From Tetradesmus obliquus (taxonomy: Eukaryota; Chlorophyta; Chlorophyceae; Sphaeropleales; Scenedesmaceae): a stretch of DNA of 64,000 nt. The notes below the pieces were generated by a model. It did no database searches and had not been told where the DNA came from. It saw only the letters and a list, made by a program, of their open reading frames with translations. The DNA lies in the NCBI GenBank assembly GCA_030272155.1, contig CP126193.1, positions 7,874,001-7,938,000 on the forward strand. Direction: 5' to 3'. Positions 1 to 64,000 of the stretch are shown here, in pieces; the first letter of the stretch is position 1; every line of letters starts with the position of its first letter. A program made the position numbers and the translations under genes.

Positions 1-110
1 GTGGTACAGCAGGCACCGATCACTCTTGTTATCCATGGTGCAATATATCTTGGGATGCTAATTTGCTAAAGACCCTTTGCCTGCATACGTGTGTGCACGC
101 CGCATCGCAG

Positions 111-1161
111 GAGATCTTTGCCAATGGCAACACCCGCGTGGCCAACACTGCAGCCGGCAGCAGCAGCAGGCTGCTGCTCAAGCAGGCCGGCGGCAAAGTG
201 ACCGTGGCCGGCAAGCACGGTGCTGCCGCAAATGTGGAGCCGGCATATGTTGCCGTTGATGATAACAAGACGATCCACGTGGTCGACAAGGTGCTGTATG
301 GAGGTGAGGCAGCAACCTGCGCAGCCCCCCAGCATGGATGTAAAGCAGTTCAGCATGCACACTGTTGTCAGGCGGCAGCATGCTTCGCATGTTTGCTGTT
401 ACCAGCAGCATCTTGTGCACATCCAGGCTCCAGCCTGTGCCTATTCCGTGAACATGACCACTTCATAGTATAGCCTCTCTGCCTACGCTGCGCTGCCAAC
501 CACCTGCCACCGCTGCTGCTGCACCTGACACATCTCCCCTGTGTCTGGCCTCTTGCCTTTGCCTGCATACATGCAGACGGCTACTACCCCAGCTTCAGCG
601 CGCTGTGCAACGCCCGCGCCATCACTCTCTCCCAGTTCTGCCAGGCTGCTGCTGTCGCCGGTCTCGACTCCACCCTGGACGCTCCTGCCGGCTTTGACCA
701 CACACTATTCGTACCCAGTAACAAGGCTTTTATTGCAGCAAAACTCGACCTGGGTGCAGGCGCGGCTGCGCCGTCCGCATCTGCTGTTGCTGATGTGTTG
801 AAGTATCACGTGCTGGCTGGGCCTGCGCAGCCGCTGCCTGCGCTTGCTGCTGGCAAGCATGAGACGCTGCTGGCTGGGCAGTCTGTGGAGGTGTTGTACA
901 AGGGCGGCAAGGCCTTTGTGAATGGCGTGCAGATCGTGAAGAGGAACGTCTATGTGGGCAAGGTGGGTGGCAGGCTACACACTTCTGCTATGGTTAACAC
1001 ACCTCTGTGCCATGCGACTTGCTGTACAAAGCAGAGCTGCTGCTGCTGCTACTTGCGATGTTAGTAACGCTGTTCTTCACACATTCTAGTGTCCTGCAGC
1101 AGTGGTCAGTGCTGTGGGCCATGCAGCATGAGTCACCTGTCTTACCACGCTCTCTGCCTGC

Positions 1162-1217
<56 letters not shown>

Positions 1218-1973
1218 AGGCCATTGTGCAGGGCGTCGCACAGCTGCTGGTGCCAGGCAAGTCTGCCACAGCCGGAGCCGCAGCCACCACCGCCACCAGC
1301 ACCGCCAAGCCATCTGCCAGCACCACTATCAAAACGCCCAAGGGCAGCGGCATTTCCATCACTCCTGGAAGCATCACCCTGCCCAAGCTCTCCATCACAC
1401 CTGCTGCTGCCGCCGCCGCCCCCAAGAGCCCCGTCTCGATTAACGTCAGCACCAAGGCTGGCCGCAGGATGCTTCTGGATTTTGGGTGGGGTGCATCGGC
1501 CGGCCCCACTGCCCTGGAGGATGCCTCGCAGCAGCAGATCCAGGCTGCTGTGGATGGTGATGAGTCTGCTGCTGATGCGGGGCAGCAGGCCCTGGGTGGC
1601 TCTGAGGACCTGTCGGTGCCTGGCACTGCCAACCTGGCTGAGGAGGGCATCTATGTGAGTGTGACGGGTTGTATTGATTGGCGTTGATGCTACGATGGCG
1701 CTGATGCTATGGCTTGATGGGTGACATGATGATAATTATGAGGTTGTATGTGTTGTCCTGGTGGGCAGTGCTAAGCAGCTGCGTAGAGGCTGGATCCTAG
1801 CTGCAGGAGGTCGTGCCAGTCACAGGTACATGTCTGCAGTGTGCATCTACTGCATGTATGTGTCTTTGTAAATGTCGCAGCCTGACATTTGTGGGCGGCG
1901 TAGTCCTCAGTAGAGACAGTAGTAATATATCGCTGACGTCATATATACTGCTTGCCCTGCTTTCAACTGCTGC

Positions 1974-2006
<33 letters not shown>

Positions 2007-2032
2007 CTCTGCTGTTGCTGCAGAACTGGTGA
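111..2032 (+). CDS. Fasciclin (FAS1) domain protein, 5' partial
   Basis: Probable secreted or cell-surface adhesion-type protein of the fasciclin/beta-Ig-h3 family. Exons read as 111-303, 577-962, 1220-1654 and possibly 2024-2032, with consistent phases (1, 0, 0). The first exon holds the tail of one FAS1 domain, including the typical IHVVDKVLYG H2-like end. The second starts a new FAS1 domain at YYPSFSALCNA, with TLFVPSNKAF (H1 box) and VLKYHVLAG. After IVQGVAQLLVPG the third exon turns into a Thr/Ala/Pro-rich tail. The start codon and any signal peptide lie left of the window. The 3' end is ambiguous. Splicing at the GTGAGT after 1654 adds only Asn-Trp before a stop at 2030-2032. Reading through gives a stop at 1685-1687, with a TGTAA box at 1867-1871. 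The acceptor at 1219 follows a (CTG)18 tract. The family call is firm; the exact ligand and the 3' end are not known. Confidence 0.8.
1163..1219 (+). repeat. (CTG)18 microsatellite abutting a 3' splice site
   Basis: An uninterrupted CTG run ends in CAG, which is the acceptor of the third fasciclin exon. It takes the place of a normal pyrimidine tract. Confidence 0.9.
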
Positions 2033-3159
2033 CCTCTTTTGCTATGCCAGTGAGTGGCTGGTCACACTCGACCGTGAGGTGTTACAACCATCTCAGATTA
2101 TTACAATGAGGATGTCAGGGTTGACAAATGAGTGTTGACAATGGACAGCATTTGCATGGCAACTGTGGACCAGTTGCATGCCGGTTGCATGTGCTGCAGC
2201 AGGTACCACCAGCTGTGCCCTGAAAGCAATGGCCCTGTTTGGTGTACATACACCCAGTTTCTTTTCGTGCGCTGCCCGTGCTGTCTGTTTCGCACGTGGC
2301 ACGGCCATATCATATTTCCACGCTGCTTCAAGCACACGGTTGCATGTCTTGCAACGTGTGCCTATTATTTGCGGATGTCTTTGACGGAGCGCTTTTGTGA
2401 CCATATGCCCTGTGCGGCATGACTGCCACCAGTTTGTGCCCAGCTGCGGCCGCTGCATATGTGCCTGACCCCGCTGACTTATTCGCTGGCGGCCCGCTGG
2501 CGGCCGTTCAGTGATGTGACAGTGCAGGAGCGTAAGCCTTCAGGGTTTGCTGAAAGGTTCCGTCTAACTTGGTTATAATTGCCATGATAGATAACGACAT
2601 TTTATTATCAGTATGTGTATTGTATGCGCAGCACTGAAGCGTGTGTTGAGGATGGATTGCTGTGAGTGTAGTGTTGCATCAGCATGATGCTGCAGCTGCA
2701 TGTATCCAATGCAATTGTGAGCCACCAATCTGCGCAATGCACCTCAAATACGTCTGGTGTTGTTACCCTGCAGTGCATGACGTATCATACGGCATGCATC
2801 CGCAAAGTCGCCCCAACGGAGCATTGTCAATAGCCACAGCAGCAACAGCTGTAGCAGTGCATGCGGATGTGCTGGTTATACACGGTTGCTGCAAGCAACA
2901 GCTGCGCAACATCATGCGGTGTGCATTGGATGATTGATACTTAGTCATGATGACCACCCTGTGCTGTTGCAGCATATGGAGTGAATGCACTGACTCCAAG
3001 TAGGTGCTACCCGAGGTCATTACTACTGTCTTATGGCATGCAGCGGTGTGTCTGCACATGGGCGCATGGCATGAGGGCAGTGGATGCGCGGCACGCTGCC
3101 ACAAGGTAACACATCCAGTGCTACAGGCAGCAGCAGCAGCATGCAATGGCGCCCAACTG
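2033..3159. other. Gene-poor intergenic stretch
   Basis: No exon with coding character was found on either strand. Short open frames here lack family motifs and splice partners. The sequence is rich in TGCATG-type words, as is usual for non-coding DNA in this window. Confidence 0.6.
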
Positions 3160-3323
3160 CAAGCTACTGAACAGTATACTACGAAGCCCATGAGCTGGCT
3201 GCAAGCTACTGAACAGTATACTACGAAGCCCATGAGCTGGCTGCAAGCTACTGAACAGTATACTACGAAGCCCATGAGCTGGCTGCAAGCTACTGAACAG
3301 TATACTACGAAGCCCATGAGCTG
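3160..3323. repeat. 42-bp tandem repeat, about 3.9 copies
   Basis: Copies start at 3160, 3202, 3244 and 3286 and look identical by eye. The unit contains the palindrome AGTATACT. Because 42 is a multiple of three, frames stay open through the array on both strands (a repeated QATEQYTTKPMSWL on plus), but nothing else suggests it is translated. Confidence 0.95.
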
Positions 3324-3727
3324 AAAACGTCACACAGTACAGAACCAAGCACACATCCGTAGTTGTGTCATGGACACTTTTGCCAGTGCCTTGGCCCACC
3401 TTGCATGTGCCATGCATGCTTACAATCACACGGCAGGCCCCAAATGGCTTGGTACTGCTGAAGGTGTTGTGACATCGTCCGGTAGCATGCGCAAATCGCC
3501 GCGCCTCATAATGTTGCATGATGCCAATGGAATGCAGGTGAAAAAACAACATGCGCTAGCAACCTGCCAGCTAATTAAGGTGAAAACACACAGGTGCATG
3601 CGCTTTGAAACAATGCAACCTGCCTTCAAACACATGAACAACCAGGATCACCCAGAAAACCCACAATACTGCTCAGGACGTATACAACCCATGCAGCTGA
3701 TGTGCCTGCCAATGCATCGATCGGCAC

Positions 3728-3732
3728 TTACA
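3728..3732 (-). promoter_or_regulatory. Candidate TGTAA polyadenylation box
   Basis: TTACA on plus reads TGTAA on minus. It lies about 100 bases beyond the stop of the gene ending at 3831. TGTAA is the usual poly(A) box of chlorophyte mRNAs. Confidence 0.5.
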
Positions 3733-3830
3733 TGCTATACACTCTGTACAATGTAAAGCCATGAACTACATTGGCTGGTCAGCAATCGGCACTGCTGGCA
3801 GCATCCCATCCAACACAGCCGAAGCTGCAC

Positions 3831-4322
3831 TCAGCAGCGCGCAGCCTCAGGCGCCCACAGCTGATACAGCAGCCGGTCACTGCCCGCCACAGCAGCAGGC
3901 CGCTGCCGCTGCTTCATGCGCAGTGCGCCGCGCAGCTTTGCCAGATGCACAGCATGCAACGGCAGCCTCACTTGCTTCTGCTGCTGATTGTCTGGTACCC
4001 TGGGCTGAGCTGCTGCCCTGAAGAGAGGGGTGCTGCTAAGAGGCACAGCAGACAGCAGGCCCAAGCTGCCAAACGCTGCTGCTGCAGCGCCGTGCTGCTG
4101 CTGCTGCTGCAATGGTCCGCTGCCAGAGCTTTGGTATGCAGCTGCTGCTTCCGTTGCTGGTGCTAGCTGGTCGAGCACTGCATACCGTGCTGCTTGGTGC
4201 TGTGGAGTGGCTGGCACCTGCTGCTGTGCACGTGCTGCTGCTGCTGCTGCTGCTGGTGAAGCACGCCTGCTGCTGCTGCCTGCCCCCAGCAAACCCCTAG
4301 CTGCTGCACCAACACCAGCAGG

Positions 4323-4373
<51 letters not shown>

Positions 4374-6795
4374 CCCTGGCACTGGTGCAAAAGCAGGCAC
4401 CTGCAGCTGCCCTAAGCTGCTGCTAGCCACCAGCCCCTTTGCTGTTGCAGCCACTGCGCGCAGCATCAGCAGCTGCAGCGCCATGTCTTTTGCAAACAAC
4501 ACCACAGCCACCACCAACCGCACCAGCTTGCTGGCTACACTCCATACCAGCAGCAGCACAGCCCCTGCACTCATACCCAGTCCAGCTAGCCCCCAGCCAA
4601 ACTGATTAGCCTGACCAGGCGTCACGCTACTGCTGGCTGTGCTGCTGTTCGTGTTGGTGTTGCCGGTTGCTGCTGCCGTTGGTGAAGCTTCCACGTTCTG
4701 GCTGCTGCTGTTGCTGCTGGCCAGGCCCTGCGTGTTGATCATTGTGTTGCTGATCACCAAGGGCCCAGCGGCATATCCGGCTGCTGCCAGGCTGCTGGGT
4801 GTTGCTGCTGCTGCCTCGCTGCCGGCATGCTGCAGCAGCTTCTCGTACAGCAGGGCATGCACCACACGGCGCGTCTCAAGGCAACTGGCAACATGGATGG
4901 CCTTGGCCTACGCACAGCAGCAGCAGCGGCAGCGGCAGCGGCAGCAGCAGCAGCAGCAGAGTTCAGCACAGCATCAAGGCAGAGCTATGTTTGATAGAGG
5001 GCTTGTCACAATCTTGCAGCCCAGCGGCGCATTGCAGAAACACAACAGCATTGTTCACCCTGTTTGCTCACATCCACCACTCAAACACAAACCCTGCTAC
5101 GGGTCAAGACAACCAGCCCAGCCAACGTTGCTTGCTGTGGTGTGGAAGCACCCAACCCCTGGCTGCACACAGCACAATGCACTATGCATGCCTCAGCCAT
5201 AAAAGCTGCTTGCTTTCAAACACAGCCCAGGGCAGTGCTGCTGCTGCTGCTGCTGTTACTGGAAGGCAGAACCGGCTTGAAGGCAGCCATGCAGCCAACA
5301 CACTGGGAGGCAGAACCCGCTTGCAATCAAGCCATGTATGCAGTCAACACACCTGCAGCTCATCGTCCGCCAGTGCAGCCCAGAAGCCCTGCGCCAACAG
5401 GCAGCCGTGCTGGCAGCAGTAGCGCGCCAGCAGCTTGGCATAGTCCAGGCTCAGCATAGCACGCGCTGCATTGCTGCTGCTGCTGCCGTGCGGCTGGCTG
5501 CTGCTGCCGTCTGCTGTGCCTAGGTCAGCTAGAGCCTGGCCGATGAGGTACACCTGTGGGGCGGCAGCAGCGGTGCAGCAGCAGCAGGCAGGCAGGGGCC
5601 ACTCAATACACGTAACTATCTAAGGCAAGGTGAAAGCGCTCTTACAATGCTGGAGGTGTTCTGCAAAGTTCCAGCAAGAACAATGTATGCACCCAATGCT
5701 ACGAAGACAGGGAGGCATGGTGGCATTCAAAGCCATGAAATCATGCCCTGTCAGAGCTATGGCCGCTGACGCTATCCGTACCTGCTCTAGCAGCCGCCGT
5801 GACTCAGCTGTGGCCAGCCACTGCTGCGCCTGCCGCGCAAGCGCCTCGTCACTGCTGCTGCTGCTGCCGCTTGCGCCAGGCGCTGCAGCAGCAGCAGGTG
5901 GCCCCAGGCCCAGCGCTGCCTGCTGCCGCTGCGACTCAAACAGCAGCCAGCCCAGAGACTCAAGGCGGCTGCTGGGCGGCGCGCAGCCGTTGCTGAGGGT
6001 GGCGAGGTGCTTTGCAAAGCGCAAGCTGCTGCTGCTGCTGCTGCTTGGTGGGGCTGCAGCTGCTGGGAGATTTGCGGGAGTGCTGAGTGCTGCAGCGGAT
6101 GGGTCAGGCGGCGTTTCCTGAAGGGTCCTGGTGCTGCTACTGCTGCTGCTGCCTGTCTGGGCGCTGGACCAGTCCAAAACTGAGGGTTGCACACCCCAAT
6201 CACCCTCGTTTGCTGGTGGTACTGCTGCTGTTGCTGCTGCTGCTTCCAAAGACCACAGGGAGTGTCTCACTAGGTCCAGCTGGTGGCCAGACACTACGGC
6301 AAAGCTACCGCTGCCCTCAGCTGCCGGCGCAGCTGCAGTGTGATGATTGACACTCCCTGCGTTGATGTGCGAGGCATGTGGACCTGATTGCTGAGCGCCA
6401 GGCACAGCACGCGCTACATCTCCCACCAGCCTCAGCAGCTGCGCCGGGAAACCAGCAGCACCCTGCACATCTGATGCTGCTGCTTGTCCTGCAGCAACTG
6501 GTGCAGGGTGTGCGATGTTTATATCATGTTGCTGCTGCTGCTGCTTCTCTTTGAGCCTGCCCAGCAGTTGGCGTGGATCAACCCTGCTGGCTGCGCTGCG
6601 CACCCCACCCAGCAGCTGCTGATGCAGGGGTGCTGCACTGCTGCTGGCTGCATGCTCGTTTGATGATGCATGTGCCAATAGCAACGGCCTTTGGGTTCGT
6701 CTGACGTGGACAAGGCGCTTGGCACACTGCCCTGTAGCTGCTATGTGCGGGTGCAGGTGCGTTGCTGTTTGCACCTGCTGCTGCATGCCTGTCAA
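3831..6795 (-). CDS. Unrecognised Ala/Ser-rich membrane protein
   Basis: Three exons, 6795-5782, 5553-5353 and 4907-3831, join in phase 0 at both junctions and give about 763 residues. I do not recognise the family. The N-terminus (about 50 residues) is basic and Ala/Ser/His-rich with VHVRRTQR and could be an organelle transit peptide. Residues about 250-430 look alpha-helical, with conserved-looking stretches (RFAKHLATL, LESLGWLLFESQRQQ, VYLIGQALADLG, LLARYCCQHGC, HALLYEKLLQHAG). A hydrophobic pair of segments lies near residues 508-565 (GMSAGAVLLLVWSVA, LVRLVVAVVLFAKDMALQLL). The C-terminal third has long Ala runs encoded by CTG-type repeats and a basic tail. The start is the first ATG of the open exon. 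The helical block plus membrane hairpin suggests an organelle membrane protein, but this is inference only. Confidence 0.65.
4326..4372. repeat. CTG/CAG microsatellite inside a coding exon
   Basis: About 16 CTG triplets. On the minus strand they encode a polyalanine run of the membrane protein in which they lie. Confidence 0.85.
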
Positions 6796-7528
6796 AAAGC
6801 ACTCAGCTCCTGCGCAGCAATCACAGCAAGTGACCTCAATGTTGATATCAGGTGATGGTTTCTGTGTTTAACTACATGCATGTATGCATGCATGCATGGT
6901 TGCAGTGCAAGCATGGACGAAAGCCCCACCTGCTGTCCAGTTGCTGGAACCAGTGATGGTGTGTCAAATCCAGCAGCTGACCTTGCTTTCACAATAGTTT
7001 AACCAATTATCATGTTCTACCAACTTTCAGTTGCGGAACGCCTAACACGGGCCGAGCAAGGACGAAGTGCAAGGATACTGGAGACAAGGGCAAGCCCACT
7101 GAACGCTGTACAGCAACGATCAACTCGATCGCGGTCCTCACATCTTCAGTTGGCTGTTCGAACACCAAACCGCATGGGATCTGCTCCAGAAGATTTGCAG
7201 GAGTGACAAGGGTTCTTCAAACAGTGTTGAAAGTTGTTCCGGCAGCAGCTTGACACTCAAATCGTGATAATTTACACGTAAAGTTAAAAGGTAAGAAAAA
7301 GAACATGAAACGAAGTATCAACACCGCCATGGGTGCAGCACAACCGGACTTCATCACTGACATGTTCGCTCGGTGCATCATATAGTCACATACTTTTGTT
7401 GAAACTGCTTCATGTTGGCCCGAACTTGCGTCCTGGTCAACCGCATGTAGGACTGGTGGCTTGTCAGATGCTCTGCTGCTGAATCAGGCTAGGACTGGGC
7501 ATAGTCAGCATCCCAGAAGAGCAGCATC
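6796..7528. other. Divergent intergenic region
   Basis: It lies between the ATG of a minus gene (6795) and the ATG of the WD40 gene (7529), so both promoters should be here. An open frame at 7012-7206 has no recognisable motif. A TGCATG-rich patch lies near 6876-6899. No TATA box stands out. Confidence 0.5.
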
Positions 7529-10500
7529 ATGGCTGAGGCAGACGAGGATGAAATCAATCTGGAATCCCTGAAGCTGCTGAAGGAGATCTTTGAGGTGGGG
7601 TGAGCTAGCAGTGCATACGCCTGCAGCCTGCACGCATGCAGCACCTGTAGCACACGATGCTGCACCAACACCAACAGCACCAGCGGCATCGTATACCAGC
7701 ACACTCAGAACCAGCATACAGTGTTCCACACATCAAGTTCACATGCAACATGCAGTAGTGTAGGTGAGCTAACAATGATGGTGCCTGGCCATGGTCCAAG
7801 CCATCAGCACCTGCAGCAGCTTGCACAAGGCTGTGGTGTCAGCAGTCAGCACACAACACCACCACAACCTGTAGACATGGAGGACAACATGCTTCCTGCA
7901 AACACGGCAACTGCGTTGTAGGCAGCGGATGAGGATGGCAGCGGGGAGCTGGACATTGACGAGTTCTGTGCCAAGCTGGGGCCCCACCTGGGCGTCAACC
8001 TGAAGCGGCAGCAGGTGGCGCAGCTGTTCATGAAGATTGATGCGGATGCAGGAGGCACAGTAGATTGGTGCGAAGTAGGACCGCATGCCAGCTAAGTAAT
8101 CACCGCATAACGCTGCCCAGCATGGCCCCATAGCAGCAGCGCCACGGATGCACGTTGGCAGCAGGAGCAGCAGCAGCAGCAGCGCCTGCAGCAGCAACTG
8201 CACATCTTGACTAGGAGATGAGCCGCCAGGATTCACACAAGCAGTGAGCTGCCTTCCTGCTGCTAGTTCTCTTACCTGCTTGTACCGTGTCTTTGCACCT
8301 TGCTGATATCATGTCCCTCACCTGGCCTTCCCTGCAGGGACGAGTTCACCAACTACATGTTTCTGGAGAAGGCCCAGGCGGCTGCAGGAGACAGCGCAGC
8401 AGACAACTGGCGGCTGTTCCCGGCTGACTTCAGGGACAAGAATGAGGCCAGCGCTTACCACCACGAGCAGGTGCTGACTGCAGCTGGGCATGCACTGCAG
8501 CAGCTGCTGCAGCTGCGCAACAGCAACAGAACGCAGCAGCCGCGACTATCAAGCACGTAGTTGCTGTGTATTACGTGCAGCTGCAGCAGCCAGGAGATGA
8601 ACCGTCTAAGATGGTGCCACGACCCACATGTAACTACTGCGCCGCATATGCCTGCAGGTGGACCGGCTGTACTTCTGCGGGGCCATCGACAAATACATCA
8701 GCTGCGGGCGCGACGGCAGCTTCCGGCTGTGGAACGCGGCCGATTTAAAACATGTGAAGACGGTGAACAATGGCAGCAGCTGGATCACGGACTGCCTGTA
8801 CCTGCCGCTGTCGCGCAAGATGGTGTTCACCACCATGGACAGGGCCATCACCTACTATGACATCAACAGGTGGGGATGGATGGGCGTGATCAGCTGGATT
8901 TGTGCCTGGATGTCGGCCTGCTGCCGTGTGCTGTAGCATTGCTTCAAGGTGCAGCTCTGCTGCAGTGCGCGCTGCTTAAAAGCACAGCAGCAATCGGCAA
9001 GCGCCATCACCTGAGACGACACCAAGAGGTGCAGCGGCTGGCAGTGATCTGATAGTGCAGCTGGATGGTGGGTTGCAACGGTTGCAGTGCTGATGGACAG
9101 GGCCATCACCTACTATGACATCAACAGGTGACGCGGCTAGATGGCGTTGCAGTGTCAGCAACAGACAGAAGCTTATCAGCCTAGATGCGTGGCGGCCTGC
9201 TGCCATGTGCTGCAATGTTAGTGACAGGTGCGCCACCGCCGGGTGTAAGCAGCGCAGGAACTGGACAGCAACAACTGCGCTGGACCAGCAGGTCGCAGGT
9301 ACCTCTAGCAGCACAATCCTGGCGCAGCTGCTTAGCGCTGCCTGCTGTCCCACCAGCTGCTGACTGCTGTTTGCATGCACATGCAGGGGCTCCTATGACC
9401 TCACGGGCCGCGTGTACGCCTCCGGCCCCATGGGCGTGCCGCTGAGCCTGCACGTGCTGTCGGGTGATGCCGGGGAGCGCGTGGTGTACGGCGACACCAC
9501 GGGCGCCACGGTGCTGCTGCTGTGCGGCTCGCGGGAGCTGCCCGCGCGCGACCTCATCAGCACAGATAACCACAAGGTGCGGCACAGCTGGTTGTTGTTG
9601 CGCCCTGCTGCTGCAGGGGCGGTGTTTTGTGCTGCTGGCATGTGCTTGCTCGTGGGTGATTGGCGAGTTGCCGGGTCGAGTGTAGGTTGCTGTTCCCTTG
9701 CCAAGCGCCACGGTCACATGCTCAATGCGCTGGTGAAGCCATTCACGTCAGCTCACAGCCACAGTGCTGATGGTACTGCCTGCCCGGCCCACCCCTTGGT
9801 GTGCCACCCACTGCTCCCGCCCCGCCATGCAGGACTACATCTACCTGCACAAGGAGCACAGCGACTGGGTGACGCAGGTGCGCCGGCCTGCGCAACAGCC
9901 CAAGTTTGCCGCAGCATCTCATGCACCGTTGTAGTGTTCTGGGTGTCTGCACTCTTGCATAGATGTTCAGTTGTGTCTGCATGCCAGCACAACGGTTAGG
10001 CTCTACTAGTAACCTCTTCCCCTGTCCCTGCCAGGTGCGCTGGATCCCGGAGGTGGGCCTGGTGAGTGCCAGCCTGGACGCCACCATCAAGACATTCGAC
10101 ATCAACCGGGAACGCATCACGCACACCTGCAGCCACCATGCAAAGGGCGTGCACGCCTTTGTGTGGTGCAAGGCCTACAGCTGCTTCGCGAGCTGCGGGC
10201 TGGAGCGAGACGTGACGGTGTGGCACGTGAGTGGCCGGGATGCTGCTCTGGCGGGGAGGGTGGGCAGGCAGGCAGGCAGCCACCCAGCATGTGGCATGTG
10301 AGTCGGGGCGGCCCGCTGAGCTCTGGCAGGGAGGGCAGGCAAGTGGGCAGGCAGGCAGCCAGCCTTGCAAGCATGTGGCATGCGAGTCCTCGGGCTGCTT
10401 AGGCAAGCAGGGATATCATGAGGGCAGGCAGCCAGCCTTGCGTGCTTTGCAGCTGTAACTGAGCTGCAACGCTGCAATTTTGTGCGGCTGTGTGGGCGTG

Positions 10501-13500
10501 CATGGCATTTGGGCTGCTCAGAATGCTGCTACTGTGGAGCCAAAAAATTAGCGCTGCATGCGTGCTGCTGCTGCTGGTGGTGGTGCTGCAGGGCACCACT
10601 GGGCGCAAGATCGGCGACCTGCGCGGCCACACCAGCAGCGTGTGCAGCATCGCGCTGGACGACAGCTTGAACCACGTGTTCACGCTGAGCATTGACAAGT
10701 CCATCAAGGTGTGGGACCTGCGCAACCACCTCTGCCTGCAGACCATCAACGAGGTGAGGCGGGGGGCGCTGTAAGGTGCTGCGGGGTTGGCGGAGGGGGT
10801 GAAAGGGGGGCGCGCTGGGCGCCAGGGGCTCCGACTGGCAGCATATGCATCCTAGGGGCTATGGGCAACAGACCAGAGCAGAAGGCATGACCACAAGGAG
10901 GTCAACAGCCGTGCATCACACATCCTGGCTTACTGCTTCCTTCTCCTGCTGCTGCTGCTGCTGCAGGACGACTGGGTGCGCCACGACGACAGGCAGCCCA
11001 GCTGCATCATGTACGACAGCAGCAGGCGGCGCCTGGTCACGGCCTTCCACAGGCCGTACGTGTGGCAGCACAAGGTGAGCACAGGACCCACCTGTGCACT
11101 GCACGTACATGCAATCTGCACATTTATGCTGGCTGCATGCTGAGATGGGACCCTGCAACACCGTTGCTTGGGGGTGGGCATGTACATGCAAGTGTCTGGC
11201 AGATGTACAGGGGCGTGCAAGCGTCCGTGCAAAGATAGCAACTGCAGTACTGCTGCGGTTTCTGCGGCATCCTTTGCTGCTGCAGGTGATCACGCAGGAC
11301 CGCACAGGCCACCGCGAGCCGGTGCGCGGCGCGCTGTACAACGCCGTGTTTGGCGTGGTGGTCAGCGTGGACGAGGGAGGCACGGTGTGCGTGTGGAACC
11401 TGCAGGTACGCGCCTGGCTGGCAGCGTGGCAGTCCGCTGCTGCCAGCTCCTTTGGCTGACAACTGACATGGTGCAGCACGCACAGCGTGCGTTGATGTGC
11501 ATGGAGTAGGCGGCATGCTGCTGCTGCATGCTAAGGCTGCAGGTTGTTGGTGCCGCGCCTGTCTGTGCTGCAGGACGGCTGCCGCAGCGGGCGCTTCACT
11601 GGCGGCCACGGCGCCAGCCGCGTGACTGCCATCAGCTTTGACAAGAAGCAGCGGAGGCTGGTGACGGCAGCCAACGATGGCAGCATCAAGATGTGGAACT
11701 TCAACAACGGCAGCATGCTGCGCAGGTGGGCGGCTGGACAATGATCAACCGTACCAGGCTGTGCAAGGCACCACCACTGCCTTAGGCTGTTGTTGCTGCA
11801 ACATAGCTTGCATAGCGTGCTTCAATCTGTGGGTGCTGTCGACGCAGCCGCTGGTGCACATGCAGCTCTGACTGTGCACTGCTTTGACTGTCTGTTGTTG
11901 CAGCTTTGCGCATGATCAGGAGCCGCTGGAGGTCAGCGAGGTGCTGTTTGAGCGCGACGAGAAGCGCGGTAGCGACACGCTCTACGCGGCAGGCTGGAAC
12001 GCCAAGGTGAGGCAGTTCATGCGGCATGCGGGTGGCAGCAGCCCGCTGGAATATTTGTATTTTGTCGTGCAGGTAGCTGTCGGCATTACTCTTCACAGCA
12101 GCGCACACTAGGTGTACTCATGGCACGCATCTTTAGGTGATGCATGTCAGAATTTTGGCGGCATCAGCGGTTGCAATCTTGTTGGCCACAGCTGCAGCGT
12201 AAATTTCTACACTTATACATGCATGTGTGGCTGCCGCGTCAGGTGTTTGTGTGGGAGGATGCTGACGAGGATGTGGTCACCGCCTACAAGACCTACGAGG
12301 GCCACCAGGAGGACATCCAGTGCATGGCAGCGTACCCGCGGCGGCAGCTGCTGGCAACAGGTGGGGCAGGCTGCCGGGGGCTGGCAGCTGCGGCGATGGG
12401 TGGATTCAGGGTCTGCAGTGCCCTGCTATTTTTTGCATTCGAGGGGCCTTGCAGCAGCTGCATGCAGCAGCACAGCCATCCTGCATGCGCTTGGGCAAAG
12501 GCTGCGCCGGCTTGTTTCAGCGTGAGCATGAGGGCGCTAGCCAACAGCTGTGCAAGCACTGCGTGCAGTGCTTCTCCCATCCACCAGCTCATATCAGCCA
12601 GGTGAACCACAACCCTGCAATGTGCGCTGCCACCTCGCCCGCCCCCCACCCCCTCACAGGTGACTAGCAGGGCCGCGTCAACACCTGGACCTCATCAGCT
12701 GTACAGGCATTGTGCGCAACCTCTCTGCCAATCCTCCGGCTTGTGTTTAGTAATGCCCTCCACTATTTTGTGTTCACGCGCTCCATTACCCAATATTCCT
12801 GCAGGCGACTACCAGGGCCGCATCAACATCTGGGGCCTGTTCACGGGCGAGCGCAAGTCCTGGCTGAGCCACAGGGCGGAGCGCTACGAGACGGGCGTGG
12901 AGAAGCTGCTGTGGCTGCCAGCCTTCAGCCCCGCGCAACGCGCAGCAACAGCCAGCGCGGCAGCGGCTCTCACCGCGTCAGCGGCGTCGCTGGCGTCTGC
13001 GTCAGCAGACGCAAGCAGCTTCTTTGTAGGGCTGGGCCAGCAGCAGCAGCAGCAGCAGCAGCAGAAACAGCAGATCAATCAGGGATTGCGCCAACAGCAG
13101 CAGCAGTTGGTTGGGGGTGTAGCGCCTGTTATAGTGCCTAGTACCATGTCGGTAGCTTCAGAATTATCACTAGCAGATGACATAGGCAGCCATGCACAGC
13201 AGCAGCCGCAGCGGCGACAGCAGCAACAGCAGCAACAGTGTCCAAGCATTGCAGTTGATTCAGCAGCAACAGCAGCAGGGGAAGCAGCAGCAGTGGCAGG
13301 GGACAGCAGCAGCTGCACGCCTCGCGCTGCAGGCGCTGCTGCTGCTGCTGAGGGTGAGCTGGATGTGGCTGACGAGGAGCCGGATGTGCTGCTGCTGCTG
13401 TCTGCTGGCGGTGACGGCATGCTGCGTGTGTGGCTGATGAACCACCTGGCACAGGGCCAGATGCTGTGCACACTGCCAGGTGGGTTGGGGGGGGGGGGGG

Positions 13501-15225
13501 CTGGCTGGCTGAAGATGGAGCAACAGACACAGCAGCTATATGAGTTTGGTGCCTGTTGCCGGTGCGCCATGTGCAAGTATACAGGCGCCACTGCTGCAAC
13601 CACCTGTTGTGGCGGACATCTGTGGTTTGCCATGCCGGGCTGCGCTGCGCTGCACTATGACAGTGTGCATGTTGTTGTGTGTGCTGTGCTGCAGGCGCAC
13701 AGGGCCTGCTGGACGTGGTGACTGCTGCGTGTGTTGACGAGCAGGCCAGCTGTGTGGTGCTGGGCGACAGCGCGGGCCACATCCGCGTGTATGACATCAG
13801 CGCAGGCATCGACGCATCCAGCAGCGCAGCAGCAAGCGCTAGCTTCAAGCAGGTGAGCACTGGCCGCCAGGCGGTGTAAGGGGATTTCCCAGCTGGCAGG
13901 ACACATACAACGGTGCAACAACATGTCTGCCTGCATGTGTGGAGTGGTGACTGGCTGCGCACGCGCTGTGTACCAGCAGGATCATTGGCGCAGCTGCAGC
14001 AGCTGATGTGTGTTCCTGCAATGCCTGCCTTGCCCGCCTGCAGCGCGCGCACTGGCAGGCGCATGACGCAGGCGTGTCCAGCGTTGACTACGTGCCTGCG
14101 CGGCCCTTTGCCAACAGCAGCTGCGGCGCCAACGGCAGCAGCATGGTGCAGCCGCTGATCGTCAGCGCGGGCCGCGACAGTAACGTGGCGGTGTGGACGC
14201 TGGACGGCGGCTGCGTGGGGCTGTGCGGGGAGCATGCCTGGGACCTGGACCGGCAGGACACCTGGCAGGACGCGGCGGGGCAGCAGCAGCGGCCGCCGCG
14301 GCCGGAGGCGGAAGGCATGTTCCTCAAGGTGGGTGGGCGGTGGCGACAAGGCTGCAGCGGCTGCACCCCGCTGGGTAGTAAGAAAATGGTTGCGGGTGTT
14401 ACAAATATGTATAAAACCGTTGAGCGATGACTCTGTTTGCCGCAGCTGCGCTGCTTAATGCTGGTGGGTGCATTTTGGGCTTGAGTCACCGGTGCATACC
14501 GCCTCAAGCTCAAGCCTGATGAACGTGCTGCTTGGACTGCTTTGTTGCTGATGCAGCCTAGTGACAGTCAATTGCAGCAGGACGGTGGTGCAACAGCGGC
14601 AGGCAGTCCTCACCGCACCAGCGGCGCAGGTAGCAGTCGCGCTGCTGCAGCCGCAGCACGCAGGAGCAGCCACAACCGCACTGGCTCAGGGCTGGAGCTG
14701 GGCAGAGGTGCTCCTGGGCAGCTGGCAGCAGCAGGCGGCGACCCTGGGGGCCTGTCCATGGCTACTCTGGTGCTGCAGGTGCGGCAGCAGCTCTGGCTCA
14801 ATGATTGGGATCCTGCAGGCTTCCTGCAGCACATTGAGAGTAAGCAAGCAGGCAATATATGCTCAAGCACACTGATCTTGAGGTCATTGCTTCAGCGTGG
14901 ACTTGGTCTTGAGTAATTGGACAAAGTCAAACACGCTGGCACTGCTGGGCTGCTGCTGCGTCTGCTGCTGCAGGGCCGCAAGCAGAAGACGCGGGAGTCC
15001 ATGGTGGCCAGGCCTGAGCAGCCGCACTGCCAGCTCAAGGTGCATGGCCTGGATGATGTGGAGGCCACTGCAGGGGAGATCCTCAAGGCAGCAGCAGACA
15101 AGCGCAAGGCCAAGGCGCGCCACCTCAGCAGCAGCGTCAGCGGTGGCAGCCACATGAGCAGCTGGAGCGGGCTCAGCCACGGCAGCAGGCCTGGTGGCTT
15201 CAACTGGCGGCAGCAGCACAGCTGA
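7529..15225 (+). CDS. EF-hand and WD40-repeat protein (WDR49-like)
   Basis: Eighteen exons: 7529-7594, 7922-8067, 8338-8470, 8658-8869, 9387-9576, 9833-9877, 10035-10226, 10592-10753, 10967-11074, 11286-11405, 11574-11725, 11904-12006, 12243-12360, 12805-13479, 13695-13852, 14044-14328, 14557-14778 and 14974-15225, about 1112 residues. The N-terminus has two EF-hands, DEDGSGELDIDEF and IDADAGGTVDWDEF, the second split by an intron. WD repeats fill the rest, with blades such as DKYISCGRDGSFRLWN, GLVSASLDATIKTFD, FTLSIDKSIKVWDLR, LVTAANDGSIKMWNF, GGDGMLRVW and SAGRDSNVAVWTLD. A low-complexity Gln/Ala insert sits in exon 14. The order EF-hands then a double propeller is that of animal WDR49/WDR64 proteins, which are linked to cilia. 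A Ca2+-responsive scaffold role is inference. A donor at 14840 would also fit the sequence but shifts the frame, so 14778 is preferred. Several introns hold copies of exon edges. Confidence 0.85.
8835..9130 (+). repeat. Exact 38-bp copy of an exon 3' end inside its own intron
   Basis: The last 35 bases of exon 4 plus the GTG of its donor (8835-8872) recur unchanged at 9093-9130. Beyond this core the two units share weaker similarity (GGCCTGCTGCC near 8913 and 9192), so the duplication was about 258 bp long and has partly decayed. Confidence 0.9.
10221..10387 (+). repeat. Three copies of an exon-7 donor junction
   Basis: The real exon end and donor TGGCACGTGAGT (10221-10232) recurs as TGGCATGTGAGT (10292-10303) and TGGCATGCGAGT (10376-10387). 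GGCAGG-rich linkers separate the copies, 71 and 84 bases apart. Confidence 0.8.
12660..12688 (+). repeat. Decayed copy of the start of WD40 exon 14
   Basis: These 29 bases follow a CACAG acceptor-like site and match 12805-12833 at all but a few positions. The copy has a TAG as its third codon in the exon phase, so using this acceptor would end the protein at once. Confidence 0.8.
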
Positions 15226-15269
15226 CCGTGGTTCAATGTGCTGCAACCTGCCGGGTCCCTCCTTCAGCC

Positions 15270-15274
15270 TGTAA
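15270..15274 (+). promoter_or_regulatory. TGTAA polyadenylation box of the WD40 gene
   Basis: TGTAA lies 45 bases after the TGA at 15223-15225, a typical spacing for a chlorophyte poly(A) signal with a short 3' UTR. Confidence 0.6.
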
Positions 15275-15977
15275 CATCTTGATGCCGGGTTCATTACGAC
15301 AGATCATGACTTGTGTCAGCAGATTTCTGCGACAGTGGTGAATCAACCTGCAGCATTTTTGCAGCGGGCTTGAATGGCAGTAGAGTACAGAGCCTTCAAG
15401 CGCACGTGTCATGTTAGCTGCAATCGCAGCCTGCAACACAGTGTGTCTGGAGGACTGTGTCGCAACCTCTGAAGCATGGATGGGCACCAGCGTAGACGCA
15501 GCAGCAGGTGCTTGGAAACCAGGTGCACATGCATACTGTAAGTTTGCATCAGCTTTGTAGCTGCTTGAAACGTGTTCTCCTTAGGAAGCATCAGTGGAAG
15601 CTCGAAGATCAAGGTTGAGATACAGCTGTGGGCACTGCAGCTCGTGTTTCGATGCAATCACATTGATCACTGGGTCATGACCCAGCGGTTGCAACCAGCC
15701 GAACCAGCTTGGGCGATGCGGCAAGAGGGAGAGAGCGATCCATCATACCTAGGCTACTCAAAATATAATGTGGTTCTGGTTGCCAATTATAGGTTTTAAG
15801 CTGGGTTGCCCGTGCCGCGTGGCAACCATATCGTTCTGGCGGTCGAACCCTAGCATCAGTACTGAAAGCGCGCGAAGTCATCATGACAACAGCTGGTCAG
15901 TAGAACACAACGAAGTAAATTGTTGTTCTTAGATTCGCATTTTATAAGACGTTGCTTGTTTGTCGCTTGCAGCTGCA
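15275..15977. other. Intergenic region upstream of the lipase gene
   Basis: No coding exon was seen. TTTATAAG at 15941-15948 is TATA-like but lies only about 30 bases before the ATG at 15978, so it is weak as a promoter element. Confidence 0.5.
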
Positions 15978-18900
15978 ATGGCGGGAACAGCACTATCTTG
16001 CTTTGTTTCCGCTGTGTCTTTCATCCTTCTCATCACAACAGCGTCTGCTTTCAAAGTCCATGTCTGGACTAACACGACAGACCCGAGCTTTGTCTGGCCT
16101 GAGCAGTCCACGACCGCATTTGGCATTCCAGAACTCATCAACAAGCCACCTTTGGGAGTTGCATGCTCAGGAGGCGGTTGGAGAGCAGCACCTCTGTGCT
16201 ATGGTTGGCTGAGAGAACTGCACCGGGTGAGCTCCAAACTGCTAAAACTACGTACATAGTCAGAAGAAGGGCCCATGCAGTCGATGCACGCTGCAGCATG
16301 CTTTAGCAGAACTGACATTCACTGCTGGAGGCATCACTGTACACTGCATGTGCATTGCAGCAGGGCTCCATCAATTACAATATTGATGCTGTACAAGGCC
16401 ATGCTGCTGAGCCACAACGCAGAGTTCCTGGTGCATCAACCTCCTGCTGTACTACTGCATTGCCGACCTTTCTGCAGATGGGCGTCCTTACCAAGGCACA
16501 GTACCTTTCAGCAAACAGCGGCGGGGGATGGGTGACCACCCCGTACTCCTACAGCAGTGCAGCAGCGCTGGCAAACTTCTTTGGGCCGTATGTAGACCCC
16601 ACCAACCTCACGGTGTCCAGCCTCAGCAAACAACACACTGCTGGCAGCTGGGGCAAGGCAGCGTCGGACCAGACGCTGGTGCCTGGCCTGCTCAGCAACC
16701 CAGGTAAGCATGCAGGCAGTCATGGGCTGCAACTGCCGAGGACATGCCGCTCCTCCTGCAATACCATCGAAGTTGTGCAGTTTGACTGGGCAGTCTGCAG
16801 CCGGTTGCATGGCAGAACTGCTTGCAGGACATCATCCTGCTGCCGGGGTAGAAGCCTGCGGTAGCTTGAGCAGAGCTTGCAGGACACGTAGCCGGTGTTG
16901 AGCCACTGCGATTGCAAAGTGAAATATGAATGCAGATTGAATGGCACTGGACAGGGGCTGGAGCAGGTTGAAACAGTCGTGGATTGTGCACTTCTGCTGC
17001 AGTGAGCATGCCGGGTGATCCCAGCAAATGGGCGTCCAATGTGGCATCTATCTTCCTGCAGCCCTTTGGACTGGCCAACCCAGACAGTACTGTCAGCGCT
17101 GTTGGCGCAAACGATGACATCCTGCAAGCTACACGCGACAAACTACAGCCTGGCTTCCCCATAAACGTTGCCTGCAAGAACAGCAGGTGTGTAATCAGTG
17201 TCCTGCAAGCACCTGCCGGCCTCAAAGCTGCTTGTTCTGCAAGCATGTACGCAGAGCAGTCGCTTGTTTGAACCATACAGCTCTTGCGCTGCTGGCTAGC
17301 TCATGTGGACAGTATACATCACTGGTATAAAGCAAATGAGGTGCACAACTCCATATGCCACTGTTACCACTGTGATACACGACGTTGATTTCAACCATGC
17401 TGTCTCTGTGACAGGCCCTATCCGGTGCTGGTAGGCTCCATCCTGCTGAACAACAAGACAGCAAGCCCCAGACACTTTGGCATGGAGTTCACCCCGCTCT
17501 ACTTTGGCGCGCCAGCGCTGCACGACAGGCTGCGCCCCATCATCTTGGGCGGCGGCCTGACTGAGCCGCTGGCCATGCACACGCTGGCACCCCGCAAAAA
17601 GGCAGCTGGCAACACAGGCAACGAGGTGCGCGAGCGCTGTGTAACTCCCTTTGACAACCAGCTTATTCCAATTGCGCCAGCAGAGCACCTTGCAACTTGG
17701 CACTGCCTTGCTGCAACAGCCAATTGCTCCTGCCCTGTAATGACTTACCTTACTATTACTGCAGCTGTCAGCACTATGGAAACCACTAAGCCAGTCTGCT
17801 GCCTGCTGAATGTTGTCGTTGCCTGCTGCAAGTGCAGACTGTGGATGTGTACCTGCTGCGTGCCGGCAGCACATCGTCCCTGGTGCACGCCATGGGCATC
17901 AGCAGCTCAGCCATCCCGCTGATGCTGGCGCCCAACAACCTGCTGGCCTCCCAACTGCTGAACGGGCAGATCCTCAACTACTGGAACCTGTGGGACTACA
18001 AGCAGACGCTGCTGTCATTCGTTGATGGAGGTGCGTGGGCGAGTCAGGCGGTACTACTGCCTGCCTCGTGGTCATGGGTGCCCTGTCCACAAGCGGCAAC
18101 CGTCCAGCCGACAATGTCTTGCTGCACTCTCCACTTATGCGTGTGGCAATTATAGTTGCTGACACACACCACACATACAATATCATCATTGTAATCAGCA
18201 CTGCAGGATGCATTGCAGGAACTGCCGCATTGATGGAGCTTGATGTGTTCTGCCGTTGCCGCTTACCTTCCTGCGCAGGTGCTGTTGATGACTTGGGCGT
18301 GATGCCGCTGCTGCGGCGTGGCGTCACAACCATCGTCATCTGCTTGGCAACACACGAAAACCCCGACTCGACCATCAAAGCCTTTGCGGAAAGTAAGCTG
18401 CCGCATTAACACCGTCATGCTCGGCTGATAGCCTGTCTGCTGCTAGCGCCGCCAGGCCTCAGAGCTCTGCACTACACGAGTTGAAAACTTGCCAGCAAGC
18501 TCCTGCAGCAGACATGCGAATGTATCAAGAGCAAAGCAGCCTGCAGGAGGGAGCAGCAGCATAGGGACTTGGCAAGATTGCTGAGCATGTTTTTGTACAA
18601 TCCATCAGTCGTGCAGGCGACCATGTGCAAATCCATCGACACATTGCACTACATCTCTCTTCCTGTTGCAGGCGAGTATGCGCTGGCAGGCCTGTTTGGT
18701 GCGGTGCCCCTCAACGCCAAGAACGCCAAGGGCCAGCCGCTGAAACTGCACGACACCAACTCCCCCGCTACGTGGAACAGCATGTCCCAGGTGTTCCCAG
18801 CGGAAGGCTTCCCGGCGCTGTTCGACCAGTACAAGGCCAGCTTCCTGCAGGGCGGCGCACACATCTTCAACGCAACATACCAGGTGAGCACACTCTGCCA

Positions 18901-19367
18901 AATGTTGCAGTGTTTCACCAAGCTGCAAGCCTGTTAATCATTCCAGCATGTGCAAGACTGGCAGATGGGTATGCTTTCAGTAGGAAGTGTGTGGGTGCTT
19001 CAGCTGAGTGTGATACTGTTGCTATGAATAATCCTGCAGTGCAGCACCGCTGATGCTGTGAAACTTTGTGTGTGCACAGGTGCTGCCAAACTCCTTCCAT
19101 GGCGTCAAGGGCAACTACAAGGTCAGCGTGCTGTGGCTGCTCAATGGCCGCTCCAGCCAGTGGGAGGCCGCCCTGCCGCAGGAGACACAGCAGTGGCTGG
19201 CGTCCAAGCGCAACGCAAGCTCTGGCCCCTACAGGGGCTACCCAAACGTGTACAATGTGCTGCAGGCGCCCGCGCAGCTGGTGAGCCTGCTGAGTCAGCA
19301 GGCCAGCTGGGCGGTGCGCGAGAAGCAGAGCCTGGTGCAGGACTGGGTGGCGGCGGCGGCACAGTAG
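15978..19367 (+). CDS. Secreted cPLA2/patatin-superfamily lipase
   Basis: Predicted acyl hydrolase (lysophospholipase or phospholipase A2 type). Exons 15978-16226, 16478-16703, 17003-17186, 17415-17625, 17838-18030, 18279-18392, 18672-18883 and 19080-19367 join in phase and give about 558 residues. Residues 1-24 are a clear signal peptide (hydrophobic core, TASA cleavage region). GVACSGGGWRAA near residue 57 matches the glycine-rich oxyanion motif SGGGxRA of group IV phospholipases. YLSANSGGGWV near residue 90 is the likely nucleophile-serine site, atypical against GLSGS. FVDGGAVDDLGVMPLL near residues 352-367 fits the catalytic Asp motif DGG...N/DLPL of the same superfamily. Asn-linked sites (NLT, NAS, NAT) fit an exported protein. 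Substrate is unknown. The ATG was chosen because it begins the signal peptide. Confidence 0.82.
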
Positions 19368-19906
19368 ACTGTGTGGTTAGACTCTTGGGGGCCCAGTGGG
19401 GCGACATTTTGCGAAGTGTTTGATGCATGTACTCAGCAGAAGTGTTTTTTTTTCGGATAAAGGGTTGCAGAGCTTGAGGTGCTGCAGGAATTGCTTTGGT
19501 TGTCAGCATGTGATGACCTGGCATGCGCGCCCATGGGTACACTGGACGCAAGGCAACAGCTGCCAGCCTGATCAACATGGGCAGGTGCATGTGCTGCTGG
19601 GGCTTATTATGCAGAGAAATAGACGGACAGGTGTTCATGCACCCTGGGTTGTTTAATCCCTGAAGCAAGGGGCAGGGGGCCCAAATATCTTCCAGTGTAT
19701 CTGGCCAATTGCGTCAGTGGTAGGGTTTTGTAACGGGCCGCTGCCTGCCGGTGCCTTTGAATAATGTTTTTGGAGCTCAGTGTGTTGAACTGCGCAATTG
19801 AACATGTGTACACTACTCCTACTGCTGGCCGGACGCGAAAGTCACAACACGACAGAACGGGCAGCAGGATACAAGGCCAATCCCGCATTGCCACAGCAGG
19901 AGCTGG
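19368..19906. other. Intergenic region after the lipase gene
   Basis: This is 3' UTR and promoter space. A TGTAA box at 19729-19733 is the best poly(A) candidate for the lipase. No coding exon was seen. Confidence 0.5.
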
Positions 19907-21605
19907 ATGGCGTTTCGCGCTGGTTTATCGACTGGGTCCCGCAGTTGCGGTGACGTGCATGCGGGCAGGCAGGCGTCAGGTGGCAAGCCCAATCGGTTAC
20001 AGCAGAGGCTGCACGGCACATGCTGCAGGGCAGCTCAGCAGCCAGCAGACGACTTAGCGGGACCGCCTATGTCTTTAGGTGTGCCCATCACATCTTACAG
20101 CAACGCTACAGCGCTGAAAGCCGTGTCAACGAAGAGCTTTGCTTGCACCATGTGTGGCAAGTGCTGCACCCTGGCTGAGGATGCAGAGGTGACGGCAGGG
20201 TGCTGTTCAGCCTGAAGGAGTTGCTGATTGGAGGGCATGCTGCTTGCATGCACAGTTGGAGAGGTCAGCATGGCTGCCTGGTGCTGCAGCCATTGTTGAG
20301 TAGGTGGGCAACCAACATATGCATGTCGCTGATGCACGCATCACATATGTAACAGTGTGCGGAGCATATGCCTTCATGCAGTTCTTGTTGAACCTGATTG
20401 CCATACCACAAACTTCACTGCCTTTGGGGACAAGGCAGTTTGCTTCTCAGCAAATTGTCGCTTGCACAGCAGCAACTACTGCTATTGACTGCGCGCTTGA
20501 GCACGGCCAAGCAGCAGCTGGGTGTCCTGATAGCATGTTGACGGCCGAAGTAGTGCAGCTGTCATGCTACAGCATAACTTGCTGGAGTTATCTTCTATAA
20601 CCAGCACTTGCCTGCACTCTGGTACAGAGGCTGACATGCTTGCGCCCCTGCACGTACCTACGACCCGTAGGTGTGGATCAGTGCTGCAGAGGTGGCAGCC
20701 ATGGCGCAGCACCTGAGCATATCTGTGGCAGACATGGAGGCGCATTACTGCCAGCCCTATAGAGGCGTGCAAGGCTGGCGGCTGCTGCAGTCAAAACTCG
20801 TGGATGCGCCACAGCAGCAGCAGCAACAGCAACAGCAGCAGCAGCTACAACAGCAGCAGCAGCAGCAGCAGCAGGTGGGTGCTCAGCCAAGCAACAAGCA
20901 ACGCAAACCTCTTCAGTTGCTTGGCTGCCATGCTCGGTCAGCAGCAAGCGGGAGCTGCATTCTTCCCCAGCAGAAGCATACAGCGATGGCAAGCGTGATT
21001 GTAGTGCTGGCGTCAGCTGTGTGCTGATCAGTTTTGAACAAAGTCTTGAAGGCACAGTTCTGCACCTGGCACATGCACCACATGCCACGCTTGAACTCTG
21101 CACCCATGACACAATCAATTTCTGGCGCCATGTGGATGCTGCAGGTGTGTGTGTTCCTGAACGAGGACCGCAGCTGCGGCGTGTACCCTGTGCGCCCGCT
21201 GCAGTGCTCCACCTACCCCTGGTGGCCGGAGCTGATGCCGCAGCGCAACTGGGCAGCAGAGCGAGGTGAGTGGCCGGCTGGCCAGCAGTTTGCTGCTTGT
21301 TTGTTTGCTTGTAGTGGCTTGCTTGCTGCTAGTCAGCTGCGGTACATCTGTGTTGTAAGTGCTGCTCAGAAGATGCAGCGATCAAGCGTGCTCGCATTTA
21401 CGCTGACTCAATTCATCACATGCCCCCTGCTGCTGCTGCTGCTGCTGCAGAGGTGATGTGTGAGGGGCTGGACCACCCGGACGCTGAGCCGCTGGACAGG
21501 TGGCACGCGGCGCAGCAGCTGCAGGCAGCCACGCAGCACACGCTGGCGCTGGAGGCAGCCAAGCCGCGCGGCTGGGATGCAGAGGAGCAGCTGTACAGCG
21601 AGTAG
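19907..21605 (+). CDS. CxxCxxCC (YkgJ/UPF0153-type) metal-binding protein
   Basis: Four exons, 19907-20188, 20671-20874, 21145-21265 and 21451-21605, in consistent phase, give about 253 residues. CTMCGKCC (C-x2-C-x2-CC) near residue 83 is the hallmark of the YkgJ family, presumed to bind zinc or an iron-sulfur cluster. The usual second cysteine pair follows, in CGVYPVRPLQCSTYPWWP. The reaction is not known for the family. About 75 residues before the motif are basic and Ser/Gly/Arg-rich and look like an organelle transit peptide. A poly-Gln run (CAG repeat) at the end of exon 2 interrupts the domain between the two cysteine motifs. The ATG at 19907 opens the exon in frame and is preferred over an internal Met about 50 residues later. 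Confidence 0.8.
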
Positions 21606-21702
21606 CGATGTAGGCGAATGTGGCGGCGCTGAGCTGCACGGCGCATGCTGTGCAGCGGCTTTTCCAGAAGGTGGCAGACGGGTCAAGAGAAGCAGTCTCT
21701 GC

Positions 21703-21707
21703 TGTAA
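21703..21707 (+). promoter_or_regulatory. TGTAA polyadenylation box
   Basis: TGTAA lies about 100 bases after the stop at 21605 of the CxxCxxCC gene. Confidence 0.55.
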
Positions 21708-22631
21708 AGCAGACGGTCTAAGCGAACTGACAAGCACGGAATCCACCAGGAGGGAGCGTTGCGCACAGCAACAGTGCTGTACGAGTAGCTGGACAGTCCT
21801 AGGCGCAGCCGCGTCTTCTGCACGTGTGGATCTTGTGGTCTAGGGCGCTGTTTGTAGCTTGTGGCGGCAGCATGGCAGGTGCTTGCAGTTTGCAGCTTCG
21901 AGCTGTGGAACAAAGTTTGTTGTACTGTCTTGCTAGAGGCCCACTTGTGTATGTACGAACATGCCTGCAGGCAAAGCTTCATATGTATGCATAAGCCACG
22001 GCCGCCCATCATCCTGCTGGTGCACCAAGCCAAAGGTCAAGGCTGTTGGTTGAAGAGGTCAAACGGCTAAAGAGCAGTAGCGTCATGACTGATCAGTAAC
22101 GGCGAATGATCAAGGGGATATTGTGTCTATGTACTACTGGTACAAGTAGTGACTACTTCACAACGTAGACGTGGCTTGCTCTCTTCAAGAGTTACAAGGC
22201 TTAAGCTTCTTCTCGTGTAAGCAGTTGCACCCGTGCAGCACACCATGTACACAGCCACAGTACTTGCGCCACAGCACCCGACGGCATGCAAGCTGCACAC
22301 GCGTCATGTGACAAGGCCACACAGCCTGTTGTTGTGTCAAGGGGTCAACCGGCTGTCCCAACTGCTCTGAAACTGACACTGACTAGGCTAGGTGTGCAAC
22401 GCCCAGCATGCTACAGCCTGTACGCACGCAGCAACTTCGCAGCTGCTTCGACAACTGTAACAACAACATGCCACTGCATCTGCACCGCACTGCCAAACAC
22501 CACCCCAACCGTTCTTCCTGCATGCCAAGCGCAGCGACCGCAGCGCAGGCGCCACTTGCTGTGCTCCATGCATGGCAGCAGCTGACCCCTACGCCACCCC
22601 TGCTGCCCCAGCTTCCGCTGCCGCTGCCGCC
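21708..22631. other. Convergent 3' intergenic region
   Basis: It lies between the ends of the CxxCxxCC gene (+) and eIF2-beta (-). A minus-strand TGTAA (TTACA at 22192-22196) could end eIF2-beta. No coding exon was seen. Confidence 0.5.
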
Positions 22632-25350
22632 TCATCCCACGTGCTGGCGCTTGGTCACGCGCGCCACGAAGCCCGACTTGATGGCCTGCACCGTCCTGCT
22701 GGCGCCGCACTGCTGGCAGCGCAGGTGCATGAGGCGTGTGGCGCTGTCCTTGTCCAGCAGCGTGTCCACGCTCTTGCAGCCGGGGCACAGCACGTACCTG
22801 GTGCGACAACAAAGGCAAGGCAGGCAGGTGAGTGTGGCGGGATGATGGGGAGCATGTGATGGGAGGAGCATATGATTGGTGTCAGCAGAGCGCACAGCCA
22901 GACCAGGTTGTACACTGAACGGCAACTGTTGTGAAGTGACCAGCGTCAGACATACATAGTGGCGGACAAATGCTGTTGATGCCGCACAGGAGCAACAGCT
23001 TTTGCATGCAGCTGCTGCCTGTTAATGCCCCAATGTTATCGCAGCCCTGCATGCCGCCCGCCTGCCTCAACATAGCACAGCCTAGCCAATCGGTACAATC
23101 AAGTCGCATATTGCATCTGCCAATCACATATGCCTCGCCCGTGTAGAAATATTATGCAATCTCTCTGTCGACAGCGCTCACTCGTTCACGTAGCGGCGCA
23201 GCACCGTCTCGAAGGATTTGGGCAGGAAGCGGCCCTTGCACACCAGGCGCTGCTGGCCGTCCAGGCTGCCAGATGTGCCCAGCTCGGCCAGCAGGTAGGC
23301 GGACACGTGCTCGTTGTTGCGGTTCATGGCCTTGCACAGGTCCATGAAGTTGGTGAAGACCGTCTTCTTGGTGCCTTCGCGCGCCACCTGAAAGAGGGGT
23401 GGGTGGGTGGGAGGGGGTGGGGCAACAGTGAGTTGATAAGGGGGTGAGGCCACGGCAACAGGATTGAGGCACAGCAACGGCAGCGCACGCACGCCAGTTG
23501 AAGGCTGCCGAAGGAGTAATCGCGCAGTGCGCCCAGGTTGCATGCGTGGCGTGGTATCAGAGGAGCCGTGAGCACATGCATCAGGCCGAGTGCCTGTTCT
23601 GTTCTGAAACAGCAGAGCAACACACTGTCCCTGCTGCTGCTGCTGCCACCGGCACGCCTGGCTGCTGCTGCTGCTGCTGCTGCTGGTGGTGGTACCAGTG
23701 CTGCTGCTGGTGCTGGTATGCATGCTGCTGCCGGGCCCCGCACCTGGGGCGGCTTGAGCACTGTGCGGCGGCGCTCTCCGGTGAGCTCCGGGTTGCGCTC
23801 ACGCAGGATGCCAAACACGCGGTCTGTTGTAGGAACGCGTGTGCAGCAGCATGAAGAGACACAGGCAGCAGGCAGCGCAGCATATGGTGAGGAGGGGCAA
23901 CTCGAGAACGTACGTCTGCAAGCAGGCAGACAAATGACATCCTGCCACCCCGCTGCATCCGCACAGCTGCATCCACACACAACGGTCATACATGCATGCG
24001 CGCTTCAGGCCACCTGTCACGGCATGTGTCGCCCGCATGCCGTCTCCCGGTGGACAAGCTTCTGCGGCAGGTCACAGCAGGCTATGCCACGCAGGCAGCT
24101 GATCATGCCGGAGCTGAGCCGCATTGGCATCGGCAGCCGCAGCAGCCGCAGCAACAGCAGCAGCAGCAGCACCAGCTCACCCAGCAGCTCGTCGTAGGTG
24201 TACTCGCGGTCGCTGTTGCTCCACGCAAACTTGCCCGCGCCCTCGCCGCGCTCGGCCGCCTCTGCCTCAGCCTCTGGGTCGGCCTCGGCCTCCAGCCCAA
24301 ACTCATCAGCACGCGTCTGCGTAACACAGCAAACAAAGCACCAGGCCAGGTGTTTAGTGGCAAGGTGCAAGTAGGACAAGCAGCGAACAGGGCCCTGGCC
24401 AACAGGATGGCCTTAGCCGCAGCCTCCAAATTGCCCTCCAGTCTAAACTCGCCAGCATGCGCCTGCAAGAAACGGGTGTTAGAAGGGGACAGCAGTTCCA
24501 AGGTGTGTTGGTAGCTGCCACTGCTGCACTCTCCGTTCGCCACCGCCCCAGTTTGGCGTTGGCTGCACACAACTGCATACCGCTGCCGACACGACACTGT
24601 TGCACCATCAATACCAGCAGCCTGCTTTGGCTTGAGCGTCGCGCGGACAGGAGCCACGCATGCTCGCGTTTGCAAATGCGCAATCATTTGCTCGTCGTGT
24701 GCTGTCCATGTGCTGTCTAGTGCTGCTGCGCAGCTGCACTGGCTGCTGCAGATGCACAAGATGCAGCCACTGCTCTCTGGCTCACCTTCTTCTTCTTTTT
24801 CTTCTTTTTCAGCGACAGGTCTACTAGCAGGTCCTCGTCCTCTGCTGGCTGCTCTCCCGCTGCTGCTGCTGCTGCTGCTGCTTCGCCATCCTCTGCCTGC
24901 ATAGACAGAGCAACACCAGGCGATCAATACTACTTAAGTGTTACCGGCACAGCTGCAGGAGCAATGCATGCACCGCCCAAGATGAGCACATGCTGATGCT
25001 CATGCATTGCTCTTAATCAGAGTCCTTCGTCAGCTTTGTCCCCAGCAGCAGCTGACATGCAGTAAACAGGCAAACACGTGCATGGCTGCTGAAGTGTAAC
25101 CCTGGCTCTGCTTGTGCTCACCGCTGGCTCAGCTGCTGCATCCTTTTTCTTCTTTTTCTTCTTCTTGCCTAGGTCTAGTGTAAGCTCGCCATCGTCGACT
25201 GCATGATCAGGCAGGACAACAGGGTGAGCACTGCTGCTGTGTCTGTGCAGCTGCACACTTATCGCGATCCCTCGCCCAGCGGCACCAACCCTGACCTGCT
25301 AGTTCGTCTAGTTTCTCCTGCACCTCATTAACCTGCTCCTCGTCAGTCAT
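22632..25350 (-). CDS. eIF2B2-type beta subunit (EIF2S2 orthologue): Translation initiation factor eIF2 subunit beta
   Basis: Beta subunit of eIF2, which carries Met-tRNAi to the 40S ribosome as a GTP complex. Seven exons, 25350-25296, 25198-25122, 24896-24786, 24316-24181, 23823-23744, 23387-23182 and 22797-22632, all close in phase and give about 276 residues, close to plant eIF2-beta. MTDEEQVNEVQEKLDELA starts the protein. Exons 2 and 3 each encode one lysine box (eight Lys after LDLG and after VDLSL), the sites that in other species bind eIF5 and eIF2B. The core domain follows (YTYDELLGRVFGILRE region, then FTNFMDLCKAMNRN). The C-terminal zinc ribbon is CPGCKS ... CQQCGAS (C-x2-C twice). 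The intron before exon 4 contains a decayed copy of the start of exon 4. Confidence 0.93.
24421..24465 (-). repeat. Decayed copy of the eIF2-beta exon 4 start with its acceptor
   Basis: On minus, GCAG followed by a GCATGCTGGCGAGTTT-type stretch resembles the true exon 4 start (GTGCTGATGAGTTT after GCAG at 24316). The frame stays open, but no good donor follows, so it reads as a decayed exon-edge duplicate, not an alternative exon. Confidence 0.65.
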
Positions 25351-25860
25351 GGCGCTGCGATCAAGTGCTCAGTGGTTTGCGGCTGATAGAAGATCACAAG
25401 CTTGACAGGTGATACCAAGCTTTCAAGTAATGCTTGTTTTAGAGCAGTGATCGGTGGAGGGGCAGGCACAGCCTTACAGCAGACACGCACAGAACACCAA
25501 GGTGGTGAGGGTTGTAGCGAGAGAGGAACACACTGAACTGAGCTTTAAGAACTAAATGTTGATAATTTTAGTAGTGATTGCGTTAGTTTGTCAAATGCAG
25601 TGATCTCAGAGCGAATAGTGTCGCGTTTGCTCAAACTAAATCGACAGCTGCAGTACTGCATGGAACGGGGTGCAGCTACCGCGTGTGTAACTTGAAAATA
25701 TCAATAAACGTACTGTTTAAATCTGTAATGCGTGTGGTGGTTGGAGACACAAGACGACAGCAAGGCCTACAGCTGATACAGCAGCACAGGAGAGAGGCAC
25801 AGCTTTCACGTTAAAGCCACACGGCTGTGCTTCCCAGCAGGCTTTGGGTATTGCAACACC
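25351..25860. other. Divergent promoter region, eIF2-beta and MAPKK
   Basis: About 510 bases separate the two ATGs, and both promoters must lie here. The part near 25550-25720 is more AT-rich than its surroundings. No exon was seen. Confidence 0.6.
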
Positions 25861-28800
25861 ATGAAGCGTGCCATCAGGCCTGTTCCTATCATGGTGCCTC
25901 TGGAGGAGCCACCAAGCGACTTCAAACTGTGAGCATCGCTACCCATGCAGAACAGCCAACTGCACTCTGAAGTGCCGTGCATGCTGCTGACGCTGTCACT
26001 GTGCTTCTGTTACTTACTGCATGATGGTGCACGTTGTTTGCCTGCTGCAGTACCGACAGCGGTGTATTTGAACAGGGGGGCATTGTGGTCAGCAAGGCCG
26101 GCTGCATCATCAAGTCGGCAGCAGCTCAGTCAGATGCAGGCGCCGCACAGCTTGATTCAAGCAAGCGAGAGTGAGTGCAAGCCGTACCAGGGTGGCGTGC
26201 AGCTTTATTCATAACGCAATATCATGTGCCAGCCGTGCTCAGTGCGTGCTGCTGCAGAGGTCTTTCAGAAGCAGTTGAGCATGTATACAGCTGCCACTTC
26301 ACCTGCAGCACGATGACAGCAATTTGCGTTGGCTGCTGCTGTGACTTGCAGGCAAAATGAAAGCAGCTGCTGTAGCTCATCAAGGCCAGCATCACGCATC
26401 TCCACGCCAGCAGCTAAATCAGCAGCTGGGGCTGGAGTGTGCAGTACACCAGGCACCACAGCAGCAGCCGCCGCAGCAGCAGCAGGCTTAGAAGCGGATG
26501 CGCAGCGCAGCTCCGCTGCAGCCAACGGAGCAGGTACTCCTGCCAGCAGCAAGGATGCAGGCAGCGGCAGCAGCCCAGCAGCCGGCAGCCCTAGCAGCAG
26601 CAGCAGGCAAGGCAGCAGCCAGTCCGGCATTGCGCTGGATGACTTGCAAGAGATTGCTGTCATAGGCCGCGGCAGCAGCGGCGTGGTCAAGAAGGTGCTG
26701 CACAAGCCCAGCGGGGGCATCTATGTGCTCAAGGTCATCAACTTTGACATGGGCTGCGAGCAGGTGCGGCTGCAAAGCCCCGGCAGTGCAGTGCAGCTGT
26801 GCACAGCTGTGTGCTTGCTCTCGGTGTCGTCGTGCGTAAACTAGTGTGCAAGCATATGCAGGCAGTTATTACAAGCTGAGGTTACGTTGCGGCAGATACT
26901 AGCGGAGCGGCTGCGTGTTGTTGCTTGGCATGTTTGCACAGGCCAGTCTGCAGACTTTGTGTCCTGAGTCAGCAAGCGCGCCTTGGTTGCTGACTGCTGC
27001 TGCTGCTGCCAGGTGCGGCGCCAGGTCACCACTGAGGTGCGGGCCATGGACGGCGCGCGCCACCCGCACATCGTGTCGTACCACCAGAGCTACTTTGCCA
27101 ACGGCGCCATGACCATCCTCATGGAGTTCATGGACGGAGGCTCACTGTGGGACGTGCTGCAGCGGGTGAGGCCAGCACACTGCAGCAGGCACTGCGCATG
27201 TCAGATGCTTGTGTGGTGGAGTGGTACATGACAGTATATGTGAGGCAGGGAAATGCCAGCGCACTGCAGCAGGCGCCGCCTGTCAGCCGTGTGCATGCTG
27301 CAGTGGCTGATGCGAGCCAGACGAGCAGTGGCTGTAACAGCTGCGCATGCGCAGCTGCTGCCGCCAAGCGTCTGGCGTACAAGCAGCAGCCGCATGCTTA
27401 GCTGCATGGCTCATATGCTGCTGCCATGCCTAGCCTTAGACTTGCTGCTCCTGCTGCTCCTGCATTGCTGTCCTGCAACCGCGCAGCACAAGGCCATCCC
27501 GGGGCGCTACCTGCCTGAGCTGGCGCGGCAGGTGCTGCTGGGTCTGTCGCACCTGCACGACGCCGCGCGCATCTGCCACCGCGACATCAAGCCCAGCAAC
27601 CTGCTGCTGTCCAGCAGCGGGCAGCTCAAGATTTCCGACTTTGGCGTGAGCAGCCAGCTCAGCAACAGCATGAGCCGCTGCCTGTCGTGGGTGGGCACGG
27701 TCACCTATATGTCGCCGGAGCGCATCCAGGGCCACAGCTATGGCTTTAACACGGATGTGTGGAGCCTGGGGCTGCTGCTGCTGGAGTGCGCGGTGGGGCG
27801 CTACCCCTACCCGCCGCAGGGCGAGGCCGGCGAGCAGCAGCAGCAGCAGCAGCGGCTGGGCTTCTGGGAGCTGCTGGAGTACATCGGTGAGCAGGAGGAG
27901 GAGGGGGGGAGGCTGAGCTTTTGTTGGAGCAGTAGGCTGGCGTGCTGTGCGTCACAGTGGGTGGCAGGCAGGGCGCAGCAGAGGAGCGAGTATTCCAGCA
28001 CGAGGACACCCGCGCAGCCTTTGGCATCTCTGTGGTGTCGCACGCTGCGCACGGTGTTGCCCTGCTTGCCTCTTGAGACGCCACGCAGGTGCCTGCACTG
28101 GCAGCCACATGCCTGCAATATACCGCGTGCCGGCCCCAAGCTTCATACTTGCCTGCTGCTGTCGCTGCCGCTGTTGCTGCTGCTGCTGCTGCTGCTGCAG
28201 TTGTGGAGCCCGCGCCGAGGCTGCCCGCCAGCCAGTTCGCTCGCGAGCTGGTGGACTTTGTGGGGCAGTGCCTGCAGAAGGACGCCGCGCGCCGCCCCAG
28301 CGCAGCAGACATGCTGGCCCACCCCTTCATCACGCAGGGGGCGCGCGCTGACCTCAGCGAGCTGCTGGCGCCTGCTCCTGCAAGGGCAAAGGCCAAGGCA
28401 GCAGCAGCAGGCGCAGGTGCTGCTGGGAGGGCAGCTGCAGCAGCAGCAGCAGCTGGTGGCGTGTCAGGTGTTGCAAGCAGCAGGAGGGCCATCAGTGCGG
28501 GTGCTGCTGTGCCAGCAGCGGCCGGGGCAGCAGCAGCAGCAGCAGCAGGCAGCAGGCCTGCTGTGCAGCAGCGTGCTGGTGCTGCAGCAGTGAGCAGGAG
28601 CAGCGGTGTCAGGGCTAGCAGCGCCCCCGGACAGAGCGCTGCAGCAGCCTCTGCAGCAGGTGCTGCTGCCGCACTGGGGCCACGGCACAGTGCTGCAGCA
28701 GGTGGACAGCTGGCGCCCTATACCAACAGCTACCAGGTGCGGCCAGCTTCTAGCGGGGTGGTCAAGGTGTGCACACCAACCAAGCAGCAGCAACAGCCAC

Positions 28801-29297
28801 CGCAGCAGCCACCGCAGCAGCGGCAGGCGCAGCCTTCGCTGCGGCAGCAGATGCACCCTGACCTTCAGCAGCACCTGCTCAGCAGGATGCAGGTCTCGCA
28901 GCCGCTGGTGGCACACCACGCACCTGGCCAGCTGGCAGCAGCGCAGCAGCAGCAGCGGCAGCAGCAAGGTGCACAGCAACAGCAGCCTCAACAGCAAAGA
29001 CCGCTAGGACAGCAGCAGCAGCCTCACCAGAGAGTGGTCAGCCAGCAACTACAGCAGCAGCAGCAGCAGCAACACAGCAGACCTGTTGGGCAGTCAGGGC
29101 AGATGCACCAGCACCCGCAGCAGCTGCAGCAGCTACAGCAGCACAGGACGCTGGGACAGCCTGCCAGTCAAGCGCAGTCACCTCAGCAGCAGCCATCTAG
29201 CAGTGGGCCGCTAACGGCGCGCAAACCCACTCCAAGGAAGCCACCTGTGCGGCCGCCATCAGCAGTGCCGTTCCCTCAAAACGTGGGGGCGGCGTAG
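25861..29297 (+). CDS. MAP kinase kinase (plant-type)
   Basis: Dual-specificity kinase of the MEK/MKK family, which phosphorylates a MAP kinase on its TxY loop. Exons 25861-25928, 26051-26170, 26352-26763, 27013-27165, 27487-27886 and 28201-29297 close in phase and give about 749 residues. The N-terminus SGVFEQGGIVVSKAGCII resembles the N-terminal motif of plant MKKs. The kinase domain spans about residues 155-435: P-loop IGRGSSGVVKKV, catalytic Lys in YVLKVINFD, ICHRDIKPSNLLL, ISDFGVSSQL and VGTVTYMSPERI. The activation loop has S-MSRCL-S, which fits the S/T-x5-S/T spacing of plant MAPKKs. A Gln/Ala/Ser-rich tail of about 310 residues follows and is much longer than usual; it may be disordered. 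A TGTAA box lies at 29599-29603. Confidence 0.92.
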
Positions 29298-30210
29298 GCA
29301 GCGTGTACAAGCGGGCGCAGCAGCGGTGCAGTTGTTCTGGGTTCTCAGGACTGTTGTGCATGCAGCTGTGGTGATCATGTGATGCTTTCGCTGCAAAGGC
29401 AGGTGACTGTTTTCTTATGTTGAATACGGGGATATGTGTGGAGTTGCACTCTTTGTCTTGTTCATGCTGTGACTGTTGGCTACAAGCTAAGTCAAGTTGG
29501 TTTGTGCCGTCAGCTGCAGCTCAGCGGAGCCTGCCTCTGCTACTGGCATGCATGCCATATGGCGCACTGGCACGTGCCAGCCACTGCACTGTTGCGGTTG
29601 TAACACCGAGCTACGCGCGTATGGTGGTTCGTGCTGCTGGGGTATGGCATATGCTGCTGACCGTCACATCGCATCGCATCATCCAAAAGGCTGGAACTGT
29701 GCTGGGCGTGCGCACTGCATGCAGCGCAACACTGTTCCGCCATGACGGTGCACTGTTAGACGGCCGAGAGCAGGGGCACTGCAATTACAATTGTAAAGTG
29801 TTTCAGGAAGCACGCCAGTGACAGGATGTCCACCATGAAACAATGCATTGCACTGCAAAATGGCCACGACAACAACAACGCACACAGTCGTCACAAGGAC
29901 GACAAGGCCACACCCTAACCATACCAGCGCTGGAGCCTGCTGCTAGTAAGGCATGATGCACATAGGGTTCAGGTCACGGCGTGGCGCGGCATGACTTTAC
30001 ATGGCATGACAACGGCGCTAAAGCCCGCAGGCGGCGAGTTGAGCGCCACGGCCTGCATCTTCACGCCCATTACTGTCGCACGGCCTGCCTTATAACTGAA
30101 GCGCATAGCGCCCAACATCGGCAGGCCTGTATGCCAGGTCACCACCACCCATAAGCAGCTGCAGACTGCTACCCCTGCTGCTCTGTGCTGCTAGACATCC
30201 AGTGCCTGCC
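29298..30210. other. Convergent 3' intergenic region, MAPKK and SRP68
   Basis: TGTAA boxes occur on plus at 29599-29603 and 29792-29796, and on minus at 30001-29997. They can end the two flanking genes. No coding exon was seen. Confidence 0.55.
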
Positions 30211-30912
30211 TCAGCTGGTGGCGCCTCCCCAGCCGCCAAAGAGGCGCGCAAAAGTGCCCGTGGCGCTGCCCGCTGCTGCCGTCTTGCGCCGCTTCACGCG
30301 GTGGCTGACGTCGGGGTAGTCCACCTCGCCTGCAAGGGGCGCAGGAGAACATTAGGATCACTTTCAAAAGGTAATCTAAAAAAAGCAATCGAAAATTCAA
30401 AATGTTTCAAAAGTTATTCATAAGTTGTTCACAAGTTATTTTTTAAAAAAATTTGAATTCAAGAAAGGGTGGTTGGCAGCAATTTGCCAGCAGTGGTGCA
30501 TGTTGACAGGCCGCAAGCAAGCCGGGGTCAGGATCCAAGCTCATGGTTTAGGGGTTCATGGTTAAAACCTATGCGCTCTGCCGTCATGCTGCCTTGCAAC
30601 AGAAAGATACGCACTGCAGCAGAGTCTGCGCAGCACCCTGCCTACCGCACACAGCATTCCCGTTGTGCTGAGCACGCACTGCATGCATGAGTAGCTCGCA
30701 CGCCAGAAAGACATGCCAAGGTACGCGGTGATATACAGTAATTGCTATTGTCCGCCACGCACCTGCTGCGCTGTCGAGCATGATGGGCCGTGGGCGGATG
30801 GCAGCCAGGGCATACGGCCCCTGGAACAGCCGCGCGCCCTTGCCGCTGCCGCTGCCGCCAAACGACTCCCACGCGTCCAGTGCGTCAGGCAGGTACAGCG
30901 CAGAAGAGGCCT

Positions 30913-30955
<43 letters not shown>

Positions 30956-31659
30956 TTGTGAGCTGCGGGATGATGCAAGATGTGGCTTGAACACGGTGAA
31001 CAGATAGAGCTGTGGGAATGAAGCAATCATCCAAAAAATTTGCCATAAAAGTGGCAGATATTCAAAGTGACGAGCGCACTGCCCAGACACATAGCAAGCT
31101 GAAGCTGTAGAACGCTACCAGCATGCACACAGCAGCATCAAACACATAGCAACGCAGCCACCACCGCACGCTTAGCGCAGTACACACATAAACACACACA
31201 GCGCCGCGCAACAACAAGAACAAAAGCCAACCCCGCCCTGAGCAGGCCACGCACGCAGTGCTGCGCTCACTCACCTGCTGCGCTGCGCCACCCGCCAGGC
31301 CCAGCCCCTCCAGGCCCTTGCCCGGCCCCCGCAGACAGGCACGCTGTCTGAAAACACACCAAGCTAAGGTTGTTGAACGCTACCAGCATGCACACAGTAG
31401 CATAAAACACACAGCAACACACAGTCATCCCCGCGCGCACAGCGCAGCACACACACGCAGCGCCGCCCCCACCTGCTGCGCTGCGCCACCCGCCAGCCCG
31501 AGCCCCTCCAGGCCCTTGCCCGCCCCCTCAGCGCCAGCAGCGCCCTCAGCGGCAGCCTCAGCACACGCCACCAGCAGGTACGAGCCCGCCAGCGCTGCCA
31601 GCTGCTGCAGGCCGGGCAGCGCAGCCCAGGCGGCAGACTCAGACTTGGGCAGCTCCTGC

Positions 31660-31749
<90 letters not shown>

Positions 31750-32954
31750 CAGAGTGCAGCGTGTTGATGTGCAACAAAGATGTGTGCGAAACTGAGACTA
31801 CCACCTTGCATCCACACTACATGGTTTGAATGCTGCTTTGTCAGCACCCAGGCTACCATGTTGAGCTTGCAGAACTGCATTGCTGCACAACCACAGGTAT
31901 ATGCACGCAGCTGCGCCAGCCCTGTGTGGTGTGCCCCACCCACCACGCCAACACTCCTGCGCAAGTCACCCAGCCACTGCATCTCCACGCGCCGCCTCAC
32001 CTCTGTGGCCTCCTGCGCCGCCGCCGCACGCTCCCCCGCCCGCCGGAACAGCCCAGCCGCCTCCGCGTACCGCCCACCCCCCGCAGCCGCCGCCGCCAGC
32101 GCCACGTGCCCCTGGTAGTATGCGCGCCACGCCGCGTAGCCGCCGCCGCGCGCTGCTGCTGCTGCCGCCAGCGCCTCGCCCTGGCGGCCGCCCAGGTGTG
32201 ATGCGTGCTCCTCCAGGTCTGCTGCCAGCTGCGCCAGCGTGGTGGTCAGCCGCACCAGGTCCTCGGGCTTGGCGGGGCTGCAGCAAAAGGCCAAAAAAGA
32301 GAGAAGCGACAGACAGCAGGGGTACAGAATGGGTTTAGAGCTTTGGTGAGGAGCACCAGGTCCTCGGGCTTGGCGGGGCTGCAGCAAAAGGCCAAAAAAG
32401 AGAGAAGCGACAGACAGCAGGGGTACAGAATGGGTTTAGAGCTTTGGTGAGGAGCACCAGGTCCTCGGGCTTGGCGGGGCTGCAGCAAATGGCGAAAAAA
32501 TGCAGGGGCAGGGTTTTGGTTATTGATACGTGGGGTTTAGCACAGGCCTAGGGTGGTGAGGCAAACCAGGTCCTCCAGCTTGGCAGGGCTGCAGACGTGC
32601 AAGCAGGGGAGAGGGCGTGGGGACACGCATCCACGGAGATGTTGGCAGAGGCTGCAGCCACACACACGCACCTGTCTGTGCTCCACTGCGATTGTGAAAC
32701 GCTGAGCAGCCTAACACGATATTATGCTTTAACTGTACAGCTGCGCCTGCGCCTCACCGCTCCTTGCCCTTGCCGCCGCCTGCTGCCTTGCCTGCCGCCT
32801 GCCGCTGCAGGCCAGCTGCAAAGCGTGCCGCTGCATCAGCCGCCGCCACCTCGCCCCGCGCCAGTGAGCCCTCCAGGATGCGCCCCGACAGCGCCTTCTC
32901 CAGCGCAACCAGATCCTCCAGGTCACCCGCGTCTGTAGGGAGAGGTGTCAGGGC

Positions 32955-33010
<56 letters not shown>

Positions 33011-36000
33011 CAACATGGAGTGGGGACAGTGTGTTTACCGTTGTAGGAGGAACCACGCATGCCGCACTGAAAACTGCTGGGGTGCAGGTGTTGTGGTGAT
33101 AATCCGAGAGCAGGTGTTGTGTGCATATTCTCCTGTGACACCAGGTCCTCCAGGTCGCCCGCGTCTGCAGGGTAAAGAATGGGGTACCGCAGCAGCAGGG
33201 CCAAGAGAGTGTGTGTTTGGTGGCTGCATTCAATCGCGGCGGCGATTAAAAGGTGCCGAGCGCATGCGGTGACATAACAATCACCGTTGGCTAAACAACA
33301 CAGAGCAGCGTTGTTCCGACGGCGCACAGATGTGTGCTGTGCGGATGAGCAGCCAGCGCCTGCAGTGAAAGACCCACCAACGCTTGCCGCACACTCACCG
33401 GCCTCTGCGCCTGCCTTGCCTGCTGCCCCGCTGCCGCCGCCCGTCTGCGCGGCCTTGATGGCGTTGCGCGTGGCTGCGCGCGCCTCCTGGTACCAGTTGG
33501 TGAGCTTGTCGTGCTGCGGCAGCGCCTGCTCAGCGCTGGCCGGGCCGTCTGCGCGCGCAGCAGCGGCAGCAACAGCAGGGGGGGGATGCTCAGGCATCGC
33601 ATGCAACAGGCAGTACCGGGGCCGCGCACAGCCTTTGGCAGCATGCAACACGCGTGTGTGCATGTATTGGAAAATGTGTTGGGCTGACTTGATCACAAGT
33701 AGTGCAGGAAGGCAACCCTGCAGGCATATAACCAGGCAGGCAGATGAACCAACAGCCAGCCAGCCAGCCAGCCACGCACCCGTGTCCATGGCTGCCTCAA
33801 GTGTCGCCGCCAGCTCCGCTGCGTTGTGCAGCGGCACGCGCACGCGCTCCTGGCTGACAGGTGCTTTGATGCCGCGCCACTCAAAGCTGCTGGTGGCGGC
33901 TGCCTGCGCGGTCTGCGCTTCAGCGGCAAGGCTGGCCAGCTTGCTCTGCACGCCGCAACACACATGTGCACAGGCGGCAGCAGTTTGGCGTGACGCGGCC
34001 TCCGTTTCCCAGCCCTCTCAGCAGTGCTGTGCTAGTGAGCTATACCTTCCAGTCCACCCACATAGGATGCAAGAGGTTCCCACCTAATGGGACAAAACAG
34101 ACAGCCGCAAGCAGCCGCCACACATTGACACCCTACACAGCCCCAACAACCCCTAAACAGCCCCACAGACCTGCAGCAGGCTGCCGCCGCCCTCCCTGCC
34201 CTCCTCAGCCAGCAGAGGTGCAACCACACCCAATGCCCCAGCGACCACGCCATCAGCAGCCGTACCCCCCCTCAGCCGCACCTGCAGCAGGCTGCTGTCG
34301 CCACGCTCGACACCCAGCAACCACACCCAATTCAGCAGCACCTGCCATCACACACCGCGACAATAAACAGCCACAACCCCTTCAGCTGTCTAACCGCACC
34401 TGCAGCAGGCTGCCGCCGCCCTCGCCTGCCTCCTCAGCCAGTGCCAGCAGCCCCGCAGGGTCCCGCATGAACAGCCCCGGCCCAGTCAGCAATGTGCTAG
34501 AAGGCTGTACTATGCGTGCACCACCAAATTATGCAAGAGGCTCCCAACCCACGGGGCAGAGGACGGACAGGCAGCGGCAAGCAACCGTCGCACACCGCCA
34601 ACCACAATGCTAAACAGCCGATTCAGCCGCACACACCTGCAGCAGGCTGCCGCCGCCCTCGCCTCCCTCCTCAGCCAGCGCCAGCAGCCCCGCAGGGTCC
34701 ACCGCTTCACCCCCGGTGCGGCTGATCTGGTAGTTGCAGTAGCGCAGCGCTGGAGCTAGCTCCTCGGCCATAGCTCCGCACAGCGCCTGGGACTCGGGGT
34801 CACCCACACGCGCCAGCTCAGTGAACAGCTTCCTGCGTGGCGGGCAGGAGTGGCGGCGGGAAGCAGGCAAGGGTAAGAAGACAGCTTGTTGCACTGCTTG
34901 TCGCACTGCAAGGATGGCGGCACTGCCGCTAGTGCACCTGCGCTGGCATGCCGCATAATGCAGCGCTGCCTTGGCTGCGGTCACCGCGACATGGCGATGA
35001 GCAAGCTGACGACAGCAGCAGCTGCTCCACATCCCTGCAACTTGCCAGCCTGTCTGCTGCCGCTGCTGCTGCTAGTAGTACGTCGGCCACACGAAACCGG
35101 CCATCTATCTCTGCTGCTGCACCGCCGCTCACTTGGCGCGTGTGTAGCAGGCCAGCGCGCGCTGCCAGTCGCTCTCCGTCTCCATGAGCACGTTGCCGCT
35201 CATCCAGGCGGCGTACGCGTCAGCCTCCACCGCGCTGCGCGTGTCGCACACCGTGCCAGCGATGCGGCTCAGCTCGCCGGCCCAGAAGGACGCCTTGCGC
35301 AGCCGCCGCAGCGCGGTGTGGCGCTTCTTGGCTGCGGCCGCGCCGTCCTGCTGGCTCTCCTGCTTCAGCAGCATGGCGTGCGCCCAGGCGCGCTCCGCGC
35401 ATACCAGCAGGATCTGCAGGTGCCTGCAGGCGGCAGCAGCAGGGGCAGGGGCAGCAGCAGCGACAGGGGCACGCGCAGAGGCAGTGCTGGGTGAGAAGCT
35501 AGCGTGCAGCTGATACACAGGCAGCACCCATGGTTGCGGGACGACTGCTGCTGTTGCTGGTGGGATGCCGGCAGCAGCTGCAGTGCTGCACCATCTGCAG
35601 CACTGGCGGTTGTACCAGCTGCTTAATATGCTGACAGCCGCAGGTGCTGTGGCGCAGCAACCAACTGATGCCGGCCTGCTGGGTGTGTCGCTGCTGCATA
35701 CACACCATGCCCTGCCAGGCAGCTGCCGAGGGTGGCTGACTGCTGTCACGCCTCCTGCAGCAGCTGCTGCTGCCGCTCTCCGCCCTTGATCGTAGTCACT
35801 TCACATTGCGCCAACACGCCATGACAATATACCTCACAGACATGCACGTGGTGACCCTCCCACAGAAACAGACCACATGCTCGTAGCACGCGCTGTTGCT
35901 CAGCAAGCCGCGTTTGCTGCCTGTCACCACGCTGCTCGGCCCACCTTGCATCTGACACCTGTGGCACGTCCAGCTTCTTCTTGGTGTAGCGGCCCTTGCC

Positions 36001-36454
36001 GTGCAAGAACTTGAGTGCTTTGTACAGAGAGCGCAACCGCCGCGCACAGTACTGCCTGCAGGGCAGAACCACGATGTGCAGCGCAGCAGCAGCCCAGCAC
36101 GCATGCCAAGCATGTTAAGCCAGAAAACGTGTCACTTACAAATGAGAAGTATCATCACCCAAGACGAGCAACCTGATCCCCGCTGCTTTCACAGGAGGCA
36201 GTACTTGCACAGCAGCAGCACTGCTGCTGTTGCTCACCCACCACAACTGCCACACCAAACCAATCGGGCTTGCATCATGAAGCGCTGAATTTGCAGCGAT
36301 CTAAGCATCTTTCACACCTGTAGCGCCCGTAATCCCCGTGTTTCAGGCCGTTCTGCAGCTGGGCAGACTTGATTACTGAAAGCAGGTTCAGCTGCAGCTG
36401 TAGAATCGCTGCCGTCTCCTCCGGTGCATCTGTTGCTTGCGGATCTACTTCCAT
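30211..36454 (-). CDS. SRP68: Signal recognition particle subunit SRP68
   Basis: SRP68 binds SRP RNA and SRP72 in the particle that targets ribosomes to the ER. Eleven exons (36454-36318, 36055-35945, 35423-35133, 34832-34637, 33945-33780, 33548-33399, 32932-32758, 32277-32001, 31655-31473, 30910-30763, 30329-30211) all close in phase and give about 650 residues, near the usual size. Diagnostic stretches: GLKHGDYGRYRQYCARRL, RSLYKALKFLHGKGRYTKKK, CAERAWAHAMLLKQE, DAYAAWMSGNVLMETESDW, ALRYCNYQI and a C-terminal WESFGG plus basic tail. The start is the ATG at 36454, next to MEVDPQATDAPEE. The introns are remarkable: at least four of them contain extra copies of neighbouring exon edges with splice sites, and several have long CTG tracts against the acceptor. 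Confidence 0.93.
30360..30470. other. AT-rich patch in the last SRP68 intron
   Basis: About 110 bases dominated by A and T runs (AAAAAAAGCAATCG, TTATTTTTTAAAAAAATTTG) sit in a GC-rich intron. No coding character was seen. Confidence 0.7.
30911..30953. repeat. CAG microsatellite at an SRP68 acceptor
   Basis: About 14 CAG triplets on plus. On minus this is (CTG)n running straight into the acceptor CAG of the exon starting at 30910. Confidence 0.9.
31273..31345 (-). repeat. Decayed copy of an SRP68 exon 9 3' end
   Basis: The block 31273-31345 matches the true exon 9 end and donor at 31471-31535 (shared CACCTGCTGCGCTGCGCCAC, then CCCCTCCAGGCCCTTGCCC). Upstream flanks at 31113 and 31379 (CGCTACCAGCATGCACACAG) also match, so a unit of 200-270 bases was duplicated. 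Confidence 0.85.
31661..31748. repeat. Long CAG microsatellite, about 29 triplets
   Basis: The longest trinucleotide run in the window. On minus it is a (CTG)n tract just before the acceptor of the SRP68 exon starting at 31655. Confidence 0.95.
32253..32555 (-). repeat. 101-bp tandem repeat across an SRP68 acceptor
   Basis: Units begin at 32253, 32354 and 32455. Units one and two look identical by eye. The third keeps the first 35 bases and then diverges. Each unit contains the first bases of exon 8 (PAKPEDLV) preceded on minus by its GCTGCAG acceptor, so three acceptors in a row can be read. A weaker fourth copy lies at 32564-32596. Confidence 0.95.
32958..33009. repeat. CAG microsatellite in an SRP68 intron
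   Basis: About 17 CAG triplets in the intron between exons 6 and 7. Confidence 0.9.
33141..33172 (-). repeat. Decayed copy of the SRP68 exon 7 start
   Basis: On minus it reads CCCTGCAG then codons for DAGDLEDLVS. The true exon 7 (from 32932) begins DAGDLEDLVA after CTACAG. The copies are about 233 bases apart. Confidence 0.85.
34169..34637 (-). repeat. Array of SRP68 exon 4 3' ends, about 118-bp period
   Basis: ACCTGCAGCAGGCTG, the minus-strand end of exon 4 plus its donor, occurs at 34169, 34280, 34398 and 34635. Only the last is the real exon edge. Spacings are 111, 118 and 237 (twice 118). Flanking text near 34060-34120 also recurs at 34530-34590. Confidence 0.9.
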
Positions 36455-37178
36455 GACTGCTGCTGCTGCTAGAACATTCAACAGGTTCTGGTGTAGCTAG
36501 CAGTGCTGTGGAACGACTGTGCCTACCAACCGAGCACGCTCTCGCTTGTCAGGCAATGCTAAATTACACTTTCAACTCTTCAGCTGTCCAATGCAGCATT
36601 TTGTAACAAAGAAAGAGCATGCAGCAGCAGTGGTTATGACTGTCAGTTGTACTGGTCACACCCAACCTCCCACTGTAGGTCTCATACCCGGTGGGCACCG
36701 CCCCTGTCCAAGTGAAGCAGACGAATTGGCCAGTTTCAGTGCTGGTTCATGGGAATAGCAGTCCTTACGCTCAAAGGTTCCACCACTAATATGTGCACAC
36801 TGTTCTGGTACCAGGGCTGGCCCACATTGAAGCACGTGGCACCACCCGTGGGCCCGGCCGAAACTAGACATCATGATGCTGCCCTAGATTCAAAACTGGC
36901 CAGCTGACGGAATTAATCAAGCGAGCAAAGACGATCAGGGGCAGTCACAAGGCAATGATACGATGAACACAGTGTATGGCGATGCACTGTGAAGTTCCCA
37001 GCCCACACACAACTGCCAGTGGTATAATGAGTCCAGCAGGCAGTACGTGTCGGCATGCCCGGCTGCCTGATGCAGCAGCCACCAAAACACAATAGCATCA
37101 AAGCATGTATTGACTGCACTATCCATATTCAAGATGGACTTGATGTCACAGCAAGTAAGCAAACACATACAGCAGGCC
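36455..37178. other. Intergenic region upstream of SRP68
   Basis: It holds the SRP68 promoter and the 3' UTR of the next minus gene. No coding exon was seen. A minus-strand TGTAA (TTACA at 36564-36568) is a weak poly(A) candidate. Confidence 0.5.
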
Positions 37179-39137
37179 CTATACCACAAACGCCCTGCCT
37201 GACTGCCGTTTCACGGGCGCTGCTGCAGCTCCTGCTTGCTTGCTGCTGCCTGCGCGTGATGGCTGCTGTGCCGCCTTGGTCTTTGCAGAAGCGCCTGCTG
37301 GCCTGCCACCAAGCGCTGCAGGGGCTAGTGGTGCAATGCTCAAGGTGCAGAAGTCTAGGTCGGGCCGCTGCTCCCCGTCCTCCTGCTCCTCTGTGTGCAG
37401 GGGCGCCGCGCTGCACGTGATCCCGCTCAGCAGCAGCTGCTGCCGCTCTGCGCTGCTCTCTTGTTGCCTGGATGAAGCGCAGAACAGTGAGCAGCAATGT
37501 GGTGCCAAATCATCAGGGGCTCGTGCTGCAACCCAGATGCCTTCCCAAAATCAGAACGCATCTCTAAGCACTTGCAGCGACAAGTGGTGTGTCTCAGGAG
37601 CCTACCAGGCCGAGCTTGGTCTAGGCAATGATGCAGCAGCACGGTGTACCTCGTGTTGCGGATACCATGATGTGGTGCGGAGACAAATGTGCTAAGTGCG
37701 TCAAGTGCTTGCCACCATGCAGGCAGCCCAGCCCACCTGCGTGTCTCCAGCATCAGCTCCTTGAAGGTGGCAAAGTCAGACATGCTCAGCAGCAGGTCAA
37801 AAACCTGGCGGCAGCAGAGACACACAAACAGCTTGCAGGACAGCAGCTGTGCACTACGCAACTGATTATTTGACAGACACGTCTGGTCATGAGGCTGGCA
37901 GCCTGCAGCCCAGTGCGCAATTGCAGTGAGACATCCTCAATCATTGCTGGCACCTTGACTGCAGCGGTCTCACCTCCGCGCCCAGCTGCTCCTGCCGCTC
38001 TCCCAGCATTGCTGCAAACTCATCCATGCTCAGGCCAGGCACTGCCGCCTGCAGTGCACGCTGGATGGATCCCTCCAGCAGCTCACAGTAGGCCTCAAAC
38101 AGCTGCGTGTAGCACAGCTTGTTCTCATCGCCATCCTGCAGCAGTTGATGCCCACAGCCGTTTGGTACGGATCGGCCATTTGTACACTCTGATGCTCAAC
38201 AGTTGGTCGTTATCACAGCACTTGTACAGGGTGATGAATTGCTTTTTAAAAATCACATTGCTCTTTTAAAATCACATTGCTTTTTTATAATCACATTGCT
38301 TTTTTGAAATCACATTCAACGTTTTGAAGCTGCGTAAAACTGTCATTTCTCATAGTGTAGGCATGCTGCTCCTACTGCTGTTGAAGCAGTTGCTGGCACG
38401 CCTGAGGGCCGCACCTCAAACTCGTGGCAGTGCTGCCTGCAGAAGCTGCTGTGGGTCTCCTCAAAGCCCGTGTCCAGCAGCATGCCTGCTTCAGCGGCAC
38501 CCAGCAGCAGCAGCACAACACGGATTGATGGAATGCTGGACCGCAAGTCATAACAGCAAGGTTGGGGACCCTCGTGCTGCAAACCGCGTTTTCCGTCACC
38601 AAGCTTGGGGCATCTGAGTTGGCGCTATGAAGTAGATGTGCTGAAAACCACAACCACAGCACTCTGGAACCAGCGTAGCAGGCTTTTACATGCTGCACAC
38701 CTTGCAGTGCTGCGATGATGCGGTCCCACAGATTTGTGCTGTCAGAGTTGTTGCTGCCATCATCAGCTGCAAACACCTCTTCAGCGTCATCCTGTGGTCA
38801 GCACCAGAACGGAAGTCAGTAATGCCTACCAGCAGTTTCACATAGCATACTGCCTAGTGCGGTCCACATCTGCGCAGCATGTATGCCTCACAGCCGCAGA
38901 GCAGAGTTGTCTGCAGCTGTTGCTGCGTGTGACATCAGCATGCATGGGCACGCACCATCTCAAAGTCATCTTCGTAGTCGTCTATCTGCGTGTCATCGAC
39001 TTCATCTGCAAAGAAACATCGTTCAATGGGGTGCAGAGGAGTTCTTGATTGATTGAGTCTGGATGACTGCAGCAACCTTGCTACTGCACACTCTCGTTCA
39101 AGGCGATAGCAGACTTGCCTGCTGCCATACACGACAT
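37179..39137 (-). CDS. ARL2-binding protein (BART)-like protein
   Basis: Likely effector of the small GTPases Arl2/Arl3. Seven exons, 39137-39092, 39005-38956, 38791-38701, 38485-38415, 38135-37974, 37804-37737 and 37467-37179, close in phase and give about 258 residues. The BART domain runs from LWDRIIAALQG through FEETHSSFCRQHCHEFE, DGDENKLCYTQLFEAYCELLE, MDEFAAMLGERQEQLGAE and VFDLLLSMSDFATFKELML, a close match in order and spacing to ARL2BP (CFAP36 shares the fold). An acidic stretch (DDTQIDDYEDDFEM) precedes it. The tail after residue 170 is longer than in animal ARL2BP and Ala/Lys-rich. The first exon is the least certain part; it is supported only by an ATG, a GTGTGC donor and correct phase. 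Confidence 0.82.
38236..38318. repeat. AT-rich tandem repeat of about 20 bp
   Basis: Four imperfect units of AATCACATTGCTTTTTTA type lie in the intron between exons 4 and 5 of the BART-like gene. The composition contrasts sharply with the GC-rich surroundings. Confidence 0.85.
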
Positions 39138-40475
39138 GTTCGTTTTGCCCATTAGCTGTGCAAGCGAGTTCCAGGGAAACGGTTCTCTTTGCAGGTTCGA
39201 CTGTTCAGCGATGGCAAGTGTTTCAATGTGTGGTGAAAGCGGAGCAGGTCAAATCTCACGGCAAAGAGCAAGTTCAAAAATGAAAATCTGTGTCAGACCT
39301 ATTGAGTGCGACGATGGTCGCCCAGTTGTTTGACAAAACCCTGGTGCGAGGTGTTGACCAGTCAAAGTCACGGTGCACCGTGTGGAGGGTAATGGCTCAC
39401 GCAGCACACATCTTGAAAATTGGAATAAAGGACACAAGAAAGGATATTGTGACATCGCATGCCAGCAGGCATGTTGCTAGGCGTGCGCACCAGGGAACGA
39501 AGCAAATCAAACTTGCACTGCTCTGCAGAGCCTGTAGACCAGCTGCAGCGTTGCAGACTGCATTGCATGCTGTATACTCGACATGCGCCTCACAGTAGAT
39601 GTACAGGAGGGGTTGATCACCGGAGAACATGGTAACATGCAGTTATATCCCGAATGATGCCAATTTTGCTGCCCACCAGTGAGCATGAAACACATTGAGA
39701 GGGCCCGCACATGCCATGATATCATGGCATCGATGGTACACTTCTGGCTCAGTGCCATACGGCTGCCACAGCAGTTTTAGCAGCTTACATATGTGTGTCG
39801 TGAGCGGGATTGCTCCGCTGTCGCGCGCGACCTAGCTTTCGAAAGGTCTCGCCCACCTCGTAATTATGTCACTCTGTGAGGACTGGGATTTGAGCCAGGC
39901 CAGCGCCTGAAATCAACACCAAACAGTGTGTGCACTAGCAGCATGTGCTTTGGATGTGCGATTGCGTACCAGCGGGCTCTCACACCTCGTCCTTTTTTGG
40001 GCTCAAGCTGCTCGAGGCACTGCTTCTGACGATCAAGCAATTAACATCATACACTTTCAACAATTCATGAACGATGGGCTGCTGAGTGGCAACTCATTGC
40101 TGTGCAGACTGCTCGAAGGTCGGTGTCTGCCGATTGCGTGGCGCCATGCCGTATTTTATTCGTCCGACGTCGTGATATAGGGTCTGATGGCTTATTAGCG
40201 GAGGATCTCCCGCTTAGCAGGAGCATACCCGGACAACACAAGGTTCGTGCAGGCTGTGCAGGTCTATGCACATCAGAGAGCAGCCCTTGGCAACACCAAC
40301 AGCATTCTATGGCTGCACCACACATGATTTGGTCGCGCTGATCGGCGCAGGTTATCATTCCGCCTTTGGGCTCACCAAGAACACTGGGTGGGCTCCACCT
40401 TCGTTGCTTGTCACTGCATCGTGCTGCAGGCACCCATCCAGCTGCTGGGCAGGCGCCGCCCAGGTGTTGGAAAGC
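39138..40475. other. Divergent intergenic region, BART-like and AP2 genes
   Basis: About 1.3 kb. No convincing exon was found. An upstream untranslated or short coding exon of the AP2 gene could hide here; an acceptor-like GTGCTGCAG ends at 40430. Confidence 0.45.
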
Positions 40476-40548
40476 ATGCCCCCGAGTAGAGGTGCCAAGG
40501 CAGCAGACCAGGGGCAGCAGGCTGCAGATGGCAGCGCGGAGCAGGCTG

Positions 40549-40593
<45 letters not shown>

Positions 40594-41010
40594 CAGCCAA
40601 TGCCACCGCAAAGGCAGGCCTGCTGACCAGCAAGTTCACTGGCGTGTGCTGGAACAAGAAGAACAAGCGCTGGCAGGCATCCATCAACAGCGGTGGCAAG
40701 TGCGTGCAAACCACCGAGGCTGTTGACAGCGCCACTGCTGCGCGTGCATGCTAGCCAGCATGCACGCGCTGGCTGTGCCGAGCACCAATTGCAGAGGCCG
40801 GCTAGTCTCTCCCTGTACAAGTGTTGCAGCCACACGCTCTCAATGCACAATACGCACGTGGCACTTACCAGAACTGCAGTCAGCGGTACTGCTGGCGTGA
40901 CCGGTCACACTTTACAAAAGCCTTGTAGACTCCTGCAAGCTTATCGTGCCGCTGACTGTACACTCCAACTGGATGTGCTCTCTCTGCCATGCCCCCCACT
41001 GCCACCGCCA

Positions 41011-41042
<32 letters not shown>

Positions 41043-44000
41043 TACCTGTACCTGGGCAGCTTCTTGCACGAGAATGACGCCGCCAAGATGTTTGACCTGG
41101 CGGCCATCAAGCTGCGCGGGCCCGCCACCAAGCTCAACTTCCCCTACGAGGAGTACCTGGACGAGACGGGGCAGGTGCGGCACAGGGTTTTTAGGGATTG
41201 GGTTAAGGGATTGACGATGTGTTCAGGGTTGTAAGTGGCGGCATGAGGACCCCGAGTGGTGCAGCAGCTGTGTGTTTAGGGAAACAGTGCTGGCCGGAGT
41301 GCATGGCCACGAATTGGTTGGGAGCACTGGCAGGTGTGCAGCACGGCAGCCGGCATGTCGCGCTTGTGGTGCAGCAGCAGCGGCAGGTGTGGTGCAGCAG
41401 TAGTGACAGGAATGCATGTGCCAGTGCAATAGCACTGGCGGATGTGTTGTTGCAGTCGTGGCAGGCGCACCAGACGTTTCCAGCAGTCCTGCAAGGTGTT
41501 CGACGCGACGTGCCCGCCTGCCTGCCTGCCTGCCTGCTGGCGCAACTGCCGCCCACCTCACCTGCTGCCCCTCAGCTGGTGGGGAATGAGGCGCTGAACA
41601 GTAGACGCTGTACAGGAGCAGTGCCGCAAGTTGTGACATTATGTGCCCGCCTGCCTGCTTTCTCTTCTTGCGCTGCATTGCCTGTGCTGCGTTGATTTGC
41701 AGCTGGTGGAGAACGAGACGCTGAACAGCACCATCGCAGTGCACGAGCAGCTGGTGCTCACCCAAAAGATGGCCACAGCACAAGCGCTGGCGCTGGCAGG
41801 CATGACCAAGAAGGCACGCGTGGGCAGCGGCGGCGCGGGCACAGTTGCCAAGCGCATGACTAAGGCCAACCCCAACTGCCAAGGCATCATCACAGCAGCA
41901 ACAGCAGCAGCGGTTAGTGGCGCTGGGGGTGCGGCTGGGGGTGCGGCGGGCGGCGCGCATGCTGCTGCTGCTGCTGCTGCTGCCGGCACGGGCGCCATGC
42001 TTGATATGGCCCCACAGCCAATGCACCCCTCCACTGCTAAGCACATCGGGCCAGGGTTTGACATTGGGCTGCTGTCGCAGGCTGCAGCCACAGCAGCGAG
42101 TGATGCAGTGATGATGGCGCGGCAGCAGGCGCAGCAGGCCGCCGCAAGCCAGCAGGCGCAGCGGCAGGGCAGCAGCAGCAGCATGGGCTATCATGCTGGA
42201 CTCGGGGGCATGGGGCAGATGGGTGACCTAGGAACACAGGGCATGCGCGCGCACCAGCAGCAGCAGCAGCAGCAGCTGCATCTGCACAATGCTGGCGATG
42301 CTGGGAGCAACTGGGGTGCAGCGCCAGGTGGCTTGCTGAAGCAGCAGCAGCAGCAGCAGCAGCAGCAGGGTGTGGGGCTGCAGCAGGCTGGCGGCTACGC
42401 AGCAGCAGCAGCAGGGCCGCAGGGTGGCGGCATGCCGCTGCAGATGCAGGGGCTTGCCCCTGCTGGGGGCGCTGCTGGCAATGGACTGTGCGGCGCGCCT
42501 GAGCAGCAGCAGGAGGCTGTGCGGGTAATGCAGCTGGCAGCGCTGCAAGGATACCTGCAGGTGGGGCGGCTGGCACAGGGCAGGGGCATGCTGTGGTGTG
42601 ATTACGCTCGCAAATAAACTGCTCGCAATGTGCAGTAATCAGCGGGGTGCAGCCGTAGGAATGGCTTTTTTTACATGCATGTTGTGCTTACATGAGGGCA
42701 GGATAGAAGGCGGCACAGAAGTTCACAATGACTGCAGCTGTTTGTTGCTGTGTGTGCTGCACCGCTTGCTGCTGTGCTGATGTTTTGCTCCTGCTGCCAT
42801 GCCTACCTTCACAGGATGTGCAGGCCTGCAGCCATGCGCCTGGGCCTGGCAGGCAGCAGCAGCAGCAGCAGCAGGGCATGGGCTGGCAGCAACCCGGGAG
42901 TGCCATGGCCATGCCGCAGCACCCTCAGCAGCAGCAGCAGCAGCAGTTGCAGAGCGACTGGCCGTACGTGGCAGAGCCGCACCAGCAGGGGGCCTTTGCA
43001 GTCGACCACGCAGCAACAGCAGCTGCAGCATCCAGCCATATCGCACACCGCCTCGCAGCAGGCGCACCCCCTGCCACTGCACCCGCTGGCATCGCATTAC
43101 AAGCAGCGAGCGCGGCCGCTGACGGCGGTGACGCGCGCGCAGCGGCTGCTGCTGCTGCGCTGGTTGCTGCGCCGCTGTCGGTGGTGCGGATGTCGACGCT
43201 GACGAGGCACCTGCCGCGTGGTGCTGAGCTGGAGCTGCTGCTCATGGGGGAGGCAGGCCTGGTGGGGGTGCTGTTCAGGCTGGGGGCCCAGCAGCAGCAT
43301 CAGCAGCAGCAAGTGGTGAGTGGGGATGAGGGGATGAGGGGAGGGCGCTGTGCATGGAGGTAGGAGGTGTTGACATTGAAACTACAGTTGATTGCATGCA
43401 AGCAGGCTAGTAGTGCAATCTAGCAGGTGTAAACACGTTAATTTGGGCGCTGTGTTGTGCTTATTGCGTGGGAGTGCTGTGCTTCATGGCAGGTGACATG
43501 CTCATGCACAGCACCCAGTGGCGCTGTGTGACCTGTGCAAGCTGGGCATTCAGGTGCCCAGGACTGCATTCTATCGGCGCTGTGTTGTGCTAGCTGAGGT
43601 GTGTTCGCTCGTGCGCGTGCCATTGCATGCTGCAGGTCTGGGGCACTGCGCTGTGGGACGGCGCGCTGTGGCACAACGGAGGCAGCTTTGCAAGCGAGGC
43701 AGCAGGCATGCAGGCTTGCGAGTTTGCTGTGAAGTTTGCAAAGCACCTGGCTCACAAACCCCGAGGACAGCAGCAACAACAACAGCAGCAGCAGCAGCAG
43801 GGCCTGCAGCAGCAGCAGCAGCATGCTGGTGCTGCGCACGGCTCGGCAGCTGCAGTGACAGCTGCAGTGGCGGCTGCAGCTGCGCTGTCAAGGCATGCTG
43901 AAGCCATGGCTGCCCATACAGGCGGCACCTTCCAGCAGCAGCAGCAGCAACAGCAGCAGCTGCAGCAGCAGCAGCAGGACCTGCAGCGGCAGCAGCAGCA

Positions 44001-46470
44001 GCAGCAACAGCACCAGCAGCAGGGTGCGCAGCATGAGCCGCTGCCTGAGCGCAGCAGCCTGGACAAGCTGGCAGCAGCAGCTGGTCAGGAGCTGGACAAG
44101 CTGCAGCAGCAGGCCAACCCGGCCTGGGCTGAGCAGCAGCGGCTGCTGGCGCAGCAGCTGCAGCACGGCCCGGATGTGCAGCAGCCAGCGGCGCAGCAGG
44201 GCGACCAGCAGCAGCAGCAGCAGCAGCACAAACGCAAGTCAGGGAGCCACAAGGCCAGCCGTAAGCAGTACCACCTGGCATCCGGCCAGCTACAGCACCA
44301 CGCTGCGGCTGCCCAGCCTGCTGCTGCCCCTGCCCCTGCTCCGGCTGCTGATCAAGCTGCTGATCAGGCTGCTGCTGCAGATGCTGCAGTGGCAGCAGCA
44401 GCAGAGCTGGGCCTGCAGGGCAGCCTGCTGAGCCCTGAGCTGCTGGCTGAGCTAGGGCTGCTGCTGCCACGCGCCTCTGAAGGACCGCAGAAGCCGCAGC
44501 CTGCAGCACAGCAGCCTGCTGAGCCACAGCAGCAGCAGCAGCAGCCGGCAGAGAGTGAGGCCTCTCTGGGCTCGGGGCTCAACTCGCTGCTGCAGATGCT
44601 TGCCAGTGACGAGGTGCGCAGCAGCCTGCCGCAGGCCAGCCTCAAGCTGCTGGACAGCCTCAACGCGCTGACCGGTGGGCTGCTGGGGCCGGGTGGTGGG
44701 CTGCTGGCGGCTGGCGGTGGGCTGGGCGGCGGCTCCGGCTCTGCCGAGGCGCTGATGTTCAACATCCTGGGCAGCAGCAATGCAGCAGCGTTTGGGCAGG
44801 AGGCGCACCTGATGGCGGATCAGCCAGCTGCTGCTGCTGCTGCTGCTGCTGCTGACAAGTCCGGAGCACAGCAGCAGCAGCCAGCAGCAGCAGCTGGTGC
44901 AGCCTCAGGCGGCAATGCAGCTGCTGCTGGCGGTCCCTTCGATGCGTACGGCGCATTTGGCAGCTCCGGCGGCCTTGCTGCAGCAGTGGCTGCTGCATCT
45001 GCTGCGGAGTCTCCCAGTGCACGGGCAGGCGCAGGCGCAGGTGGCAGGGGCAGCGGGCACGTCCCTTTAACACACCAGCAGCCTGCTGCTGCTGCTGCTG
45101 TTGATGCGAGCAAGGCTGGTGAGGACGCAGTCGCAGGGAAGCCTGCAGCAGCAGCAGGGGGCTTGCCATCATCGCTGCTACTGGGTGGGTTGAGTGTGGC
45201 AGCAAGCTCAGGCGTGGATGAGCTAGCAAGCCTAGTCAGCCGCAGCCTGCTGGCAGAGACAGGCGCAGCCGGCGCGCGCGGGTCAGGCACGGCGGCTGCG
45301 GCGGCTGCCACGGCGGCTGCGGCGGCTGTCGCTGCTGCGGCGGCTGGCGGCGGTAGAGACGTGGGGGCACCTGCAGAAGCTGCGGGTGTGCCGGCAACAG
45401 CGATAGGCACGCTGGGCGCGTACCTGATTGGCCTGGCGGAACACGAGCTGCAGCAGCGGCAGCAGCAGCACAGCAAGAGGCCGTTGGATGCTGAGGCTGG
45501 CAACAAGCAGCAGCAGCCGGCAAAGCGGCAGCGCTCAAGCGCTGCGCTTACAACAGCAGCAGCAGCTGCTGCTGCTGCAGCTACGCCAGCACAGGTGGCT
45601 GGGGAGAGCAGCAAGCAAGTGCAGCCGGCGACAGCAGATGATGCGGCTAATGCAGCGTACGCTGGCGCATGGGCTGCACCTGCAGCTGCTGCTGCAGCAA
45701 TGGCGGCACTCGCGCAGCCGTCGCCTGCAGCCACGAACGCAACATCGCGCGACGTGGCAACAGACTCCTCAACACACTTCCCAGGCGCGGGCGGCAGCGG
45801 CAGCGGCGCTGCAGGCGCAGCCGCGCAGCGCAGCAGCACGCCTGCCACTGCAGCAGGACCAGCTGGCCCTGCTGCAGGCACAACTGCGGCACATACTGGC
45901 ACCACCACTCAACAGCAGCAGCTGCAGCAGCAGGTGCCGTGTGTGCTGGCTGGCGCTGAGGGTCCTGAGCCGCCCCGCTCCCCACAGCCAGCCAGCAACT
46001 CTGGACGGGCCGGCAACGGCGCCAACGGCTGCGGCCTGGCTGTCAAGCTGTCCCTGGACAGCGGCAGCAGCGGCAGCAGCAGCCTGGCAGCGCACGCCAA
46101 CGCTGCTGCTGCTGCTGCTGCAGCAGCAGCTGGCAAGACGCTTGCCGAAGCTCCTGCAGCAGCTGGTGCAGGTGTAGTGCCGATGGCTGTGGATGGGCAG
46201 CCACCTGAGGCAGCAATGGATGCAGCAGCAGCAGCAGCAGGAGCAGCAGCAGCAGCAGGAGCAGCAGCAGGAGGTGCTGCAGCCGTGCCGGCTGGTGCTG
46301 CAGAGGAGGCTGCTGCTGCCGCAAGCACTGCTGCCGCGCTGGCGAGCCTGCCTGAGGGCTTGAGCATGCAGCTGACTGACGTGCTTGCTGAGATGCTGAG
46401 TCAGGGCGTGGCGGTGAATGTGCAGCACGTGCTGGCACTGCTGAGCCAGCTGCCCTCGCAGAGCCTGTGA
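40476..46470 (+). CDS. Large AP2-domain transcription factor
   Basis: DNA-binding protein with one AP2 domain. Exons 40476-40699, 41042-41174, 41703-42560, 42815-43315 and 43636-46470 close in phase and give about 1516 residues. The AP2 domain (residues about 50-115) is split by the first intron: SKFTGVCWNKKNKRWQASIN, then YLYLGSFLHENDAAKMFDLA and LRGPATKLNFP. It has the WLG-type strand (YLG) and the RGxxTKLNFP end. After it come Gln-, Ala- and Gly-rich stretches typical of algal regulators. Basic blocks (HKRKSGSHKASRK; KRPLDAE...PAKRQR) can serve as nuclear signals. A conserved-looking island spans the last junction (VRMSTLTRHLPRGAELELLL; VWGTALWDGALWHNGGSFAS; ACEFAVKFAKHL), which I cannot name. 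The start at 40476 is the first in-frame ATG near the domain; an earlier exon is possible. Confidence 0.82.
40551..40593 (+). repeat. CAG microsatellite coding poly-Gln
   Basis: About 14 CAG codons just before the AP2 domain, translated as glutamine. Confidence 0.9.
41572..41727 (+). repeat. Decayed and true copies of the AP2 exon 3 start
   Basis: CAGCTGGTGGGGAATGAGGC at 41573-41592 matches the true acceptor and exon start CAGCTGGTGGAGAACGAGAC at 41700-41719, 127 bases downstream. Both are preceded by GCCCGCCTGCCTGC (near 41513 and 41644), which shows that the intron end was duplicated too. Confidence 0.85.
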
Positions 46471-46589
46471 GGGTTTGCTGTTTGGCTGTTGATGTTTGTA
46501 TCTTTGATGTCATGTTGTTGACAAAGGGATTGCATGTGGATGCATGCAAGCAGGGTACCGATACAGCAGACGAGGCCGGCGGAATCCGA

Positions 46590-47700
46590 GGCATCAGGAT
46601 GGTGCATAGAGGCATGCTGTGACGCGGGTGGTGTACTGTGTTATCAGGTGGTGGTGATAGTGGGTGTGTGCTGCGCGTGTGAGCTGCAGATACGTATGAG
46701 GCCCTGTGTGCAGGCGCTGTCATCACTTGTTCCAGAGGCACACCTGGGCACAGACTTGGGTGTGGGGGTCAATGCATGGCGGGTGGTGCGCAGCGGCATG
46801 CTTTGACGCGGGTGGTGTGCTGAGTCATCAGGTTGTGGTGGTAGTTTGTGTGGACCCTGTGCAGCGGATGCTTCAACAACTTGCTTCGATAGGCACACCT
46901 GCGCACAGGGTTGGGTGTGGGGGTCAATGCAAGGCAGACAGTGGCTCGAGACGGCCTAACCTGTGAAGCGTTGTGCCGGCCCAACTAATGTGCGCTGTGC
47001 TCGCGTTTGGTGTATCTGCTGGGTGATAAGGGTGACCAGTGGGCAACGTGTGAGCCAGTGCCTGGCGCGTGCGAGGACTTTTTGGGGACAACGAGGCCGG
47101 CAGCATCCACACCACCACTGAGCTGGCTGCAGCGGTCAAGCTGATGCGAGTTGTGCTTGGTGGGAGTTGTTCCCAGGGGTGGTGGATGTTTCATGACGGG
47201 CTTGTGAGGATCACTGGGCAGCGCGCCAGAAGGTGTTGGGGTGGGTGTTGGTGGGCTGCGCTTGGCTGGAGGCTTCATTGAGGGTGGCTCTGCATGGGCT
47301 TGGAAGGCAGAGCACAACTGTGGTGTGGTGTTTTCGCAGCAGCCCACGGAGTTGATGACAGAGTTGTCAGGGCTACTGGGTAGTGCGCCAGAATGTTATG
47401 TGGCGAGCGTTGGTGGGCTACGTATGACAAAAAGCTTTTGATTCGACGGACGTTGGTGGGCCATGCTTGACTGAAGGCTTCATTGAGGGTTCCTCTGCAC
47501 GGGCTTGGATGGCAGAGCAAACTGTGTTGTAAAAGGCGGCGCTGCATGGGGTTGGAAGGCAGACAGTGCAGAGCACGACTGTGGTGTGGTGCTTGCGCAG
47601 CAGCCCACGGAGTTTGATTGTATCGTGGGCAGGTGCTTTCGCAGCAGTCCATGAGGTTGATTGTATCGTGGGCAGGTGCACTTGCAATTTGGGGTCTGCC
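46590..47700. repeat. Degenerate intergenic repeats of about 150-190 bp
   Basis: Blocks recur with many changes. GACGCGGGTGGTGT appears at about 46622 and 46807. TTGGGTGTGGGGGTCAATGCA appears at about 46758 and 46912 in part. GGCTTCATTGAGGGT appears at about 47271 and 47477. GATTGTATCGTGGGCAGGTGC appears twice near 47617 and 47659. No coding gene was found; it follows the AP2 stop and may be partly 3' UTR. Confidence 0.7.
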
Positions 47701-48911
47701 TGCGGTGGTTATTCTGCGCCAAAAGTTGATTGCGCAGAGCTGGTTCCTGCACTGGTGGATGGTGAAGTGTGGGAGATGCAGCCATGCAAGTGTGCAGGGT
47801 GGCGCAGTACATGCTGGGCATACCAGAGTTGGCCATATGCTGCCAAGCTCTTCAGACTTGTGTGCTGCCATGGCGGACTGAAGATGGATGGGTGTACGCC
47901 AATTCCTATGGGTGTTGCTGTGTGGTTTGTTTGTGTGTCTGAAGCAGTTGGCAGCGTTGTTCAACCTCTCACATTTGTGCTGCTGCTGCTTCTGCACACT
48001 ACTAGCACTCGCTGTCTGCGCTGCCATGCATTTGCTGCTTGATGATTGCTCTTTGACCCCTCTCTCAGCTGTAGATGTGTGAGCACCCCTGTATCTAAGT
48101 CTGTGTGTATTATTGCTCTGGCTGCTTCAGTGGATCTTTCTTGTAGCAACGGCTGCAGCAGCAGCGCCTGACCGCACACAAATAAGCCTGTGTGCCAGCT
48201 GTTCATGCGCGCGCCTGCCAGCAGGCAGTAGCTGCTGCTGCTGCAGGGTTGATTTCAATTTGGGACGCTGGGCAGAAGCCAGCTGTAGGCGTTTGCCAGC
48301 AGTTGCACGGTGTGTTGCCTGAATGCTTGAGTTGGACACTGCAGAGGATGTTGTTTTCGAGTTGATTGCACACACTTGACACAGGCTGGCCTGCAGCAAC
48401 TGCTGCTGCTTGCCTCAGTGACGTTGCCGCTGCTTGGTGGCTGGTATGAGACTTGATGAACTACACGTCCAGGATTGAAGTAAGGCAAAATGGGCCGCTG
48501 CCGGCTGCATGTGCTGCAACTGGTTGATTTGCAATAGCATTGCTGCTCCCTGCAAGGTTGCTGGCTCAATGCTCTGCTACTGTTGCTGTTGCTGCTGCAG
48601 CAGCAGCAGCTGACTCTCGCCTTGAAGGTATTTGCTACTTGGCATCCACCTCCGGGCCAGACTGTATACACTGCTTTCGTCCAGCCGTACCTGGCAGCTT
48701 ATTATGGGCGGGTTGGCTGGCATGCAGCGCACTGTGCGGGCAAGAGGCTCAGCATACGTTCGCGTGCTTCATGGTTGCCGTTGAAGTTACGTGTTCCTGA
48801 TTTAAATGCAGCTGCGGGAAAAGCGCACTGCACCACATCGCACTGCATTGCTCATGCACCTCATATATATGTGTGTGCGAGCTCTTTGTGGTCTTTGAAT
48901 TGAGCACGGCA

Positions 48912-48972
<61 letters not shown>

Positions 48973-50390
48973 GTTTGAATTGTATCACTGACAGCTGCGC
49001 CTGAGCAGACGAATGCTGTTGGCTCGATTGGATACATTGGCGCACGGCAGCAGATGTCTGTCCTGCAGTGTTGATGCTGCTGCTGTGTGCAGCTTTTGAT
49101 TATCACGCAGATGCCTGGCTGGGGTGGCTTGCTGGAGCTGTCTACATCTACCACATGACCAGTTGCAGGCCCCAACCACATTTCAGCAGCCGCCATTGAT
49201 GTCTGTGACAGCAAGTGGGTTACAATGTCGTTTGGGTTGCACTGTTGCCCAGATTGCAGAGCCGTTAGACTTGTAGGCGCCTGCGAAGTAGCTCTCTCTC
49301 TCGACTGGCTAGTACTTGTATTTAGTATGCCTGGCGGCAACTGGGGTGGGGCGTATGCTGCATGCATTTAGGATGCATGCATGGAGGCTGTACTCTGTGC
49401 ATGGGCAAATGTACGTGTTGGACCCTGCTATGGGTGCGCAACCTGGCAGCCTTGCATCTTGGGCGCATGGCAGGGCTGAATGAAGCCTGCTGGTTGTGGC
49501 GTGAACTTCAAAGTTGCAAATGTACAGCCTCACCGCACTGGGAGTCATATGGAGCGCATGCATATGCACACATGCAGACTGTGTCCTACTGAAGTATGCC
49601 TGATCAGGCAGCTCATGAGCTGATGCATCAGCTGCTGCTGTACGGCACTGTGCATCGGCCAACTTTGCATGTGGGTGGTTGCACTGCCATACGTGGTGGC
49701 ATTGCGCTGCGCAGCATACTGTTGCCGCGGAAGGAGGCTGCCACTGTTGGCGTGGGCTGTACGCGCTGCCATGGCCAGCTGGCGCTGCAGTGCACTGCCA
49801 CAAGTGTACAGAGGTGTATAAAGATTCTAAAGTAGAAGGTTCTGCAGCCAAATGTACATTGGCGGATGCGAGCTCAGCTGCAGGCTGCAGCATGGCGTAA
49901 GCAAGGTTGCATCATGCGCATCATACACATGCATGGCATGTGGGAGCAATGGTCTTCCAGGAAGTATGTCACCTACGGCATGCCAGGTCGAGGCCCTTAT
50001 ATTGAGCACACCAGTTGGATTGCGTGAGTACTACTTACGTAACTGATATGGTCTGCGGCACACAGGTGTGGCAGCGCAGCGTTGACGCCTTGCTCTTTGT
50101 ACACCTATCTAGAGCAAGCCTGGTGCGTCTTTGGAGGAGTGGGGCGCAAGGCACTATGAAGCGTTGCAGGAAAGGCAGTTCATTTGCCGCCATGTATGGC
50201 AGCATGGGGCACAGGAAACGTCTGCACCGTATGTTGCACTGTATACAGCATAAAGAACAGCGATATTGCGGGCCGTTAGCATGCTGTTCGCACAGCACAG
50301 ACCCCAGGACAAACTGAGGAACGTATATGCTGATGATTCGGCTGCCTCCCTGCCCTTCACGGGTTTGCTGCCGCTGGCACCACCTTGCTC
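47701..50390. other. Gene-poor intergenic stretch
   Basis: No exon with family motifs or consistent splice phasing was found on either strand. It includes a CTG microsatellite at 48913-48972 and TGCATG-rich sequence. Part may be 3' UTR of the NUFIP-type gene ending at 50391. Confidence 0.5.
48913..48972. repeat. (CTG)20 microsatellite
   Basis: An uninterrupted CTG run of about 60 bases, outside any gene I can support. Confidence 0.92.
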
Positions 50391-51586
50391 TCATTCATCG
50401 TCAGCATCACTGCCGCTGCTGCCATCCTCGCCACTGCTGCTGCTGCTGCTGCTGCCGCCGCCGCTGCCAGCTGCTGCTGGTGCTTGCTGCTGGCCTCCCT
50501 GACTGCCATCAAGATCAACATCAGCATCAGTCTCAGCATCAGCAGAATCCTCATCCTCATCTAGCAGCCCCCCTAAGCCCTCATCCTCACTGCCACACCC
50601 GGCAGCAGCAGCAGCAGCAGCAGCACTGCCCTCAGCTGCACCAGCCTGCATGTCTACGCAGGCATCAGCGACATCCCCTGCTGCTGCAGCCTCTGGTGCA
50701 TGGTCTGCAGGGGCGTGCAGCCCCTGCAGCATGCTGCTGCCAGGCTGCACAACCGCTTCTGCTGCTGCTGCTTCATCGTCATCATCTTCATCATCCTCGT
50801 CATCCTGCAGGGGCGCAGCCAGCAGCGCAGCCAGCGGCTGCTGCAGCAGCACCTCATCAGGGAACAGCAGCGCCACCCCATGGGGGCCAGGCACCTGTCC
50901 CGCTGCTGCTGCTGCTGCTGCTGGCTGCTGCGCTTGATCTGCTGACTCCTCAGCAGGACCATTGCTGCACGCTGCTGCTGGTGCTGCTGCTGCTGCCGGC
51001 CTGTCCTCATCAGCAGCACCTGCTGCATCATCTTCCTCCACTATACTGTCAGCTGCCAGCTCTGCAGCAGGCCCTGCGCCCGCCTCTGGTGCAGCGGTAG
51101 CTGCTGCTGCTGCTGCTGCTGCTGCATCCCCTTCTGTACCAGCAGCATTACCACCATCTGCTTCAGCTGCAGCCGCCTCAGCCACCTCAGCAGCCTCAGC
51201 AGCAGCAGCAGCCTCAGCAGCAGCAGCAGCCGTCTCAACTGCAGTGACTGCCCCCGGCGGCTGCAGGAAGCGGTTCATCACCAAAAACCGCACCGCCTGC
51301 AGCAACCAGCTTGCCTCACGCCGCACATCAGCAGCAAGCAGAACCTCCAGCAGCGCAGGCCGCCGCTTAAACCCAAAGAAACCTCCACGGCCAAGCCCTG
51401 ACCCTAGTCCCCCACCTCTGCCGCCATCTGCTGTATGCTGGAAGTGTACCGCCCTGCCGCCACCCCTGCCGTACTGACCGTGCTGCTGGCTGCGGTTGCT
51501 GGGGTAGGGTCCGCTGCTGCTGTAGCCGCCACGGCCGCGTCCAAAGCTGCCCCTGCCACCCCTGCTGCTGCCCCAGCCGCCTTCAA

Positions 51587-51621
<35 letters not shown>

Positions 51622-51711
51622 GCTGCTGCGCCTTCGGCTGCATCTGCGCCTGCGCTGTCGCCAGCAGCACCAGCGGCAGCACCATCACCAGCAGCAGCCG
51701 CAGCATCGCCA

Positions 51712-51746
<35 letters not shown>

Positions 51747-52309
51747 ATCCCCGTCCCATCCGCATCTGCCGCCGTACCCCCTGCCTCCACGCCCGCCCCT
51801 AAACCCTCCTCTGCCACCTCTAAACCCTGCCCCGCGGCCCCTATCACCCCTGCCACCCCTCCCAAACGAGCCGCCCCTGCCCCTATCACCCCGCCCCCTG
51901 AACCCAAACCCTGGCCCCGAACCCCAGCCCCCCTCCTCTTCCCTAACAGCAATACTCCCATCTGATCCGATGTGCATGTCTGCTGTGCCTGCTGCCTTAG
52001 CTAGGCCTAGTGCCTTCTGCCTCGCCAGCACTGCTGCCAGCGCTGCTGCCCTGCTGCTGCTGCTGCCGCCGCGGCCCGCGCCAGCTGTGCCGGCTGCTGC
52101 CGGGTCCAGTGCTCCTGATGCGGCCAGCTTGCCTGCCTCAGTCTCCTGCGGCCACACATGGCCAGCAGCACGCCACCAGGTCAAAGCACGGCAAAAAGCG
52201 TAGCACAGAGCAGCGCCAGTGGCTCAAACACACTGTTGTGCATGCAAAGCCTGCTGCAGCTGCTGTTGTACCTGACTGCAACGCCCACAGCGCTGCAGCA
52301 TAGCCGCAT

Positions 52310-52340
<31 letters not shown>

Positions 52341-53692
52341 CCGCCAGCCAGCCGCCTCACCTGGCCTGCTGCACCCTGCTGCTGCTATCCCTACAACAGG
52401 GGCTCTGCAGCTGCAGCACAACACCCGCAGCTACACTCCCAACAAGCTGATTCACCAAAGTTCAAACTCTCTTCCGCCTCACCTTGCGCGCCAGGTTTGC
52501 TGCTGAGGGCCAGTGCTTGCGGCGCTCCGCCTTCCACGCCTCTACCTCCGCAGCCTCACCCGCAGTGGCAGGGGCACGCACCACCACAGGGCCTGCAGGG
52601 GCTAATGGGGCCAGCGCAGCGGCACGCTTGGCTGCCTTGTTGCTGAGGGGCTGCCGGGGGGTGTCTGCTGCTGGGCGCTTGCGGCCTGCAAAGTGGTACT
52701 GCTGCTGGCTGAGCGGCTGCTGTTGCTGCTGCTGCTGCTGAGGTTTGGGGCTTGGGGCTGCTGCTGGGGCTGCAGCGGCAGGTGGCTTGATTTGTTGCAG
52801 CTGCGGCCGCTGCATTTGTTGCTGCTGCTGCTGCTGCATCAGCATCATGCGCTGCTGTTGCTGCTGCTGCATGGCTTGCATTTGCATCTGCTGCTGCATC
52901 TGCATTTGCTGCTGCATCTGCATCTGCTGCTGCATTTGCATCTGCTGCTGCTGCTGTTGCTGCATCTGCATCTGCTGCATCTGGTTTGGCATGCCCATGC
53001 CCATTCCAATGCCCATGGCAGGCATGCCACCCGCGCAAGCCCTGCGGCCACCACGCAGCAACAGCAGCGGCAACGAGCAGCACAGAAGCATACACAGAAC
53101 GTACTCAGGATACTTCCATGCTTACATACTATATGCAAACTTTGTGTGAACAGTTCCATCAAGCCTGAATGCGCCCCAGCTGCTGAGAAGCCACATGTGT
53201 CAGGGGAATCAGAGGACGGGGCCAGTATCCATGTACAGGCAGCCATGCGGCACTGCAAGGCTCACACGCACTGCAGGCGCGTACCAACCACATGTTGTGA
53301 CAGGTCAAATGTCTTATCAATAAAGTTTATAACAGCAGGCAAATGGTCTACATGCAACTGTTGCCCAGCTGCCGCTGCTGCTGCTGCTGCCGCCGCCAGT
53401 GCTGCTCTTGCCACTTACCAGTTGCCTCCGCCCATGTTACCGGCCATCTGCCCTTGCATGCCACCCATTTGACCTCCAGTGTACTGTAAACACCAAGTGG
53501 TAACGCAAGCAGAGTCAGAATGGTGTTCCACAGCATGTTCTCACTGTGCCGGCAGCATGTCGGCAAATGAGTGTATCTGTGCCTCTTGCAAGCTCAAACT
53601 GATTCTAATCATCTGAAAAGCAAGTTTATAATCTCATTCACCTGCATCCCGGCAAAAACAGGAGGCCTAGGGCCGATGCCACTTCCTTGCAT
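50391..53692 (-). CDS. NUFIP-type RGG protein (snoRNP assembly)
   Basis: Likely counterpart of NUFIP1/Rsa1, which with R2TP assembles box C/D snoRNPs in the nucleus. Exons 53692-53642, 53483-53419, 53041-52483 and 52145-50391 close in phase and give about 809 residues. A Met/Gln-rich N-terminus (MQMQQQ repeats) leads to a basic NLS (GRKRPAAD; NKAAKRAA). The NUFIP core follows, EVEAWKAERRKHWPSAANLA near residues 205-225, the family's hallmark. RGG/GRG repeats fill about residues 305-490. A second conserved segment, RPALLEVLLAADVRREASWL followed by LQAVRFLVMNRFL (about 489-525), resembles the C-terminal helical part of plant NUFIP-like proteins. The last 280 residues are Ala-rich and acidic, ending in a Ser/Asp tail. 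No C2H2 zinc finger was seen, though animal NUFIP1 has one. The ATG at 53692 is the most 5' that keeps phase. Confidence 0.8.
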
Positions 53693-54037
53693 TCTGTCCG
53701 GTGATGGGCACCTCGACAACCGGTGTGTTCTCGTATACAACCAAAGCGTGTAGCTAACTTATGATAGTTGACCCCTTGCAGCTCTGCTGTTGACAGCAGG
53801 TTGTGAGAAGGATCGCGTACTACTGACACCTCAGTGCAATGGCCAAGAAGAACGCCTTTGATACTGTTTAGTTCGGATGTTGAACATCGAACAACGCTGT
53901 CAAACAGGCCAGTGGGCGCTCACCGTGCATATACCTGCAAGGTGCTGCAGTTGCGCTGGGTGCCTGTCTGCCTTCCCAAGATTAGTCAGCGGGATGACCC
54001 GCTGTTCCTGCATGTTACAGTCCTTCTCACAACCCTC
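53693..54037. other. Intergenic region upstream of the NUFIP-type gene
   Basis: About 345 bases that must hold the NUFIP-type promoter and the 3' UTR of the next minus gene. No coding exon was seen. Confidence 0.5.
54015..54019 (-). promoter_or_regulatory. TGTAA polyadenylation box
   Basis: TTACA on plus. It lies only about 20 bases past the stop (54038) of the LRR membrane protein, implying a very short 3' UTR if used. Confidence 0.5.
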
Positions 54038-57000
54038 TTACAACAACGCAGCATCAGCATTAGCGCAGCGTTGCGCCTGCCCTTTGCTACATTCCTCTGC
54101 ATCTTCCTGCAGTGCTGCCTGCCGCTGCAGCACCTGCTGCCGCAGGCCTGACAGCAAGTCAACCACTGCATAATCGTCGCCAGTGACTTTCAATGACCGC
54201 AACCCACATCCACACACACTTGGCAGCACCACACCTGCTGTTGCCGGTCCTGCTGCTGCTGCTGATAGTGCTGCTGTAGCCTCATCTGCGTAGCCAGCTT
54301 GAGGTGTGGCTGCTGCAGCTGCCAAGGCTGCAGCACTGCACCCCCGCAGCACCTCCCTGAACGCTGCAGCAGCAACATCCTGCTTCACCCCTGACAGATC
54401 CAGTGACACCAGGCCGGCATTGCTGCTCAGTGCAGCGGCCAGCACTTCCACACCGCTGCCGGGCACCCCGCAATGTGCCATGCTCAGGTGCTGCAGCCGG
54501 CAGCCGCCACACACATGCTGCTGCTGCTGCTGCTGCTGCTGTGCCCTGGACGGCGACAGCGCACCCGATGCCATCAACGCATCCAGGCTGGCTGACGCTG
54601 CCTTGCTGCTGATGCAGCGCTGCCAGCCGCGCCGGCCCGCCCTGGCATGCTTGCTGCACACCAGCGCGCCAGCCAGCCCGCTCCACACTGCATCAGCCTC
54701 CTCTGCCTGCTCACTGAAGCAGCTGAATGACAGATCCAGGGACAGCAGATGGCTGCCAGGCGCACTGATCATCTGTGCAATGGCCCTGGCCGCAGCCAGG
54801 CCCAGAGCACCCCTGCTGCCTGCGCCAGAGCCGCACTGCTGCAGCTCCAGCTGCTGCAACGCAGGAGCGGCAGCCACTGCCAGGCACAGCACGCCCAGCT
54901 GCTGCTCGCCCAGACCAAACGGATCACTCAGCTTCAAAGTTTGCAGCACTGGCAGCTGCTTGATAGCGAGCGCTAGCGCTGCAGCTGCCGGCTGCGGCAG
55001 CGGCTGGCCTTTCAGGTTGAGCTCCCGCAAGCAACACGCTGCTGCCGCTTGGCTGCCGGCAGCAGCCCAGGCCAGTGACAGCCGCACCAAGCCTGCGCCT
55101 CCATCGCCATCGCCTTCGTCTGCTGCTGCTTCATACTGCTCAATCATGCCTGCGCTGCTGACATTGCGCGAGCCGGCCAGGCCTGCCAGGCTTGCTGCGC
55201 TGCGCGTGGTGCGCATGCGGTCTGCTGCCGGCGCCATGCCGCCCTCAGTGCCAGTTGGCCGCTGCGAGGCACTGGCCTTTTGCATCTGCACACCACAGCC
55301 ACCAGTGCAAGGACAGCAGCTCCTGATCTGAGCCACAGGCACTGCCAAGTATCTTGAATGCCAGCTGACAACTGATGTCTTGCTGATACCCTCTGCGTGG
55401 CAGACTCGGGCCTTGCATGATGGCACACCCGATGCGTTCCCTTCACACGCATTTGAACACTTGCAAATGCAGTGCAGTGCACCAAGCACGCCCACCTTGG
55501 CCTCAGGCACGCTCAAGTCCAGGCAGGCCAGTGCAGCAGCTGCTGCCAGCCCTGCCGCAGCCATGGCAGCCAGCGCGGTGCCGCTGAGCCCGCTGCCTGC
55601 CAGGCTGAGGCGTGACAGCTGGCTGTTGCAGCCCAGCGCAGCAGCAACGGCCGCCAGCCCATCAACCTGCACGCGCAGCCAGCAGGCACAGCCAGCAACA
55701 GGTGCTGCGTGAGCGGCATCGGCAACACTCGGCACAACGTGCAAATTAAGGTATGGCAGACACGTGCCCTGCACTGGCAAAGTTACCACCCCGCAACAAG
55801 CTGACAACAAATGGCACGATGAGCTCTGCACGGCTGACACCTGCGAGCATCGTACAATGTAGACAATGGATTGCCCTGGTGCACGAGGGTTAGGTTGCTG
55901 AGCCAGGCACCGCCAGGCTGCCCACCTGCTCCCCCAGGTCATCCACCTCCTCCAGCAGCAGCTCCTGCAGCCCGGCAGCAGCAGCAGCAGCAGGCCTGCC
56001 AGCACTGGAGACGCCGCAGCCGCTCAGCCGCAGCCCTGATGCAAGCGCAACTATGCAGCGAGGGCCTGCCAACCTGACAGCAGCAGCAGGAAGAAGGAAT
56101 GCATATTCAGGAATACATTGCAAGGATGTGTGAGCCGAAGTAACAAATGCAACGGAGAAGTGCATGGCCTGCGCTGTCAAGGAAGTGTCTCAGTGAGCTG
56201 CATCACCTGCAAGCAAGCAGACCCTCGTTATTGGTACACATCGGCTGTGCCCACCACACCTGTTTGCCGACAGGTCCAGCTTCACCAGGCGCCGCGCCTG
56301 CGGCAGTGCTGCCCCCAGCGCCGCGCCGCCCTCCTGGTGCAGCCCACAGCCGCGCAGGCACAGGCTGGCCAGGCAGGGGCAGGAGGCCAGCAGCCGTGCC
56401 AGCTCAATGGCGCCCTGCAGCAGCAGCAGCGACAGTGTTGCTCAGCACATGCGCTGACTTCTTGCCATGCCGCATGGCAGCATAGAATGCGTCTTCAGCT
56501 GTTGCCGCTTGACATCATCTGCAAGGCCTACATGCAGTATACGGTGCAGCTGCACGCCGGCTGCTAGCATGGCCTACACGCCCTGTACATGCAACCCCCA
56601 TTTGCCCCCTCTCCCTCCCCCGCACCCACCTGGTCGCCCACTGCGCTGCCGCGCAGGCTGAGGCTGGTGAGGCTGCTGCTGCGCGCCGCTGCCAGCGCCA
56701 TGCAGGACAGCCCCAGCGGGTGCAGCGCCTGGTTGTGCAGCGCCAGGCTGGCCAGGCTGCTGCTGTGCGTGAGCAGCCCGGCCAGGCTGGTGCCCGCTGA
56801 CAGGTGCACCTCGCAGGGGCTGGCGGCAGCAGCAGCAGGAACGGTCAGGCATGCAGCAGCAGAGATATCCAGGGCAGGCGCGGTTGTTGAGTGTACAGCA
56901 GCCGGTAACTACGATAGAAAGTACAGGGGTTGGTTGGCATGACTGCCTGTGATGCATGTCAGGCATACCATCATGGGAAGAAACAGCCATGTGCAGTTGC

Positions 57001-57879
57001 CGCATCTCCTGCATGCTTGTAACAGCTGAACCTGGACAAGAGGCGCAGATCTACGCTGCATACTGAACCACCACCGCAGCTGCCCTCAGTTTGCCGGCCC
57101 CGCACCTGTACTTGCCCAGAAAGCGCAGCTCTGCGCTGCTGGCTGCGCCCCTGGTGCCTGCAGGGCGAGGGTACTCCAGCACCAGCACAGCCAGCCCAGC
57201 AGCAGCAGCAGGGCTGTCGCCCGTAGCAGCAGCAGCACCTGCGCTGCTGCCACCATGCACGCTGTCGCTAGCGCCGCTGTCACTGGCAGCTGCAGCTGCA
57301 GGCGCTCCGTTCAGGCCACCCAGCGCCCTGCGCATCAGGCGGCCATACCTGCTGCGTGATGCAGGCAGCGACGCTGCAGCGTGCGTTGCAGCAGCTGCCA
57401 GCTGCTGCGCTGCCTGCCGCAGCTTTGCCTTGGGCCCGGCCGAGCCTTGCAGCGCCAGGAGCCGTGCTGCGTTGCGTGCTGCTGCTGCGGTCATCTCGCC
57501 GTCCCACCAGGGCACGCACAGCCGTATGCTGCGCAGGCGGTACTTGGGCTTGAAGCTCTCCGTGATGCCCTCCTGCCAGCAGCACACACGCAGCGGCAGG
57601 CACAGGTACATAGCAAACAGCCAAGTGTTCAGGCTGCCGGTAGCACAGCTTCCAACAATTGTCTGAAAGCACGTTGCAAGCTGCCGTGCCGTGTAGATGC
57701 ATGCCGTGCCATGTAGATGCATGTAGATGCCAGCTGGCCGTCAGCTGTCAACCAGAACATGCGTGCTGCTCACCTTGTTGAAGTTTTTGTAGCGCGCAAA
57801 CACGCCTGTCTGCACCACGCGCAGCTGCCTGCAGCTGGCATGCACACGCAGGGCTTCCAACACGCCACGCCAGGTGTTG

Positions 57880-57912
<33 letters not shown>

Positions 57913-60900
57913 GGCAGTGATGCAGGCATGATGCTCAAAGCTTTGCACAGGGCTGCCTGCAAACATTGTACTGCAAGGTGGTTCTGATGAAGCTGCGCGC
58001 TTGTCACGCTAGGCAACACACCACAGCACCAGCACAGTGCTCTGTGCTCAGCAAGTAGAACTTTGGTAAGCTGCAACGCTGCCCATGGCACAGCTGCACT
58101 GCAGCCATCCCTTTTCACTGCCACCTGCTGCACCGGCAGCTGTTACATGCAGTTGTGGTTGCCGCTCACCCCTGAATGCTGACTCTCTCAGCTCCAGCAG
58201 CTCCAGGCAGGGGAACTGCACCAGGCCCAGCTGCAGCAGCCGGTTCACGCACGGCAGCGGGCAGCCTGCAGGGCAGCAGCAGCGCCACACACTAGGCTCA
58301 GCACCAGCCCCAAACATTAAGCAGGAGCAACCTCATACATGCATGCGGCATTCTAAGAATATTTTGCAACCAGCTGTTCCTGAGTCCACTGCGGGCTGCT
58401 CACTGAACACAAGGTGGTGTGATGGCGCTGCGCTAAGAGTGACGCCCACCTATGACGGCAAACTCCTTCACGTCGCGCCTGCCCTGCAGCGCCTTGAGGC
58501 TGCGCATGAGGATGTGCGCCTGCTGCGCCGGCCCGTACGTGTTCTTCTGGCGGTGCAGCACAAAGCCGTCCAGCAGCAGCCGCCCGTCCTGCAGGCGGCA
58601 GCACGCCGCCATCTGCTCCGCCAGCACCGACGGCGCGCACTCGTAGTTGCCCTGGCAGGCGGCAGGATAAGGAGGAGCATACATGAGAAGCACCACAGTG
58701 GCCCAGTTTGCAATGCATGGCTGTACGCGGATCAGCCGATGAGCGGAATGCTGGTAGCCACAAGTGTGGTGGCCTACTGCCAGAAGCAAACTGCCACTGG
58801 AAACTGACAGCAAAGCATCTGCCAACACATGCGATTTGCCAGCTGGGATCAGGCAGAGCCCTGTCTGTGTTGCAGGCACGTTGCTGTGCCCTGGCCACTC
58901 AGCCTGGCATGCCTCTCGCTCACCTTGAGCAGCAGGATGTACTTTGCATACTCCTGCAAGCAGAAGGCACCGACAGCAATACATTTCCTGCCGTGAGGCG
59001 TGAGATCCTTTGGGTGTGTGCACAAGGCAAGACTGGGCTGCCAGACTCAGCATGCAGGCAATTCCACAACAAACACACGCTGTGAGGTATGGGCTTCATA
59101 CTGGGACAGGCCCCACCCCAAACGGAGGGGTGAGTGTGAGGAACCCAGAAGGGTCCCTTATTAGGTATGCCTGAACAATTATGGCTGACAGTTGACAGTC
59201 CACATGTATGCAGCGCTGCTCACCCAGAAGTTCATGCCTGCCTGCCTTGCGGCCTTCCTGAACTTCCAGGTGAACTTCACCACATTGACGCTGCTGATGA
59301 ACAGGCTGAAGGAGACCGTGGTGATATCCATGCGCGTGGCCAGCCGGTCATAGATCAGCTCGCTCACAATGTACGTCTGGGGTTGCATTAAGGCGCCACA
59401 AAGCAACACAACAGCAATGTTAAGTTAGTCACACATATCAGCCAGAAGGCGTGCAGGCAACTGCAGCTACATCAAGCATTGAGCTGAATTCATAAGCAGC
59501 TATCAAACCAGTGGCAGTGTGCTGGTGCATACGCCGCCCATAGGAGCAGTAGTGTTATCCTGCTGAGCGCACCTGCAGCACCGTCTGCGGCACCGACTCG
59601 CACACAAACTCCAGGAACAGCCGCGTGAAGTTGTAGTTGCTCAGAAAGGAGCTCAGCACCGCAGCGCTGCCACTGCTGCCGCTGCCGGCGCCAGTGCCCT
59701 TGCTCTTGTGCCGCACCATCAGCGGCAGCACGCTGGTGAGCAGCATCATGAGGTCCAGCGCCACCACGCCAGGCAGCGCCACGGGCAGCGACAGCAGCCA
59801 CAGCGGGCTGCGCGGACGGCTGCCGCCGCTCCTGTCTGCGTACTCGTACGCGCCCCACTTGGCTGCACACAGCAAACAGCGGCACGTTTTGCAGTCAAAA
59901 CATGTTGCAGCCACAGCTGGCGAGGCATGATGCGCAGCCGTTGGTGTCAGACGGCACGTCTACCAGCTTGCAGGAAAGAGCCGCAGCTTCAGCAGCCTGG
60001 CTGCACACCTGCTGCCCTGCGCGCCGCGCCCACCAGCAGCCCCGCCATGATGGTGTAGTGCCAGGTCACGAACCAGACGGACAGGTACAGCCACAGCGTG
60101 TAGCCGGCGCGGCTAAAGGCCTGCAGGGCAGGTGCAGCACCTGGCTCTGTGAGTAGTCACACAGTGACATGTTGACATAGATGTTACATGTGAGTCATCA
60201 CATCACAGTGGTTGCAGGTCCTTGCACTACTTGAAGGCAATGAGGCACATTCAGATGACTGAATGATCTGTGACCTGAAATGAGCGAGCTAAACCATACA
60301 ATGCTGTCCTGCAAGCGCTGCTGGGCATCACAGTGTGCTGCCTGTCACATCAGGAACTCCCGCCCTGCACAGCTGAGGTTGCTACAAGTGCTGCGCACCA
60401 GCTTGCTGGCTGGCTGGCTGCTGCTGGCCGCACCTGCATGACCTTCACGTCTGTGAGGATGTCCAGGAAGTACAGCGCAGCGTCAGCCAGGTCAAACAGC
60501 ACAGCCACCGCCATGCTGTTCATGGCAGCATCTGTCGCTGCACCTAGCCTGCTGCGCCAGCCAGCCTGCAGGCACAACACAGCAGCGCAGGTTGTGACGG
60601 CAGCATCCTGGCTCATGAATTTATTTCTAAATGTCATAAATATAGGGGCAGTTACATGTGGCGAACGAGCAGCGGCGGGCTGGGCTCAGCTGGCTTGGTA
60701 AGCACTGAGCAATGCAACTACTGTGGTATTTTTTTAGGTCAAGAATGCGACTTTGTGTGATGATCATGGTCACCCCAGCATGACACTGTATGCAATAATG
60801 CTGGCGCTCTGTGGCACTATCTGCAACGCTCTGCATCAGCAGAAGCGGCACAGCAGCCAGCTCTGTTGTGTATACCTGCTGCTGCTGCTGTTGGTGGTCC

Positions 60901-61927
60901 TCTTCATATATCCAGCCAGCGTTCAGCAGTGCCTGGCCAGGCCGGGGACTGTCAGGCGCATCAGGCGATAACGCTGCTTCCCGCTGCTGCTGCTCATACA
61001 CATCGGCAGCAGCTTCAGCACTGACAACTGTAACACCAGGCGTCTGCTGCAGCTGCTGCATGTTGGGCCCAGTAGCTGCAGCCTGGTTACCAGCAGTGGT
61101 GTTATTGCTGCTTGGGAAGTGCAAGATGTAGAAAAAACCTTTCCGTAGATCTTTCCGTGGGAGAGGTGCTTTACAAGGAAAAGTAGCTGCTGCGCCTGCG
61201 CTCACAGCTGCCGCCTGGGGGTGCTTCTGCTGGTGCACCTTGCCGTGCTGCATCCGCTGCAGCTGCAGCCCATCCTGGCATTTGACGCTGGCGGCTGGCT
61301 TTACCCTCACTGCTGCCGTGCTGAAAATGAACAGCTGCAAGCCTCCGGTCTAGTTTGGAGTTGTCAATTGCTGTGCTTGCTGTGGCGCTGCTGGAACCTC
61401 TCACACATGATGATGAAGCAGTGCCATCATCATGATTGTGTTCCTCCTGCAGCACGACTTGCTTGCAGGATTCTGCTGCAGCTGAGACTCCTAGTGCCTT
61501 GAGAGTTGCATGTTGGCCTGGCTGGCTCGATTTTCTTTCTGCTTGCAGCAGTTGATGCACCTCATGCTGTCGTTGGGAGCGGATTTCCTTGCCTGGCTCG
61601 CCAACAGCAGCTGGAGCAATGCTTGCAGCTTGCCCCGCACGTTGTTGCTGCTCAGTGTGTCTGATATGGTTAACCTCAATAATTGATGGTGATTTATGTT
61701 TCCCAGCAGAATCTGGGTGTTTGACAAGCTACTAGTGCTGTCTGCTGGCTGGGCCGGCAGTATCTGCAGCAGCGGCATGAGCACAGCGACAGGCATGTTT
61801 GTTTTGCTGCATGCTGTACATTAATTGATACTAATACATGTAATAGGTCCACAGAACAGGGCTGCAGGTCTACCTGATCCTCCAGATGCTTGTAATTAGA
61901 CTTTCTGCTGCCTAGCCCAAAGCCCAT
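54038..61927 (-). CDS. Multi-pass (XKR-like) membrane protein with LRR domain
   Basis: Seventeen exons (61927-61874, 61728-61175, 61107-60876, 60565-60434, 60120-60009, 59862-59573, 59376-59224, 58953-58924, 58651-58450, 58265-58170, 57880-57774, 57572-57106, 56819-56630, 56414-56260, 56073-55926, 55666-55496, 55285-54038) close in phase, about 1446 residues. Residues 1-280 are polar. Residues about 285-520 hold several hydrophobic spans (MAVAVLFDLADAALYFLDIL; TLWLYLSVWFVTWHYTIMAG; PLWLLSLPVALPGVVALDL; ITTVSFSLFISSVNVV) with FLEFVCESVPQTVLQTYIV. An E-S-x-P-Q helix followed by a Ser-rich span is typical of XK-related proteins, some of which are phospholipid scramblases. From about residue 590 the protein is an RNI/NOD-type leucine-rich repeat (SLTSLSLRGSAV; CLASLCLRGCGL; RLVKLDLSANR; LLSLDLSFSCF; GLVSLDLSGV). 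The acceptor of exon 2 (TAG) is the least certain boundary. Function is unknown. Confidence 0.75.
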
Positions 61928-62486
61928 GCTGCTGCCTGAGTCAGCTCTGCAGTACGATCCGCGTCTCTATGAAATTAATAGAACCAATTAGTTCGAGCCT
62001 GTGAATTTACAATTGCGTGAATCTCCTCGCTGCTGGGTGCTGTCCCGTGTTGAAGGCACGTCAAAGGCACGCATGTCTGGATGCGACGCTGTTCAGACTG
62101 CAGGATAACTTTCTACAGGCAACATGGTTATTTTGATTAGTCTTTGTGCCTGCCGCTGATGGGTTGCCAGGTCATCAGTACGGACCTGTCACTTCCCTTT
62201 CAATCAGGGGCCTCAGGGCTTGGAGGTGGCCAGACGGAACGTCTCAGACGATTGGCTGCGTATGTCCTGTTGGCCAAGCCTGTCTGCCCAGATTCACAGA
62301 ACTGCTTACAAACGTCGTGCCTGCCTATTGTTTGCGTTGTTTGCTGCATCCCTGCATCCTTTTGCTGTGGTGAGGCTTGCACTCTGTTGCTGCTGCTGCT
62401 ACTACTGCAGCTGTTGCTGCTGCGCTGCCAGCACCACTACGGCTTGATCGAACTTACTCAGCTGCCTGGTAACAACTGTTCTGCAG
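61928..62486. other. Divergent promoter region
   Basis: It lies between the ATGs of the LRR membrane protein (-) and phosphoglycolate phosphatase (+). No coding exon was seen; a short CTG run occurs near 62388. Confidence 0.5.
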
Positions 62487-63382
62487 ATGCTGGCTTCCAG
62501 GATCGGCACTAGTCTGCGTCAGTGTGCCGCCATCCGTGCTGGCAGCAGAATGGTGTGTCAGGCAGCTACGCCAGCTGTGCAGCAGGCGGCAGCGCCGCGT
62601 CTGTTAGACGAGCAATCAGGACCCAAGGTGCTGCAGCAGCTGGACACCATCATTTTTGACTGTGATGGTACGTACTGTATGGCAGTGTCGCACACCCGGC
62701 AGCTGCAACGTGGCATGAGTATGAGACACACATGATGGATCACTCTTGCCAAGGAAGGTTGACCCAAGTGGTCCTGCTGCAACAAGTCAGCGTTAAAGGT
62801 GTTGTAACTGGTAACATGCAGCTGCACTGAGTGTCCTGGCCGTGCTGTAGGTGTGCTGTGGCGTGGCAGTGACACCTTCACCAACGCAGTGGAGGTAGGC
62901 AGACAGACCACCACACCACACAATGAAGTCACAACTGGCGCACCCAAGTGACGAACCATAGCGTCATCATCATCATGTTACCCATCAGGCCATAGAATCA
63001 ACGCCATAGTGTCAAAAAGATTTGCTGACCGAGTCGCATGCAGTGCTGCGTGCAGTGGGTTGCTGGCTGTACCCATGTGTGCCCGGTGACTGGCACTCAT
63101 GCACACACTGCACCCGCATGCTGCTGCACACTGGGCTCCTGTCTAAGCACTGCATTGTGTACTGTTCCAACACCATTGCGAGCAAAGTCATTGGCTTTGT
63201 CACGTCAGGATTACTAAAAGAGCAGGCAGCATAACACCTTGCTGCTGTGTCCTGCAGGCTCTGCATGTGATGCGGCAGCAGGGCAAGCGGCTGCTGTTTG
63301 TGACCAACAACAGCAGCAAGAGCCGCGCGCAGTACGTGAAGAAGTTCCAGTCACTAGGCATGCAAGTGGACAGCAGCGAGGT

Positions 63383-63432
<50 letters not shown>

Positions 63433-63901
63433 CTGCTGCTCAACATCAAGTGCTCACATGTGTTTTGCAGGGCAGCCTCCTAGGAGGTCACAGTGACGAG
63501 CAGCAGCAACTGTAACTTGCATGCCACAGGTGCAGCACATTACAACCTAGACAGCAATAAAGCATAGGCTGCACCAGCACATCACATAAGATCAAAGCAG
63601 GCGTGCCCTGGCAGTCAGTGGCATGTACTGCTCGGCGCGATTGCAGGCCTATGCTGCTGCTCACACTTGCCGGGTGCTTGCTGCCCCTGCTGCCACGTAG
63701 ATTGTGTCATCATCCTATACAGCTGCAGCCTACCTCTCCAGCATAGGCTTTGGCCAGTCGCTGCAGCCGGGCAAGCATGTGCTGCTGCTGGGCAGCCAGG
63801 GCACTGCAGATGAGCTGGCAGCTGCAGGGCTGCAGGTGCTGGACGCAAAGCAGCTGCAGCTGCCAGTTCTGGACTCTGTCGATGCAATGCTGCAGATGCA
63901 G
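62487..63901 (+). CDS. PGP: Phosphoglycolate phosphatase, chloroplast, 3' partial
   Basis: HAD-superfamily enzyme (class IIA, p-nitrophenylphosphatase/PGP group) that removes phosphate from 2-phosphoglycolate, the first step of photorespiration, in the chloroplast stroma. Exons 62487-62667, 62851-62894, 63258-63380 and 63701-63901 close in phase; the next exon lies beyond the window. About 45 N-terminal residues (MLASRIGTSLRQCAAIRAGS...) form a chloroplast transit peptide. HAD motif I is FDCDGVLWRG, with the nucleophile Asp and the acid/base Asp, split by the first intron. Motif II is LLFVTNNSSKSR, followed by SEIVSSSYTAAAYL, typical of PGP. The third intron begins GTGAG and runs at once into a CAG microsatellite. 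Motif III and the magnesium-site Asp should lie right of the window. Confidence 0.92.
63386..63430 (+). repeat. CAG microsatellite next to a 5' splice site
   Basis: About 15 CAG triplets begin within a few bases of the donor of the third phosphoglycolate phosphatase intron. Confidence 0.9.
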
Positions 63902-64000
63902 GTGAGCATGCCCGGCACACTGCCAGCTGAAGAACATGTTGGGCTGGGGGCAGCAGCGGCTGCAGTGTTGCTGGTACAGCGTCCAGCAAGTAGTACTGTG

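Follow-up and report, generated by a model that had tools for sequence, protein, structure and literature searches.

Introns carrying copies of their own exon edges

The window, a stretch of 64,000 nucleotides from Tetradesmus obliquus, raises the question of why its introns carry extra copies of the adjoining exon edge together with the splice site, and whether this is a habit of the whole genome. An earlier note, made from the sequence alone, had reported such copies at nine or more places in four genes. We examined a sample made up of the window and 25 random 10-kb stretches (314 kb and 335 introns in total), with gene models from a self-trained gene finder. The outermost 40 exon bases were compared with their own adjoining intron and with length-matched introns of other loci, exon interiors serving as a further control, using a strict (score of at least 22) and a looser (at least 18) threshold, and a permutation test covered 621 edges, 168 in the window and 453 outside it.

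The comparison showed enrichment at edges. At the strict threshold direct copies were found for 25 of 292 donor edges and 33 of 299 acceptor edges, while other-locus introns matched exon edges at 0.08% and exon interiors (positions 81–120 from the edge) gave 0/199 and 1/209. Reverse-complement edge copies were absent from the sample at this threshold (0/292 donor and 0/299 acceptor, 0/591 together); at the looser one there were 3/292 and 1/299, near their own other-locus controls. By permutation, 95 of the 621 edges reached p<=0.01 against 6 expected. The window is in fact poorer in edge copies (9/168, at p<=0.005) than the remaining sample (86/453, at p<=0.01), and copies are unequally spread across loci (chi2 55.5, 22 d.f.). 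The observation thus holds, all nine window edges lying in the four genes first named; it is more widespread than the earlier note saw, and its suggestion of a genome-wide habit is borne out within the 314-kb sample. The copies in the window are as follows.

WD40 gene, 8835..8869, plus strand: donor-side exon end, source of copies (three-copy family D17)
WD40 gene, 8994..9031, plus strand: decayed intronic copy of exon end 8835..8869 and donor, 71% (D17)
WD40 gene, 9093..9130, plus strand: exact intronic copy of exon end and GTG donor, 38/38; permutation match 9093-9127, 35/35
WD40 gene, 10290..10334, plus strand: decayed copy of exon end and donor (TGTGGCAC|GTGAGT), score 21, p=0.001
WD40 gene, 12662..12688, plus strand: exon-start copy containing an in-frame TAG, source exon 12805-13479, 27 nt, 89%, p=0.001
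eIF2-beta gene, 24410..24461, minus strand: decayed exon-start copy, source exon 24181-24316, 52 nt, 69%, p=0.001
SRP68 gene, 31272..31329, minus strand: copy of exon end 31470-31527 and donor, 95% (D13, D19)
SRP68 gene, 32243..32500, minus strand: tandem array whose 101-bp unit, with acceptor and exon start, occurs about 2.5 times (98%)
SRP68 gene, 32445-32479, minus strand: copy at an edge with p<=0.005 by permutation
SRP68 gene, 32552-32594, minus strand: older copy of acceptor and exon start beside the 101-bp array
SRP68 gene, 33128..33198, minus strand: exon-start copy with acceptor, source exon 32758-32932, 75% over 71 nt (D18); permutation match 33128-33164
SRP68 gene, 34168..34463, minus strand: more copies of exon end 34634-34700 and donor, starting at 34168, 34276 and 34397 (D10, D15)
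AP2 gene, 41576..41621, plus strand: decayed exon-start copy, source exon 41703-42560, 77%, p=0.001

Pfam matches confirm SRP68, the WD40 repeats and the eIF2B/IF5 domain of the eIF2-beta gene; the name AP2 is that of the earlier note, and the one exon tried gave no Pfam match. Chlorophyll-binding matches numbered 52, as suits a photosynthetic eukaryote. For the WD40 copy at 10290..10334, the gene finder places the source exon end slightly too far downstream. In SRP68, the intron flanks 31069-31156 and 31334-31421 are 78% identical. The gene finder made false exons from copies both here and in HPPD: the SRP68 copy at 31272-31329 and some of those at 34168-34463 were called exons and thus fell outside the intron-copy test, and the source exons of two overlapping matches in 34294-34350 (p<=0.005) are predicted and probably copies themselves.

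Geometry of the copies

The copies are shallow and regularly spaced. The copy rate falls from 10.6% at an exon depth of 0–30 nt to 0.5% at 90–120, reaching approximately background past 90 bases, and the exon part copied measures 26–126 nt, exceeding 100 in 3/58 copies (the lower bound is fixed by the test design). Thirty-nine of the 58 copies lie at a spacing of 81–160 bp, 7 at 161–220, 11 at 221–280 and 1 above; the peaks at 100–145 bp and 220–280 bp also appear in an exact 12-mer count. A subset of cases forms multi-copy head-to-tail arrays (HPPD in L024, L017, L009, L027 and window positions 32243-32500), the HPPD intron holding compound arrays of exon end and two alternating flank types next to an exact 45-bp minisatellite. 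As had been proposed, introns with copies are longer, with a median of 460 (n=48) as opposed to 270 for those without local repeats (n=220). When the spliced AMT protein was aligned with aminomethyltransferase 1wsr, the alignment was gap-free at all three copy-bearing introns, which indicates that the copies are extra and lie inside one intron.

With a probability of roughly 60%, we read this pattern as recurrent, genome-wide tandem duplication at coding-exon edges that would add length to introns. Units of gene DNA, mostly of about 100–145 bp, would be duplicated head to tail, each spanning some 25–100 bases of coding exon and a comparable stretch of adjoining intron. The outer splice site would still be used, as the AMT protein comparison suggests for that gene, leaving the protein unaltered and the intron one unit longer, while the inner edge copy and its splice site would decay as debris; repeated duplication at some loci may then build multi-copy arrays. 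Three observations stand against this reading: the uneven spread of copies given above, the third-position bias described below and the state of the intron flanks. These are similar in 21 of 55 testable cases and without significant similarity in 34 (p<=0.02), whereas neutral tandem-duplication simulations left flanks detectable in 92%, or in 50% when a threefold faster decay was assumed for intron-derived DNA.

Weighing other explanations

Edges might not be preferred at all: random tandem duplication could go unnoticed elsewhere if exon-internal events are purged and intron-only ones decay twice as fast. Simulated random placement does give a median exon depth of 57–62 nt, resembling that of the copies, and intron-only repeats exist, 3.2–8.3% of intron 30-mers matching elsewhere within their own intron (parts of edge events included). 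Coding ends that lack splice sites also carry copies in their flanking DNA (stop-codon ends 3/37, start-codon ends 1/31, at a score of at least 18). Yet at 81–160 bp spacing coding-edge duplications are strongly in excess, with 42 exon-intron against 6 intron-only events, while uniform placement gave simulated intron-only to exon-intron ratios of 1.03–1.24, and 0.46 with threefold faster decay of intron-derived DNA, under rates and event-acceptance rules that are assumptions of the analyst. By these two simulations neutral, uniformly placed duplication is insufficient alone. Tandem Repeats Finder arrays with a period of at least 85 point the same way (9 exon plus intron, 1 exon, 1 intergenic, 0 intron-only), and the two youngest of that period (97–98% identity) both straddle exon and intron; intron-only arrays number five in the sample, with periods of 26–56 bp. 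We therefore regard random placement as rather unlikely. The departure from near-parity lends support to a process favouring junctions, as first suggested, although the copies at stop- and start-codon ends indicate that the effect reaches beyond splice junctions. Weak selection, the other cause put forward, does not on its own predict the scarcity of intron-only duplications.

Could the copies be functional, as alternative exon ends, poison exons or regulatory decoys under selection? The splice dinucleotide is retained in 52/58 (GT 21/25, AG 31/33), so that the decoy splice sites expected from the first reading do persist, and source and copy diverge by 9.5, 8.9 and 21.9% at codon positions 1–3. 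This 2.4-fold third-position bias rises to 3.2-fold in copies with similar flanks and is strongest in the ungapped ones among these (5.7, 4.7 and 21.5%); no source in base composition was evident. It exceeds the neutral expectation, suggesting that the copies are not wholly neutral or that their history is more complex. Against function, however, 40 of 43 indels shift the frame, the extra length is divisible by three in only 15/58, use of the copy's splice site would meet a stop in 38/58, and 55/58 span less than 0.75 of the source exon. Judged by these features the copies now look non-coding, and selected function is improbable. Their ages range, as had been described, from exact (38/38) to decayed copies with in-frame stops. 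Across 46 genes GC3, a proxy for expression, was uninformative about how many copies an intron carries (rho 0.22, p=0.15). Gene conversion from exon to copy, considered for the high edge identity, should by argument lower the third-position bias that was observed, and is kept as a possible extra. Coding-like divergence, unrelated flanks and edge preference would also be accounted for by unequal exchange or failed repair between divergent homologous chromosomes, in which exons pair, introns fail and the other haplotype's exon edge is left behind; by the analyst's own arithmetic, a divergence in two stages would reproduce the pooled rates at the codon positions, but the graded arrays with similar flanks (L017, L027 and HPPD in L024) require ordinary tandem duplication too, making this quite improbable. 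Highly improbable is an artefact of an assembler or polisher joining divergent haplotypes at exon edges: a collapsed bubble might yield edge specificity and unrelated flanks, but not readily graded ages, frameshifts, 3–4-unit arrays and a characteristic spacing over random loci.

Recurrent duplication at coding edges may also be taken further, though tentatively and at less than even odds: a process aimed at these edges through transcription, chromatin, splicing or recombination would repeatedly add units of about 120 bp, acting as a main source of intron length in the lineage and continually providing intact decoy splice sites, which the cell would have to disregard. In Chlamydomonas and its relatives introns are unusually long for compact genomes, and a comparative genomics paper on them gives the benefit of such length as unknown and the mechanism as open (PMC8226300). 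Recurrent edge-straddling duplication would be a concrete, countable and testable answer. Competing, near-identical splice sites 100–250 bases apart are natural experiments on splice-site choice, and other annotation pipelines may likewise turn edge copies into false exons.

Comparison with known systems

Tandem duplication of this kind is already known; our literature searches found no report of exon-edge copying as a genome-wide habit. In potato RdRp, one head-to-tail intragenic duplication across an intron-exon boundary gave a new intron (PMC4974935). That boundary-crossing geometry resembles the acceptor-side copies here, but in our case an existing intron is extended, the copy lies inside it, and the event recurs at about 15% of edges (95/621). 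The Rogers model combines head-to-tail duplication within a gene, which we observe (direct copies only at the strict threshold, arrays in a subset), with a new intron between exon copies; in the one gene AMT the copies instead lie within one intron. Gao and Lynch 2009, as cited in PMC4974935, likewise found intragenic duplication to be common, sometimes with introns, but of segments with entire introns, whereas partial exon edges are enriched here. The Solea dmrt1 duplication (PMC7605655), over 10 kb long, was set aside as a parallel.

Polymerase-theta templated insertion makes local copies in both orientations; the edge copies here are, at the strict threshold, in direct orientation only. Fill-in at staggered breaks gives tandem duplications whose unit ends have little or no microhomology. 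Such fill-in by Pol alpha-primase/CST is a repair route that likewise yields short head-to-tail duplications, and its abstract, unlike the pattern here, carries no mention of exon-edge preference (PMC8355091).

Mutually exclusive or duplicated functional exons are complete, have both splice sites and keep the frame, unlike the present copies, with their partial exons and frame-breaking indels. Introners and transposon-borne introns (PMC9860276) alter introns genome-wide, as here, but introners are dispersed copies of one element, whereas the source of each copy here is its own adjoining exon. The edge copies themselves are not dispersed, as the other-locus rate shows. In a single 2-kb query against the genome the exact-copy intron was matched once, the last part running into the next exon (74%), and a neighbouring intron contains a short dispersed repeat. 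Minisatellite arrays have regular spacing with a second peak, multiple copies and compound units. The multi-copy head-to-tail and higher-order structure of such arrays is found here in a subset of cases, but the unit, unlike that of minisatellites and of the short-period intron-only arrays, includes a coding edge fixed by selection.

Sample and gene models

The sample comprised 314 kb: the window (G000:C3:7874001-7938000, in a genome of 104.66 Mb and 17 contigs) and 25 of 180 planned random 10-kb stretches, referred to by L handles. Their positions were drawn within 16 contigs, so that contig C8 and the outermost parts of the remaining contigs lay outside the draw. Genes were modelled with our own hidden-Markov gene finder, self-trained on seed exons from the window. 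It predicted 335 introns (median 279 bp), with consensus donor CAG/GTGAG and acceptor CTGCAG/G (the slash marks the exon boundary). The SRP68 gene model matches PF16969 (1.1e-98), and residues 37-273 of the 275 spliced residues of an aminomethyltransferase (AMT) fragment in stretch L013 align to 1wsr, which we take to be human aminomethyltransferase, gap-free at the three introns concerned. In the predicted HPPD translation from stretch L024, residues 4-183 and 278-374 match an HPPD structure in which they are nearly contiguous, and the 94 residues between them contain repeated blocks. Here the gene finder predicted intronic copies as exons, as it sometimes does, so our counts of intron copies are probably underestimates. 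In-frame intronic copies are easily mistaken in this way (L024 HPPD; window 34171-34504, in SRP68), and repeated blocks in predicted proteins of the T. obliquus genome should therefore be distrusted.

Exon edges are copied into adjoining introns

The earlier note had described copies of exon edges, with their splice sites, in introns of four window genes (WD40, eIF2-beta, SRP68 and one it named AP2). Exon-edge copying is present: 9 of 168 window edges were significant in their own intron (p<=0.005), all in these four genes, although two of the nine depend on doubtful SRP68 exons. The check proposed there, comparing edges with exon interiors and with shuffled exon-intron pairs, was positive on the 314-kb sample. 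By permutation, 95/621 edges reached p<=0.01 across the whole sample versus 6.2 expected, and 86/453 did so outside the window. When each 40-base exon edge was compared with its own intron at a fixed threshold (score of at least 22), copies were found at 25 of 292 donor and 33 of 299 acceptor edges, and 48/335 introns held them; length-matched introns of other loci matched edges at 0.08%. Copies became rarer with depth into the exon: 11/238 and 10/248 at positions 41-80 from the edge, and 0/199 and 1/209 at positions 81-120. A finer profile fell from 10.6% at 0-30 nt to 0.5% at 90-120 nt, equal to its control. No reverse-complement copy was seen at 292 donor or 299 acceptor edges at a score of at least 22; at a score of at least 18 there were 3/292 and 1/299, versus controls of 0.73% and 0.43%.

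Introns with copies had a median length of 460 (n=48) versus 270 for those without local repeats (n=220), the remaining 67/335 belonging to neither class; longer introns give copies more room, but the permutation controls were length-matched. Loci that illustrate the range of arrangements are the following.

Example loci in the random stretches
L013, AMT: one intron with donor and acceptor copies, two others with acceptor copies
L009: three graded copies upstream of the exon start they match
L017 2697-2966: 100-bp array, 87%
L024, HPPD intron: exon end repeated with two alternating kinds of flank
L024 2173-2401, same HPPD intron as several exon-end copies: exact 45-bp minisatellite of about 5 copies, a very recent expansion

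Separately, 29-60 bases at about 8577-8637 of the window (intron 8471-8657) have six further matches, of 87-97%, elsewhere in the genome; this is a short dispersed repeat, unconnected with the exon-edge copies.

The 58 copies at present look like non-coding debris carrying intact decoy splice sites. Mismatches at codon positions 1, 2 and 3 numbered 109/1147, 101/1138 and 249/1137, and 40/43 indels were not multiples of three. Of the 25 donor copies 21 retain GT, and of the 33 acceptor copies 31 retain AG. Were the copy's site used in place of the outer one, a stop would be met in 38/58, and the added length would be divisible by three in 15/58.

Spacing and preference for edges

Most copies (39 of 58) are separated from their source by 81-160 bp, with 7 at 161-220, 11 at 221-280 and one beyond. 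Exact 12-mer pairs (low-complexity words excluded) likewise peak at 101-140 bp and again at 221-280, with fewer between; they also include short spacings below 60 bp. With Tandem Repeats Finder, 30 arrays passed a filter for a period of at least 25 and a non-simple unit. Eleven had a period of at least 85: nine of these combined exon and intron (periods 100-144, plus one of 231), one was exonic and one intergenic; none in the 314-kb sample was intron-only. The 19 shorter arrays were exonic (10), intronic (5), intergenic (2) or mixed (2). The two most alike long arrays both straddle an edge: window 32252-32500 (98%) and L027 1-289 (97%), which begins its stretch and hence has a truncated gene model. 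Among other repeats, a 42-bp unit is repeated four times without mismatch in predicted intergenic DNA at window 3157-3323, CAG/CTG runs are very frequent across window 1-64000, and L025 1037-9494 is a tandem array with a longer unit, in which one repeat pair recurs six times at 1,689-base intervals.

We then counted duplication events with a spacing of 81-160 bp and at least 18 matched bases: 42 were exon-intron, 14 exon-exon, 6 intron-only (three of them close to exon-intron events) and 6 intergenic, some of the latter being short-minisatellite harmonics or adjoining a stop-codon copy. A further 12 events of any spacing fell outside all classes, three of them with at least 18 matched bases. 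For comparison, random 125-bp duplications were placed uniformly on the real gene structures, subjected to decay and to simple function-keeping rules, and passed through the same detector. The simulated intron-only to exon-intron ratio, which depends on assumed rates, came to 1.19, 1.24 and 1.03 under three different age ranges; it was 1.24, 0.76, 0.65 and 0.46 when the decay rate of intron-derived sequence was set at 1, 1.5, 2 and 3 times that of exon-derived sequence, and 0.65 with doubled intron-derived decay and exponential ages. The observed ratio was 0.14. Because this gap is large, and given the Tandem Repeats Finder result, duplication likely, though not certainly, prefers exon edges. 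The junction-favouring process, one of two options in the earlier note, gains support as to edges (0.14 versus 0.46-1.24) but not as to splice sites alone, since coding ends without one are copied into flanking DNA too: 3/37 stop-codon ends and 1/31 start-codon ends at a score of at least 18. At L021 2087-2374, a predicted CDS end, stop codon included, recurs twice just downstream, no splice site being involved. Copying is probably not linked to splicing only, and "coding edge" names the target better than "splice junction".

Simple tandem duplication does not account for everything. Intron flanks beside the copies were significantly similar in 21/55 cases at p<=0.02 and 32/55 at p<=0.1 (three of the 58 copies, with flanks too short, were excluded), whereas a neutral simulation predicts 92% and 98%. 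Beside the exact copy of a WD40 exon end and donor at 9093-9130 (+), the flanks are about 62% identical. The third-position bias was 3.2-fold where flanks were similar (4.2-fold for ungapped copies) and 1.9-fold where they were not. Either the copies change more slowly than the DNA around them, or the divergence of source and copy arose while both were coding and predates the duplication (as with unequal exchange between divergent homologues), or more than one process contributes.

Comparison with known systems

Among the open-access matches listed, judged by title and opening abstract, we found no description of partial exon edges as genome-wide intron content; the kind of event, tandem duplication in genes, is already known, and it is the genome-wide exon-edge variant for which no earlier description was found. 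The comparative genomics study of Chlamydomonas describes long introns and settles on no cause for them (PMC8226300), and a repair route is known for short tandem duplications (PMC8355091). New introns can come from tandem duplication inside genes (PMC4974935), and in the potato case given there the duplicate spans an intron-exon boundary, much like the copies in T. obliquus.
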